A DNA stretch of 64,000 nucleotides from Tetraselmis striata (Eukaryota; Chlorophyta; Chlorodendrophyceae; Chlorodendrales; Chlorodendraceae), in contig VCJN01000839.1 in NCBI GenBank assembly GCA_006384855.1, positions 62,001 through 126,000 of the forward strand, read 5' to 3'. Every line of letters begins with the position of its first letter. Position 1 is the first letter of the stretch. This document shows positions 1 through 64,000 of the stretch, in pieces. The notes under the pieces were generated by a model. It saw nothing but the letters and a program-made list of their open reading frames with translations. It was not told where the DNA came from and made no database searches. The translations under genes and the position numbers were made by a program.

Positions 1-2040
1 TATCACCCTCGAATAATTCTTCTGGTCGGGTACGGTTGTTTGCATAAGCTTTTGGTATTCGTCGGCTAATTTCAGCTGTTCGGTTATAAGGGCATGAGTA
101 TCATGTATATAGTATGTAAAATGTCAAGGTGTGGGTGGTTTGTATTCAGGGTTTGGTGTAAGATACTGGCAGGGGTTAACGGATTTAGGCCATACACGGC
201 TTCAAAGGGACTGTGATTCGTGGCGGAGTGGGTGGAGTTATTATATGAGAATTCAGCAAGAGATAGGGCATTCAACCAGTCATCATGATTTTTATGCACA
301 AACGCGCGAAGTATTTGTTCAACAGTGCGGTGGGTACGTTCAGTTTGGCCGTCAGTTTCAGGGTGGTAAGTATGAAGATGATATGTTTAACTTGGTTTTG
401 AGAGAGCGGAATAAGGATTGCCAAAATGCGGAGGTAAAACGGGGATCGCGGTCGGAAATGATAGTGCGGCACAGGCCGTGATGACGGTTGATGATATTTA
501 GAAACAGTTTGGCCAATTGGGGAGCGTCAATAGACATGTTGCAGGGAATAAAGTGGGCTTGTGTAGAAAAGGTGCATACAAAGGTTGCAATAGCATCATA
601 GCCGTCTTGCAAAGGTAGGCCTGTTATAAAATCCATTGAAATAATCTCCAAGGTCGAGAGGCTTTTGGTAACGGAGAGAATACACCGGGTGGTTTTTGGG
701 TAGAAGCTTTAATGCGTTGACAGGTGGAACAATGTTTGCAGTATTGTTTTATATTTTTGTTCATGCGTGGCCACCATAACGTTTTCGAAATATTAAGTAA
801 AGTGCGTCGGGCGTCCGGGTGTCCAGCAGTATCATGCATGATATTCGTGTATTATAGAGTGCATGATTTGTTTATCGGCAGCAGGTATGCAGATTTTATC
901 AGCCATCCAATAAAGGTTATCGGTAGAGTCAAAGGTGACACCGACAGGTATGCGGGGGCCTGAATAATTTGCATCAATGCTCTAGCCGTGGCGAATGCGG
1001 TTAAGCAATGAGGGGTCAACTTGCAGGTGACACATAGACGAGAGAAAATCATGCATATCCTCTAGTTCGGAGTCAAGTAATCTTTCCTCAGCGGCGAGGG
1101 CATCATGTTTAAGATCAGGCCGGCGAGATAGGGCGTCAGCTTCATTTAGACTACCTTTGCGGTAAAGTATTGACAGAATCGGTTTTTGAGTGCGGGTCGA
1201 GATGGCAAGATAGGGTGAAATGTCAGAGAGCCAGAGGGCGTGGCGGCGGCCGAGGGCATCTTGAGTTGGTAAATGACGTAAGGTGGCATGATCAGTGATT
1301 ACTGTAATCTTAGCAGCACTTTCGATATAGCAGCGCCATCCTTTAAGCGCGCAGACAACACCCAATAGTTCTTGGTCATATGTAGGATAATTTGTGTGAG
1401 CAGGTTATAGTATTTTGGCAAAGTAAGCGCACGGGCGTAACTGGTTGGAATCGTCTTTTTGTAAAAGAACCGCGCCTAAAGCGTATTTACTGGCATCCGT
1501 GGATATGACGAATTCCGCGTCAATACCGGTTTTAGGACTCATTAGTACAGGGGCAGAACAGAGCGCGTGTTTCAGTGCATTAAACGTGTGTTGGCGTACA
1601 CCCCACTCGAAAGTTTTCTTTTTGCAAGTAATGTCGTAAAGGGGTGCAGCTAAGTGAGAGTATTTGTGTATCTGTATGTATCGGCGGTAAAAATTGCAAA
1701 AGCCTAGGAACTGCTGGACCTGCTAAACAGACCGCGGTGGGGACCAGTTCGTAACGGCGGATACTTCATTATCAGAGGGGCGTAGGCCAGCTTTGCTGAC
1801 CATGTGTCCTAAGTATTCGAGCTCGTGTTTACCGAAAATGCACTTAGGTAACCGTAGTCGTATATAATTCTGCGCCAGTAAGCCGAGTGTGATGTCAAGA
1901 TGGTGGAGGTGTTCTTCGAGAGAGTTGCTGAAAATTAAAACGTCGTCAAGGTAATGTTGTATTGCAATTAGAGGCAAGCAAGGAGGCAAAGGTTGTGAGG
2001 AAACAGTATCGAATGTTATAGGATCATCAGCTGGTGCAAC
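1..2040 (-). mobile_element. Broken Ty3/gypsy retrotransposon (pol region), cut by the window start
   Basis: Several short minus-strand reading frames carry, in order from about 2000 down to 84, recognisable gypsy pol parts. These are reverse transcriptase with the YLDDVLIFS catalytic motif (near 1940), RNase H (near 982-1365, with DHATLRHLP), the integrase zinc-binding H2C2 region (624-839, with CKHCSTCQRIK) and the integrase core (84-651, with DFITGLPL and AEFSYNNS). The order RT-RH-IN is the Ty3/gypsy order. The 5' part (gag, protease) is absent beyond about 2040 and the 3' end lies outside the window, so terminal repeats cannot be seen. The copy has several breaks and looks old. Confidence 0.93.
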
Positions 2041-2118
2041 TATTTATCGGCAATCTGCAGCACAGAAGCAGAGCAGCGGCATAGCAGTTCAGCGGTCAAT
2101 CTTGGGCATTGCGGAACT

Positions 2119-2225
2119 ATAGCATCGGGGAATGTCAGTAGCAGCATCGGGGAATGTCAATAGCAATATCGGGGAATGTCAGTAGCAGCATTGGGGACTG
2201 TTAGTAGTAGCATCGGTGATTGTGA
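2119..2225. repeat. 22-bp minisatellite, about 5 copies
   Basis: The core atcggggaatgtcagtagca recurs at 2124, 2146, 2168, 2190 and 2212, an exact 22-bp spacing, with growing mismatch toward the right end. It lies just beyond the gypsy fragment. The flanks (2041-2118 and 2226-2414) are relatively AT-rich and I see no gene in them. Confidence 0.85.
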
Positions 2226-2414
2226 CTGGTAATGATAAATGGTATGCGTACATGTTACAGTACGAGTTTCATAAGTACGCGGCGGGTAGTGATATGATAT
2301 AGGAAATGATAATAATATGAGATAAGTGGTTATGTGGGTATAGTGAAGGGTTAGGTGTAGTCCTAACACACACCTAGCGACTACTTGATTTTGATTTTGA
2401 TTTTTTTTTACCAT

Positions 2415-4905
2415 TCACGTAGCATCGGGCCGAAACCTATATGGCCCAAGCACGGCACGGGCTACACCGGTGTCTCGAGCGGGCGCGCATATGGAGAAGC
2501 ACGTCTTGAACAAGGCAAACACGATGCAACATGCCGCATATCGGCCAGATGAGTGTTTGATGCCGTGCGGCGGGGTTGCCCCATAAGCCTTATTATGGCG
2601 GCGACCATACCTATGTGCCCCAAGCACGGCACGCGGGCTACACCGAAACACATACATGGTGCCTCAAGCGGGCGCGCATGCGGGAAAGCATGCATTTGAG
2701 TAGCCGAACATGATGCAACAGTCGTGCCGCACATCGGCATGATGAGTTCTTGGTGCCGTGCGGCTGGGTTTTCCCATCCGACTTATAGCGGTAATGCCAT
2801 GGTAATATTCGGTTTTGAAGTAGTGTACTTATGATAACGGCACATGCTACACCGGAGTCGTCACTGGTCGCATCAAGCAGGCGCGCCTATGGAGAAACAC
2901 ATATTGGACAAGGCAAACACGATGCAACATGCCGAGGCTCTTCCGGATGACCGCTTCCGGATGCCGTGCGGGGTGGTGGCCCGTAGACCTTAATGCGGAC
3001 CGGATCCGTAGACCTATACGGCCCAAGCACGGCACGGCCTTCACCGGAGCCGTTATATGGCGCGTCAGGCGGGCACGCTCCTAGAGACGCATGCATTGGA
3101 CAAGGCAAACAATATGCAACATGCCGCACCTCATCGGCCGGATGACCGCATAGTGCCGTGTGGGGGGTGGTCCCATAAGCCTTGCTTATTGCGGCCATAC
3201 CTATTTATGTGCCCAAAGCACAGCACGAGCTACATAAAAGCCGTTACATGGTGCCTCAAGCGGGGGGCGCATGCGGGAAAGCATGCATTGGGCAAGGCAA
3301 ACACACTGCAACAGCCATGCCGCACCTCCGACGGATGAGCTCTTGGTGCCATGCGGTTGGGTGGCCCACCCGACTTACAACGGTAATGCAACGGTAGTAT
3401 TCGGTTTTGAAGTATTGTACTTATGATAACGGCATATGCTACACCGGAGTCGTCACTGGTCGCGTCAAGCGGGGGCGCCTATGGAGTAACACATATTGGA
3501 CAAGGCAAACACGATGCAACATGCCGAGGCTCTTCCGGATGACCGCTTCCGGATGCCGTGCGGGATGGTGGCCCGTAGACCTTAATGCGGCCAAAACCTA
3601 TATGGCCCAAGCACGGCACGGCCTTCACCGGAGCCGTCGTCACATGGCGCGTCAGGCAGGCGCGCCTATGTAGAAGCAAGTGTTGGACAAAACAAACACC
3701 ATGTGATATGCCGAGGCTCTTTCGGATGACCACTAAGTGTTGTGCGGCGTGGTGGCCCGTAAAGGTTATAGCGGGCAAAATCTACATGGCCTAAGCACGG
3801 CACGGGCTACACGGGAGCCGTTACATGATGCCTCGAGCGGGCGCACATACGGGAAAACATGCATTATGGAGGCAAACACGATGCAACATGCCGTACCTCG
3901 GCCGGATTATCGCTTGGTGCCATGCGGTGCGGTGGCCCCACAAGCCTTTTAACGGCCATGCATGTGTGCCCCAAGCACGGCATGGGCTACACCGGAGCCG
4001 TTACTTGGTGCCTCGAGCGGGCGCACATATGGAGAAGCATGCATTCAACTAGGCAAACACAATGCAACATGCAGCACCTTGCAACATGCAGCAGCCAGAT
4101 GAGTGTTTGGTGCCGTGCGATTGTGCGGTCCATACGACTTTTAGAGGTAATCAAGTGTTGTATTGCTTATGGAGTAGTATATTTGCTATCACGGCGCGGG
4201 CTATACCGGAGCTGTCAAGGGCCGCGTCAAGCGGGCGGGCATATGGATATGCAAGTTCTGGACAAGTCAAACACGCTCCGACATGCCTCACCTCGGCCGG
4301 ATGACCGCTTGGTGCCGTGCGGGGTGGTGGCCCATAAACCTTATAGCGGCCAAAACCTACATGGCCGAAGCACGGCACGGGCTACACCGGAGCCGTTTCC
4401 TGGTGCATCGAGCGGGCGCACATACGGGAAAGCGTCTCCTGGACAAGGCAAACACGACGCATCATGCCGCACCTTGGCTGGATGAGTGCATGGTGCCATG
4501 CGGCGAGGTGGCCCCACAAGGCTTATTGTAGCATAGCCATACCTATGTGCCACATCAAGCACGGCGCGGGCTGCACCGGGGCCGTCAGACGGGAGGGTGG
4601 GGGGCAGGCGGGGGGGGGGGGGGGGGGGGGGGGGAGGGCATACGAGAAATCATGCATTGGACAAGTCAAACACGACGCAACATGCCCCACCTTGGCCGGA
4701 TGAGTGTTTGGTGGCCCATAGACCGTATGTATAGCCGTAATACAATTTGCTTTTAAGAATAGCTTATTTATCATATCTGCACGCGGCTACGCCGGAACCG
4801 TCACATGGCACGTCAAGCGGGCGCGCACTGGAGGAAACATGTTTTGGACTAGACAAACACGGTGCAACATGCCAAGGCTCTTCCGGATGACCGGGTGAAG
4901 TAATG
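2415..4905. repeat. Satellite array, about 13 units of 174-223 bp with higher-order pattern
   Basis: The phrase caagcacggcacgggctacaccg recurs in degenerate form near 2447, 2621, 2833, 3024, 3214, 3427, 3607, 3792, 3971, 4189, 4367, 4555 and 4778. Each unit also carries gacaaggcaaacacgatgca and gccggatgag blocks. Most units are 174-191 bp. Every third or fourth unit is 212-223 bp because it holds an AT-richer insert (ggttttgaagtagtgtactt type), ending at 2833, 3427, 4189 and 4778. The segments starting at 2833 and 3427 are close copies 594 bp apart. Open frames in the array shift between units and do not look coding. A G tract sits at 4610-4634. Confidence 0.93.
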
Positions 4906-5969
4906 CTCATTCGGACGAAGTTACCATGCGGGTGTTCCCTCGGCTGATAACGCCATGTCGCGCGTGGTGCGTACACACCGACGCGCCTTGCAGAACACGC
5001 AAGCACTAGCTCTCGAGGCGCTCCACCTATAGGTGGGCCATATGCACCCGTTGAGATCGGCATAAGGAGTCCAAGCAATGACTCGAACTAGTTTCCCGGC
5101 AGCGGTTCAGCTACCGATGATGCTACGATGGGCCTCGTCACTATGGTGGCGGAATATTGCTCGCGTAGGAATTGAAATGGTCTCACCCGGATAATTCCGC
5201 CCAATGCTGACTACGAATGATTCGGTGAGGGGAGAGGTGGGCGTCACCGCAACGCGGGCGGCCAAGTGGGATGCGGCAGCCCAACCCAACTACGATTCGG
5301 CACTAGCCACGGGGTCGATGTCGCGCGACCAGTTGGCCGCGGTCGCTGGTGTAAGTACTCGTGGCAGTACTTAGTGAAACATGGCTCTTAGTCGTAGCGT
5401 TTGGCGAATTGAGTTGGTTGCAGAATGTAATCTCTTAAAACATGCTGGTGGCATTGGATATTTATCCTATAGCGGTCCGACTCGGCACCGCGGACAGGCA
5501 ACTAGTAGCGCTATCCTGATGATTTAGGAGTTCTAGCGCGTACTGTTTTATGTTACAAGGAACATTACTGGCGTCTGATTGTGGAAGTGCCAGTAAATAA
5601 TACGCGTGCTGAAAATATCAGTACAACAGTACATGCGCGTGCTGAATACTTGGGCATAATCTCGGCGTCACTGGTTTGTGGTGGTATTAGGGTAGTCGCT
5701 AGGCGCAACCCTAACAACTGGTGAGATGCAGTGGTGCTCCGCCGTTTTACCTCCGCGGAGGCAAGCGTACTTGACGGAGTTCTACGCAGCGTGTGGCACA
5801 CTCCTCATCGGCCTGCTGTCCAGCCTGGCGGCTGAGTCGGGCCCGGATGAGCTATGGCGCGTCGGCGACCTAGCCACCGCGGAGCAACGTGGGTGGCTGG
5901 ACATGTTACAACGCGAGTGCGTTGTGCCGTCTGATTGAGCGGTGTACCCTGAGGATGACGGGGTACCAT
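4906..5969. other. No recognisable gene
   Basis: Moderately GC-rich sequence between the satellite and the first DIRS-like copy. Short open frames (for example 5726-5938) have no recognisable domain. I found no RNA gene. Confidence 0.5.
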
Positions 5970-7200
5970 TCCCGCTAGCACGACCCACGCTGCGAAGCGG
6001 TGGATTCTCTCCATTAGCTTCACGAATTGTGGCGCAAGGAACGTAAACAGTGGCTTATTGCAATCCCTCGTGGAGGTTGTTGGACGATTTGGCGGACAAA
6101 GTGCGACCATCGGGCGCATCTGCCACGGTCATGGCGCCGCATTGGCTAGGACGACGGTGGTACCAGCTGCTGCAAGACCTCGCGACCGAGACGATCGTCT
6201 GCACACCTTCCCGCGACCTCTTCTTTCTTGGACGGCGAGGGGCGCGCGCAAGGGTCGGACGGCCCGGCTGGAGCGTCGTGGCCTTTCGGCTGCCACGCCG
6301 GGCTGGCTGCACCTCCGCCGTGGGTCGCTAGGCCGGTCCATGGCTGTACTGGCATAGATACATTACGGTGTGTAGATAGAACCCGGGCCACCTGCCCCAC
6401 ATGCGGCGCGCGCGCTACCCGCTTGCTGCGGGTCAAGAGCGCCCTAGACGGCGTCGATGGCGGCCGAGCTCCGAGCCATGTTGGGGACTGATCCCACTTG
6501 CCAAACAGCGTTGGGGTCGCTTACAAGTTCGCTGGCTGCCGGCACCTTCCGCAATTACGACAACATCATGCGCACGTTCGCTACGTTTTGCGAGCAACAA
6601 GGCTTACGCCCGCTGCACGCTACTACCCGCACGATCGTTCGCTACACTGCCTGTTGGATGGGCCTGCATGGTACCGTCGGCGTGGAGTCCCTTCAGCATG
6701 ACCACTCGTCCATCAACAAGTACTTCCGCGACCACCAACGACTGCCAGTCGCCCTCGGCGAAATGGTGGCCGACTCGCGCCGCGGCCTGTCATCGAGCAA
6801 GAGCTACTGAAGGAGGAGGACGCCTGCGTCGCATTGCCGGCGCCCGTCGCGGAGGACATCATGGAAACCGCGCGATTGAACTTCGGCGGACATTGGTGTG
6901 GGAACCCGCTAATATCTCGGACATCCGCGACTTGAGAGGCGTGCTGGCAACGATTGCGTCGTACATCTTGGTATGCTGCGCGGAGTACGGAATTAGCTGC
7001 GAGAACAGTGATTTTGTGGTCGACCTGCCATCCGGAAGCGTTATGTTGTACGTCCGTAAGCATAAGGCTGACCAGCGTACTAGGGCTTCCGCTATGCCCA
7101 TGCATGGAGACCGAGGCATATGGTGCAGTGACGGCCGTCTGGTGCCGATCAGCTACGCGTACATGCCGCGGATTGTAGCGGTTGGGGCACAGGGTGCAGT
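5970..7200 (+). mobile_element. Broken DIRS-like element, copy 1 (end of RT/RNase H block plus tyrosine recombinase)
   Basis: From about 5970 to 6335 the DNA matches 13264-13617 of the second copy closely, for example the shared run gacccacgctgcgaagcggt. It is followed by frames near 6401-7210 that resemble the N-terminal SAM-like part of a tyrosine recombinase (GTFRNYDNIMRTFATFCEQQ and following residues) and part of its downstream domain. A tyrosine recombinase following RT/RNase H is typical of DIRS, PAT and Kangaroo elements known from volvocine algae. Both ends are missing, and the copy has several breaks and looks old. Confidence 0.75.
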
Positions 7201-7209
7201 GGCAGCCTG

Positions 7210-7570
7210 ATGACGCCGACCAACTGCGAGTCCGGGGCTGCGAAGGCCTTCGAAGCACGACGGTTGGCGCTGCTGGCGCGCTTGCGGGCACACGGCGGCA
7301 CTGGCACCTCCGTCTTGGCGGACAACGCAGCGGCGGATGCGCTCGGCGCGCTTGCGGCCACTGTATGTGCCGGGGCTGCGCCCCGCGATGCTGGTGTCGG
7401 GCGCGCTGCCGGGGCTGCTGTGGCTGCTGCGGGTGGGCGGGCCGGCCCCGAGCGGCGCCGCCACGCCCGCGCTGTGCATGTTGGCAGACGACCTCCCCGG
7501 CGCAGTCGCGATGCGGCAGAGCGGCGCCGTTAGCGTGGCGCTACATGCGATGGCAGGCAAAATGCGATCC
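7210..7570 (+). pseudogene. Armadillo-like repeat gene fragment
   Basis: Two overlapping plus frames give alanine/leucine-rich text with the periodicity of armadillo repeats: VLADNAAADALGALAAT in one frame, then SGALPGLLWLLRVGG and ADDLPGAVAMRQSGAVSVAL in the next. The text continues from one frame to the other near 7390, so the simplest reading is a one-base frameshift in a degraded host gene fragment. The fragment abuts the broken recombinase region on its left and has no start or splice structure that I can define. ARM-repeat proteins are common in volvocine algae. The call rests on pattern only. Confidence 0.4.
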
Positions 7571-9440
7571 GATTGGGCGCATGCCCGTCGTCTAGTACAA
7601 ATTCGAGTACAAAGTGACAATACATTGCCAGTGACCAAGCCAGCGCCCAGTGGCACATGGTTACTCCACGCCGCGGCACTTGAACTGTGCCGCGCACCGG
7701 GGGAAGAATTTTGTGGGAATGTATATATCCCCCCCCCCCCCCCCCCCTTGGACAACATAAAGCGACATTTAACTTGCAGTTCGAGTTCTCGCATGATATT
7801 TAGCCGCATGCTGGAGAAACTCATATGACTGAGCAAACTTCACCCACATCGGTGAATCCATAAACTTTGCAAAGCAACAATCCGTTTTTCATAAAACTGA
7901 ATATGCCATACATGTGCGATAGTTCGATCTGCAAAGTGCACAAAATGCAACTGAAATCCTCCGCGTCCTGGCATCAAGCCAACGACTTTGACGGCATCAG
8001 TTGATGTCGCAGCCCTTTGGCGCCGGCCAGATGCGTGCGCTTAGGCCGCGGAGGCAACAAGGAGTCACATGGCGCAGGGGCGGCATGATGGCGCCAAGCA
8101 GCGCGGGTGCCCCGAGGTGGAATACAGTGGTGGCCGGTTGGCGCCGATTAGCTCTGTTCCTGGGGGTGCGAGGGGCAGCCCGATTGTGGCGCGGAGTAGC
8201 GCGTTGAAGCCGTAGGTCCCACCGGCTTAGGAATCGTTCCTGCCCGGAACGGCGGTCTTCTTTACCGGCGAGACGAAGGCCGGCGGCAAAGGGGGCGGGG
8301 GGGGGGGGGGGGGGGCTCTTGTGTCGCGAGGCGTGAAGAGCGTCCCCCCCGTAGCAGTCGAACGGTTCTCCGTGTAGAGCACTTGTTGTCGGCGCGAAGA
8401 GCCGGCACACGGTGCCCTCTGGACGAGCGTCGACCGCCTCCTGGCCAGCGAGACATGTCCTCGAGTTGGGCGCGGGGCATCACTTCTGAGAGACTTGTAA
8501 AACCACAGACCTTTTGCATGTCACGAAGAGACGAGCTCTGTCGCGGTGCGACCCCATGGTGAGTGCGCCGAAACAAAGAAAGGTGGGGACAGACAAGCCC
8601 CGTGGTGCTTTTAAGCATATGACAAAGCCGCAAGCAGCAGCAGCGCTACCCGGAATGGATGCGTCGGGAACCGCTCGCGGATGGTGTCGTTTGGGAGTAC
8701 GATGTCGATGCACCTCCTCGAGGCGCTGCGGGGCCGATGCAGCCCCTCTGACGGTACGTATGGCATACTAGCACCGGACATAATAGCACCGTACGTGTTC
8801 CCTACAAGTACCATGCACGCTAAGTAGTCGACGAGGGCAAGGACACCCCAACTTCTAGTAGTAAGCAAAACATCGCCGATGACGGCGACGACGCTGAATG
8901 GGCAGCCTGTACAATGGGCTGCCGCGGGCCGCTGGTTTCACTCGTGGTACCCCTATAAAATATTAATTGGCGCGTCGAGTACATAATAATTAGGGAAAAT
9001 TTCAGAACACGGTAGAATTCTGCCTTTATTTGCAAAAGAGGGTCGAAGCTTATTTACATCAGTGCTTAAATTAACACAAGTAGACCCCGTTGCATGATGA
9101 GTGTGGAATCCAGAGCCGCAAGGATCAATCGTAGTAGTAGCTACATTGTACAGCCCCGCGTCCGCCGACCCGCCGACCCCCGACCCGGCCCGGACGGGGG
9201 GCGAGGCGGACGGGCGACGGTCGTCCGGCAACGGACGAACGACGGCGTCCGGGTCCGGTCCACGCGGCGGGCTCGGCGCTTCGCGCCATGCCCGCCCCGT
9301 GGACCTGACGAACGGTAATGACCGGCCCGACCGGCAGCGGCCGGGCGGTTGGCCGACCGGTACTCGTACCGGTACAGGTAGTAAGCAGCAAGTACATGTA
9401 AGCGCGATGGCTATTTTGGCTTGCGCGGAATTATAACGGA
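7571..9440. other. No recognisable gene; GC-rich and homopolymer-bearing
   Basis: Contains a C tract at 7729-7747, a G tract at 8297-8315 and a very GC-rich CGACC/CGGAC-type stretch at about 9155-9370. Open frames on both strands (for example 8262-8633 minus and 9101-9436 plus) are compositional and show no domain that I recognise. Confidence 0.5.
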
Positions 9441-9450
9441 AACTACAACA

Positions 9451-9678
9451 GATACATTTTTGATGTATCTAATAATGTAAGCGAAATCGTTGCGAAGGTC
9501 GGCGACCGACCGACAGACAGACATACATAAAGACTCACCTCGTAATTAATATGCTGGTAAGATCTATAATGGATACATTTTCAATATATCTGATAATCTA
9601 TGCGAAACTGTACCGAAAGTTGGCCACAGACTGATAGACTCACATACAGACTCACAGACTCACCTCGTAATTAATATG
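9451..9678. repeat. Tandem duplication of about 105-bp unit, period 121-125 bp
   Basis: Two copies run from gatacatttt (9451 and 9572) to the identical end cacctcgtaattaatatg (9536-9553 and 9661-9678). The interior has a diverged set of GACC/CAGA-type short repeats. No coding sense was found. Confidence 0.8.
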
Positions 9679-9687
9679 GCAGGACAA

Positions 9688-9745
9688 TCCTTATGCGAAC
9701 TACAAACAGAACTAAAAGCAGCTATGAAAGGTTACCAGCAAAAGA
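9688..9745 (-). mobile_element. Relic of the 3' end of the LINE found at 24393-29360
   Basis: The run ctacaaacagaacta followed by gaaaggtt(a/g)ccagcaaaagaga matches 24425-24475, inside the 3' untranslated end of the complete LINE, with only scattered mismatches over about 55 bp. Orientation is the same (element on the minus strand). A short 3'-end piece is what a strongly 5'-truncated LINE insertion leaves, though I cannot see a target duplication here. Confidence 0.55.
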
Positions 9746-10277
9746 GAAGAAGAGGGTCAAAAAGCCCGGCTTTTACAAAACAGGATGCAATGACAAATTG
9801 CAAAACATGGCGTTCCATACTTTGCCACTCTTGGACATTTGCAAAACAGGCGGCGGCGGGCGGTGCCACGGCTCGACCGGCTCGTGGCGGGATCGACCGA
9901 TCAAAATGCGCGCCTACAGGGTTCGGGTACATGTACCATTAGTCGCTAGTTAGTCATGGTAGCGCCTACAACGATTGTGTATATATCTGGGGATCATACA
10001 TCACCGGCGGCTTACGGTCGCGGCCCCTCGCCGATCCACCCCACTAGTCACATGTGCGGCGGTTCCCATGGGCGTGCCCGTGCGTGTTGGTTCAGCCTGC
10101 CGAGTCGTCGACATGTTTTCACATGTCACTCTTCTATGCGATGCGTTGGTTAGTGCCCCCGTCGTTGCCCCGCCGGACGCTGATACGACGTTGGACCGGG
10201 CCGCCGCCGGGCCGAGCTGCCGGACAGCCGGTCGTCTACGAGTATTGCTAACGGCACCTTGTTCTGCAATTTGCCAT

Positions 10278-10428
10278 ATGGTGAGATGTAGTCATCCAGA
10301 GGTTTATAGTACATTCGCTATGTTGTACTGCGCACGACCCCCGCGGTCGACCCACGGACTAAGGCCTGCCGGCCCGCATCGGCACCGGCACTCTCTACTT
10401 TGCGCTCGCCTCAACTGGCTCGCTCACT
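10278..10428 (+). repeat. Left terminal repeat of DIRS-like copy 2
   Basis: Matches 13989-14153 in direct orientation, beginning atggt(g/c)agatgtagt and containing gatgttgtactgcgc or a near match. The copies differ by substitutions and an indel in the right copy. Confidence 0.7.
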
Positions 10429-13400
10429 AGCAGTCTCGACTCTAGCAATCGAGCAGAGTGTCAGCTTGCTCTATGCCGACTCGGACCCGAGCCTCAGCCT
10501 CCCGGGACACTACACCTTTCCCACCCCGCGACAACACGATGCCCCCGCGCCCAGTACCGGAAGACGCCACCCCAATCCGCGACGCCCTGGGCGGCGCGGC
10601 AACGGTATGTGTCGCGGAATTGGAAAAACGCCTGACGGCCCAAGCGGAAGCCTTGGAGAAGCGGCTGGCCGGGCAGTTCGAGTCTGCTACGGCTGCCTTG
10701 CTCGCTCGACTCCCCCCCCCCCCCCCCCCTTCCCCCAACTAGCCCGCCTCCTCCCGAAGGCACCCCGCCAGGCAACCCCGCGCGCGGGCGTGCATGCGTC
10801 CGAGGGTGGTGAGCAAGGAGCGCGAGAGCCCCTTCACGCCGAGCTTCACGCACCCGACAACGAGCTCGAGTACGTCGACTTTGCCCACTACGTCCGAGTC
10901 ACCCCCCCCGGTCTGGAGCGACCACCGCGCGACGTCGACCATGACCCTAAAACCCTGAACTCGCCTGTGGACCATGACCGACGACACCGCCCGCGGCCTC
11001 GCGGAGAAGCGGAGTCATGCAATAACGAGTACTTGCACCTAGGCTGCTATGCCTTCTTCAGTAGCTGTGCCAACGAGGCGATGCGCGACGATCTGGAATC
11101 GCTTTCGACCGAGTCTGCTACGGCGGAAAGCAAGGCTGTGGCCCTTGCCGAGCTCCGAGCCAGCTACCGCACCCACTTGGCGACGGAGGAGGCCACCCGT
11201 TCCCGGTTGGGCTACCTTCAGCTCGCCAAGAAAGGATTGACGGCTACGAAAGCGGACCGAGTCTTCGCCGATTCTTCCCACGCCAAGTTATGCACCCCAA
11301 GACGCATCGCCGTGTCCGGGCAACTCGACCAACTCCGCCGAGCGTTCGACGACAATACCCTCGAGATAAGCCTTTTCCGCACCGGGCAAGGCCCTTGCGG
11401 CGGCCGCGTTCGCCAAGGCCACCTCCGACAAGCCCACCCCCACCGAGTCCGCCGAGAGGCGCCAACAACGCGAGCAAGTCGCAGCAGCACGGAAGGCCGC
11501 AAAGACGGCCGCAGCACCCGACAAAGGCCAAGGTCATCAAATGATGGTGTTACCCGCCGCGCCGACTTTCTCATGTACGCCTACCTCTCTCTACATGCGA
11601 CCCGCGTGCGGAGAAGCTGCGCGATTGGGAGAGCATCGGCGCGAGCGGACAAGTCTTGAGCTGGATCCGCCGAGGCATCCGGATCCGCTTCAAGAACGAA
11701 CAACGCCCTCGCCCCTACAACCACGGTGTCTCTATGCGCGACGCCACTCAAGCACAACTCGACTTCATGGCTACGGAACTACCCCGCTTCGAGGCTTTTG
11801 GCGCGTGGGAGCGAGGACGCTGCGACAAGTCGGTATCCAGAATGTTTCTAGTCCCCAAGCCCGGCACCAGCAAGTGCCGCCTCATCACCGACCTACGGGA
11901 GCTCAACAAGTGGTGCAAGACCTTCAAGATGTCCTACGAGACGCTCAAGCATCTGCGGCACCTGGCGCGGGCAGACGACCGGTTCGTTTCGATGGCTCTT
12001 GCCGATGGTTACTACGCTCTCGGGATTCGGGAGGAGGACCGCGACTTGTTCACCGTGAACTACCTTGCGGGGGGGGGGGGGGGGGGGGGGGGGAGTTGTG
12101 GCGACTGGCGTGCCTACCGATGGGCTGGACCGGCTCATCGTACTACTTCTGCCAGTTGACAACAGCCTTAACGGACTACTTGCGGACGCTCCTGAAGCGG
12201 CGCGACCCATCGTCACCTCCCACGGCCCCATCCAAGCCTACTTGCCGTTTCTTGCGCAACACTTAATGGCGACGCGAGCGGCTTCTACCCTACATGGACG
12301 ACTCTCTTTTTCTCGCGGACTCCCGCAAAGCAGCGTTGGAGCTACGCGTCCGGTTGGACACCCTGCCGGACCGCATGGGCCTGCTGCGCAACCCAAACAA
12401 GGGAGTCTGGGAACCCACCCAAATCGGCCCTCACTTGGGGCTCATCGTCGACTTGCACCGCGGCGAGTTCCGCGCCCCCGAGGAGAAGCTCCTCGCGCCG
12501 GCCAAGACCGCCCGCTCTCTCTTGGGCCGCGCAGCCTCCGAAAAGCGCTCGCTCCCGGCCCGGCAGCTGGCATCTTTTGCGGGAAAGGCTCAATTCCTGT
12601 ACCTAGCAATTGCGCCGGCCCGCTTCTTCTTGCGGGAGCCGCCCTGCGTCCTCGCAACCCGGCAGGGAGGGCGGGGGCGGGCGCCTCAAGATGACGAACC
12701 CAGCTGCGCCGCTATATGGAATGGTGGACACATGTACATGCGCAGCACAACGGTCGCTCTATGTACAAGCTGGTGGAGGCCGCGTATCTTCACGCGGACT
12801 CCACCTCACATGGATGGGGGGTTTTCCTGAACAACAACATCGCGTACCAGGCGCGCGGCTTCTGGTACGAAGACGACCGCACGCATCACATCACATGGAA
12901 GAGCTTCGCGCGGTACGTGACGCGGTTAAATCGTTCTTGCCGCAGCTCCGAGGACGGCGCGTCTTACTGCACGAGGACAACTCGGCCGTGGTGGCAGCGC
13001 TGACCAACCTTACCTCTCGGTCGCCAGTCATGATGGAGAAGCTCCGCAGGCTATGGCACCTCCTGGACATCCACGACATCTCCATCATGCCCCGATACAT
13101 TCTGTCCTCGGCCAACGGTTGGGCGGACCGACTCAACAAGGAGCCGGAGGACGCCGATTGGCAGCTCAATCCGCAGATATTCGCGTACATGCAGCGCTTG
13201 TGGGGTCCCCACACCATCGACAGATTTTTGTCGATGGAAAAAGCGCACCTTCCATGTTACAAGTCCCGCTGGCACGACCCACGCTGCGAAGCGGTGGATT
13301 CTCTCCATTTGCTGGACGAATTGTGGCACAGGGAAGGCAATTATTGCAATCCCCCATGGACGTTGTTGGACGATTTGGCGGACAAAGTGCGACAGTCGGG

Positions 13401-13988
13401 CGCAGCCGCCACGGTCATCGCGCCGCATTGGCCAAGACGACGTTGGTACCAGCTGCTTCAAGAGCTTGCCACCGAGACGATCGTCTACCCGCCTACCCGC
13501 GACCTCTTCTTTCCTGGACGTCGGGGCACGCGCGCAAAGGTCGGACGACCCGGCTGGAGCGTTGTGGCCTTTCGGCTGCCACGCCGGGCTGGCTGCACCT
13601 CTGCGGTGGCTCGCTAGGCCGTGCAATCGTCGATGCAGTACGGTCGCGACACCTACTGCCGCCGTTTCTACGGCGCCAGCCCGCCGCCTAAGTTCTGAAT
13701 CGTCTTGCCTCTAGAGCCTTCCGCCATTTGGTCAGTTCCAGCCACTCTCACCGAGTGGTAGCGGGACGCCTACCTGGCGGCGGGCGCCCATATTACCATC
13801 GCACAGTTTGCGCAAGGGCGCGGCCTCCGCAACAAGATGCGTCGGGGGCGTCCTGTCCCGGGGGCGGGAAAAAAAAACTAGATGCGTCGGCATCCCCTTG
13901 CCGGCCATCCTCCCCGTCCGGCCCCTGGACTAAGCTACCTGTGCTAGCCTTTGGCTTTCTTCTCTGGCAAACACTGCCCCTTGGGTAA

Positions 13989-14153
13989 ATGGTCAGATGT
14001 AGTTATCTAGAGGTTTACAATACATTAGCGATGTTGTACTGCGCTTGACCCCCGCGCGGTGGACTGCCGGCCCGCACCAGCACCACGACCTGAGGGATCC
14101 ATCCTCGGGCACCGGCACTCTGCTTTGCTCTCGCCTCAACCGGCTAGCGCACC
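13989..14153 (+). repeat. Right terminal repeat of DIRS-like copy 2
   Basis: Direct repeat of 10278-10428 at an offset of about 3711 bp. Direct rather than inverted repeats would fit the split-direct-repeat layout of PAT/Kangaroo-type elements. Confidence 0.7.
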
Positions 14154-14806
14154 CACCCACCCTCAGCCATTTTTCTGCGCTAGGAGACACCCATACCAAG
14201 CCTGTGGTTCTTGACTTAGCCTTTGATGTAGTAAGCCAGCTGACATTCTTTGGCAAACAGTGCCCCCGTGCGTGAACCCCGATATTTGCACCCTGTTGTG
14301 GGACTACACCCTGTTTTGCAATCGTCTGCCACAGCTCGGGTTTGCACCCGCCTGTTTTGACCCTATTCTGCAAATAAAGTCAGAATTGTACCTCATACCA
14401 TGTTTTTGCTTCCATATAATATAATAGTCGCTATTGTTTCCATAATAATAAGGCTCATCAGCTGTTGGTGCTGCGCCACGCCAAGGCCAGGGCGCGCGCC
14501 GGGTGGGCATCAGCAGCAGATCGACGCGCGAAACAATCAGTCCGCCATCGCCGTACTGCCTACACGTGGGCGCCAGTCTCCTGCCTACCTGCCCCTCGAT
14601 TTCCCGCGAGCTGATCGGGCCTGCTCGGTAGTCGCGCGTGTGTGAAGGTAGGCGGCCTGCCCTTGATCGTTGGCAGCCGGCCACTGCCACCATCATGCAT
14701 GCCGGTACAGCATGTTGATAACTTTGTATCTCCATACAGTACATCTTTCCTGACTTATCCCTACCACCCCATCTGACGCGCTCCACAAGCTGAAGGCGCC
14801 GAGAGA
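14154..14806. other. Upstream region of the channel gene; no separate gene seen
   Basis: About 650 bp between the DIRS-like copy and the channel start codon. It has a short AT-rich stretch at 14395-14460 and no clear TATA box. It probably holds the promoter and 5' leader of the channel gene. Confidence 0.4.
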
Positions 14807-15972
14807 ATGGGTGCCAGTGCTCCGCCCGACCCGTCAGAGGCACCTCTGGCTCCCGAACTGGACGGCGCCACGGGCGAATGGCTAGGAGGGCAACAGGAAG
14901 CGATGCCCCTGAAGCAGGTGGAAGAGGGGCCGGAATGGGGCGACAACGAGGTCCCGTCGGTGGCAGAGCCGGAGCTTCAAGTTCAAGGTGCATATGTCCT
15001 GCATTGCGCTATTTGCCTGAGTACATTTCAGCTCCACTGCCGGCTACCCGTAGCATGACTTACCCCCCCCCCCCCCCCCCCTCCCCCCCCTCCCAAATCA
15101 GTACCGCCACAACCGCAAGATTCGCACACTGACCGCACTTGCTGTGCCGCAATTCGCAGTCGATCCGGTAGAATTCCAGGGGTATCACAGCGGGGGCGGC
15201 GAGACCACAGTGTCGACCGCGGCGGAGATGCGAGCGGCGATGGCTCAGGACAGGCTGGCGCGCTGGGGGCTCTTTGGCGATGGTGAGGAGCAGCAGGTGC
15301 GCTCCCTGACACTGAAAGTTGCAGCCCTGCTGGCGCGGAAACCGCCATCTTGCATGATGCGGCGCCAGCAAGGCTCTGCCCCCCCCTTTGTGGCGCCATG
15401 TAGTCCTTTCAGACGTAACACCCCACCACGCGGTAGATAGGCACAGAAAAATACTGAAATGCAACATGCTGTGCTGATATGCAATACACACGGCGTTACA
15501 TACTTCGTTGGCAACTGTGTCGTTTGTGTTGCAGGAGCAAGAGCACGGCAAAGGCGACACTGCTCTCAACAAAGCAGACCCTGGGAAGCTATGCACCCGG
15601 CGCCGCCTGGTCACCTGCCTTCTGCTGGCCTTCTCGCTGGCCTTTATTGTCGCGGGAGTGCTGCTTCAGGTCCTTCCGGTGGGTGGCTGCGCTCACTGTG
15701 ATGGTGGTGTTGTAGCTGTTGCTGGTGCTGGCTAGGAGAGGCGTCAGGGAGTGGGGTGGACAGTGACATTTGCATTTCCCGTTCCCACTGCCTTTGCCGT
15801 GTACGTCTGCGCCGCTGAGCAACACTGTGTTGTGGCCGGCTGCAGTCAAGCCCTGAGAAAACCTACGTCTTCCGCTGGTGCTACGTCATCGGCGCGATAG
15901 TGCCGTTCTATCTCATCTCTGACTGGATCGTCCGGAAGCTCATCAAGCATGTCGAGGTGCTTGCGGGCGCGC

Positions 15973-16016
<44 letters not shown>

Positions 16017-19000
16017 TTGGGCGCCCGCACGTTTGGGAGCACTACCATTCACTCGCCAGTGTGGCTGTGCCGCGTGGGTTTTGTATTGCCACACTTCATT
16101 AGCGTTTCCTACAGTCCGTTATTACGAGAAAACAACTGAAGCACTTCTCATTGTAGCTCTCGGGGGTTGTGAATGGTTTATGCATTAGAATGGCAAGACA
16201 CCTTCCGGCAGCTCACAAGCCTGCTAATTGCAACAGCACTTAGAACAGGATAGTACATTTGACACTATTGGTTGTGGGTAAACTACCTCCCTTGAAATTT
16301 CGTGGAGGTGTGTGCAGAGCACTGTGAATGCGTAATGTCAAGCGTGTTCCACTCGGAACCTCCCTCATTATTGAAGAACTATCCGATTTTGAATCTTTTG
16401 GGGCGAGCGTACAAGAGTGTGGCAGGGCGGGTAAGTGAGAGTAACCCGTAAGATTGCATTTTCTAATATGCGTGTTGTCACACAACTTCATAGGTACAAT
16501 ACTGCAGTCAAACGCAGTTGCTTTCAAACCTCTTGCCCCCTTCCTCCGCCTGCCCTCTGTTGTGTGCGTACGCGAGGTGCGTGCTGGTCTGCAGCGAGGT
16601 GACACTCAACCAGCGCCCTCATTTGATCTTCTGGCGCCCAGGTGATGGTCTTCCAGCAGAATCTGTCGCACTACGAGACCCTGGTTCCCTCATACCGGAA
16701 CGTGCTCACGCTGGCCCTCCTGCTCCTGTGGGAGCGCTGCTTGTTCGTTTGGCTGTGGTGTGATGGTGCCAACGTGTACCCATGTGAGAACAATGTCCAC
16801 CGGCAGGTGCGAATGCCAGTCCGCTGTGCTACGCAGTAGTCTATTGGCAGCAAATGCCCCACCATGCTGCTGCCTGTTCCCGCACCTCCGTATCAACGTG
16901 TCAATTGGCTGTACGCGCCGCGTTCCTCCTATCCGCTGGTACCTGCTCACACTCTTCTTCTGCCTGTGGCTGCAGGGATACAAGATTGTGACGGGGGCCA
17001 CCTTGACTGTTTTCGTGTTGTTCCTGATTTCCGCTGTTGCTGCCACGGCTACTAAGGCAGCCCCCCCCCCCCCCCCCCCCCCCCCCCCTTCAGTGCCAGC
17101 ACCCCTCAACTGTGCACACAATCATCACTTCTCGTTGCATAGATCGTCATCGCTGAGACGCATTGTCATGCTCTCAGGTTCTGTCGACCCACTTCCATAA
17201 AACCACACACTTTGCCAAGCTGCAAGTCATGCTGAACAAGGAGTTTCTACTTCAGGTACCTCGCCGCCTGCCTTCTCCAGTTGATTTGTTGCTTCGCTAT
17301 AGTCAATGCACCGCTGCTACTGTGTGTACTAATTTGGGATTTGGATGCCTTTGCCACCGGGTCGACCGTACCATTTTACTCTTCTCCCTTGAGTCAAGGC
17401 ACAGTTCCAAAGTGCTCATATAGTAACAGGTCGCGATCTACGAGCATGCCGGTCACAGCTTGCTCACAGCCCCCCCAAAGCCGGAATATCCGGCATCGGA
17501 TGCCATCCACTCGCATGGCGCACCAACACACAGCCGGCACGCCCTAACCTCATTCTATGGGTCTATGGGTACCTACTAGCGGCGGCGGGAGTACCGGTTT
17601 GCGCTCCCCGCACTTTCTGGTGGCGTGCTGATGGGTGGCGCTGACACGATGCTGGGCTATTACCCACCGCGCAACCACTCCCAACCTCGTATGTTGAGCA
17701 CTTTGTGCCTTAGCCCAGCTCCACTGGCTAGCTCACCAACAGCCTCAGAACTCAAAATTGTGCTTCAATGGACCTTCGATCCCCCCCCCCCCCCTCCCCC
17801 CTCAGATTAGGCTCCCTTCGCAAAATGTCACCCCAATTCGCCCTCTGGACTCTCCATCTTGAACAAAACAAAAGAAATAAGTATTTTCACCCTTTCTCGG
17901 AGGGGGGCGGCGGGGGGGGGGGGGGGGGGGGGGATCCTTTCACTTTTCACTCATTTGCAGTGATATCATGGCATATACAGTATGTTACACAGTACTTGAA
18001 AATAAGATGGGGGCATTATAGCTCCAAAAAGAATTGCGCAATCGAAACTTGGGCCCTAGACGCAATTATCGGGGTCATGAAGGCAGGATTTTGAGTTTCG
18101 ATGGAAATTGTAGGGCTGTAGTACGTAGTGCAGTATATATCACACGACGGGCTGGGACATCCTAAAAAACGTCGGTCCGGGACTTGTGAGCAAGCCGTGC
18201 TTGCTGCTCGTACTGCAATTGCCTTTTTATCAGGGCCCGTTGTTCATGCCCACTGCCGTTCATGGCGACGGGAAACCCTAAACCCTAAAATCTAACCCCC
18301 CCCCCCCCCCCCCCCCTTCGGCCACATACACACACATTCACACCCACCCACCCTCCAAAACACACACACCAACACACACACACCAACACACACACACACA
18401 CATACCCCCCCCCCCCCCCCACACACACACACACAGACACCCCCCCCCCCCCCCCAACACACACACACACACACAGACAACCCCCCCCAATTCACACCCC
18501 CAAATTTATTGCGCCGATTGAGACTCTGCATCATGCCGTTTGTTGTGAAATGGATGGTCATACGGTGCGGTTTTGGCTGACTCGCTGGCAAGGTCTGACC
18601 CTGCTTGACGAGGCTCCTTACATTGCTAATCACCAGCTCTCTGTGTGAATCATGTGCGCCATGCGCCTTCAGAAACTGTCAAAGCCACGGCGGCGGGAAA
18701 AGAACAGGCGCGCATTTCGGCCTCCTGGGGTCCCGAAACGAAGGCCACACACGCCTCACCTTGGCCGTCGAAGTGCTCCAAGTGTTTCTCAGGCCTCGAC
18801 AAGCTCGATGGCATCATTGACGGAATTGGGAACGGGACGTGCAGGACTTGTTGATGATAATTCGGCAAGGGATTATTATGATAAACCGCTGTTTAAGTTG
18901 TCATCCGCACCGGATGCGGAACTGAAACCGATTGGCGACGGCAAAGGCGACACAACAACCAATGTGTATGAGGAGTCAGTTGCTACAGATACAATGGACG

Positions 19001-21900
19001 ATGTGGCCGATCTGGCAGACCTGCAGCCGGGCTTTGATACTAATCTCAAGCTGGACGAGATTCCAACAGCTGCTCTGGGCTCTGCCGGGGACATAGAGGT
19101 GCTGCCAAGCTAGCTAGCCACATGAAGCTGTGCTGAGGACATGATGTTGCTGGTACTCTTATGTGGACTCCCGTAAGCGGTTTGCGCAATTCTCCCGCAG
19201 GACGACGCTGCACTGGATGGCCGCGACATTGAGCGACTGCGCGCCGTTGTGGTAGTGACGACATTCTCGCAGCTCCTGGAGCAGCACGACTACAGCAGTC
19301 CGGAGGAGCTGGCCCAGCAAGCGGCAGATGTCCGGGCATTCGGCAAGGCGCTGTTCAGCAACCTGCGCGGCGCAGACAAGTCCAGGTGAGATAACCCCAC
19401 GATCCCTCATCTGCAACACCCAGACAGCCATCTGCTGATACGTGATTAAAGCATGGAGTGAAGCATTTGGCAATCCAATGAGGCCATGTAGGCTGCCGCA
19501 TGTATTCCATGCTAATCTGCAGAATTCCAAGTGAATAGTTGTCCTGGCTACATATCTCAAGGGAGGGGTCAGATATGGCTGTGTCATTTTCTCGTGAGTG
19601 ATTATTTTGATTGGCACTGTTATTCATTATGAGGTGGACTAGGGAGTATCTGATAAGTGGGATTGCGAGGCGCGTATCGAACCGGCTCACCCCAGTTTGG
19701 TGACGAGGGCCCTACGGCCACATTACCTTGTCACACAGTGTGCTGCTGCAGTGGAGGGTTCATGTGCCCCGAGCTGCTTCCGTCTGCCCCACCAATGCCT
19801 GAGCCGGTCTCGTCCCCCGCCCCTGCCCGTTCTCCGCGCTACTTGAACAGAAAGTACATCACCATCAGCGACTTTCAGCTCCTGTTCAAAGATGACAAGA
19901 AAGGGCGGGCCAGCGCCCTGTCATCCTTTAACCTCTTTGCTACGGACCCAGATGCTCATGTGACCAAGGCACAGGTGTGGACAACACGGTGCCTGTGTAC
20001 TGCTCCCCGGCAGGGATCGCGATGCTTGTGCTATGCCTTGGTCCATTTCAGGCGGGGTCAAATACATGTCTCCCACCAACATGCAGGTTGTCGATTCAGT
20101 GCTGGAAATCTTCAAGGAGCGTTCGAACCTGGCCATGTCTCTTACCAACACCCAGAGCATGATGGGAAGCCTAGAGAGGGCGCTGCTTTGTGAGCACCCT
20201 CCCCATCAAATCAATCTACATCCGTTGACAAACCTCAACCTCTCAGCGTCCGCCTGGCCATGCCAATAACTGTCTACCCACTAAGCGCTCCTTCCTCTTG
20301 CGAAACTGACCAAAGCTATGATGTGGCCCACCATGAACGCAGTGGCGCTTCACTTTCTGTGTGTACCAGTGTACCTCAGCATATGGCAAGCAGCAATCCC
20401 CCCCCCCCCCCCCCCCCCCGCCCGCAATCGCGAAACATGAGAAGGGACGGATCTTTCTGTGTGTATTCCGGCGCCCACTGATCCCAGAGCCACACCACAA
20501 CCCAAGCGGCTGACTGCTGAGACCATGCTGTGTAGGGGTGCCGACGCACTTCAGGCCTTCTCCACCTTTGCCGCCACCCTCGTGGGTCTGTCCTTCGTGT
20601 TCGGCAACACCTTCAAGAACACGTGCGCTTGGCTTTTGTCTGTTTGGATAGGGCGGAGGCCTGTGTGAGTGAGGGAGAGGTGCGCTGGTGGTGGGGAGGG
20701 GGGGTAATGCTCACTGTGAGTGAGACAATTGCATGATGCGCTGCTGCCGCAGGTTTGAGGCAGTAATGTTTCTGTTTGTGCAGCACCCGTACGATGTTGG
20801 TGACACGTGAGTGCTCCCGTAACGCGTCTAGCACTGCCGTTTATGTGTGTCGGTTGTGCCGCACCCTCTGCCTGTCCATTGACAACACTCTGTCATTGCC
20901 CTGTCACTAATTCATGCTGACCTGCCGCCTAGGATCCGGATCGATGGCACCGTGTACGATGTGCTCAAGATCGGCTTGCTCAGTACCTACCTTGTGGCGG
21001 AGGACGGTCACCATCTGACAGTACTGAATGCATCCATCCTGGGGAAGGTGATTGGTGGCCTGGAGATTGTCGAAGGACTCGGGGGGGGGGGGGGGGGGGG
21101 GGGTCGTTAGCAAAAGTGTGAACAATGGCCAGCGCAATGCATTAACAATGTATGGATGCAATGTATCGCTTATTGCGGCAGGCGATTTTCAACCTTTCGC
21201 GCACGCCTTCCCACCTTGAGTTTGTCAGCATTCCTGTGAGGCTTCCCTCTTCCCTCATCCTGCGTGTCTGCTTTTGAGACACACATTGCTTGGCACTAAT
21301 GAGTGTATCGCTCATCACGGGATGGTGTATGTTCTCCGCCATTTTGTCTGTGGATGCCTTGCGCCCGATTGCTGTCTATGTGCATAGCACTGAGGCTAAT
21401 CCGTTGTTGCCATGTGGCAATTCTTTTCAGATTGACGTTGGCGTGGCATTTGAACTACATTCCATGTTGCTGACCCGGCTGAGGGCGCACGTGGACGCTA
21501 ACAAGGCAGACTTGGACTCCGGCACTCTTGATTGTGTCTTCACACGGATGGAGAGTAACATGAAAGTTAACTTATTTGTGCTTTGGAAGTACCTTATGGC
21601 ACGTGAGTCCCCTTGCGCCCCCTGCTTGCTTCTTTACAATTGGTGCCCATCAACTCAAGCGCCGGCTGCCTCTGTACTGTAGCTTGCGATTGGGCCAGGA
21701 AGCGTGCAGTGCGCAATGGCATGATGCGAGTTGTCCATGAAGTGCTCATGGAGTTCAAGCAACAAGGCGCCGTGTATACTTCCACCCACAAGCTGGAGGG
21801 CGCCCGGGGAGCAATAGATTTCGCAAGTTCTTCTGCCGGAGGAGCTCCGCCATCCCTTATTCATGGGCACATCGGGGGCGCCTCTCACCAAATATTTTAA
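14807..21900 (+). CDS. MscS-like (MSL) mechanosensitive ion channel, about 20 exons
   Basis: Encodes a channel that opens under membrane tension. Exons I can place with matching phases: 14807-14987, 15160-15296, 15535-15669, 15846-15956, 16642-16757, about 16837-16987, 17178-17255, 18673-19098, 19201-19385, 19752-19974, 20087-20189, 20343-about 20397, about 20536/20555-20622, 20753-20806, 20933-21047, 21182-21235, 21431-21602 and 21683-21900. A further exon near 17430-17578 is possible. The N-terminal part is acidic and soluble. Helices follow (LVTCLLLAFSLAFIVAGVLL; RWCYVIGAIVPFYLISDW; VLTLALLLLWERCLFVWLW; WYLLTLFFCLWL), then the VLSTHFHKTTHFAKLQ segment typical of plant MSL proteins. A linker with an EF-hand-like region (KYITISDFQLLFKDDKKG) comes next, then the MscS pore/beta core FVFGNTFKNTFEAVMFLFVQ, HPYDVGDTIRIDG and LLSTYL. 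The exons around 16837, 17430 and 20343-20555 are uncertain, and a C tract at 20398-20419 obscures one donor site. Probably a plasma-membrane type. Confidence 0.88.
15974..16012. repeat. (GT)n microsatellite in a channel-gene intron
   Basis: About 19 uninterrupted GT dinucleotides starting just after the donor site of the exon ending at 15956. Confidence 0.95.
17061..17088. repeat. Poly-C tract, 28 bases
   Basis: Uninterrupted C run within the intron following the exon ending at 16987. Similar intronic tracts of this gene lie at 15063-15081 (C), 17781-17794 (C), 17912-17933 (G) and 21081-21103 (G). Confidence 0.95.
18273..18490. repeat. Interstitial telomere-like repeats followed by poly-C and (CA)n
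   Basis: 18273-18290 reads aaaccctaaaccctaaaa, two units of the plant/algal telomere repeat (CCCTAAA/CCCTAAAA). It is followed by a C tract (18296-18316), then CA-rich microsatellite interrupted by C tracts at 18405-18420 and 18440-18455. It lies in the large intron before the exon at 18673. Confidence 0.8.
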
Positions 21901-22754
21901 CGAGGGTGTGGCATCGTGTTTCTAGTACTGCAGCGAGCTCTGCGCTAGCTCGACGCTCGGGGGATCTTCGGCGTGCTTGATATGTGCTTTAACTCCTGCA
22001 AGTATTAGACTGGCAGAGAAAGTCGCATAGAGCGGTCCTTTAGGTCCAGGTGCCGTGCAGCCCCAGGCTTCAACATATAGACATCATGACGCTGCACTGC
22101 AAAGCCTTGTCGCCATGCTTTGTCGCTGAGACGTGCGGATGCCGCATTGCTACATATCATTGTACGCGGCGCACGGATACCAAACTGTCCATGACCATTC
22201 CGTGCAACTGCCACAAGTTTCATATATGTGTACAGTCAGCATGCAACACCTCAATTATTCATATTTCTAAGCTTTCGCTGCGCCAATGAGTGCGTGTTTT
22301 GGATGGCAATAAACATGTTGTGGCAAGTAACAACTACTTTAATACTGGGATAGGTTTCCACGTCGTGGGGATCTCCCTAGCCGTCACCATTTCGCGGGCT
22401 TTTGGCTTCGCCCCATTGGCGACATGACATATTTGAAACACGTGCTGCAAAGTCGACCATATACCATATACCCGCCATGTAAGCAGCATTCTATTGGTTT
22501 CGGAGTTTTTTCGCACGAGGGGGCCATTTATTATAAAATAAACCGCGCGTGCTCAATTGATTGCCCATGGTAGTGCGGGCGATGTATTATTAAGCATGAT
22601 GCCCACAGCATGGTATCCCAGGCACCCATATCTCTCTAGCACCCAGTGCTACAGTTGCTGCGCATTTGATATCTTAGATAGCGCAAGGAGAGAACACTCG
22701 TGATCGATGCCCTTTTAAATGAATTTTTTCGAAGTACACCGTGGCGCTCACAGC
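21901..22754. other. Intergenic region with no recognisable gene
   Basis: 3' flank of the channel gene and target region of the copia-like element. An aataaa occurs at about 22304, and I see no TGTAA shortly after the stop codon. Open frames are short and uninformative. Confidence 0.5.
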
Positions 22755-22759
22755 CTGGT

Positions 22760-22953
22760 TGTTATAGTACAGTAGTACTAGCGCAGCGATAGCAGTATCC
22801 TGGGCGCCCGCCAGGCGCGCGCGCCGCTACATGGCGGCGCGGGCGCTGCAGGCGCCACACACTTCCTTTAACCTCACCGCATCCTCCTGCCCCTCCCACT
22901 CGGCTGCCCCTCGTCAGGGGCCTACGCCCGTGCCCTGCACCAGGGCTATAAAA
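22760..22953 (+). repeat. 5' LTR of the copia-like element
   Basis: 194 bp, starts tgttatag. It contains a GC-rich palindromic core (gcgccgctacatggcggcgc) and ends at a TATA-like ctataaaa. Confidence 0.8.
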
Positions 22954-23364
22954 GGTTATGGTGCCCTCCTAGCCTCACAGCGTCGCTTCCCGCTGTGTGC
23001 TCCGTCTCGATGCGCCGCGCCCGCCTGCACGGCGCGCTCCCCTGGCCATGTCGCCCGGTTTTTCCGTGAGCGTTTGTATGTCCGACAGCCCGCCCCCGCC
23101 GCCGCCAGGCGCCGGCGGATCCTCTTACCAGTGGCCCGCACTCGGCCAATCCTTTGGCCCCCTATCCCCTGCCTCCTGGGGACAAGTCAGCTTTGCAGCG
23201 GCGCAGCACGCCGTGCAGATCCAGCAAGCTGCCTCAGCCGAACTGAAGTCTCAGCTGCTCGCGCTGATGCGAGACATCGCGCACGATGCTGCCACGGCCG
23301 CCGCCCGCGCGGTTCTGCAGGCACATGACGTGCCCCGGCTCTCTCTCCAGTACCAAACGGCGCA

Positions 23365-23690
23365 GCCGGAGCCCTTGCCTCCGCCGCCTGCCGTCCCCGC
23401 GCAGCCGGAGCCCTTGCCTCCGCCGCCTGCCGTCCTCGCGCAGCCGGAGCTTGTGCCTCCGCCGCCTGCCGTCCTCGCGCAGCCGGAGCCCGTACTTGCC
23501 GCCGCCACCTCAGCGCCCGCCGCTATCCGGCACGCCGCCATCTGCGCAGCCGGAGCCCGTGCCTCTGCCGCCTGCCGTCCCCGTGCAGCCGGAGCCCGTG
23601 CCTCCGCCGCCTGCCGCCCCCGCGCAGCCGGAGCTCGTGCCTCCGCCGCCTGCCGCCCCCGCGCATCCGGAGCCCGTATCTGCCGCCACC
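23365..23690 (+). repeat. 42-bp coding minisatellite inside the copia-like element
   Basis: Repeats of the type cagccggagcccgtgcctcc followed by gccgcctgccgtc give units like AQPEPLPPPPAV in one frame. At least seven units are visible, with small variations. Confidence 0.85.
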
Positions 23691-24193
23691 ACCTCAGCAC
23701 TTGCCGCTATCCAGCACCCAGCCATCCCTTCAGTCGCCGCCATCTCGCCAGCGCCAGCGCCACCGACAAGGCCCCGCTCTCCCGAGAGGACTATGAACCG
23801 TATCGGTGCTGGTTCCCTGGGCTCTGTCAACTTCGTCACGATGTGCACCGGACTGGACCTCGCCTTCGCTATCAGCGTGCTCAGAAGGTTTCAGTCTGCC
23901 CCGCAGAAGACCCTGCCACCTCATACGTGCTCTGCCATCTCGAAGGCACCCCTGGCATGGGCATCACCTACGGGGCCACTGAACCGGGGGGGGCTCGCCT
24001 CGTAGTCTACTCAGACTCCGACTGAGCAACTGACACCAGCAACCGGCGCTCTCAGTCCGGTGCTATCAGCATGCTCAATGGTGCCGCCATTGGATGGGCT
24101 CATCAAAGCCCTGCCAGAACCTACTCACACCCTGCTGCTTAGACAAGCATGGGCACTAGTCAACTGTATGACCGGCCTATGCTTGAGAGGGGC

Positions 24194-24387
24194 TGTTATA
24201 GTACAGTAGTACTAGCGCAGCGATAGCAGTATCCTGGGCGCCCGCCAGGCGCGCGCGCCGCTACATGGCGGCGCGGGCGCTGCAGGCGCCACACACTTCC
24301 TTTAACCTCACCGCATCCTCCTGCCCCTCCCACTCGGCTGCCCCTCGTCAGGGGCCTACGCCCGTGCCCTGCACCAGGGCTATAAGA
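24194..24387 (+). repeat. 3' LTR of the copia-like element
   Basis: Almost identical to 22760-22953. Its last bases form part of the 14-bp target duplication of the LINE that follows. Confidence 0.8.
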
Positions 24388-24392
24388 CTGGT
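24379..24392. repeat. Left copy of LINE target site duplication
   Basis: gctataagactggt, identical to 29361-29374. It spans the last bases of the copia-like 3' LTR plus that element's own 5-bp duplication. Confidence 0.9.
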
Positions 24393-27300
24393 TTTTAATT
24401 ACATAAGGGCTTTCACAAAAGCGCACTACAAACAGAACTAACGTCAACTGTGAAAGGTTGCCAGCAAAAGAGAGACATGAGCATGAAACCAAGGTCGAGC
24501 AGGAGGACATGGAGCCAAGAACCAAGAAGGAGCCAGGGGAACCACGAAATCACTTAGCTGCCAGGGACCAAAGGGACCCCCGCCCCGGGGTAAGCTATCA
24601 GCCGCGGCGAGGACGCTTGCAGCCAATGACCCGGGTCATAGCAACACATGCCGACGAGCGACGCGACGCAGGCGCAGGAGTACCATCACGTGCCGCACGC
24701 GCGGACGCGACCCCGCCAAGAACGTTGTCTGCATGTGCCATGTTGATGAGCAAGGAGAAACGGCGGCGCCACGCAGACAAGAGCTGGCCGATTTTTTGGC
24801 CAGTGTGTGTGTGGCTAGCTTTCGCGAGCTCCACCAAGAAAGCCTCGGCATGCGGGGCCAGCGAGCCGAACTCGGAAACGGCGAATGGAACAAAGCGAAG
24901 CATGCCGGCGGCGTTTCGGACACCCTCGTCATACTTCTGGATTTTGTGGCGCTCTGCAGCCCTCAAAGCAGTCGTTGGATCCGAGCTTGACACGCCGAGG
25001 ATGGGGGCAATGGTGGTATCGATAGCAACCGTGTTTCCGCGGATACCGCCATACCCGAAAAGCCCAACATCGGCCGGCCGGCCGTCGCTGCCCTTCGGGA
25101 GAGAAACAAGCACCGACGGGTCCGTGAGGATCTGGACACCCACGCCCAGCGCGGACTTCACGTCGTGGCAAATGTCGGAAAGGCCATGTGCGGCCCACTC
25201 GTGTGCGGCGTGATTGGAGACGCCCCCAGAGCAACGTGCCACGTGATCAGCGTATGCGACCGCCCAAGTTGAAGGAGTGAACTCCACGCCAGCATCCTCA
25301 AAACGGGCCAGCATACCTTGTACCGAGAAGGAGCAAGAAGCACAAGGGCATGGCTCGCCAAGGGAGAGGACAGGAGCCGCCGGAAGGCCAAATGGGCGGC
25401 AAGCGGCAACACGGAACATAGAATCGTAGTACTCAGGGGAACGCTCACGGACTTCACCAAGGCGACCCTCGCTTGGAGGATCAGTCACCAGGAACGCTGT
25501 CGCAGCGCGTAAGAGGCGGCCTCGGAAGCGGTTGCTGTCAGGGCCACTTGTAGGCATACGCGCAACGAGCTTTGCGAAACGGACCGTGTGAATGCGGTGG
25601 CTCAGGGTTTCCTGTACTTTCCGCATGGAGTGCAAGGGGAAGTCCGAGTAATGCGGGATAGCTCGGAGGTCGGCCGCCGAGCGCATTGCAGACGCCGGCT
25701 CAGCCCCGGCGGCCGAGCAGCCGGCACGGGCAACGTGGGAGCGCTTGGAGGGGAGCAGCTTTAGGGCAGAGGCCAACGGCCCCGCTAGATCTTCGAGTAC
25801 CGCGTCTCCACACTCCTCAACGACACGGGTATGAGCGGCGCGAAGCTCGGCAGCCCACATCGGCGCCGACGCGTTGGCGCCGGCATCGAGCTCCAACGTT
25901 GGGGTGGCCATAGCCTGGTGGATCGAGGACGCCCCAACAAGGTAGAGGCTATGAGGGCTGGATTCGCCGGACGGGTCGGAAAAGAACGCCCCGGCGTCGC
26001 TCAGGGTGGCGTGTTGAGCACGGAGGAAAGTCACAGCTTGGCCAACCACGAGGGCGGCAGCGCCGACGTGGGAGGCATCTGCTATAACCACATTATCGCC
26101 GATGCCGAGGCCCCCAAATTGGACCGGGAGGGACAGCTGCGTGCGCATGGAGGGCGTATCCAAGAGGTCGGGGCTAACACCCCATATGCCGGCAAGCGTT
26201 GAAAATGCGGCGGCGTCTGCATCTTCGAGGAAAGACGTAATAGTGTCGCCATACCCCTCGGATCGACCCAAGCCCCGAGGCGTGGAGCGGAGATGGTGGC
26301 CAAAACGACGGCCGCAAACTTGCAGCAGGCGAGTAGCAGTGTGGGAGTGGAAGTGGTCTGCCAAACCGACAAGGCGGGAGCCGAATTGGTGAAATCTTTC
26401 GACCGTTTTGTCCAGCAGTTCCCGGGCGAAAGTGGCCGAGCCCACAGGGGCCCCAAGCACCTTGATTCCGGACGAGGAGACTGCAACACCATGCAGCAAA
26501 TGCCCAAATGGAAGGGCGCCGAACGGAGACGAAGAGCCAAGCTGAGACTACGCCTGTCGTTTGCGAATGGTGACGCTTAACCCAACGGCGGCAAAAGCGG
26601 ACGGGGCCACCCACGTAGCAAGCGCAAGACCATCACCAGTGCCGACCAGGTTGACGTCGTCTGAGAAAGCCGCCAACACTGAGTGACTGGGGGCAGCCGC
26701 GCCGATGCGAGCGTACACTCGGGCAGCGACGGCGGCGAACAGGATGAGGCCGAGGACGCAACCCTGGCGGGCCCCTCGACGGCTTGGAATCCGGAGAGAG
26801 GGACCGGGTTGGGAGCCGTCGAAAACGTACAGATTGGACTCTTGACCATAAAGCATGATCGCCGAACGCAATAGAGGCTGCCAAACAGGGTCCTCGAGCA
26901 GTGTGCGGAACATTTCGGAGCGGTAGAAGGAATTGAACGCGTTTTCGGCGTCAAGCTGCACCAAGACGAGGGATGGGTCCGAGTCTAGGAGAGATCGCAC
27001 AAGGAATTGAACTAGTTCCACGCCACCCTTAACGCCAAAACCGAACTGGCCGCGGGCGGCAAGCCATTGGGCGATGGGCTCGCCATGAGCGCGCAAGAGG
27101 ACGCGCATAGCGAACCGGACAAGCACGCTGCCGATGCCAATGGGTCGAACGGACCCCTTCATGTCTCCGGCACTTAGCTCCAACGCATTGCGCTCCGCCG
27201 GCGTGAGCTTATCTAGGGGAACCAAGGTAGCGGAGGAAAGGAAATGGGCGACGCCAGCAGGGACCTCCGCATTCGCGATGGCCTCGGCTATGCCACGGAG

Positions 27301-29360
27301 GTGGGAGCGCGAGCAGAGGGCACGGAGAGCCTCAAAGCGGATGCCATCGAGGAATGGGGCAGAACCATTGGGGCTGCTGGACAACACCTCGCAAACGTCC
27401 ACCGAAGCCTCAGGGAAAGTGAGGCGGTCCAACGAGAACGGGTCCGGGAGCGCGCAAGGAACAGGGTCCGGGGTCTGGGGATGCAAGCGAAGGAGCTCTT
27501 CGTGAAGCCGCGGGCCAGTGGGCGCGAGCGGGACTGAGTGAAGGGCGGCAGCTGCGCGGCTGTACTCGCCCACCGCGGCCAAAGCCGAGGCCCGAGCAGC
27601 TTGGCGTTTGCTTACCGGCGGTGGGTCCTCACAATTGGCCGACGCCGGAGCCGCGTAATCATGAGGAGTAGCCCGAACAGATGCATGCGTACGCGCGAGG
27701 GCGAACAACGTGTCTAGGTCACCACGCTCCCAATGCGACAGACGGTTGTCACGGTAGTCTGCCACCGGGTCGGGGGGTAAAGACCCTGGCGGGGAGTCGG
27801 CCATGGGCCGCAATATCAACCTGAAGAACAAGAGGTAGGCGCTCCACGCAGCATGGGCAGCCTCAGATTGGCTCGCGCGGCCCTTGAACGAGAGAGCGTA
27901 GGTAAGGGCGGCGTCATGGTGGGGTTTGACCAGGGCAACCACGGACTTAGGGCATCCATTGGCGCAAGTAGCAGACCGGAAGGACAGGAGGGTCGACTCA
28001 AAGAAATCAAGTTGCGAGGCGCCGCCGCGGGCACCACGATCGAAACACCAGCGAGCAGCCGGGGGCATATCGCCCAAACCCGCCGTAGTATGTAGCCCAC
28101 CCCCGGAGCGAGGGAGAAGGACGGATGCCGGCTGGGTCGCGCCCGCCGCACAAGAACGCAGGTGCCGACCAAGGCCGGAAGCGTGGAACCACAGGCCGCA
28201 TCGCTGGCACGCCGACATCAAATGCCGATCTGCGTCACGAACTGGACATCCGTCGGCCGGGCGGGCGGCTAGACATGCCGGCGAGGAGGTCATGTGGGCC
28301 CGCAAGTCATTTACGCGTGGATAGGGTTGAGCACACCCGACGCAATGGAGGGTCGCGGGCTGGCTCGGCTCAGCACCTTGTGATAGCGACACCGGCGGGG
28401 CTGGCGGGGTCTCGGGAGGAGGGCTCGAGGGCAATGGGGGCATCGGAGTGACGACCAAGGGCCGGTGGTGAGCCGTGGTTGGCTGCGCTGGCTGGCTGTG
28501 GCCTGGCGATTCGGAGGGGGTGGAGACCGCGGGGGAAGGCCCAGAACTGCTGCCGCCACCGGAACAAGAAACCAAGCGAGCGCCGTCCGGTGTACGGGTA
28601 CCAGCACCCGAAGTACCAGCTGCGGTAGGGGTACCAGTATGAGGACGAGTACTGGTACTCAAATAAGGACGGGGGCTGCCAAAAAAACGGGCACCCGTAC
28701 GAGTGCGAAGGCCAGGAGCATTTTCGGCGGGGGTGCCGGTACGAGTCGGTCTGATCGCAGTACCAGTAGCAGTAGCAGTAGCAGTACGAGTACCAGTTCC
28801 AGTTCGCCCATTTCCAGTTCCAGTACGCGCGGGGTCGCGGGATGTCACTAATACAGGTACTGAAAACGGCGACGGTGATGATGACGGGCCGCCAGGCGGG
28901 GCGTGTTGTACGGGTACAGGTACGGGTACAGGTCCGCACGCGCGCGGCCGCCCCGCGGCGCGCCAGGCGGAATGTTCTACGGGCCGGGGCGCCCCCATGG
29001 GCTGGCGCCCGGACATGCTGCGCCGCCAGCAGCCCGGCAGGTGCCAGGGGCGCAGAAGGGGCTCGCCGTGCACGTACCAAGCACGGCGAGATTGGCGAGG
29101 GGGTCGCCGGGCCAAAGGGGCGGCTGGCAGCGCACCAGGGAGCCGCAGGAGAAAACGGGCGCGCGCAGAAAACCAGGGGCGGGCGCGGTCGGTCGCAGGT
29201 CGGTCGCGGGCGCGAAGCTCCAAGGAACGCCGCAGCGGGAAGAGGTCTCCAAGGACGCCCAGCGAGAAAGGGTGGGGGGGGGGGTCGGTCCGCGAGACGC
29301 CAGGCGTGTGACGGGCAGGCGCAAGGCGCGGCGGCCGGTCGGTCGGCTGGGTCGGGACGA
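24393..29360 (-). mobile_element. Complete LINE (R2-like, restriction-endonuclease type) in its target duplication
   Basis: The 4968-bp element is bounded by perfect 14-bp duplications (24379-24392 and 29361-29374). On its own strand it has a 5' leader of about 137 bp, one long reading frame (29223 to 24598) and a 3' end of about 205 bp finishing in ttaaaaa. The identical duplications and the nearly intact frame indicate a recent insertion. Confidence 0.9.
24598..29223 (-). CDS. LINE polyprotein: zinc fingers, reverse transcriptase, restriction-like endonuclease
   Basis: A single frame of about 1542 codons, interrupted by one in-frame TAG at 26548-26550. Residues 1-290 are low-complexity, with a TGTGT-rich stretch derived from GTACCAG-type DNA repeats (28620-28920). 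About 292-350 carry two C2H2-like fingers (CVGCAQPY and CQRCGLWFHASGLGRHLRSC). RT follows: motif A LDAENAFNSF near 758, motif B RRGARQGCVLG near 820, motif C FSDDVNL near 855. After the stop, the C-terminal part has a Cys-rich patch (CPCASCSF) and the endonuclease signature GRPADV, then IDTTI and a KIQKY-type motif. RT plus C-terminal RPAD-D-K is the R2/NeSL group layout. I see no AP endonuclease. The start codon is uncertain; the stop could be a recent mutation or be read through. Confidence 0.88.
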
Positions 29361-29374
29361 GCTATAAGACTGGT
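29361..29374. repeat. Right copy of LINE target site duplication
   Basis: gctataagactggt, identical to 24379-24392. Confidence 0.9.
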
Positions 29375-30143
29375 GGCTGTGCTATAGTCGCAATTCGATT
29401 CGTGTAGTCGCTACAACATGTAGTCGCTACATACAGTGCTGATAAATGAAGTTCGTACATGTCAAGCATTTCAGTGCGTGACCTCAGTACAGATACGAAG
29501 TACTGCCTTCAGCTGTACCTCCGCGTACGGTATTCACAGCAACGAAGGCGGGCTCGAGAGGCCCGCACACCGCGCCAGGCGCCACGCCGCCAGAAAGGTG
29601 CAGGCACACACACGGCACAGCACCTCACACACCACGGTACAATACACCCGCCTCTTGCTTCCGACACTGTGGCAGGCTTACTGTTACACTCGCCCCACAC
29701 TGCCACGCGTGCCACATCTTTCAGTCGCTGAAGTCCAAGGCCAGGGGCACGATTGCAGCTGCTTCGCTGCTGCTTCAACAGCCGACTGCGAGCGCCTACT
29801 CGAGTAGCACCTGTACTCTTTCTCACACGCCTACGCTACTGTACCCCTACAGGGTAGGACCACTATCACGGTGCCGGATCACACCGATCGCGGCCTACCC
29901 GTTTCTGCAGTCGACGAGTCGCCACAGAGACTCGGCGTCCTTCTGAGCCCTGCAGCGCTTGCGTGAACCCGTCGGGGGCAACATCAACACAGAACACCAA
30001 CACCCGTGCTCACTTCAAACCGTTTCTGCGACTTATCCCTCCGAAAGGCCATCGTGGGTCCTCGTCAGGCCTCAAGCCCGCTGGAAAACCCGCCTACGAC
30101 AACCGGGTTCCCGTCTCCCGAGCGATTTCTGTCCTGGTTTAAC
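29375..30143 (+). promoter_or_regulatory. Upstream region and 5' leader of the first LRR receptor gene
   Basis: Parts of 29880-30143 align with 43480-43766 upstream of the second gene, for example cgtctcccgagcgat against cgtctcccgaacgat and the shared cagcccgctgga-type segment. The homology therefore extends through the leader into the promoter side. No clear TATA box was found here. The retroelement insertion ends only about 770 bp upstream of the start codon. Confidence 0.5.
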
Positions 30144-31393
30144 ATGGAATCCTACCTCGTCGTGCAACCGTCGACGGTACGCATTGTCGCCACCGCGGAG
30201 AAGCTGCGCCGCCTGTTGTCGACGGCGATGCTGATTGTGGCGGTGGCGGTGCTGTTGGCGTCGGCGGAAGGCGTCACAGGTAAGGCCCGGACCCGGGTTG
30301 CCCTCACGAGTGATAGGCAACCGGCAATTCACCACGATGCTGAAGCCGCCAGAATTCGAAACACGTCTTCTACCGTGCGCGACTACCCGTCCGGCGCCGC
30401 TGACCTTTTTCCGTTGCGTATTGCCCTGGAACAGAGAAGGACGCGCTATGGGCACTCCGCTCGCAGCAGCAAACTCCGCAAGAGGCGATAGCCACCTGGG
30501 ACTACTCCACCGACCCCTGTTCAGGTTCTTGGCAAGGAGTGACCTGTGTTGGAGGCGCCGTTACAGAGCTGTGAGTTCGCTGTGCATGCGCTTGTTGTCT
30601 GAACCTGCACCTTGAAGACTAGCAGCTCAATACCTATTCCAAATGCAAGACATACGCATGGAACGGTTCAAGAGCCGCCTACGTGGCGTCTGCTCCTCCA
30701 TACAACACTGGCAACACGAGCTGTGTGTATGACTTCGTGTTGATCCTGGGATTCACTACTCACTACTGTACTCTGCTTTTGTGTAGCATCAGCTGAAACT
30801 AAACCTTAAATGATTGCTGCTCGACTGTGTAGGTGGCTTGAAGAGAACCAGCTGAGAGGCACGGTGCCGGCTGAGCTGAGCGCAATGTCGAGCCTGACAG
30901 ACCTGTGAGTATGTCAGGCTCCTCAGCACCTTCACGCATGCGGTCTGTGACCGGCAAGCCCTCTCTATTGAGGGACATGTGGCTTGTTCCGGGGGCAGGA
31001 GGTCAGGAATTGGCGACTGGGATGGGTTGCCCTGCTGATGCTTGCGAGGTGGGTCTGCTGACATTGAGCTACGCTGCTGCCACCTGTGCAGATCGCTCAG
31101 TGAAAACCAGCTGAGAGGCACGGTGCCGGCTCAGCTGAGCGCCCTTTCACGCTTAACAAGTTTGTGAGTGCACCAACCAGGCTGCGTACCTCACCATGCT
31201 TGCTGTGTGTGAATGGTGGGTCGTCTCTGAGAGATGGCATGTGTCACCTCCCCGGATGTGTGCGTACCTGTGCTTGTTGGGCTCGGGGTGAGGATGGGTG
31301 GTATTACGGGGGGGCGGGGGGGGGGGGCGGGGGGGCTGCTGCTACATCGGAATGCACTGCTGTGCTAAATTGTCTCTGAGAGATGGCATGTGT

Positions 31394-31430
<37 letters not shown>

Positions 31431-31978
31431 TATCTGTGCGTACCTGTGCATGTTGGGCTTGTTGTGGGCATGAATGGTGGAAGTGAGGGGTGTGTGTGTG
31501 TGTGTGGGGGGGGGGGTGCTTGCTACTTTGGCCTACTACTGTGGTTCCAAGTGTGAGACTACTGTGAGTCCGGGCCAGGCTGGGCAGCCTTCCCTGCTTT
31601 CAATTGTGTAATATCTTGGCGGCTACACGTTTCCTCTGCAAACAGAAGTGGGAAGTAGAACGACTTTGAAATAGTATGACATTAATCACTACTGTACTCA
31701 TGCATTTGCGTAGCATCTGCTGAAACTAAAACTAAATTTTTGGCTGCTTGACTGTGCAGATCGCTTAGTGTCAACCAGCTGAGAGGCACGGTGCCGGCTC
31801 AGCTGAGCGCCCTTTCAAGGTTATCAAAGCTGTGAGTGCACCAACCAGGCTGCGTACCTCACCATGCTTGCTGTGTGTGAATGGTGGGTCGTCTCTGAGA
31901 GATGGCATGTGTCTCCTCCCCGGATGTACCTGTGCTTGTTGGGCTTAGGGTGGGGATAGGTGGTGGTACCCGGGGGGC

Positions 31979-32010
<32 letters not shown>

Positions 32011-35000
32011 GGCTGCTACATTGGATTGATTACTGCTGTAAGTCCAAGTGTGAGCCAGACTGGGCAGCCTTCCCTGCTTTCAATTGTGTAATATATTGTC
32101 GGCTACACGTTTCCTCCCCAAAAAGAAGTGGGAAGCAGAACGCTTTTGAAATATGGTGACATTAATCACTACTGTACTCGGCATTTGTGTAGCATTCGCT
32201 GACACTAAAACTGAGACGTTGGCTGTTTGACTGTGCAGATCCCTTCGTGGCAACCAGCTGAGAGGCACGGTGCCGGCTCAGTTGAGCGCTCTTTCAAGGT
32301 TATCCAGGCTGTGAGTGCACCAACCAGGCTGCGTATCTCACCATGCTTGCTGTGTGTGAATGGTGGGTCGTCTCTGAGAGATGGCATGTGTCTCCTCCCC
32401 GGATGGCTGCGTACCTGTGCTTGTTGGGCTCGGGGTGAGGATGGGTGGTATTACGGGGGGGCGGGGGGGGGGGGGGGGGGGGGGGGGGCTGCTACATCGG
32501 AATGCACTGCTGTGCTAGATTGCTTTTGTGATGCTTGTGAGATGGACAGGCTGACACTGATAGGGAGCTGCGCTGTTGCCACACATGCAGGTACCTGCAT
32601 AGTAATCAACTGACAGGCACGGTGCTGGCTGAGCTGGGCGGAATGTCGAGCCTGACCGACCTGTGAGTATGGCAGGCTCCTCAGCACCTTCACGCATGCG
32701 GTCTGTGACCGGCAAGCCCTCTCTATGGAGGGACGTGTGGCTTGTTCCGGGGGCAGGAGGTCAGGAATCGGCAACTGGGCTGGGTTGCCCTGCAGGTGCT
32801 TGCGAGGTGGGTCTGCTGACATTGAGCTGCGCTGTCACCCATGCAGATACCTGTATGGCAATCAACTGGCAGGCACGGTACCGGCTCAGCTGAGCGCCCT
32901 TACAGGCTTGACAGACTTGTAAGTGCGGCACTGACAAGAGATCTTACTTGCCTGTACCAGTATGGATTGCGGGGGCTGCATCATGCTGTGCCGTATCTGC
33001 TTTAGATAGATGCTGCATCCGGCCAAAGTCACTGCAGGTTTCACCTTGTCAAGGAGAGGTTAAAGGGACACGGGCTGCACAGGTTATATTTTAACGGTTG
33101 TGTGCTGCTTGTTATTTGCTTTCGTAAATTGTGATGCTGAGTTGGAGCTGCGCTTCTGGCTGTGCAGGAGGCTTGACGACAACCAGCTGACGGGCACAGT
33201 GCCGGCTCAGCTGAGCACCCTCTCGGGCTTGACCAAATTGTGAGTTCGAATTGCTCTGTATTGCCTTCAATATGGCTGCCAGTGGGCATACCCGCCCTTG
33301 CACCGCTTTGTCCGGCTAAGAAGAGGAATTATTGACAAACCCTTATTTTGAATGTCTGCCCACAGCGATGTCAGCAACAATTTCCTGTCCCCGGGGGGCT
33401 TAGTTTCAGAATTACTGCAGTTCGACCCACAGGCACCAGCTCCACACAGGTGCAGTCGCAGCCCTACCTGCCCATTACGATCTCAGGGCGTTCCCATAGT
33501 GGGCCTGATGCTTAACAGTAACCCTGCACATAGTTTACTATGGCGTCTGCAGGTCATGCCTATCAGTCTCCCAGCACTCGTACTGCCTCACCGACACACA
33601 ATGTATCATGGAGTATGTCTGTCTTCCAGAAGCAGCGAATTCATGCTTTGTCATGGCTTTCATGCAGGGATCCCTCCTATGAAATTGCCAACGCAGCGCC
33701 ACCTAGCAGTGGGCCACCGCCGGCGGAGATCATGGATACTCCACCCCCAAATACAGTCAGTAAACCGTTTGGACTGCCTGCTGCGGCAGTTATTGGCGGC
33801 ATTGGCGCAGCTGTGGCACTGGCGGTGGCCGGCACTGTCATTGCCATCTGCAGGTGCTACAAGAGGTCGTCCAAGCGCAAGGCCTCGGCAGCAAACTACG
33901 AACAAGACCCGTATCCCTGCATGGGGTACCCCGGCGCTACGCCCTCTGCCGCCCCCCGAGACACACATTCCATTTTCATGGACCTATCTCCACCTGCGAA
34001 GAACCCACACTCCTCTCCCCAGCCTTTCCTGGCATGTACAGGGCACAATGGGCCGTCTTCACCATCTTTTGCTACCACAGGAAGTATATCAACGCCGGTC
34101 CGCAGTTTGGAGAACACCCTTTGGCCAGACACCAATGCTGCTCTGGAAGCTCAATTTCCAGGCAGGAATGTGCCGCTGGACCCCGAGCACATTGGACACG
34201 AAGTCTACAACCTCCACGTGACGCTCCCCGACGACCTCAGTAAGCCTCCAATGCGACTTGTCCACATCTATCCAGTGGTCAACCACTGGCAGACTCTCCC
34301 AGTCTACGAGACGATGCCAGAACGTGACTACATCGAGGTTCCATACTGCGAGGCAAGCAACACCTACTGGGATGTCACCTGCATGCTGAGCTGGCGGTGG
34401 GCCAACGGCAAGTCGCCTGACATCGACGCAGCAGCCTCGCCCATATCGGAACAGCAGTTCTCGGAGCTGCAGCGCAAGCTGAAGCTAGCTGCGGACGCCG
34501 GCATGAAGTATGTGTGGATTGACTGGTGCTGCGTGCCCCAGTATGACGGCAACCCCATGGTGGAGATCCACCGAAGCCGGCTGTACTATGCGCGCGCTCG
34601 CGCCCTGATTGTGCTGCCCGGGTTCCGCGCGCTGTCGGAGACCCCTATGATGGTGATCCTGCTGACCCACGCCCAGCTGATGCTGGCAAAAAGCACCGGC
34701 GAGGACGTCGCCAGCGATCGGCTGATTGCCCAGGCGTTGAAGCGCATCATCGATGCCAAGGCGTGTGCGAGCCGGGAGTACTTTGGTGCGGGCCCATCAC
34801 AGCGTTGCCACTGAGGGAGGCTTTGCGGAGAGCAGTGGCAGTTTGATTCATAATGAGCCGCGATGCTGATGCTGCGTGCTTTTGCTGCCCTTGTCCTTGG
34901 CATGGCAGGGCGCGTGTGGACGCTGGCGGAGCGCATGGCGCGGCATGCCAGGAAGGAAAAGCTGTGCGAGTGGCTGTCGCTGGACCTGTGGTTGGGGATG

Positions 35001-35447
35001 GTGGTGGACGCAATGCTTGGAGGCAAGAATGATGCAGCAGCAGCCATCTACTGGCAGAAACTGTTTCCGAGTGAAGTGTTGGAGCAGCTGTCGAGCGTGG
35101 AGCAAGAGATCAACCTGGCGGTGGAGGCGTCCCATGCCAGCAAGAACCTATACAAGGCGGTGGCGGAGCTGTGCCGCAGCGGGTACCAGGTGTGGGCAAG
35201 CATGGCGCTCCAAGAGGATCCAACCACGGAGTGGCTGCAGACGTACTTGCTGGAGGAGGCGGGCCAGGTGTACGGGGCGTTCAACAAGAACGACATTGTG
35301 TGGAGTATCTACTGCTTCTTCTGCTACGAGCAGGACGTCACAGCAAGCAAGGCCCTGGGCAACCTGTGCAGGATTGCGAATGTGAACATTGCGGACTTGA
35401 GGATGTACAAGTCCATCGTGGCTGCTCAAAAGGAGCTAGAGAACTGA
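30144..35447 (+). CDS. LRR receptor with transmembrane helix and HET-like intracellular domain (gene 1)
   Basis: Assembled exons: 30144-30279, 30435-30570, 30833-30904, 31092-31163, 31760-31831, 32239-32310, 32591-32662, 32847-32918, 33168-33239, 33366-33449, 33668-34785 and 34909-35447, 2517 nt in all, an unbroken frame of 838 residues. Residues 1-45 hold a signal peptide (LLSTAMLIVAVAVLLASA). An LRRNT-2 cap follows (DPCSGSWQGVTC), then seven 24-residue LRRs of plant type (LxLxxNQLxGTVPAQLSALxxL), each one 72-nt exon with phase-2 introns. A cap exon (DVSNNFLSPGG) and a Pro-rich stalk precede a TM helix (IGAAVALAVAGTVIAI) near 330-350 and basic residues. The cytoplasmic part has LSWRW near 527, KYVWIDWCCVPQ near 569, ARALIVLPGF and REYFGRVWTLAE near 660. 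These correspond to the HET-domain motifs LSYxWG, WIDxxCINQ, IVxLG and RxWxxQE. HET domains (TIR relatives) trigger cell death in fungi. A recognition role is my inference. Confidence 0.88.
31395..31429. repeat. Poly-C tract, 35 bases
   Basis: The longest homopolymer in the window. It lies in the LRR intron 31164-31759, about 90 bp downstream of a G-rich tract. Confidence 0.95.
31979..32007. repeat. Poly-G tract, 29 bases
   Basis: Intronic. It stands at the same relative place as the G tracts at about 31309-31330 and at 32463-32488 in the sister introns. Confidence 0.95.
32463..32488. repeat. Poly-G tract, 26 bases
   Basis: Intronic, in the third of the duplicated LRR introns of gene 1. Confidence 0.95.
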
Positions 35448-35479
35448 CGGGTTTGTTGTTGTGATCTGCGGACAGAAAT

Positions 35480-35484
35480 TGTAA
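35480..35484 (+). terminator. TGTAA polyadenylation signal of gene 1
   Basis: tgtaa lies 33 bases after the stop codon. TGTAA is the standard polyadenylation signal of Chlamydomonas and Volvox nuclear genes. Confidence 0.6.
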
Positions 35485-36389
35485 AATTGATGATAGTACG
35501 TGGCTGTCGGTAGTGCCGACGCAATGTGGGTCATGCGCTGTCAAGACAGCCGAACACAGAGATGATGTAATAGACGCTTGATCTCCATCATGGACCTTGC
35601 CGCCTTTTCATCATATTCCATCTACTGTCTTGATGCCCTGCACCCAGACGCGCATCCCGCAGCATAATTACTGCTAAACCTAGAAGATGCTCACAGTTGT
35701 GCCCAACCGAAACACATTACTGTTCACTCAGTTCACAATCTGCCGTCTTTTTCCCCGCTAGTATTGATAATGTCATCTTGTGCCACAGCTTGCCGGCACC
35801 TTGCTGATCAGGCCATCAGTGGGCACATGTGGGCACATGCACAAGCAAGGCACATGTGGGTGTGCCTGTGCATGTGCCTTCCTGGCGCTGCTGGAGGGAG
35901 ACGAGGACAAATATCCCTCAGATTGCACCCAAACACGTGTGGCTTACTGTAGGGAAATCTATCCCTAGGTGAGCATCGGTTACACTTGCGCCCGCATAGT
36001 TTGTTTGGAGCTTGCGCAATGCTTGTCATACTAGCATTTGTGTCGCATGTTGCTTTGGTGCTGAGCCCTTGAGTACGTAGGCGCTGGCGATGGCAGCTAA
36101 TCCATCGAAGCATGCCACTGGGACACTGCTACATGTCACCTGTATGTAACGCGTAACGGGATGTAATCATCGAGTGCTGATGGAGGAGGGGAGTGAGGGT
36201 GGGGGGGGGGGGGGGGGGGCATGAATACAGGCAGCTACCTGAGACTGCACCGTTTGCATACCTCTAGTTAAGCTTACCTAGCATCCGAGATGCGTGACTG
36301 CGTCCATGCTGAATGCGCATGGGCATAGGCAGCACCCACGGCACAGACAACGTCCTCAGCAGCAATAGCTGCACGAGCAGTGGTCTAGA
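35485..36389. other. Intergenic, no gene seen
   Basis: Contains cacatgtgggcacatg-type short repeats (35820-35880) and a G tract at 36201-36219. No open frame is convincing. Confidence 0.5.
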
Positions 36390-36467
36390 CATGGGCATGG
36401 GCATGGGCATGGGCAGGGGCAGGGGCAGGGGCAGGGGCAGGGGCAGGGGCATGGACATGGGCATGGA

Positions 36468-36513
<46 letters not shown>

Positions 36514-36517
36514 GGTT

Positions 36518-36567
<50 letters not shown>

Positions 36568-36632
36568 GGTATGGACTTGGGCTTGGGCATGGGCATGAGC
36601 ATGGGCATGGGCATGGGCATGGGCATAGGCAA

Positions 36633-36693
<61 letters not shown>

Positions 36694-37480
36694 AGCAGGG
36701 GCATGGGCAAGGCCAGGGGTAGGGGCATGGGCATGAGCATGGGCATGTGCATGGGCATAGGCATGGGCATGGGCATGGGCATGGGGATGGGGAAGGGCAG
36801 GGGCAGGGGCAGGGGCAGGGGCATAGGCATAAGCATAGGCAGGGGCATGGGCATAGGCATGGGCATGGGCATGGGGATGGGGATGGGGATGGGCAGGGGC
36901 AGGGGCAGGGGCAGGGGCATGTGCATGGGCATAAGCATGGGCATGGGCAACGGCAGGGATAGCGGCATGAGCATGAGCATGAGCATGTGCATGTGCATGG
37001 GCATGGCCAGGGGCAGGGGCAAAGGCAGGGGCCGGGGCATGGGCATGAGCATGGGCATGTGCATGGGCATAGGCATGGGCATGGGCATGGGCATGGGGAT
37101 GGGGAAGGGCAGGGGCAGGGGCAGGGGCAGGGGCATAGGCATAAGCATGGGCAGGGGCATGGGCATAGGCATGGGCATGGGCATGGGGATGGGGATGGGG
37201 ATGGGCAGGGGCAGGGGCAGGGGCAGGGGCATGTGCATGGGCATAAGCATGGGCATGGGCAACGGCAGGGATAGCGGCATGAGCATGAGCATGAGCATGT
37301 GCATGTGCATGGGCATGGCCAGGGGCAGGGGCAAAGGCAGGGGCCGGGGCAGGGGCAGGGGCATTGGCAGGGGCAGGGGCAGGGACAAGGGAAGAGGCAG
37401 GGGCGGGGGGAGGGGGAAGGGCACGGGCATGGGCACGGGCACGGATACAAGGGGCACGGGCACGGGCATGGGCATGGGGA
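36390..37480 (+). repeat. GGGCAT/GGGCAG hexanucleotide array with 312-bp higher-order repeat
   Basis: About 1.1 kb of (gggcat)n and (gggcag)n with variants (gggatg, gagcat, gtgcat, ggcata). Because the unit is a multiple of three, all frames stay open, giving artefactual MGMGMG, HGHGHG and PMPMPM proteins. Two successive blocks repeat with all their variants at exactly 312 bp (52 hexamers): 36759 matches 37071, and 36987 matches 37299. Runs of GGGNNN on the plus strand fit G-quadruplex rules continuously for hundreds of bases. Confidence 0.97.
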
Positions 37481-37486
37481 ATTGCA

Positions 37487-37894
37487 ATTGAATTACAACG
37501 TGCTGACTTTCTGCTCTCCACCGCCCCAAGCCGAGTTGCTTTTAGGGCATGCTTTATTTCACCGATGTGGGAACCCTAGGGATTACGGTTGCAACTTCTG
37601 GCCATCCTCCTTCGTGTTTGCGCCCCTCCTCCTTCCATGCTGCAGAGTATGCCCCCCCCCCCCCCCCCCCCCCCCACCCCTTGCCGTAGCGGGGATGCTA
37701 TGGATAGTGGTCAGCGGAAGTGTGGCGGTTTATGCTGGAGGTTGGTTGCAGGGGTTCTCGAGGTGCGGGGTGTGGTCATGTTGGGTTTGAAGGACTGCAG
37801 AAATATGCGGAGGAAATTGTGATCGAAGTTGAATTACAACATGCTAATCCGCTGCTCACCGCCGCACGGATCGTTTTAGGGTTAGGTTTTAGGG
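37487..37894. repeat. Dispersed 60-bp direct repeat with telomere-like motif
   Basis: ttgaattacaac(g/a)tgct followed by ctgctc(t)ccaccgcc and ttttaggg occurs at about 37489-37548 and 37829-37883. The second copy runs into ttttagggttaggttttaggg split over 37874-37894, degenerate telomere-type units. A C tract lies at 37652-37675 between them. Confidence 0.65.
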
Positions 37895-38018
37895 CTAAAC
37901 TATGCAGTCGTTCAAAGGAGATAGGTGGGTTTCCTTGAGCGCACAGTGCCCGTTGGCGGTGAGGGGGGGGGACGGGATCTGTTAATGCCGAGCCCGTCCA
38001 TCGGCGCTTGGCTGTTCT

Positions 38019-40424
38019 GATCTAAACGTGTTTATGGGGTGTCCTAGTGCGACCCGTACGGTATGCGAGTGGTTTTAAACAGTTAAGGAATCGGTACCAT
38101 CGGGTTTCAGTACGGGTTGCCCCATTGCCCGCCAGCCATGCGCTCCCGGCCGAGGAGCTACTTAGGCCAGCCACCAACAGCTCGTCTGTCATCTTCCAAC
38201 TCGCTGCCTTCGGCAGCGGCTTCGCGTACTTGGGCGCGCGAGGGTCACATAGGCTGAACAATTCCGCACCGAGGTTCATCCACCCTTTAGTGATTGGGAC
38301 CTCGTGCCGCGCACATGCGTTACAACATCAAGCAACGACAGACAGCCCCTCGATAGTGTGGTTTTCACTACTCGTGCGCCCGAAGTCGTTTTACGTCTTT
38401 GCCCTAGCTTTGCAGTCGGGACGTTCTCGGGTAGCGATGCGCACAGCTAGGAATTGGAGCTGGGGGGTCCCGGTTGGGTGGTTTAAACCTAAAAACCCGA
38501 AGTCGATTCGCAGTACATGCCTTCGGGGCTCCCGCAATGGAGCACGCTCTCACATTAGTCAACTCTTGAGATTATTTAAGGTGGACGCGCTCGAGACCAT
38601 AGCCGTTGCTCGTCACGGTTGTCAACGATGACAATAACTACGCCTAGCGCAACAAATCGGCGCGGACGGAGGAGGACGTCCGTGTCGTCGGGGCGGCCAC
38701 TTGCTGGCCAGCAAAACACTTCAACCCGCCAGCCCGCATGTCCTCGCGGCAGGACGCCGTGGCACCAACGGTCGTTACACGCTATGGTTTTCCGTAACTA
38801 CTCGCGTAATTGGTCCGGTACGGGGTGGCGCCGCTCATTCGCCGCGGTGTTTTGAGAGGGCTTGTTGCCCTTGCCCTAATCGTGCTGCAGCAACGTCTAA
38901 TGTGATCACAATGGGAGGCGTTTGCGGAAGTCGCCCCGGCGCGTCTCCGACGCCTTTTAAAGCAGCGGCGTCGTCACAAGGACCACGGCAACCTGTATTT
39001 GTCCGCCGGGGGGCAGCTCTACCACCTGGCATGCTTGACGTCTCGTGGTATCCGTAACTACCCTTGTTCGACTCCGGGTTTGGAACCTCGGCGCCCGTCG
39101 CTGGTGCAGCAGCGGCGGCCACCTCGTCGTCACCCTCGCTCCGACATCATGGGCATCGTTACGGGCGGGCGTAGGCCACAAGGGCCTCTACGCCGGCCAA
39201 CCCGCTCTCAACGTCACGACATCTCATCCGTGACAACACGAGCTGCCCGCAGGGGGACAGCTCCGCCACCCAACGCGACTTGTGCATTTCGTGGCGTCAA
39301 CATATGCTCGCGACTTGTGAGGTGGTCGGCAGCCGTCGTTGGTGCAACAAAGGCGGCTACCTCACCGCGCTCCGCGAAGTAAAACCCGCAGCGACAGCTT
39401 ACCGAGTAGGTGGGTCTTGTGCGACGCCGCCGACAAGTGACCCCGACACACCAAAGAGCCAGTACGGCAGGACCACACTGGATACCACGTGCCCGCGCCC
39501 CCAGTGGGCCACCCACCTCACGCGCTTCCCTTCACGCTGGTGATGGGGGAGCCTTACACCGCTGTCATCGCGCGAGATGCGTGTCCAACCCTCGTAAGGT
39601 GCATCGCCAGTACAGACGTGGGTTACCCTCGCACGGCGTACGGCGTACCGGTACTTCACCCGACTGTACGCGGAACGCTCGCGCCCCGCGCGCACAGCTA
39701 TACTCGTCCTACAAGTGCATGTACCGCTGCCCTGCTGGGCACTCGTCGCCAATTTGGCCGTTCCTATTGGTCTGCAATTCTGGCTCTTGCCGCATGCCGC
39801 CACGGCGCGCGGCAAATGCTTTAGGACGCCGTTAGGAGACTGGACCTTAATTCCGCGACACGTCCGGCCTATGTGGCGCCGGCGTTCGCGCCGTCAACAT
39901 CTCTTGTCCGTCCGAGACCCCTTTTACAACTCAAGACACCTTCCGCCTTGGTCTGGTCGGCACGCCGGGCGACTGCCCACGCTCGCAGTCGTAAACGAAG
40001 CGCGTGTAAACTGGCAAAACCAGACTCGGTTGCATGTTGAAATGATCTAAACGCGTTTATGAGGTTTCCTAACAATTTAACTGTCCTACTGCGACCCGCC
40101 GTACGGTCTGTTAGTGGTTTAGACCGGTTAAGTGGTAACCGGTACCATCGGGTTTCAATTCGGGCTGCCCCATCGCCCGCGAGCCCTGCGCTCCCGGCCG
40201 GAAGCTACTTAGGCCAGCCCGCAGCAGCTCGTCTGCCATCTAGAGCTCGTTGCCTTCGGCAGCGCCTTCCCGTTTTCCGCCTCCGCCCTGCGGGCTCCTC
40301 CTCCGACATCCCCCCCCTTTCGCTGAACCTTCCTAGCCATAAAATGGCGCCTTTTCCGTGTAAAACAACGCCTCTGCAGTCCGCACCCTTTTTGGCAAGA
40401 TCAGACTCGATTGCATGTTGAAAT
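38019..40424. repeat. 2025-bp repeat unit followed by an internally deleted 381-bp copy
   Basis: Unit 1 (38019-40043) and unit 2 (40044-40424) both start gatctaaacg(t/c)gttta and both end with cagactcg(g/a)ttgcatgttga. They share about 200 bp at the left (cggtaccatcgggtttca; gctcccggcc; gctacttaggccagcc), and unit 2 then jumps to the right end. No coding sense was recognised in the interior of unit 1. The structure suggests a tandem repeat or a mobile element with terminal similarity. Confidence 0.75.
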
Positions 40425-41044
40425 GCCTGAGTACGGGCGCGATACATCGGCGGACGATGACATGCTTGCGCTGGCACACCTTTTGACATGGAATAACCGT
40501 AGCATGTGAATCCGATTTCATTATGTAACATATGCGTGCTTTTACCTGTGCGTGTTTGGTCCGCGTGACTCGGGTAGTGGTGTGCGTGCCCAGTTTCTGC
40601 AGTCGATGCACTGTACTTTATTGACTTCACTGCCTTGCACTTATACAATTGTTGGCCATGAGTTAATATCGTTTCTCTAACGTCAAAATAATTGAGAGTT
40701 TGCCCGCGCTCTTGCCATACAGTGGCTAGCTCATGTCGCGGTTGTTGACTCGGGGTGCCACGCGTGCGGCGGGTGGGTGTTGTATATTGTGCGCACGATC
40801 GCCCATTGGCGGGCCATCCCATCAGCCTCGCGTCGGTAGGAGCACCGAATGTGGCGAGAAGGGTGAGAGCCAGCAAGGTTCAGCAAGAAAGAATATTTTC
40901 GGGAAACGAATGTAGTGGAAGGTGGAAGAGCGATTACCCTCTACACGTACGTTTTGTTGCGAGGGAGACATATGTGTGAGCTGGACAAACGGCATGGCAA
41001 CGCGCATCGGGTGACAAGAACCCGGGTTATCTATCAAGCTTTGT

Positions 41045-41069
41045 TCTTCATGTAATGTATACATGAAGA
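41045..41069. other. 10-bp inverted repeat (hairpin) in AT-rich DNA
   Basis: tcttcatgta (41045-41054) and tacatgaaga (41060-41069) are perfect complements with a 5-base spacer. They are followed by the palindrome-containing atatatcgatatat near 41086-41099. No gene end is nearby, so the function is unknown. Confidence 0.6.
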
Positions 41070-41262
41070 TGTATGAACATATGATATATATCGATATATC
41101 ATGTGGTACTAACATAACATCTGATATGGCATATGGTATATGAAGTAACTTGACAGTTGAATCAGCGATGCGTCGATTTTTCAGAAAATTTGAACAGAAC
41201 GGGTTCTATATCACTGGCCTACAATTCCATGAATTGCATTGCCATCGCTTGGAAGTAGCGCT

Positions 41263-41500
41263 ACCAGCAGCGAGCGTTTGCATTGCCAGCGCTTTGAAGT
41301 ACCAGAGTTTTAATTTTTTTATTACCAGCAGCGAGTACCAATACCAATACCACTACCAATACCAGCTATACCAGCAGTACCAGCAGCGAGTAGCGAGTAC
41401 CAATACCAGCAGCGAGCGTTCGCATCGCCAGCGCTTTGAAGTACCAGAGTTTTTTTTCCATTAGCAGCAGCGAGTAGCGAGTACCAGTACCAGTACCTCC
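41263..41500. repeat. Duplicated 142-bp unit with (ACCAGCAGCGAGT/ACCAAT)n
   Basis: accagcagcgagcgtt(t/c)gcat followed by cgccagcgctttgaagtacc-like text recurs at 41263 and 41405, a 142-bp period. It is interspersed with short taccagcagcgag and accaatacc units. Confidence 0.85.
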
Positions 41501-42280
41501 CAACCGTGAGATCGTAATCGGACGGATGTGTAATTAAGGACCGTACTGGTGGGCGGGCGGACCCCATGCGGGTTGGTCCGAGGCGGGCACGCACGTCCAT
41601 GATGATGGGCGGTAAAGGCAGCTTGTCAAGACCAAAACTTGATCAATTGTAACAAATTTCAAATTTCAAATTTGATCTTCTAATTCTTTATGTACTGCGA
41701 CAAACTATGTGAGTCATAGTTACATGTGGCATGCACTTCCAACAAGTGAACAAGGCGATGCGCACTATGCCTCTCCCCCTCCAAATGCCTATAGTAAGCC
41801 ACTAATATGCGGAGGAAATGATGAGAACAAGCGTTGAGTAGTGCCCCGGCGACCCAGCAGAGGGTACCTAGCGGTGCTGGGGGCTTGGTGCGGCTGTTGC
41901 ACTGCTGGTTTTGGTTGCTGGCGCGGGTGCTGGAAGTGCGATAAGGAGAGGTCGGCAGGCGTGCTGGATAAATATCTAGGTTTGCATGCGAGCGCGCGCG
42001 GCGGCAGCAGCGGCGGCGAGGCATGAAACTGGCGGTGCACAGGGAGGCTGGGAGGCTGGATCGCTGGGAGGCTGGATCCTGAAAGTATTATGAGATAGAT
42101 ACAAGCAAAACCTTCGCAATTTACAAAACAACCGCCCCTCGGTTTTCACGGATAATACTGATTTAAACCAGCAGGTCCTTTCGTCGGAATGGCCTTAACT
42201 ACCTGTATTGTTGTGCGAGCACGTCATGGTGGCCTCAAAGCAAGTAATGTTGACAACATACATGTACGAATTGATCCCTT

Positions 42281-43066
42281 ATGGCTTCGCTCTACGGATG
42301 GCTCGAACCGGAGCGCTACGGATTTCATCGTGGATCATCTACCCATATGCCCCGTAGCGAACTACAAGCACCGCATGCATACCGCTTTGAAAATCTGTGG
42401 GCATCTGTGGCAATTGATGCGGGGGCGGTGCTTGACCGGGACCGCTCGGGAGCCGGCGACTTGACCCTTGAGACGAGTGGGCTGCGCCCAGCGGACCGCT
42501 CGCGGCCGTCGGACCTGACGCTGGCGGGATGGGGAGGGGCGGCGTGCGATTACATGATCGACTTCGCGTGCGTGTCCTCCACGACCCCCACTTGGAGCAA
42601 CGACCCCCGCTGGTGCATCCCGGGAATCGCGGCGACCGAGGCGGAGCATGCTAAGTTGGCAGCGGACCGGGCGTCTTCCGCCCCAGTGCAGGGTGTTCAC
42701 CGATACTACCCTTTTGTGGTTGAGGACCGCGGCCGTCTCGGAAAGTCCGCTTTGACGGTGGTCTACATCTTCGCGGTGCTGTTGGCTGTGCGCAACTTCC
42801 CTGGCGGTCCTTCCGCCCCGACCTCTTGCTTTCTTCGTGGTCAATCCGTTCAGGCACTTCGAAACTTTGTCGCCAGCCAACCTGCAGAGTTCCGCCGTCA
42901 CCTGTCGCGCACACGGCGGGGGCTGTTGCAGCGGGTCTCGGCTTGCGTGCATGGTACCCTGGGCCGCATTCTCTCTGCCGGTGTGCAGATGGCCAAGTCT
43001 GATGCGTGTGCTCGTGCCCACTCTGCGTCTTCTCATGTTACTGCTTCCACCCCGCAGTCGCTGTAG
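42281..43066 (+). mobile_element. 3' tail of a second LINE: restriction-like endonuclease domain
   Basis: An open frame of 261 codons carries RPSDLTLAGWGG, then YMIDFACVSS, an AEHAKLAADRAS segment and RYYPFVVEDRGRLG. This is the same order as GRPADVGLFGYGG, AIDTTIAP, AERHKIQKY and RFVPFAVSEFGSLA in the LINE at 24393-29360. The fragment therefore corresponds to the C-terminal endonuclease region of a related but distinct RLE-type LINE family on the plus strand, 5'-truncated before the reverse transcriptase. The first about 40 codons may be flanking sequence. The 3' end lies somewhere in 43067-43180, and no target duplication was identified. Confidence 0.7.
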
Positions 43067-43302
43067 AGGACCTTTCTGATTGCCTTTTATTTTGGTGATT
43101 TCCGATATCGCCTTCTGCTGCTAGCTCATGTAAGTATGTACGAATTAGTACGAGTAGTAATGGATCAGGGACGCCCGCAATGCGCCGCCAGCGCAGCCGT
43201 GCATCAAGACGCCGCGAACTCGACATGTGTGCACATTCACTGGAAACAAGTAAACAACAGTGCACTCGTCCCCACTGCTGAGCGCGACGCTGTGTGTGCT
43301 TG

Positions 43303-43340
43303 CTCAAACCCAAACCCAAACCCCAAACCCCAAAGCGCTA
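43303..43340. repeat. Telomere-like (AAACCC)n stretch
   Basis: tcaaacccaaacccaaac and following aaaccccaaacccc resemble degenerate telomeric DNA (telomere units would be AAACCCT). It could also be a simple hexamer repeat. Confidence 0.5.
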
Positions 43341-43401
43341 AGGGGTACAGTGTTTCGCGGCCTCCAGGCTAGCGCGACTAGGCGCGCCGAGCTGTCCGAA
43401 G

Positions 43402-43409
43402 ACTATATA
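43402..43409 (+). promoter_or_regulatory. Possible TATA box of gene 2
   Basis: tatataa in the context gactatataactcgagc, about 360 bp upstream of the start codon at 43767, in otherwise GC-rich DNA. Confidence 0.4.
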
Positions 43410-43766
43410 ACTCGAGCACCTGTGCGGTTCCCCACCCGCTCGACGGCTCAGACATACCATTACACGGACCGCCATCGCCACGGTGCATCGATCGTGGTCG
43501 TACCCGTTTGTGCTCTCGGCGAGTCGCTACAAAGATCCGGCATCGTCCTCACGCCTGCAGCTCGCGCGGTTTCTTGGAAGCGCCACAGGCGCCGTAGCAG
43601 ATAAAGCAGCCAGCGGTCGTGCTTCTCTGAACCGCATCCGGCCGCACACACGGAGAAGATATCACCGCGGTGCCTCGGCTCGTACTCGTGTGGCAACCAG
43701 CCCGCTGGAACATCACCCTCAACGGACGGAATCACGTCTCCCGAACGATCTCTATCCTGCCCCACC

Positions 43767-46700
43767 ATGAGACCCTATCTCGCCGTGCAACCGTCGACGG
43801 TACGCCCTGTCGCCGCCACCAAGAAGCTGCGTCGCAGTCGCCTGTTGTCGACAGCGGTGCTGTTCGTGGCGGCGGCGATGCTGTTGGCATCGGTGGAAGG
43901 AATGACGGGTAAGGAAGGAACTCGGGTTGCTCCTACGAGTTTGTGTAGTGGGCCGCCGACCCCGTCTCGTGTCGCCAGCCACGCAACTATAACTGCCAAA
44001 ACTTCCAATTCTGTCCTACCGTACATAACCTCGTACGATTTGCTGACTCTGTAACCTGCTTCTGTCATGAAATAGAGAAGGAGGCGCTGTGGACACTCCG
44101 CTCGCAACAGGAAAACCCGCAGGAGGCGATAGCCACCTGGGATGACTCCACGGAGCCCTGCCTTGGCTGGCAAGGAGTGACCTGTGTTGAAGGCGCTGTT
44201 ACCGAGCTGTGAGTTGGCTGTGCAATTATTGTTTGTCGTGTGTACCTGTCTCGCAAGGGGAAGCGGCTCGCGCAGGGACAAGTACTCGTTATATACGATA
44301 CCTGTGCATGCAACGTCCCAAGAGCCGCCCGTGCTGTGTCTGCATGTGATGAACGATGGAATTGACGGGCAGTGTATGTGAGCTTGTGTCGATAGTCTGA
44401 TGACACCCTGCTTCAGTCACCAGTTTCTGCGACCCGTGCTGTTTCTGAGAGAGAGCTTCGCTGGGCTTGCAGGGCTCTTGGTACAAACCAGCTGACAGGC
44501 ACGGTGCCGGCGGAGTTTAGCGCCCTTTCAAGCTTGACCTCTTTGTAAGTTTGGAGGGCTGAGTTATTACCCCTGCTTGCAGTGGATGCATGCCATGTTT
44601 GCCTGGGATTATTGAACTTGGATTCCTCGCTGGGGAGGACGAGCTCAGAGTGCTTGATATGGGGCATGGAGCGACACAGCTAGAACTTGGGCAGTGCATT
44701 TACTTACTAACTTTGCGTTGGTGGCTGTGCAGGAGCGTTCCAAGAAATAACCTGACCGGCGTGGTGCCCGTGCAGCTGAGCACCCTTACACGGTTGGAGC
44801 TGCTGTGAGTGCCAGAGCCCTTCGGCCGTGCCCTTGGGTTGGCAGCAGAAAGGGGCTTTGTGGTACTCAAGCTGCAGCATGCGGCTTCTTGCGAGAGACA
44901 AAGTCGACATTCAGAGTGCCTGGGTAGTGCAGAGCGATGCGGTTCTGATACGTATTGATTGCCGCTCTTATCCTGCAGGAGGCTTGATGCAAACAAACTG
45001 ACCGGCGCTATACCCCAGCAGCTTAGCGTCCTGTCAAGCTTGTACAGAGTGTGAGCGCCAATAGCCGGCGTTGACTCTGGTGCAACTGACTGTCTCTGTG
45101 CTTCCCTGGACTGTATAGTGCTGAATTGAAGGGGGTGTTCTTATTGATATATATATATATATTTTTTTGGGGGGGGGGGGGGGGGGGGGGGGGTGGAAGT
45201 TAAATGGCGCTGCCGCTGAACACGTTCTGCTTTGCTGCCAACCTCTTCCACAGAGATCTTGACAATAACGCACTGACAGGCACGGTGCCGTCCCAGCTGA
45301 GCGTCCTCTCAAGACTAACGACATTGTGAGTTTGCCAGGCTGGGGAGTGTCTTGCTTGGGCTTATGCTTGTCATGGGTGGAGGAGGGGGGAGAGAATGGG
45401 GTGCAGTGGGGATACGTACTGGATGATGGGAGTACCCTCCTGACATGGGAGTACACCGCGGCCTGGTACAAAACGGGTATCCTGAAGGCAGTCCATGAGG
45501 TGTTTTGCGGCATTGTTTAGTTCCGGAGAACTAGGGCACACCCAATGCTAATAGATTCCTATTGCGCATCAAATGGTGCTATGCATCTCTTAGTCGAAAG
45601 AGTTTTGGAATAAATCTGCAATGAAGTCATTTTAACGTGAAATGGTAAAATGATACATGTGCACAGTATCATTGCATAGACTGCACACGACGTTCTCACT
45701 GAGGTTTTCTCAACCTCGATCGCAGTTAGGGTATTTCTATATAACTTCTATGGTCTTGCTGCAACTGCCTGCTGATGTCCGTACGAGCATTCGTCATGAA
45801 CTATGACCGAGTAATATCGGGTATCATGCCGTATGCAAAACCCTTAGTACCCAAGATAAATGTGGTGTCGAGCTTTTTGATGGTCGTTGCTTTTTGATGG
45901 TCTATCCCTGCCTCCGGAACACTCTGCTATCCTCCTTTGCTGACTTCTTTGCTTTCTATTGACGACGGGTACTTACAGTCCAAGATGTTTCTAGTGGGGG
46001 CCACATGTTTTGGCAACGTGCGAGCCCATGGATGAGTATTGCCGCGGACATTATTATTGTATACAGAGTTCTGTGGTGTTGCATGTCCGCCACAGCTGCC
46101 AGGCCGGTGTTACGGGGGCTACGCGTATAGTATCTGTGGCACTGCTAATACATGGGGCTTGTAGATGGACCTGACTTACAGCATATCAGACTGACTTGTG
46201 CTCCTGCCCGTGCAGGTATTTGAACAGCAATGAACTGATAGCCACGCTGCCGGCGCAGCTGAGCACCCTTTCAAGGCTCGAGTTATTGTGAGTTCGCCAG
46301 GCTGGCGAGGGCCTTGCTTAGAGTCGATAGGCAATGTGACCTGCCAGGGCTCTTACATGCAGTTTGTTATGAATGAAGTTAGAGGAGAATGGGCATGCAG
46401 TTGGCATGTGTCAGCAGGTCCCTGCTGGCTGGGACTTACTGTGCTGAGCAGGAGTCGTGCTTCCGCCGTGCAGGGATATTTCCAGTAATGGATTGACAGG
46501 CACAATGCCAGCTCAGCTGAGCAACCTTGCAAGGCTCGAGTTATTGTGAGTTCGCCAGGCTGGCGAGGGCCTTGCTTAGAGTCGATAGGCAATGTGACCT
46601 GCCAGGGATCTTCTTACATGCAGTTTGTTATGAATGAAGTGAGAGGAGAATGGGCATGCAGTTGGCATGTGTCAGCAGGTCCCTGCTGGCTGGGACTTAC

Positions 46701-49700
46701 TGTGCTGAGCAGGAGTCGTGCTTCCGCCGTGCAGGGATATTTCCAGTAATGGATTGACAGGCACAATGCCAGCTCAGCTGAGCAACCTTGCAAGGCTCGA
46801 GTTATTGTGAGTTCGCCAGGCTGGCGAGGGCCTTGCTTAGAGTCGATAGGCAATGTGACCTGCCAGGGATCTTCTTACATGCAGTTTGTTATGAATGAAG
46901 TGAGAGGAGAATGGGCATGCAGTTGGCATGTGTCAGCAGGTCCCTGCTGGCTGGGACTTACTGTGCTAAACAGGAATCGTGCTTCCGCCGTGCAGGGATA
47001 TTTCCAGTAATGGATTGACAGGCACGGTGCCAGCTCAGCTTAGCGCCCTTTCAAGTCTATTGGAGATGTGAGTACGCCAGACTCCGCAGCACCCCTTGCT
47101 CTAGCTCATAGACCTGCGGGTCGTCTGTGGGAAGTGGCATGTGTCTTCTCAGGGAGACGCGGGGGGGGGGGGGGGGGGGGGGTCCATTTAGATACACTGC
47201 CGTGCTGGGTTGCTTTCGTGATGTTTGCAAGATAGATCTGCGGACATTGAGCTGAGGCTGTTGCCGTCTGTGCAGATCGTCTGCTTTCAACAAACTGATG
47301 GGCACAGTACCGGCTCAGTTGAGCTCACTGTCAAGCTTAACTTACTTGTAAGTGCGCCAGGTCAAGCACAAGTCCGTGGTGGCAGTTCATGGATGGCGTC
47401 TGTGTGGCTGCATGTGGATTCTCCTGAAGAGGGGGAGATGGACATTGCTGTGCTTGGGGAATGCCCTGCTTGCACGTACAGCATTTGTCATTGTCTCTAG
47501 TGCTGAGGGGGGCTGCGCTGCTGTCCCCCATACAGGTACCTGAATGGCAATCAACTGACTGGCACAGTGCCCGTGCAGCTGAGCACCCTGGCCAAATTGG
47601 AGCTATTGTGAGCCCCAGGCCCCTCGGCAGTGCTTCTCTGCTGCCGGCAGATTGGGGACCTGCAGTTCTTAAAATGCAGTGTGTGGCTTCCTGTGAGAGA
47701 CCAAACCAATACTCAAATCGCCCGGGGAATGTAGCACTGTGCGGTTCTGAAACACATTGATTGCCGCCCTTATCCTGCAGGAGGCTTGATGCAAACAAAC
47801 TGATCGGCGCTGTACCCCAGCAGCTGAGCGTATTGTCAAGCTTGTACAGAGTGTGAGCGCCAATAGCCGGCGTTGCCTTTTGGTGCAACTATCTGTCTCT
47901 GTACTTGATCTGGACTGTAGAGTGCTGAATCGGCGGTGGGTTCTTTCTTGTTTTTGGGAGGAGAGGGAGGTGATGTTGTGTGGCGCTGCCGCTGAACATG
48001 TGCTACTTTGCTGGCAACCTCTTTTGCAGGGATCTTGACAACAACGCACTGACAGGCACAGTGCCGCCGCAGCTGAGCGCACTTTCAGGACTAAAGACCT
48101 TGTGAGTTGGCTAGGCTGGGGAGTGTCTTGCTTGCAGTTGATGGGCAGCGGGACTTGCCAGGGGCATTCACATGGCTTGTTGTGGGTGGAGGGGGAGGAT
48201 AATGGGAGTGCAGTCGGCGTTTGTCAGCAGTACACTGCTGGCCGGTACTACTTTACCGGCAATCATATTGATGAGGGGTACTTGCAGTCCAATATTTGTA
48301 GCGGGGGCCACGTACAAAGCCCCTGCGTGGCCCCATGTGAGTGCTTCCGCGGACATTATTATTGCACACAGAGTTCCGTGGTATTGCATGTCCGCACAGC
48401 TGCCAGACCGGTGCTACCGGGGCTACGCTTATAGTATCTGCAGTATTACTAACCCATGGGGGCCTTATGTGGCTTTGACTTACAGCATATCAGACTGACT
48501 TGTGCTCCTGCCCATGCAGGTATTTGAACAGCAATGAACTGACAGGCACGGTGCCGGCGCAGCTGAGCGCACTTTCAAGACTTGAGTTATTGTGAGTTCG
48601 CCAAACTAGGGAGTGCGTTGCCAAGAGTAGATTGCCAGGGCTCGTGCACGTAGCTTGTTATGGAGTGAGAGGAGAATGGGGGTGCAGTTGGCACATGTCA
48701 GCAGGTCTGCAGGCTTGAACTTACTATGCTAAGCGACCACCGGGTCAGGCTCTAGCCGCAAATGGTTGTGGATGGGTGGTGTGTTGCCAGGGTCACTGCA
48801 GGTGGACTATTCTGAAGAGAGAGACAGGGACCGTGTACTTGGGGAATGCCCTGCTGACTGGTATGGCTTCTGCAAGCGTTTCTAGTGCTGAGAGGGAGCT
48901 GCGCTGCTGTTCTGCATGCAGGTACCTGTATGGCAATCAACTGGAAGGCACATTGCCGGCCCAGCTGAGCGCGCTGTCAAGCTTAACAGACTTGTGAGTA
49001 CGCTAGGCCATGCATTGCGTTTTACGCTGTTGCTAGTCCCCTTGCGTGCCCTTGATGTGCGTCTAGCACAGCTTCGTCCATCAGAACATAGAGACAGACG
49101 ATTAACGGACACTGTTTGGAATATTGACAAACAGTGATGTCAGCAATAACTTCCTGACCCTGGGAGATTTCGTTTCAGAGACACTGCAGCTTGGGACTCA
49201 AAGACCAGTTGTAGACAGGTAGACAGCCAGCCCTACCTGCACTTTACAATCTCAGCGCACTCCATGATGTTAGACATTTAGTAGCCCTGCATGTGAAGTT
49301 GTTACGTCAGCACACCCCATGCCCTCCAGGATCCCAATCTCCACTCCCGCCTTATCCTTGTCTTCTTGACACATCGGTCACTTTCTCTTTCTTGCAAAAT
49401 CGGGATTGTCATCCAAGTGCATTGCTCTACACGCAGGGATACCTCCTCCAATGATAACTCCAACGCAGTGCCACCTCCGCCTCCGCCTCCATCTCTGACC
49501 AAGAGAGATGCCGTTCCCCCGCCCGTGGGAATTCCGCCTCCACGCGCGGAGCTCATGGACACACCATCTCCACCTACAGCTGATGAGCTGTTTGGACTGC
49601 CTACTGCGGCAGTCATTGGCGGAATTGGCGCAGCTGTGGCACTGGCGGTGGCCGGCATCGTCATTGCCATCTACAGGTGCTACAAGAGATCGACCAAGCG

Positions 49701-51270
49701 CATGGCCTCAGCAGGAAACTACGAACAAGACCGGTACCCCTACATGGAGTACCCCGCCACTACGCGCTCTGCCGCCCCTCGCAACACACATTCCCTTTTC
49801 ATGGACCTATCTTCACCTGCGAAGAATCCCTACTCCTCTTCCCCGCCTTTCCTGGCATTTACAGGGCACGATGGGCCGTATTCACCATCCATTGCTGCTG
49901 TGGGGTCTACGTCGTCACCGGTCACCAACGGGGAAAAATCCCTTTGGCCAGACACCACTGCTGCTCTGGAAGCTCAGCTGCCAGACCGGAATGTGCCGCT
50001 GGACCCCGAGCACATCGGACACGAAGTCTACAACCTCCACGTGACGCTCCCCGACGACCTCAGTAAGCCTCCAATGCGACTTGTCCACATCTATCCAGTG
50101 GTCAACCACTGGCAGACTCTCCCAGTCTACGAGACAATGCCAGAACGTGACTACATCGAGGTTCCATACTGCGAGGCAAGCAACACCTACTGGGACGTCA
50201 CCTGCATGCTGAGCTGGCGGTGGGCCAACGGCAAGTCGCCTGACATCGATGAAGCAGCCTCGCCCATGTCGGAACAGCAGTTCTCAGAGCTGCAGCGCAA
50301 GCTGAAGCTAGCTGCGGACGCCGGCATAAAGTATGTGTGGATTGACTGGTGCTGCGTGCCCCAGTATGATGGCAACCCCATGGTGGAGATCCACCGAAGC
50401 CGGCTGTACTATGCACGCGCCCGCGCCCTGATTGTGCTGCCCGGGTTCCGCGCGCTGTCGGAGACCCCTATGATGGTGATCCTGCTGACCCACGCCCAGC
50501 TGATGCTGGCAAAAAGCACCAGCGAGGACGCCGCCAGCGATCGGCTGATTGCCCAGGCGTTGAAGCGCATCATTGATGCCAAGGCGTGTGCGAGCCGGGA
50601 GTACTTTGGTGCGGGCCCATCACAGCGTTGCCAGTGAGGAAGGCTTTGCGGAGAGCAGTGGCAGTTTGATTCATAATGAGCCGCGATGCTGATGCTCCAT
50701 GCTTGTGCTACCCTTGTCCTTGGCATGGCAGGGCGCGTGTGGACGCTGGCGGAGCGCATGGCGCGGCATGCCAGGAAGGAAAAGCTGTGCGAGTGGCTGT
50801 CGCTGGACCTGTGGTTGGGGATGGTGGTGGACGCAATGCTTGGAGGCAAGAATGACGCAGCAGCAGCCATCTACTGGCAGAAGCTGTTTCCGAGTGAAGT
50901 GTTGGAGCAGCTGTCGAGCGTGGAGCAAGAGATCAACCTGGCGTTGGAGGCGTCCCATGCCAGCAAGAACCTATACAAGGCGGTGGCGGAGCTGTGCCGC
51001 AGCGGTTACCAGGTGTGGGCGAGCATGGCGCTCCAAGAGGAGGCAACCACGGAGTGGCTGCAGACTTACTTGCTGGAGGAGGCGGGCCAGGTGTACGGGG
51101 CGTTCAACAAGAACGACATTGTGTGGAGTATCTACTGCTTCTTCTGCTATGAGCAGGACGTCACAGCAAGCAAGGCCCTGGGCAACCTGTGCAGGATTGC
51201 GAATGTGAACATCGCGGACTCGAGGATGTACAAGTCCATCGTGGCTGCCCAAAAGGAGCTAGAGAACTGA
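43767..51270 (+). CDS. LRR receptor with transmembrane helix and HET-like intracellular domain (gene 2)
   Basis: Paralogue of gene 1. Exons: 43767-43908, 44076-44208, fourteen 72-nt LRR exons (starts 44473, 44733, 44979, 45254, 46216, 46474, 46735, 46996, 47276, 47536, 47781, 48030, 48520 and 48922), 49135-49218, 49437-50608 and 50732-51270. Together they give 3078 nt, an unbroken 1025-residue frame. Signal peptide LLSTAVLFVAAAMLLASVEG; LRRNT cap TEPCLGWQGVTC; 14 LRRs with consensus LxLxxNxLTGTVPxQLSxLxxL; cap DVSNNFLTLGD; Pro-rich stalk (PPPPPPPSLTK); TM helix near 511-535 (same IGAAVALAVAG core); HET-like domain with LSWRW near 715, KYVWIDWCCVPQ near 757 and REYFGRVWTLAE near 845. From about LDPEHIGHEV onward it is almost identical to gene 1, with only a handful of substitutions. 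The last intron is also 123 bp. The ectodomain differs strongly in repeat number and sequence. A surface-recognition role is inferred. Confidence 0.88.
45169..45193. repeat. Poly-G tract, 25 bases, preceded by (AT)n and T run
   Basis: Intronic in gene 2 (intron 45051-45253). The preceding bases are an alternating AT run and a T run. Confidence 0.95.
45500..45955. other. Extra sequence in an LRR intron of gene 2 (possible insertion)
   Basis: Intron 45326-46215 (890 bp) is a duplicate of intron 48102-48519 (418 bp), sharing gacattattattg and agcatatcagactgact blocks. The longer one has about 450 bp of unrelated, AT-richer DNA around these positions. No ends or target duplication could be defined. 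Confidence 0.45.
46285..47067 (+). repeat. Three tandem 261-bp LRR exon-plus-intron units
   Basis: Units 46285-46545, 46546-46806 and 46807-47067 are nearly identical, including the intron (gtgagttcgccaggctggcg) and the exon (ggatatttccagtaatggat). Exon starts 46474, 46735 and 46996 are exactly 261 bp apart. The third exon has diverged in its second half. This is a recent amplification of one repeat module. Confidence 0.95.
47161..47182. repeat. Poly-G tract, 22 bases
   Basis: Intronic in gene 2. It occupies the same relative position as the G tracts in the gene 1 introns 31164, 31832 and 32311. Confidence 0.95.
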
Positions 51271-51939
51271 GGAGTTTGTTGATGTGAGTGACCTGTGGGT
51301 CGGAAAGTAGGAACACATTATAGTACTCCACAGCCGTGCGAAACTCCAACACAGAATGGGGTTAGACACTGTCAAGACATCCCATCGATTAACAATTTTG
51401 GGCCCTTGCTGTGATTTTGTGATTGATGTTTGATATTTACTTGCGATGGCCATCACATCATCAGCTTTTTGCATCTTGAACACAATATATTTCCAAAGTG
51501 TGTTGCGGCTGCACAAGATTTCCTCCGCACGATCATATTATGCACTCTACGCAATATCTGCTTGCAACAATGACGCACAAAATTGCCTGCCTTGCACGAA
51601 GTCAAGTGTTTGAAATATTGGGTAAGGCCATGTCCTGATTTTGCAGAATAACGGTGTAATATCTGGACAATGGCATGATAACGTCTTCCATATCATCATG
51701 CCATCATGGAACAGCATGGGTGTGCTGAGACCCTCCCCCTGATGCCGGCAATGTCCACCAGCGCAATAGACTGTAAATATGTGGAATGGGATGCATCAGC
51801 ATGCTGCTCTCAGTGATTGCATTGCTCCGCTGTTGTCATTTGAATATTGCCTTTTGAATACATGTGGCAGCGGCGCTGAGTCTATGTGTCACGTGGGCGC
51901 CCATGGTTGCTATAAAAGAAATGCGGTATATAATATGGG
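51271..51939. other. 3' flank of gene 2, no gene seen
   Basis: AT-richer DNA. A possible TGTAA signal occurs near 51654 and another near 51772. The immediate 3' flank (gaactgaggagtttgttg) resembles gene 1 (gaactgacgggtttgttg) before diverging. Confidence 0.45.
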
Positions 51940-54620
51940 CGTGGGCGGGGGCATGGGAATGGAATTGGGCATAAGACGCGACACGGGCAGCGGTAACGGC
52001 ATCAACTATGTCAGGAGCGGCGACATGGGCATAGGAATGAGCGGGACCATGGGCTGGATCAGCAATAGTATCATGGGCACGGGCCTTGCCATGGAATTTG
52101 CAGCATCATGGATGGCATGGGCAGTTTTCTTGACAATGGACACTGGCAGTCACAAGCGCATGGGTATGTAAATAGCACCGCATAGGTAGCGGGGGGTAGG
52201 CATGGGTAGTGAAAGTGTCATGGGCATGACTGCATGGGCATGGATGTGGGTGCAGGCAACGGCGGCGGGCTGCAATCCCATGAACAACAATGTGAGCAGC
52301 AACACGATCTGATCCAGAACCTGTTGTATAGCGAAAACGTAGGCATCAGTATCAGCTTATTCGGCATATGAAGTGCCTTGAAATGGATAGCAGCTTGAGC
52401 AGCAGAATGTGCTGCAGCATCTTCATGGGCTTCAATATTGTTCATGCGCATGCGCACTAGCATATACAACAGCATGATCACGGCATGGCATCATGAGGGA
52501 TCGTGCTTCGAGAAGTGCCGATCAAGAGCATACACACATGTACATGGGCACGGGAATCGATGGCGGCAGCGGCACAAACATGAACACCATCTCCACATGG
52601 TCATTGGCAGACCTAGACTCAGATGCATTAATAGCACCATTAACACCAGGGCGCGATTATCACTATCAGCAGTCACAACGGGTGTCGGTTCTCGTTCAAA
52701 GGCTTGGCTATGGCAACGGAATGAACATCACTACAGACAGAGCAGCTGGCAGTGACAGATGGTCATGCACGAGGGAGGATATAAAACTACAGCAACAAGG
52801 ATATAAGCATGAGCCCAAGCGCAGGCCTTGGAACTGGCATTGATAGCGACAGCGGCACAAAGACAGGGACAAGCACGACGGTGTCATGGGCATACAAGCA
52901 CGAGAATTGGTATTTGTATCGGCAGCAACAACAGTTGTGTAGGCATCAACAAGTTGTAACGGTGGGCTAATCTCAATCAAGGGCATCAAAGTGCGGTAGC
53001 ATGAGAAACCAGATATCATGGAAATCATTGTGCACACAAGAGCATGGGCATATGCATCACCAATCAGCATTCCTATCGTTGGCACTAGTTGCGGCGGTAT
53101 GGACGTGGACATTTCGAGAGGAGCATCCCGGACATGTCACAAAGGCAGCAGCAAATGGTTACTTGAATATACCTAGGAGGTGCCATCAACATGGGCAGCG
53201 GCATATCAGCAGCGGGAACGAAAGCGACATGAATGTGAGCGATTGTCAACAGTAAGCAGATTTGGCAGCGTCAGCAAGAAGACAAGTGATGCCAACACCG
53301 GCAGCTATGGCAACATCGCATGCTTATCGGGCGGCTAACTCGCTGGGGCATGTCATGAGCACTTCCAACAAAAGGCATTGTAACCATAGGCAGCGGCGAT
53401 ATAGGCGTCAGCATGAGCAGCGTGTAGCAACATGGGCAATGTGTGTGGGGGGACAATTGTGCCTCAGCTATAGGAACATGAACATAAGTATGAGTATGGG
53501 CATGAGCATGTGCCGTGGTAACTACGAACATGAGCTCCCGCCTTGGCATGTACCCGAGCATAGACATGGTTCCGATATTATGGCCGTGAGTATCATTGCG
53601 ACAGCATCATCAGCCACAACGTTCAACGTTCAATTGCGGTGGGCTGACATGATCATCGGCATGAGCACGGCCTTAGACAACGGCAACCTTGTGGGCGACA
53701 GTGTGCGCTTAAACAGCTGCATGGGCATTGAATTGTTCATGTGCGCATGCAGCAGCATCGGCCCAGGAGCGGAAGTGGATGTACGCACAGGTGGGAGAGT
53801 CGATCGAATGGATATGGGCAGGCGCGGGGCAAGGGCCAGGGGTATGTGTATCACCAACGCCAGTGCAACCAATGCAACGCCTGCATCACCGGCAGCAGCA
53901 ACATGTGGGCCATGGGTATGGACGGAATTCCTGGCGCTAATGTACCTATTTCTAGTAGAATTCGTTGGCATGGGCATGTGTATGTGCTAAGCAGGTGCAG
54001 GGGTATCAAGTGCGGCATCAGCATGGTACTCAATAGCAAATGTAGGGACATGTGCGGCTTCGGGGTCGTCATGGATATAAGCAGCAGCACTAGACAGTTG
54101 GACACATGACCTATATGCGCATGAACATTGCTTCGGCGACTGACAGCAGCAGCAGCAGGATTACATTATGGGGAGCATCTAAAATGGATGTTAGGCATTG
54201 TCATTGTCTTGGGCATTGTCCTGTCATTGTGTTAGGCATTGTCATTCAGGGCATTTAAGCATGGGCGATGGCATTGGCATTGGCATTTGCGTAATAAAAA
54301 CAGACATCAGTTCAAGAAACTGCGATAATACTTGCCCTGGGATTATACTCGCCCATGTGACTAAACATGAAAGCAGATATGTCGGGCATAGCACCGTTTG
54401 TGCCTATGTGACCGTGAGCAGGAGCATGGAATGGACGTGAACATGGGGTTAGGCACAGTGGGCATCCGCAATGGACGAATGGACACGGGCAGCATCGATT
54501 GCACTGACAGGAGATTGAGCAGGAGCAGGACCATGGAAATGAACATGGATGCACTGTAGCCTTGGATGCGTCGATGGTGAGGTGGCTTGAAGTGGCATGC
54601 GGCAATCGGACCACGGACCC
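51940..54620 (+). repeat. Degenerate GGGCAT-type repeat domain
   Basis: Many scattered catgggcat, ggcatgggc, catgagcatg and gcagcggc units occur across 2.7 kb, too mutated to align in register. Open frames such as 53262-53990 are Met/Ser/His-rich and reflect this composition. It lies directly downstream of gene 2, as the intact array lies downstream of gene 1. Confidence 0.6.
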
Positions 54621-56291
54621 AGGCACCTGATGTGTGGTTATCTATCTTCCAAGACCACAATTAGTCCACGGGCTGCTTTTGTTACCTCCATGACAAGCAA
54701 AATGACCATGCGCAACCAGCCAGATTATCTCTGGCGATCACCGCGATATGCGTCAGCTAGTGCTCACGCTAACTAAAATAGGCGCAAGGATGGCACCCGG
54801 GGCTTAATCCGCCCATACATTACAAAAACGCACAAGGTCTAGCATGCTAGCTTTGCCCCCACGACCAAGACGTGTTCCCCGCCATTCGGCATTGCGGCGA
54901 AGCCACTGCACCCAGTACATGTGTTCATGGCTTTAGGTTGCAGATCAAAGACAGTGGGCAGAATGCGCGACGACAAGCTCGGGAGCAGCTTGGGGACCCG
55001 ACTTTGGTCAAGAAGCCGACAGTGCTCCTCCTTGCACCGGTACTCCTCCAGCGCAGAGTGCAGATCTTGCCATTGCTGCAGTACATCCGCTGCATGCGCC
55101 CCCCCCCCCCCCCCCCACCCAAATAAAGCTTTGTGTCCCCGAATAGGTATGTGGCACCCGGCGATGCCTTTCCTCCAGCTGTGCTAATGTGCGTACGTAT
55201 CGTGCCAGTCCGCCTTATACGGATCCCACGCCCAGCCCCGTGGGCCCAGCAGCGTCATCCGCTTACTGTCCATCCAGCCATAATTGTTCTACTTCCGCTG
55301 TGTGATGACACCCCGCCCCAGCGCAAGGCTGTCTGCATTTGTCCGTGGCACCTGGCAGTGCCGCCCTTGCTGCCTGAAGGCCACCAGTTTCGTGTACCTC
55401 GCCATGCCAGTTGTGGCTTTCATTGCTGACCGTAGTGGAGGAGTTAGAGGCAAGTAGGGGAAGGGGGGGGGGGGGGGGGGGGGAGGAGGGGGTCACCGCA
55501 TTTTGTGGAGTGTCATGGCCATTGCATTCCCCGGCGGCGAACAAAAATCATATATCATCATCGATATCGAACGTCGGCGTATCGTCATCGCAGCAGTTGC
55601 TTCGCCTGCCATAATACCATGAGCTGCCCTGGCGCTTATACCTTCTAATTTACGCAGCTGCACACCGATACCAATATTGGAGCAGAACAATTGCTTCCAA
55701 CGAATAGTTGCCGTTGCTCCATCACCACGATATCCACCGCAACACAAAAAATACACCACCTGCACAACGGAACAGTGCTACACCGGTGCAGCAGCGGCTC
55801 AGCACTGTCAATCAGAGAGGGAGGCATGGACCGCCCGTGCGGGGTGCTCTTCAATGTAGAGCTCCACTGGTGCACTTGAACCTTGAAGGTGACTAACGTT
55901 AACAGTATGACTGTACTTACACATTTCGGCTGCCCCCAAGAGCAATGTATTCTGCTTCGCTGAGGATGCCATGCACATCTGCTGCAGTCGTTCATAGTTC
56001 GTCTGGCTTCCAGCCCACAACATGCAGTCTTCTGTGAGCTACAAGCCCCCCCCCCCCCCCCCCCCCCCCCCCTTACTCCAGAAGGCACTGCCACCTATAG
56101 CGGTAGATCATATATGGTACACGTGACAATTATGACCATTGCTACTGTTGACTAATATGGGGCCAACCACTACATATAGGCAATCCATCTTGCCACTTCC
56201 CCCTATCCTCTAATCCGTACCTATCCTGCTGGTTGCGCTGAGCATAATCCAACACAGTGCATCGTATCGTGCGGATGCGCACCGGCCAGCC
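54621..56291. other. No recognisable gene
   Basis: Holds homopolymer tracts at 55099-55116 (C), 55463-55483 (G) and 56046-56072 (C, 27 bases). Open frames on both strands are short and without domains. Confidence 0.5.
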
Positions 56292-56296
56292 TTACA
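56292..56296 (-). terminator. TGTAA polyadenylation signal of the GT61 gene
   Basis: ttaca on the plus strand (TGTAA on the gene strand), 44 bases downstream of the stop codon. Confidence 0.6.
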
Positions 56297-56339
56297 CCCA
56301 TGCCGTCATTCTCTGCCACCGCCCCCACTGAGCTTGCCC

Positions 56340-58510
56340 TCACCGCGGCCGCCGCAGCTGATAGCCCTCGGGTACGTGAATCGCCATGGCGCTGGATGCC
56401 TGCTGCGCCCGGCTGTGGCGGCGTCGCTTCAACCCTGCGCGCGCGCCCTCGCGCTGCCCTCCCCGCTGCGCCACCTCCGGGCCCGACCGCAGCACCCCCG
56501 CATAGCCCAGCGCGGCCAGCACTTCCTCCGTACGCACCCGCATCGCCTGCCGCCTGTCAAAGTCGAAGCTGGACGGCTCCACCATCCAGTACGTCAGCCG
56601 GCAGGCGCGCGCCAGGTACAGGTAGCACGGCCGCAGGTTGGCCGCAGGGTTGGCGCGCCACATGGTGCGCATTGGGATAAACTCCACCACGTGTCCCCCG
56701 GGTGGCATGAACGCCAGGTTGCCAAACGCGCCGCCGTGCGGCCCAAACACCACGCGCGCCTCACGGAACGCGGCGACATCTGCCGCCAGGCCGCCCGCTT
56801 GGCTGTGCTGGAACACCTTGAGTTTGTAGCCGGGCCTCAGCGCAGCGCGCACCGCGGCCAGAAGCGCCTCCTCCCCCTTCACGGAGCGGCTGGCCCCAGC
56901 GGGGCGTGGCAAGTACAGGACAGTGGTGCATGGCGGAAGAGAGGCGGCAACTGTACCGCGGGCTGGTGGCGAGCTCGCCCCTGGCAGTCTTGGCAGCAGG
57001 GGATGGTCCTGCACAGACGGCAGGCGTGGCATCCGCAAACATGTGCAAGCAGTCAGCAGCCTTCATCACCCCCACCGCTCCCCTTTGGACCAGCATTGCG
57101 GCGGAATGCTTTGTGACTTGCTGGATGAAACGCTGCATATATAGGCATATATAGGCAAGGGGAGGAACCGGCATCTCACCGGGAACAGGGAGCCCCGCAC
57201 GTCATCAGCCGCCCCGTAGGCGGACATACCGATGCTGCCTGGGGTGTGGGAGTGGAAGAAGGGCAGCAGCACCGTGTCAGCTGTGTACACCGTGCCGGGG
57301 CGCGCCACCAGCGTGTTACCCACACCCAGCAGCTCGAGCAGCTTGGTGGCGCCGGTACTGTGCAGCACCTGCGGAGGGTTAGGGTGGCAGTGGTGTTGGC
57401 ATGGCAGAGAAGCGCTGTAAGAGTGCAGAGGTGACAACAGGCGCGGCAGGTGTGACAGCAGGGCCAGCAAATCGTCCTGTCGGATGAGCGGTTGGCACCT
57501 CAATGGGTGTGTGAGGGTATGTAAATACTAAGCCACTCAAGCCTATTGGGATGTTACTGGCAGCAAGGGGCACTTGCCTTCACACCTGGGTAGTGCTGCC
57601 GCAGGTAGGGCAGCACCATGCTCAGCTTTGGCAGCATGTCCAGCATTGAGTGCTGAAAGCCGGTGCCGTAGGGGATGCACAGGGATAGCAGCGCGCCGTG
57701 CGTGTGGCTGAGGGACAGCTGCGGCGGCCGCGCCAGCGGCGGCAGTTTGTGGTACCACTTCTCCAGACGCAGGGCCGTCGAGGCATTGAACACGGTGCCG
57801 CCGCCGTCCGCGCAGTCAAACACGCCGCCGCGCTCCATGCGCAGCAGGCCCCCTGCCAACGGCCGCGGCAGTGGGGGAAAGTCCGCCGACGGTGTTGGCT
57901 GCCCTGTGGACGGATCGAGTGGCGGCGGCACCCAAAGCTTGCCATCGCTCGCCGGCTCCTGCGCCACGCCATACCATGCTGCTGCGGCTGAGCCAGAAGG
58001 ATCGTCCACCACGCACACTGGCGGCGGCCTGGGTGAAGGAAAGGGCGGTAGCATGGCCATCACGCAGCAACCAGGTGAGACGGCACGAGGCAGTAGTGCC
58101 TTTCTCTAAGAAGCGTGAGGTATACACACTCTCACTCGCATACACACGCGCGCTTGCACGCAAAATTGTGCTCACACGTGTACCCGACAACAGGGTGTGC
58201 AACCTCGGCACGTGCGCTGCAGGAGCACGCCGCCACGCCCGCACCTGGTGCCCACCGGAAGCGGCTCCGCGGTGGGCCAGTATCCAATGAAGGGCGCCCC
58301 TAGCGTCTGCGCACACCGCTGACCCCCGCCTGCGCGGCCCACGCCGTTGGAGCGCCCAGCCGCAGCCGCCCTCGCGAAGGCTATCTCCCCTGAACTCGGC
58401 CGCAGCTCGACGGCGCCATTGCTGCCTGTGGCGGCTACGACTGCCCCCAGCAGCACCAGAAGCCCGAGCAGCGGCGGCGGCGGCGTTGGCGAGGCGAGCC
58501 GCGCCGGCAT
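56340..58510 (-). CDS. GT61-family (DUF563) glycosyltransferase
   Basis: Four exons with matching phases: 58510-58245, 58028-57578, 57368-57180 and 57008-56340, 1575 nt in all, 524 residues. Residues about 13-28 form a short hydrophobic segment (PLLGLLVLLGAVVAA) after a short basic N-terminus, as in type II Golgi glycosyltransferases. The middle carries FQHSMLDMLPKLSMVLPYL and VARPGTVYTADTVLLPF. The C-terminal exon has the family hallmark VVFGPHGGAFGNLAFMPPG near 385-403, followed by VVEFIP. GT61 enzymes transfer pentose or GlcNAc residues to N-glycans, EGF domains or cell-wall glycans in the ER or Golgi. The exact sugar cannot be read from sequence. The second intron (57577-57369) has a GC donor (AAG|GCAAGT). 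A start upstream of 58510 is possible but not needed. Confidence 0.87.
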
Positions 58511-58802
58511 AACAGCTCGATTTGACTAAGAGGGGCTCCGCCTCTTCTGCTGGGGTGTGTAGCCTGATGGCGAACGGTAGGTACTGCCGTTGCGCTATAC
58601 GTTGGTCGCCGAGCAGTGCAGCATATTTGACTGGCACTGCCGGGACTCGGGAAACTTCCTCCGTTGCAACCGGTTGCCGCTGGTTGATGCTGTGCTGATT
58701 GGTCTTCAGCGGGAGGGCCGACCGAGCATGAGAGCAGCGAGATGCCGACGCGCGGGCGCAACCTCTCTGACAACAGAAACGCCGACCGCAGCGATATGGC
58801 GA

Positions 58803-58882
58803 CTAAATAATTATATATCACTTTATAAATATTTATAATACTACATTTAACTTCATATGTTTAACTATATATATTATCAAGC
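58803..58882. promoter_or_regulatory. AT-rich island upstream of the GT61 gene
   Basis: About 80 bp almost entirely of A and T (attatatatcac, ttataaatatttataat, actatatatattatc) in GC-rich surroundings, 290-370 bp upstream of the GT61 start codon. It could be a promoter element or simply a low-complexity tract. Confidence 0.35.
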
Positions 58883-59149
58883 GTAACTACAGGAGGCGAA
58901 CGACTACGATGACGCGACGACAACCACTGCAGCAATTAATATGATATCTCCTAGCCAGGTGCCACTGAACATGCGACGCGCTACCCACCACATTATTAGG
59001 TGACCGGAACCGTTTGACAAGAACTACCTATGATAAACTGTAGTAGTCCCGTCCAATCCCGTGCTATGAGTTAACTCGTACCGCCGTCATCTACCACCAG
59101 TAGTCGCTACTACTCGCATCATGGCTACCCAGCCAATAATATACGAAGG

Positions 59150-60130
59150 ATTATTTATAGTCGCCATATTGTTTTGGGCAAGGTACGAGGAATTGATGAG
59201 CTGTGATGAGCGAGATAGGCACTGCTGGGTGGCACCAAAGTATGAGGAAACCGTTTAAGCTGGGGGGGGGGGGGGGGGGGGGCGGCAGTGGATGGACTGC
59301 CACAACAAGAAGCTGATTGACATGCACATGGCGCCACTCGCGGCACTGGGATTTGTGTAGGACCCTATTGACTCGAACAAGCACGACATGTACACACAGC
59401 ACAAGGAGTACCAACACGACAAAGGGTTATTGCCGAGTGCCGGGGATGTATGCCACGATTGCCCAACGCAGGGCGGAGGGCACGCAGTGAAAGACTGGAA
59501 GGTCTGCGCACAATGGCAATGAAGCCGATCGACGCGCTTATGGAGGCACTGGGCTTTGTGTGGGAACTTAACGTTGAATGTGTATGGCAGAATGTGTATG
59601 CGCAGTCAGAGAAGTACCGGTGTGAGGATGGGCACTTGTTGTCAGTAGATGCTACCTGACTGTGATCCCAAGCTTGAGCTGGGGCCGTGGGAGTACCGTA
59701 TTACAATGACATTGAAGTTTGTTACCACTTTTTCCTGCCAGTCTTCCAACTATACAGGCCAGTTGTCAGACGGCCCGGGTGCATAAACCCACGGATGGCC
59801 GGCTATAGCCCATCGCGTGCAGCCCTCTGAAGGCCAGACCGTGATATTAGGCTGAGAAAATGGCTCTGCTGGATAATCTGGGCGTTGAGTGGCGCCCGAG
59901 TGAGGGTCAACCTCAGCGCAACGACTCACATGAGGCATACTGAGAGGAGAGGTTACTTTGCCGAGCGGGTGGCCTTCAAGGCGGAGGATGGCCCCTGCTA
60001 GATGCCGTCGATCTACAAGCTCAATTCCCTGAGAGGCAGTGGGTCAGCTGGGAACGGACGCTGGCATGGCGAAAAACTTGCAAGAGTAAACGGCAGAGGC
60101 GGGTGCAGGAGGTGGGTTTGAGTGGCGGGC
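59150..60130 (+). pseudogene. Decayed gene with helicase-associated (HA) domain repeats
   Basis: Fragments of at least three to four HA repeats (PF03457 type, about 68 residues) are visible in changing plus frames. One is CWVAPKYEET near 59220, matching the GHCNVPRxYE core. The next has MAPLAALGFV (59328-59357), where TAG at 59358-59360 replaces the expected Trp, then DPIDSNKHDMYTQHKEYQ. Another is IDALMEALGFVWELN (59531-59575), with SEKYRCEDGHLLSV. The last is VAFKAEDGPC near 59970, followed by a stop and MPSIYKL. The two ALGFV(W) cores are 203 bp apart, close to one repeat but out of frame. A G tract (59262-59282) breaks the first repeat. In-frame stops and shifts make this a pseudogene. 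HA-repeat proteins are common in algae; their function is unclear. Confidence 0.6.
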
Positions 60131-61521
60131 CGCGCGGGGCCGAGGAGGGGCTCAGCCAAGGCGCGGGCTACCAAAGCCGTCTGACACCCCTTGGAACCCC
60201 GTCTGACACCGTTTGTAACACAGCTAACAGGTAGCACTGCTTCCATGGGCCTAGCCATGGCGGCACATGCCTGAGGCTATTGTGATAGGCCGTGGTGAAC
60301 GGCACTGGAAACATAGGTTGGGGGAAGAGCTTTCTTGCGGCGCACTATGCGCTGTTACAAGGGCAATCAGGCGGTGTACGGGTGCCTGTGGCCGCGACGT
60401 TAATTAAGACCACCATTTTTTGCTCCCAGGAAGGGGTGCCGGCAAATTGCTCACCCCATATCTTATGAGTGAGACATTCGTGGAGGCCCCTGGGGCTGGT
60501 TAGTACTTACTGGGGGGGTGTGTATTTTGTTTGGCGCTAGATACACCGGTAAATTCCGTGTAATCCATAATAATGTTGATATCGTATCACCACTGATGCA
60601 GTATCGGCATGTATGATATCATACATAGATTTTAGTTACGAATTCATTTGGGAAGTATGAGTACACGGCGGATGTTGCGCTGCTCATCATCTCGTACGAC
60701 CGCAAGCTGTTTCTTATCATGTATCCTAAGCTGACTCATGCTGAATTGTGATTTCTATCCACTAGATGACGCTGAAATACAGAGCCCGTGGCATGTACTT
60801 CTAGCGAGGTCAACTTGTGCCGGTGACAAGTTGGCATCACCCGGGATACGGTTTGAGCGTCACATCTCCCACGCATCTAACCTTGGCAAGCATATCACTG
60901 TTCAGTATGGAGAGCTTTCGCCTTCCGAGAAGGCTTCGGTGCAAGGGCATGTGCGCGCCAGCACCGTCGCGCTGTTCTCCCCATGCGCACTGTCGGCGAT
61001 CCCATCGGGTCATGGCGTGGGAATATGTTGGCACGTCGCACTGTACATAGGGCGGCTGGGCCTGTAGGGCACGGCATGTTCTAATTTGATCTCTCGTTGC
61101 GGGCGAGCGTAGTATATCCTAAACGGGCACTCAATGTTTTTAGTATAGAAACAGTTCTCAACATCGCGCGGGCACCCGCAGTGGCTGTGTATGGGGAGAG
61201 CATGTGGGGTTGGAAACCAGAAAGGCTACATGCTGTTGGCACTGAGAACGGTGCTGCCTGCGTAGCTCAAGGTTAATGGTGTGCTGGATGTGGCGGTCAA
61301 ATCAGGGGAGCTGCGGAGCTGGTAGCAAGCGCATGCTGTTGAATGTGAATCGCAGGCTATGTCACTTGACAGGGCCTGTCACACTTCAATTTGCGGGGTG
61401 CGTGTTGGTTTCCCACGTCGAGAGCCTTGCAATCGCATGGCCCGACCAAACCCCAGCAGCGCCGTTACAGTACGCATGCCAGAACCCCTTGTCAGCAGCC
61501 CGCCCAGGGGGCACACAGGCA
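60131..61521. other. No recognisable gene
   Basis: Open frames such as 60738-61067 have no domain that I recognise. The region lies downstream of the plastid membrane protein gene. Confidence 0.45.
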
Positions 61522-61526
61522 TTACA
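61522..61526 (-). terminator. TGTAA polyadenylation signal of the plastid membrane protein gene
   Basis: ttaca on the plus strand (TGTAA on the gene strand), 6 bases after the stop codon. A second copy lies near 61464. Confidence 0.45.
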
Positions 61527-61531
61527 GCGCG

Positions 61532-63465
61532 TCACTTCGGTAGCTGCGGCCTGAAAAGAAGGTACAAGGCGGGCCCCAACACAGGGATCAGGCAAAAAGG
61601 TAGCGCCGCGCTGGCGTCCCAGCCACGCCGGCGGCAGTCCTCGCGCATGGGATTGATGACTACCAAAGACAAGATGGCCAGGTCAATACTGGAGGCCGCG
61701 ACCAGCGCAGACTTGGTGGCCCAGATGTCTTGGTACTGTGGGTCATAAGAGCCAGCGGGGGGGTTGTTAGGCACAGCCAGCGCTCGCGTACTTGGCTACT
61801 TTCAATCAGGATACACAGGCCTTCACCATCAACGCAGACGCGGGGAGGCCTATTATGGCTGCTATGCATATTCAGTTCCATCCCATTCGTCAATTGCACA
61901 CCCCCCCCCCCCCCCCCCCCCCGGCCCCTCTTGGTGAATTAGTATATCCCTTGTATGGTTGTAGGCAGCAACTCGCAGCCACTACATGCCTGAGCACGAG
62001 AAGCTGTATACGAAACAGGAAGGTAGGGGTGATGGTCTTGTCACCAGGACGGTAGGGGGGAAGAGAGCGCGGGGGGGCATACCTCGGCAAGAGTCGCAGC
62101 GGACAGGTTGGTTGATCCATAATAAATAAGGAACGCAGCAAACCCGGCCAGCGCCAGAGCGTTGATCTGATGGCATGACGCATGTCAGTCATAAATTGTG
62201 TCCGTTGATGCATAGTCCCCGATGCTATTAGTCAGTGCTCATGCAGGGAATAGCCCAGAGGGCGCGGGGATGCGCACCTTGGACTCAGCCACTGTGCGCG
62301 TGTACCACCCTAGCTGGCTGCGGGCTACTGGCTCATCACGCTGTTGACGAGCTACCAAGTAGGGACCCAGCGCACCGTAGCCCAGAGCGAAGGCGGACAC
62401 CACAAAGGGTGCGGCTGGCAGCGGTTTTTGGTCCTTTGCGCCTGCACAGCGACCATGTCAAATGGTGGCAAGACTTAGCGTGGCACGCAATCCCGCATGG
62501 ACTTTGACATCATGGTCATCCAAAGGTGGCAAAGCTGAGTGTTAGTGAATGTCTCACTAACACTCTTACCGGTCTTCTAACAGTCAGTTTATGCCGCGCT
62601 GCAAGGACTACCGTTAGCGCCATCGTTCTCCCTGCTGTTGTGCATGTCATCATCATGTCTCGCAATCTCTCAAGCTACACAAATGACCACTGGAGATTTG
62701 CATTGGGAAGCGCCAACACGGAAAATTTTGACTTGCCTGGAAGCAGGAGGCTGGCGTAAACAGCCGGCATAACGCCCAACATGTTGAATTGCGCCTCCGC
62801 TACTGGGTTGACTGCGCCCCTGGAGAGAGAGTGCGTGGAGAACTTAACCTCAGTGTGAGCTGGTGCGAGGCTCAATGACAGTGGCCAGTATTGATGTTTG
62901 CCCACAGCATGAGGATGAGAGGGGCTACTTAAAAGGCTGTCCAATGAGAGTCTTCACGAAGTCGAGGTCGAAAGCGTTTACTGCGTCGCCGTGCGGTGCC
63001 ACGACAGCGGCAAAGCCGAAGAAGCCCGCCCAGGCAGTGGCCAACGCAAGCCGCTCTGGTCGCAGGTAATCGGGCGTGCTGGTTTCGAGGTCTGCTTCCT
63101 TTTTTATGGCCGCGTTTCCAATGCCCCGCCGACGCCTGACTACAAGCGGTAGCGTTGGCAGGTGAGGCGCGAGGGTGGACGAGCAGTGGATGGCTGGGTG
63201 CAGGTGTGCGTTGGGTGCAGCGGCCAAGGTCAAGGGCTCAGGGCTGCCTGATACAAGGGAGCCAAGCAGGCAAGCAGGATCGCGGTGATTGGCCAGTTCG
63301 ACAAGGGGGCGGAGCACACTGTGGTAAGGTCTCACCACTACCGAGGCGGCATGGAGATACCACGGAGCGGCGAGGTAGGAACGCTGCTGAGGTCAGCGGG
63401 CGCGGCGCGGCTAGGCTGCTGCTTGCGGCCCTCAGCCCCGGCGTGACGGTCGTCGGCGTCGCCAT
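61532..63465 (-). CDS. Predicted plastid-targeted multi-pass membrane protein, unknown function
   Basis: Six exons join in phase: 63465-63336, 63193-62929, 62819-62737, 62441-62278, 62166-62083 and 61735-61532, 930 nt in all, 309 residues. The N-terminus (MATPTTVTPGLRAASSSLAA, then RRSVVSPCR) is Ala/Ser/Arg-rich like an algal chloroplast transit peptide. About five hydrophobic segments follow: LATAWAGFFGFAAVVA; FNMLGVMPAVYASLLLPG; APFVVSAFALGYGALGPYLV; INALALAGFAAFLIYYGS; and a hydrophobic hairpin at the end (SSIDLAILSLVVI, then CLIPVLGPALYLLF). The layout resembles small cyanobacterial and plastid membrane proteins that share an FNLMGxxPxxYAxLL-type motif, but I cannot name the family with certainty. 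The third intron has a GC donor (CCAG|GCAAGT). The first intron boundary is the least certain. Thylakoid or envelope location is inferred. Confidence 0.75.
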
Positions 63466-64000
63466 CGCAGTGCCGCTGCCTTGCTGAGCTGCGATGATGA
63501 CCGGCTTTTGCTGCTGTACGATGTGGGACGCTGTTAGTGGCGCTTTCTGTGTTGTTTGCGGTCCAGGCTATTTGTGATGGCCTGTGACGTAGGTGATACC
63601 TACTGTGGGAGTGAAGGGGCGACGCTCCTATTAGCGTCATCGTCCGTGCGCTGCCGTGAATTGCGATCGTGTTGACGATGACGATATGTTGAGTCGCTAC
63701 CTGCTGTGGTGCTGAGCGCGGAGACGCGAGAGCGGGGGCGGATTAGCGCTACGTGGCCGCCCGCCGAGCGCGGGGGAGACTACTGGTGTGAATTACAAAA
63801 AGGCCAGCAACAAATCCACCACTAAAAGAGTGAAGGCTTAAACGCACTGAAAAGCAAGCAAGCCGCCTAAAAGCGGCCCGCACGAGGCGGGATGGATGAG
63901 TGATGCGCGCACGTTTCAGAGTCCAGGCCACGCGTGCACGTGTATGCGAGGGCGATCCACGGACGTGCTATGCCACTTCTATTCGGCGATGGGATGGCGG
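63466..64000. other. Upstream region of the plastid membrane protein gene
   Basis: GC-rich DNA expected to hold the promoter and 5' leader on the minus strand. No TATA box was seen, and no separate gene. Confidence 0.4.

What the first reader, a model, noticed from the sequence alone, without database searches (positions are those of the whole stretch)
30144..51270. Tandem pair of LRR-transmembrane-HET-like receptors
Two complete genes combine a secreted plant-type LRR ectodomain, one transmembrane helix and a cytoplasmic domain with the four landmark motifs of fungal HET domains (LSWRW, YVWIDWCCVPQ, ALIVLPGF, REYFGRVWTLAE). HET is a TIR relative that drives cell death in fungal incompatibility. 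Plants couple LRRs to kinases or to NB-ARC/TIR; a surface LRR receptor directly coupled to a HET-type domain in a green alga would be an unusual candidate for an innate-immune, self/non-self or cell-death sensor. Motifs and gene models are seen in the sequence; the function is inference.
Basis: partly seen in the sequence, partly recalled or inferred. Interest (0 to 1): 0.88.

Follow-up and report, generated by a model that had tools for sequence, protein, structure and literature searches.

The report
Green-alga Toll-like surface receptors with HET domain
A single-celled marine green alga carries a family of predicted surface receptors that join a plant-style sensing domain on the outside to a fungal-style "cell-death" domain on the inside, laid out much like animal Toll receptors; this may be an unrecognised kind of immune or self-recognition sensor, though its function is untested.

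Summary
Both gene models are intact, all 29 introns are GT-AG, and the proteins (838 and 1025 aa) read signal peptide (by hydropathy), LRRNT_2 plus plant-type LRRs, one transmembrane helix, basic juxtamembrane, HET domain (PF06985, 32.0 and 32.5 bits, cut-off 22.5). The organism is Tetraselmis striata, not a volvocine alga. The pair belongs to a multi-locus family; 4 of 4 further HET loci that I could open have LRR exons and a hydrophobic helix upstream. A T. astigmatica transcriptome protein, and a T. striata paralog on a contig too short to hold its introns, put LRR, helix and HET in one reading frame. Volvocine relatives mostly fuse the same HET subfamily to ankyrin, SPRY or armadillo repeats. 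The two window genes share a 94-100% identical HET cassette, intron included, between diverged flanks, as after gene conversion; LRR variation is concentrated on the ligand-facing positions. Best reading: diversified surface sensor, uniform intracellular HET effector, an analogue of Toll-like receptors. Ligand, cell death and any NADase activity are inference. My fold and profile searches did not independently show the HET-TIR link, which rests on published work. No row listed in my ten paper searches describes this architecture.

The parts
30144..35447 (+). Gene 1: LRR-TM-HET receptor-like gene, 12 exons, 838 aa (TSEL_009708)
   Evidence: gene model, JGI model P0003 identical apart from a 312-nt in-frame splice
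30144..30279 (+). Gene 1 exon 1: signal peptide region (hydrophobic stretch residues 20-46 by hydropathy)
30435..30570 (+). Gene 1 exon 2: LRRNT_2 cap (residues 46-83, E 6.3e-7)
30833..33239 (+). Gene 1: seven 72-nt LRR exons, one 24-residue plant-type repeat each
33366..33449 (+). Gene 1: LRR-capping exon (FDVSNNFL...)
33765..33863 (+). Gene 1 transmembrane helix region (residues 320-352), followed by basic residues
34386..34931 (+). Gene 1 HET domain PF06985 (residues 527-667), interrupted by the 123-nt intron 34786-34908; Glu667 codon at 34929-34931
34210..35447 (+). HET cassette (HET plus helical C-terminal region and intron), 94-100% identical to gene 2 in the twelve 100-nt windows 34210-35410, with fall-off on both sides
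   Evidence: dS 0.03-0.08
43767..51270 (+). Gene 2: LRR-TM-HET receptor-like gene, 19 exons, 1025 aa
44076..44208 (+). Gene 2 LRRNT_2 exon (residues 48-84, E 3.1e-5)
44473..48993 (+). Gene 2: fourteen 72-nt LRR exons; includes a 261-nt exon+intron unit repeated in tandem, two copies identical, a third 78%
49588..49686 (+). Gene 2 transmembrane helix region (residues 507-539)
50209..50754 (+). Gene 2 HET domain PF06985 (residues 714-854), interrupted by the 123-nt intron 50609-50731
14807..21741 (+). Upstream neighbour: mechanosensitive-channel (MscS-type) gene, matched piece by piece by the N-terminal part of P0060; also next to the gene-1 counterpart on contig C1237
24601..29361 (-). Retroelement-like ORFs (weak RVT_1 match, below Pfam's cut-off, in 26551-29361) between the channel gene and gene 1
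36390..37478 (+). CATGGG hexamer array (181 copies) between the two receptor genes

Best explanation
These are single-pass cell-surface receptors of Tetraselmis. The secreted, variable LRR solenoid binds an extracellular ligand (from a pathogen, bacterial partner, virus or conspecific); ligand-driven clustering brings the cytoplasmic HET domains together, and the clustered HET domains start a signalling or regulated cell-death response, as TIR domains do below Toll-like receptors. The sensor half is diversified by repeat-exon duplication and change on the binding face, while the HET effector half is kept uniform by conversion and purifying selection. Shown here: the gene structure, domain order, one-frame continuity of LRR, TM and HET in two relatives, more than one locus, a homogenised effector half and a variable sensor face. 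Inferred: plasma-membrane location, ligand binding, clustering, cell death, that the tract is gene conversion, and that Glu667 is catalytic.
Confidence: 0.55

Rival explanations
1. Developmental or physiological receptor: the LRR ectodomain senses an endogenous peptide, cell-wall (theca) or matrix signal and HET serves as a non-lethal signalling scaffold.
For: Many of the closest solved ectodomains are plant peptide-hormone receptors, as any plant-type LRR would give. No immunity evidence exists for this family here.
Against: Multi-locus family with differing outer parts, repeat-number change (7, 14 and at least 20) and effector homogenisation are more usual for recognition families than for single-ligand hormone receptors (general knowledge).
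Confidence: 0.22
2. Mating or gamete recognition receptor: HET proteins of green algae act in conspecific recognition, as some do in fungi.
For: A C. reinhardtii relative with the same HET subfamily plus ankyrin repeats is named NSG7 in UniRef (P0061); I recall, from no call, that NSG genes are those induced by nitrogen starvation during gametogenesis. Fungal HET proteins control allorecognition (PMC10197012, passages).
Against: Sexual reproduction in T. striata is not known to me; the library held no paper with both NSG7 and Chlamydomonas. The link runs through the HET domain only, not the LRR-TM part.
Confidence: 0.15
3. Gene-model artefact: an LRR gene and a HET gene lie side by side and are wrongly joined.
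For: Only genomic DNA was at hand for genes 1 and 2; JGI joined the C1237 copy to its upstream channel gene (P0060), so joining errors do seem to occur in this annotation. P0056 starts within the LRRs, without a signal peptide.
Against: P0056 is a transcriptome protein with LRRs, one helix and HET; P0007 runs from LRRNT_2 to HET on a 3082-nt contig; in my model the TM lies in the same exon as HET (the JGI model puts an intron between them); same order at 4 of 4 opened loci.
Confidence: 0.03
4. The HET part is an inactive remnant and the proteins act as decoys or adhesion molecules.
For: Pfam scores of several relatives fall below the HET cut-off: P0006, P0007, P0009, P0047, P0052, P0053, P0054 and P0057; P0055 has no match.
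Against: Motif residues including E667 identical in 51 of 51 rows kept; dN/dS 0.13-0.21 in the HET cassette.
Confidence: 0.05

Closest known systems
Animal Toll and Toll-like receptors
   Same: LRR ectodomain, one transmembrane helix, cytoplasmic domain of a family that others relate to TIR
   Different: HET (PF06985), not TIR; plant-type LRRNT_2 and LRR consensus; one LRR per exon; no common descent of the combination is shown
Fungal HET proteins (HET-E, TOL, HET-6, PIN-C)
   Same: PF06985 domain with the same motif blocks and the W-T-x-x-E helix
   Different: Fungal ones are intracellular (general knowledge), with NACHT and repeats or with no known sensor; none with an LRR ectodomain in the passages I read
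Plant LRR-RLPs and LRR receptor kinases (FLS2, MIK2, HAESA)
   Same: Hydrophobic N terminus, LRRNT_2, plant-type LRR solenoid, single TM. By the definition in PMC10834447 (1-2 TMs, no kinase domain; passage) these proteins would be counted as LRR-RLPs
   Different: No kinase, and a large intracellular HET domain, whereas known RLPs have short tails (general knowledge)
Volvocine HET fusions (ankyrin, SPRY, armadillo), e.g. NSG7 of C. reinhardtii
   Same: Same HET subfamily with C-terminal extension, 34-46% identity to the queries
   Different: Sensor repeats differ; no LRR pattern found in those scanned; some list HET alone
NLR-like proteins with predicted TM of Chromochloris zofingiensis (PMC7145615, passages)
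   Same: Green-algal LRR proteins with predicted membrane segments, proposed as a surface surveillance origin
   Different: They have an NB domain; T. striata gave 0 NB-ARC places and these two proteins have none

Membership tests
HET domain (PF06985) | Score above Pfam's curated cut-off (22.5 bits) | tested here: met
   32.0 and 32.5 bits over profile 4-146 of 146
HET domain (PF06985) | Conserved motif blocks incl. W-x-D...Q and R-x-W-T-x-x-E | tested here: met
   identical in 51 of 51 rows kept of 55; aligned with two other T. striata HET frames, of which one reaches the glutamate
HET domain (PF06985) | Triggers cell death when active | not testable with these tools
   needs expression experiments
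TIR domain / Toll-like receptor | Match to a TIR profile | tested here: not met
   no TIR family among Pfam matches up to E 1 for either protein
TIR domain / Toll-like receptor | TIR fold of the cytoplasmic domain | tested here: inconclusive
   alternating strands and helices predicted in P0004, pLDDT 85-96 over residues 261-410, but no significant solved-structure match
TIR domain / Toll-like receptor | LRR ectodomain plus single TM | tested here: met
   (TM by hydropathy)
Plant LRR-RLP / LRR-RK | LRRNT_2, LRR and single TM | tested here: met
Plant LRR-RK | Cytoplasmic kinase domain | tested here: not met
   no kinase family up to E 1
NLR | NB-ARC or NACHT module | tested here: not met
   neither among Pfam matches up to E 1; NB-ARC search of the whole genome 0 places

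The most novel reading that the evidence does not exclude
Tetraselmis runs a cell-surface immune or allorecognition system whose receptors are LRR-TM-HET proteins: an independent green-algal counterpart of Toll-like receptors in which a HET domain, clustered at the membrane, acts as a nucleotide- or NAD-consuming enzyme through Glu667 and kills or alarms the cell, with a modular family exchanging ectodomains and keeping the effector uniform by gene conversion.
Probability: 0.3. Interest if true: 0.92.

Novelty: new variant of a known kind. Interest (0 to 1): 0.77.

Why it matters
The enzymology of HET is an open question (PMC10197012, passages, says that TIR-like activity of HET has yet to be demonstrated), and how unicellular green algae recognise microbes, viruses or each other at the surface is little known. 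A HET domain wired directly to a surface LRR sensor gives a switch that can be tested by swapping ectodomains or forcing dimerisation, in culturable algae. If it behaves like a Toll receptor it would be a convergent surface-receptor design in the green lineage using the fungal incompatibility module.

Tried and rejected

The first PDB profile search with the whole-protein alignment A2 was swamped by ankyrin repeats of the volvocine rows and is not used. My first exon boundaries for gene 1 gave stops and were corrected.

Rejected on the way: that P0004, P0007, P0008 and P0009 show the architecture in other species. They are listed from JGI contigs without a name, but map to T. striata loci at 99-100%; the labels 'env' in the tree predate this. 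P0053, P0054, P0057, P0058 and P0059 remain unplaced (P0053 and P0054 at best 45% to the loci fetched); the genome search meant to place P0054 did not complete. Rejected too: that the extra outer part of P0004 and P0005 replaces LRRs; LRR exons lie upstream at both loci, though whether on the same mRNA is open. Upstream DNA of P0008 and P0009 was not opened, so their non-LRR outer parts rest on the models alone.

Whether C1237 is the other haplotype of gene 1 or a segmental duplicate is left open: same left neighbour at 90-93%, gene body 84-100%, but at least 20 LRR exons against 7, no second HET on that contig, and the right flank of the window was found only in the window.

Counts with dropped rows: one search started from 55 rows (P0003-P0055, g1, g2; P0001 and P0002 left out) and kept 51 with more than 250 aligned query positions; by the list used the four lost are P0038-P0041, of which P0039 shows no R-x-W-T-x-x-E motif; P0003 is a copy of g1. 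One search used 46 of the 51. In one search the LRR alignment between genes of different repeat number is arbitrary, so its dS of 1.15 is not used as a distance, and the block borders there are approximate.

Full report
What is there. The window is positions 62001-126000 of contig C663 of a 224.1 Mb, 2903-contig assembly. A database protein that matches gene 1 at 100% is the JGI model Tetstr1 TSEL_009708.t1 (P0003), so I take the organism to be Tetraselmis striata, a chlorodendrophycean green alga, not a volvocine. Gene 1 (30144-35447) has 12 exons and 838 aa, gene 2 (43767-51270) has 19 exons and 1025 aa; all 11 + 18 introns are GT-AG and the frame is kept. LRRs are coded one per 72-nt exon in the same phase, seven in gene 1 and fourteen in gene 2, followed by an 84-nt capping exon. 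P0003 differs from my model only by 104 residues after the membrane helix, which it treats as a 312-nt intron; the stretch is open in both genes, and related sequence is coded in P0004, so I keep it and do not exclude a shorter isoform.

One mRNA. No transcript of genes 1 and 2 was at hand. Two relatives stand in. P0056 (789 aa) comes from transcriptome MMETSP0804, taxid 1074897, which is T. astigmatica; it has LRRs, one hydrophobic helix at 266-300 and HET at 26.5 bits, but starts within the LRRs, without a signal peptide, so it is probably 5'-incomplete. P0007 (943 aa, 2829 nt of codons) is encoded on a contig of 3082 nt, yet residues 61-943 map in pieces at 98-100% to contig C1419 over 6006 nt, with 72-nt LRR exons apart from each other. 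The contig must therefore be spliced sequence; I infer this from lengths and did not see the contig. That MMETSP is a transcriptome project is recalled.

The family. A protein search of the own genome with the gene-1 HET part gave 62 exon-level places on 27 contigs; one with the HET part of P0047 gave 63, on largely the same contigs. Both are lower bounds, include probable haplotype pairs, and some places hold stops. All four have LRR exons (20, 5, 8 and 7 after removing alternative readings) and a strongly hydrophobic 21-mer close before HET on the same strand; L039 and L041 also have such 21-mers between LRR exons, which I take for intron noise. Database models add LRR-TM-HET P0047 and P0052. 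Other T. striata members have other outer parts as far as the models go: Cys-rich repeats and one helix in P0055, a short outer part in P0008, several helices in P0009. In the three database searches (39, 42 and 38 hits; only 7995, 7990 and 7996 candidates scored) I found the LRR-TM-HET order only in Tetraselmis or in unplaced contig proteins (P0053, P0057, P0059), whereas volvocine hits mostly join the same HET subfamily to ankyrin, SPRY or armadillo repeats, a few listing HET alone. In a tree of 46 rows the 31 non-receptor rows other than P0036 and P0051 form one clade (100/99), and the 13 receptor-type rows fall in two groups (5 rows, 100/99; 8 rows, 97/99) that both hold LRR and non-LRR models, which suggests exchange of outer parts on a conserved HET; deep branches are long, the root is arbitrary, and models may be incomplete.

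Sensor varies, effector is kept uniform. Along genes 1 and 2 the identity per 100-nt window is 47-80% up to 33810, 74-92% from there to 34210, then 94-100% in the twelve windows from 34210 to 35410, which include the 123-nt intron, and it drops to 75% in the window holding the stop codon and 36-64% behind it. Synonymous sites take part (dS 0.03-0.08 in the cassette against 0.15-0.76 in the other blocks apart from the LRRs), so this is not selection on the protein alone; a conversion tract covering the HET cassette is the simplest reading, recent exchange by unequal crossing-over another. dN/dS is 0.21 in HET and 0.13 behind it. Gene 2 has a 261-nt exon-intron unit in tandem, two copies identical. 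Among 41 repeats of genes 1, 2 and the C1237 gene, amino-acid change is concentrated at positions 2, 4, 5, 23 and 24, the outward face of the LRR strand: pN 0.577 against 0.157 elsewhere, 0 of 300 random position sets as high. pS is raised too (0.81 against 0.48), and positions 7 and 18 vary as well, so this shows relaxed or diversifying change, not proven positive selection (the choice of positions is recalled LRR structure).

The other copy. Contig C1237 carries the same left neighbour, a mechanosensitive-channel gene, and a gene whose HET is 99 and 96% identical to gene 1 in its two exons but with at least 20 LRR exons; no second HET shows on the contig. It may be the other haplotype or a segmental duplicate; other probable pairs, such as C2431 and C2591, are closer to each other (both 95-99% to P0047), which speaks for a duplicate, while the shared neighbour fits either. 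If haplotype, this locus is polymorphic for repeat number and for the presence of gene 2, as in plant resistance-gene loci.

HET and TIR. That HET is a remote TIR relative, that HET homologs occur in green algae, and that the glutamate is shared is published (PMC4986451, PMC9153377; passages read). PMC10197012 (passages) says that HET suffices for cell death in fungi and that its enzymatic activity is not established. Here R661, W663, E667, D572 and Q578 are identical in 51 of 51 rows kept out of 55; P0039, among the four dropped, shows no such motif. That E667 is the published glutamate is my inference from the motif. My own attempts to see the TIR fold failed or were inconclusive. T. striata gave 0 places for PF01582 TIR, 13 for TIR_2 (12 over the cut-off) and 0 for NB-ARC.

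How it most likely works. Ligand binding to the variable LRR face clusters the receptors; the clustered HET domains signal or kill. The steps after the domain order are inference by analogy with TIR and fungal HET proteins. What it works like, on this reading, is a Toll-like receptor; it is not a member of that family, because no TIR profile matches. By the definition of PMC10834447 it would be counted as an LRR-RLP. Rivals are a hormone-type receptor and a mating receptor; the relative named NSG7 in C. reinhardtii makes the latter worth testing.

Print. Ten searches of a 5.39-million-paper open library listed no paper whose title or abstract start describes an LRR-TM-HET protein; of the broad searches only the top rows were listed (15 of 78, 20 of 155, 15 of 2047). 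I read passages of six papers, no whole text. PMC10834447, on surface receptors in 350 plant and algal genomes, has no occurrence of heterokaryon, HET domain or Tetraselmis in its main text. Most subscription papers and bioRxiv are not in the library, so the absence is weak.

Noticed in passing
window 36390-37478: A 181-copy CATGGG hexamer array, open in several frames, lies between the two receptor genes.
   Followed up: no
window 24601-29361 (-): Two long ORFs end to end, the one at 26551-29361 with a weak reverse-transcriptase match (E 7.2e-6, below Pfam's cut-off); a retroelement seems to sit between the channel gene and gene 1.
   Followed up: partly
P0006 (TSEL_020582.t2): An LRR-HET model of T. 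striata holds a tyrosine-recombinase-like segment (Phage_int_SAM_1 E 1.2e-7) inside it, perhaps a mobile-element insertion or a model error.
   Followed up: no
L001, L008: A second set of HET genes in T. striata: 31 places over the Pfam cut-off, of which only C1446 is also among the receptor-type contigs. The long L008 frame looks, by eye, multi-pass membrane with HET behind.
   Followed up: partly
window 38089-38152 and 40137-40200: A 64-nt direct repeat, 89% identical, 2048 nt apart, perhaps the ends of a decayed element.
   Followed up: no
window 22757-22951 and 24191-24385: Two 195-nt direct repeats 99% identical, 1434 nt apart.
   Followed up: no
window 56343-57062 (-): ORF with a glycosyltransferase 61 match, E 1.4e-13, right of gene 2.
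   Followed up: no
P0054, P0055: HET receptors with an unnamed Cys-rich outer repeat (QCYLEDP...C..CW) without a Pfam match at the thresholds used.
   Followed up: no
P0061: C. reinhardtii NSG7 belongs to the same HET subfamily with ankyrin repeats (HET E 2.5e-9).
   Followed up: partly
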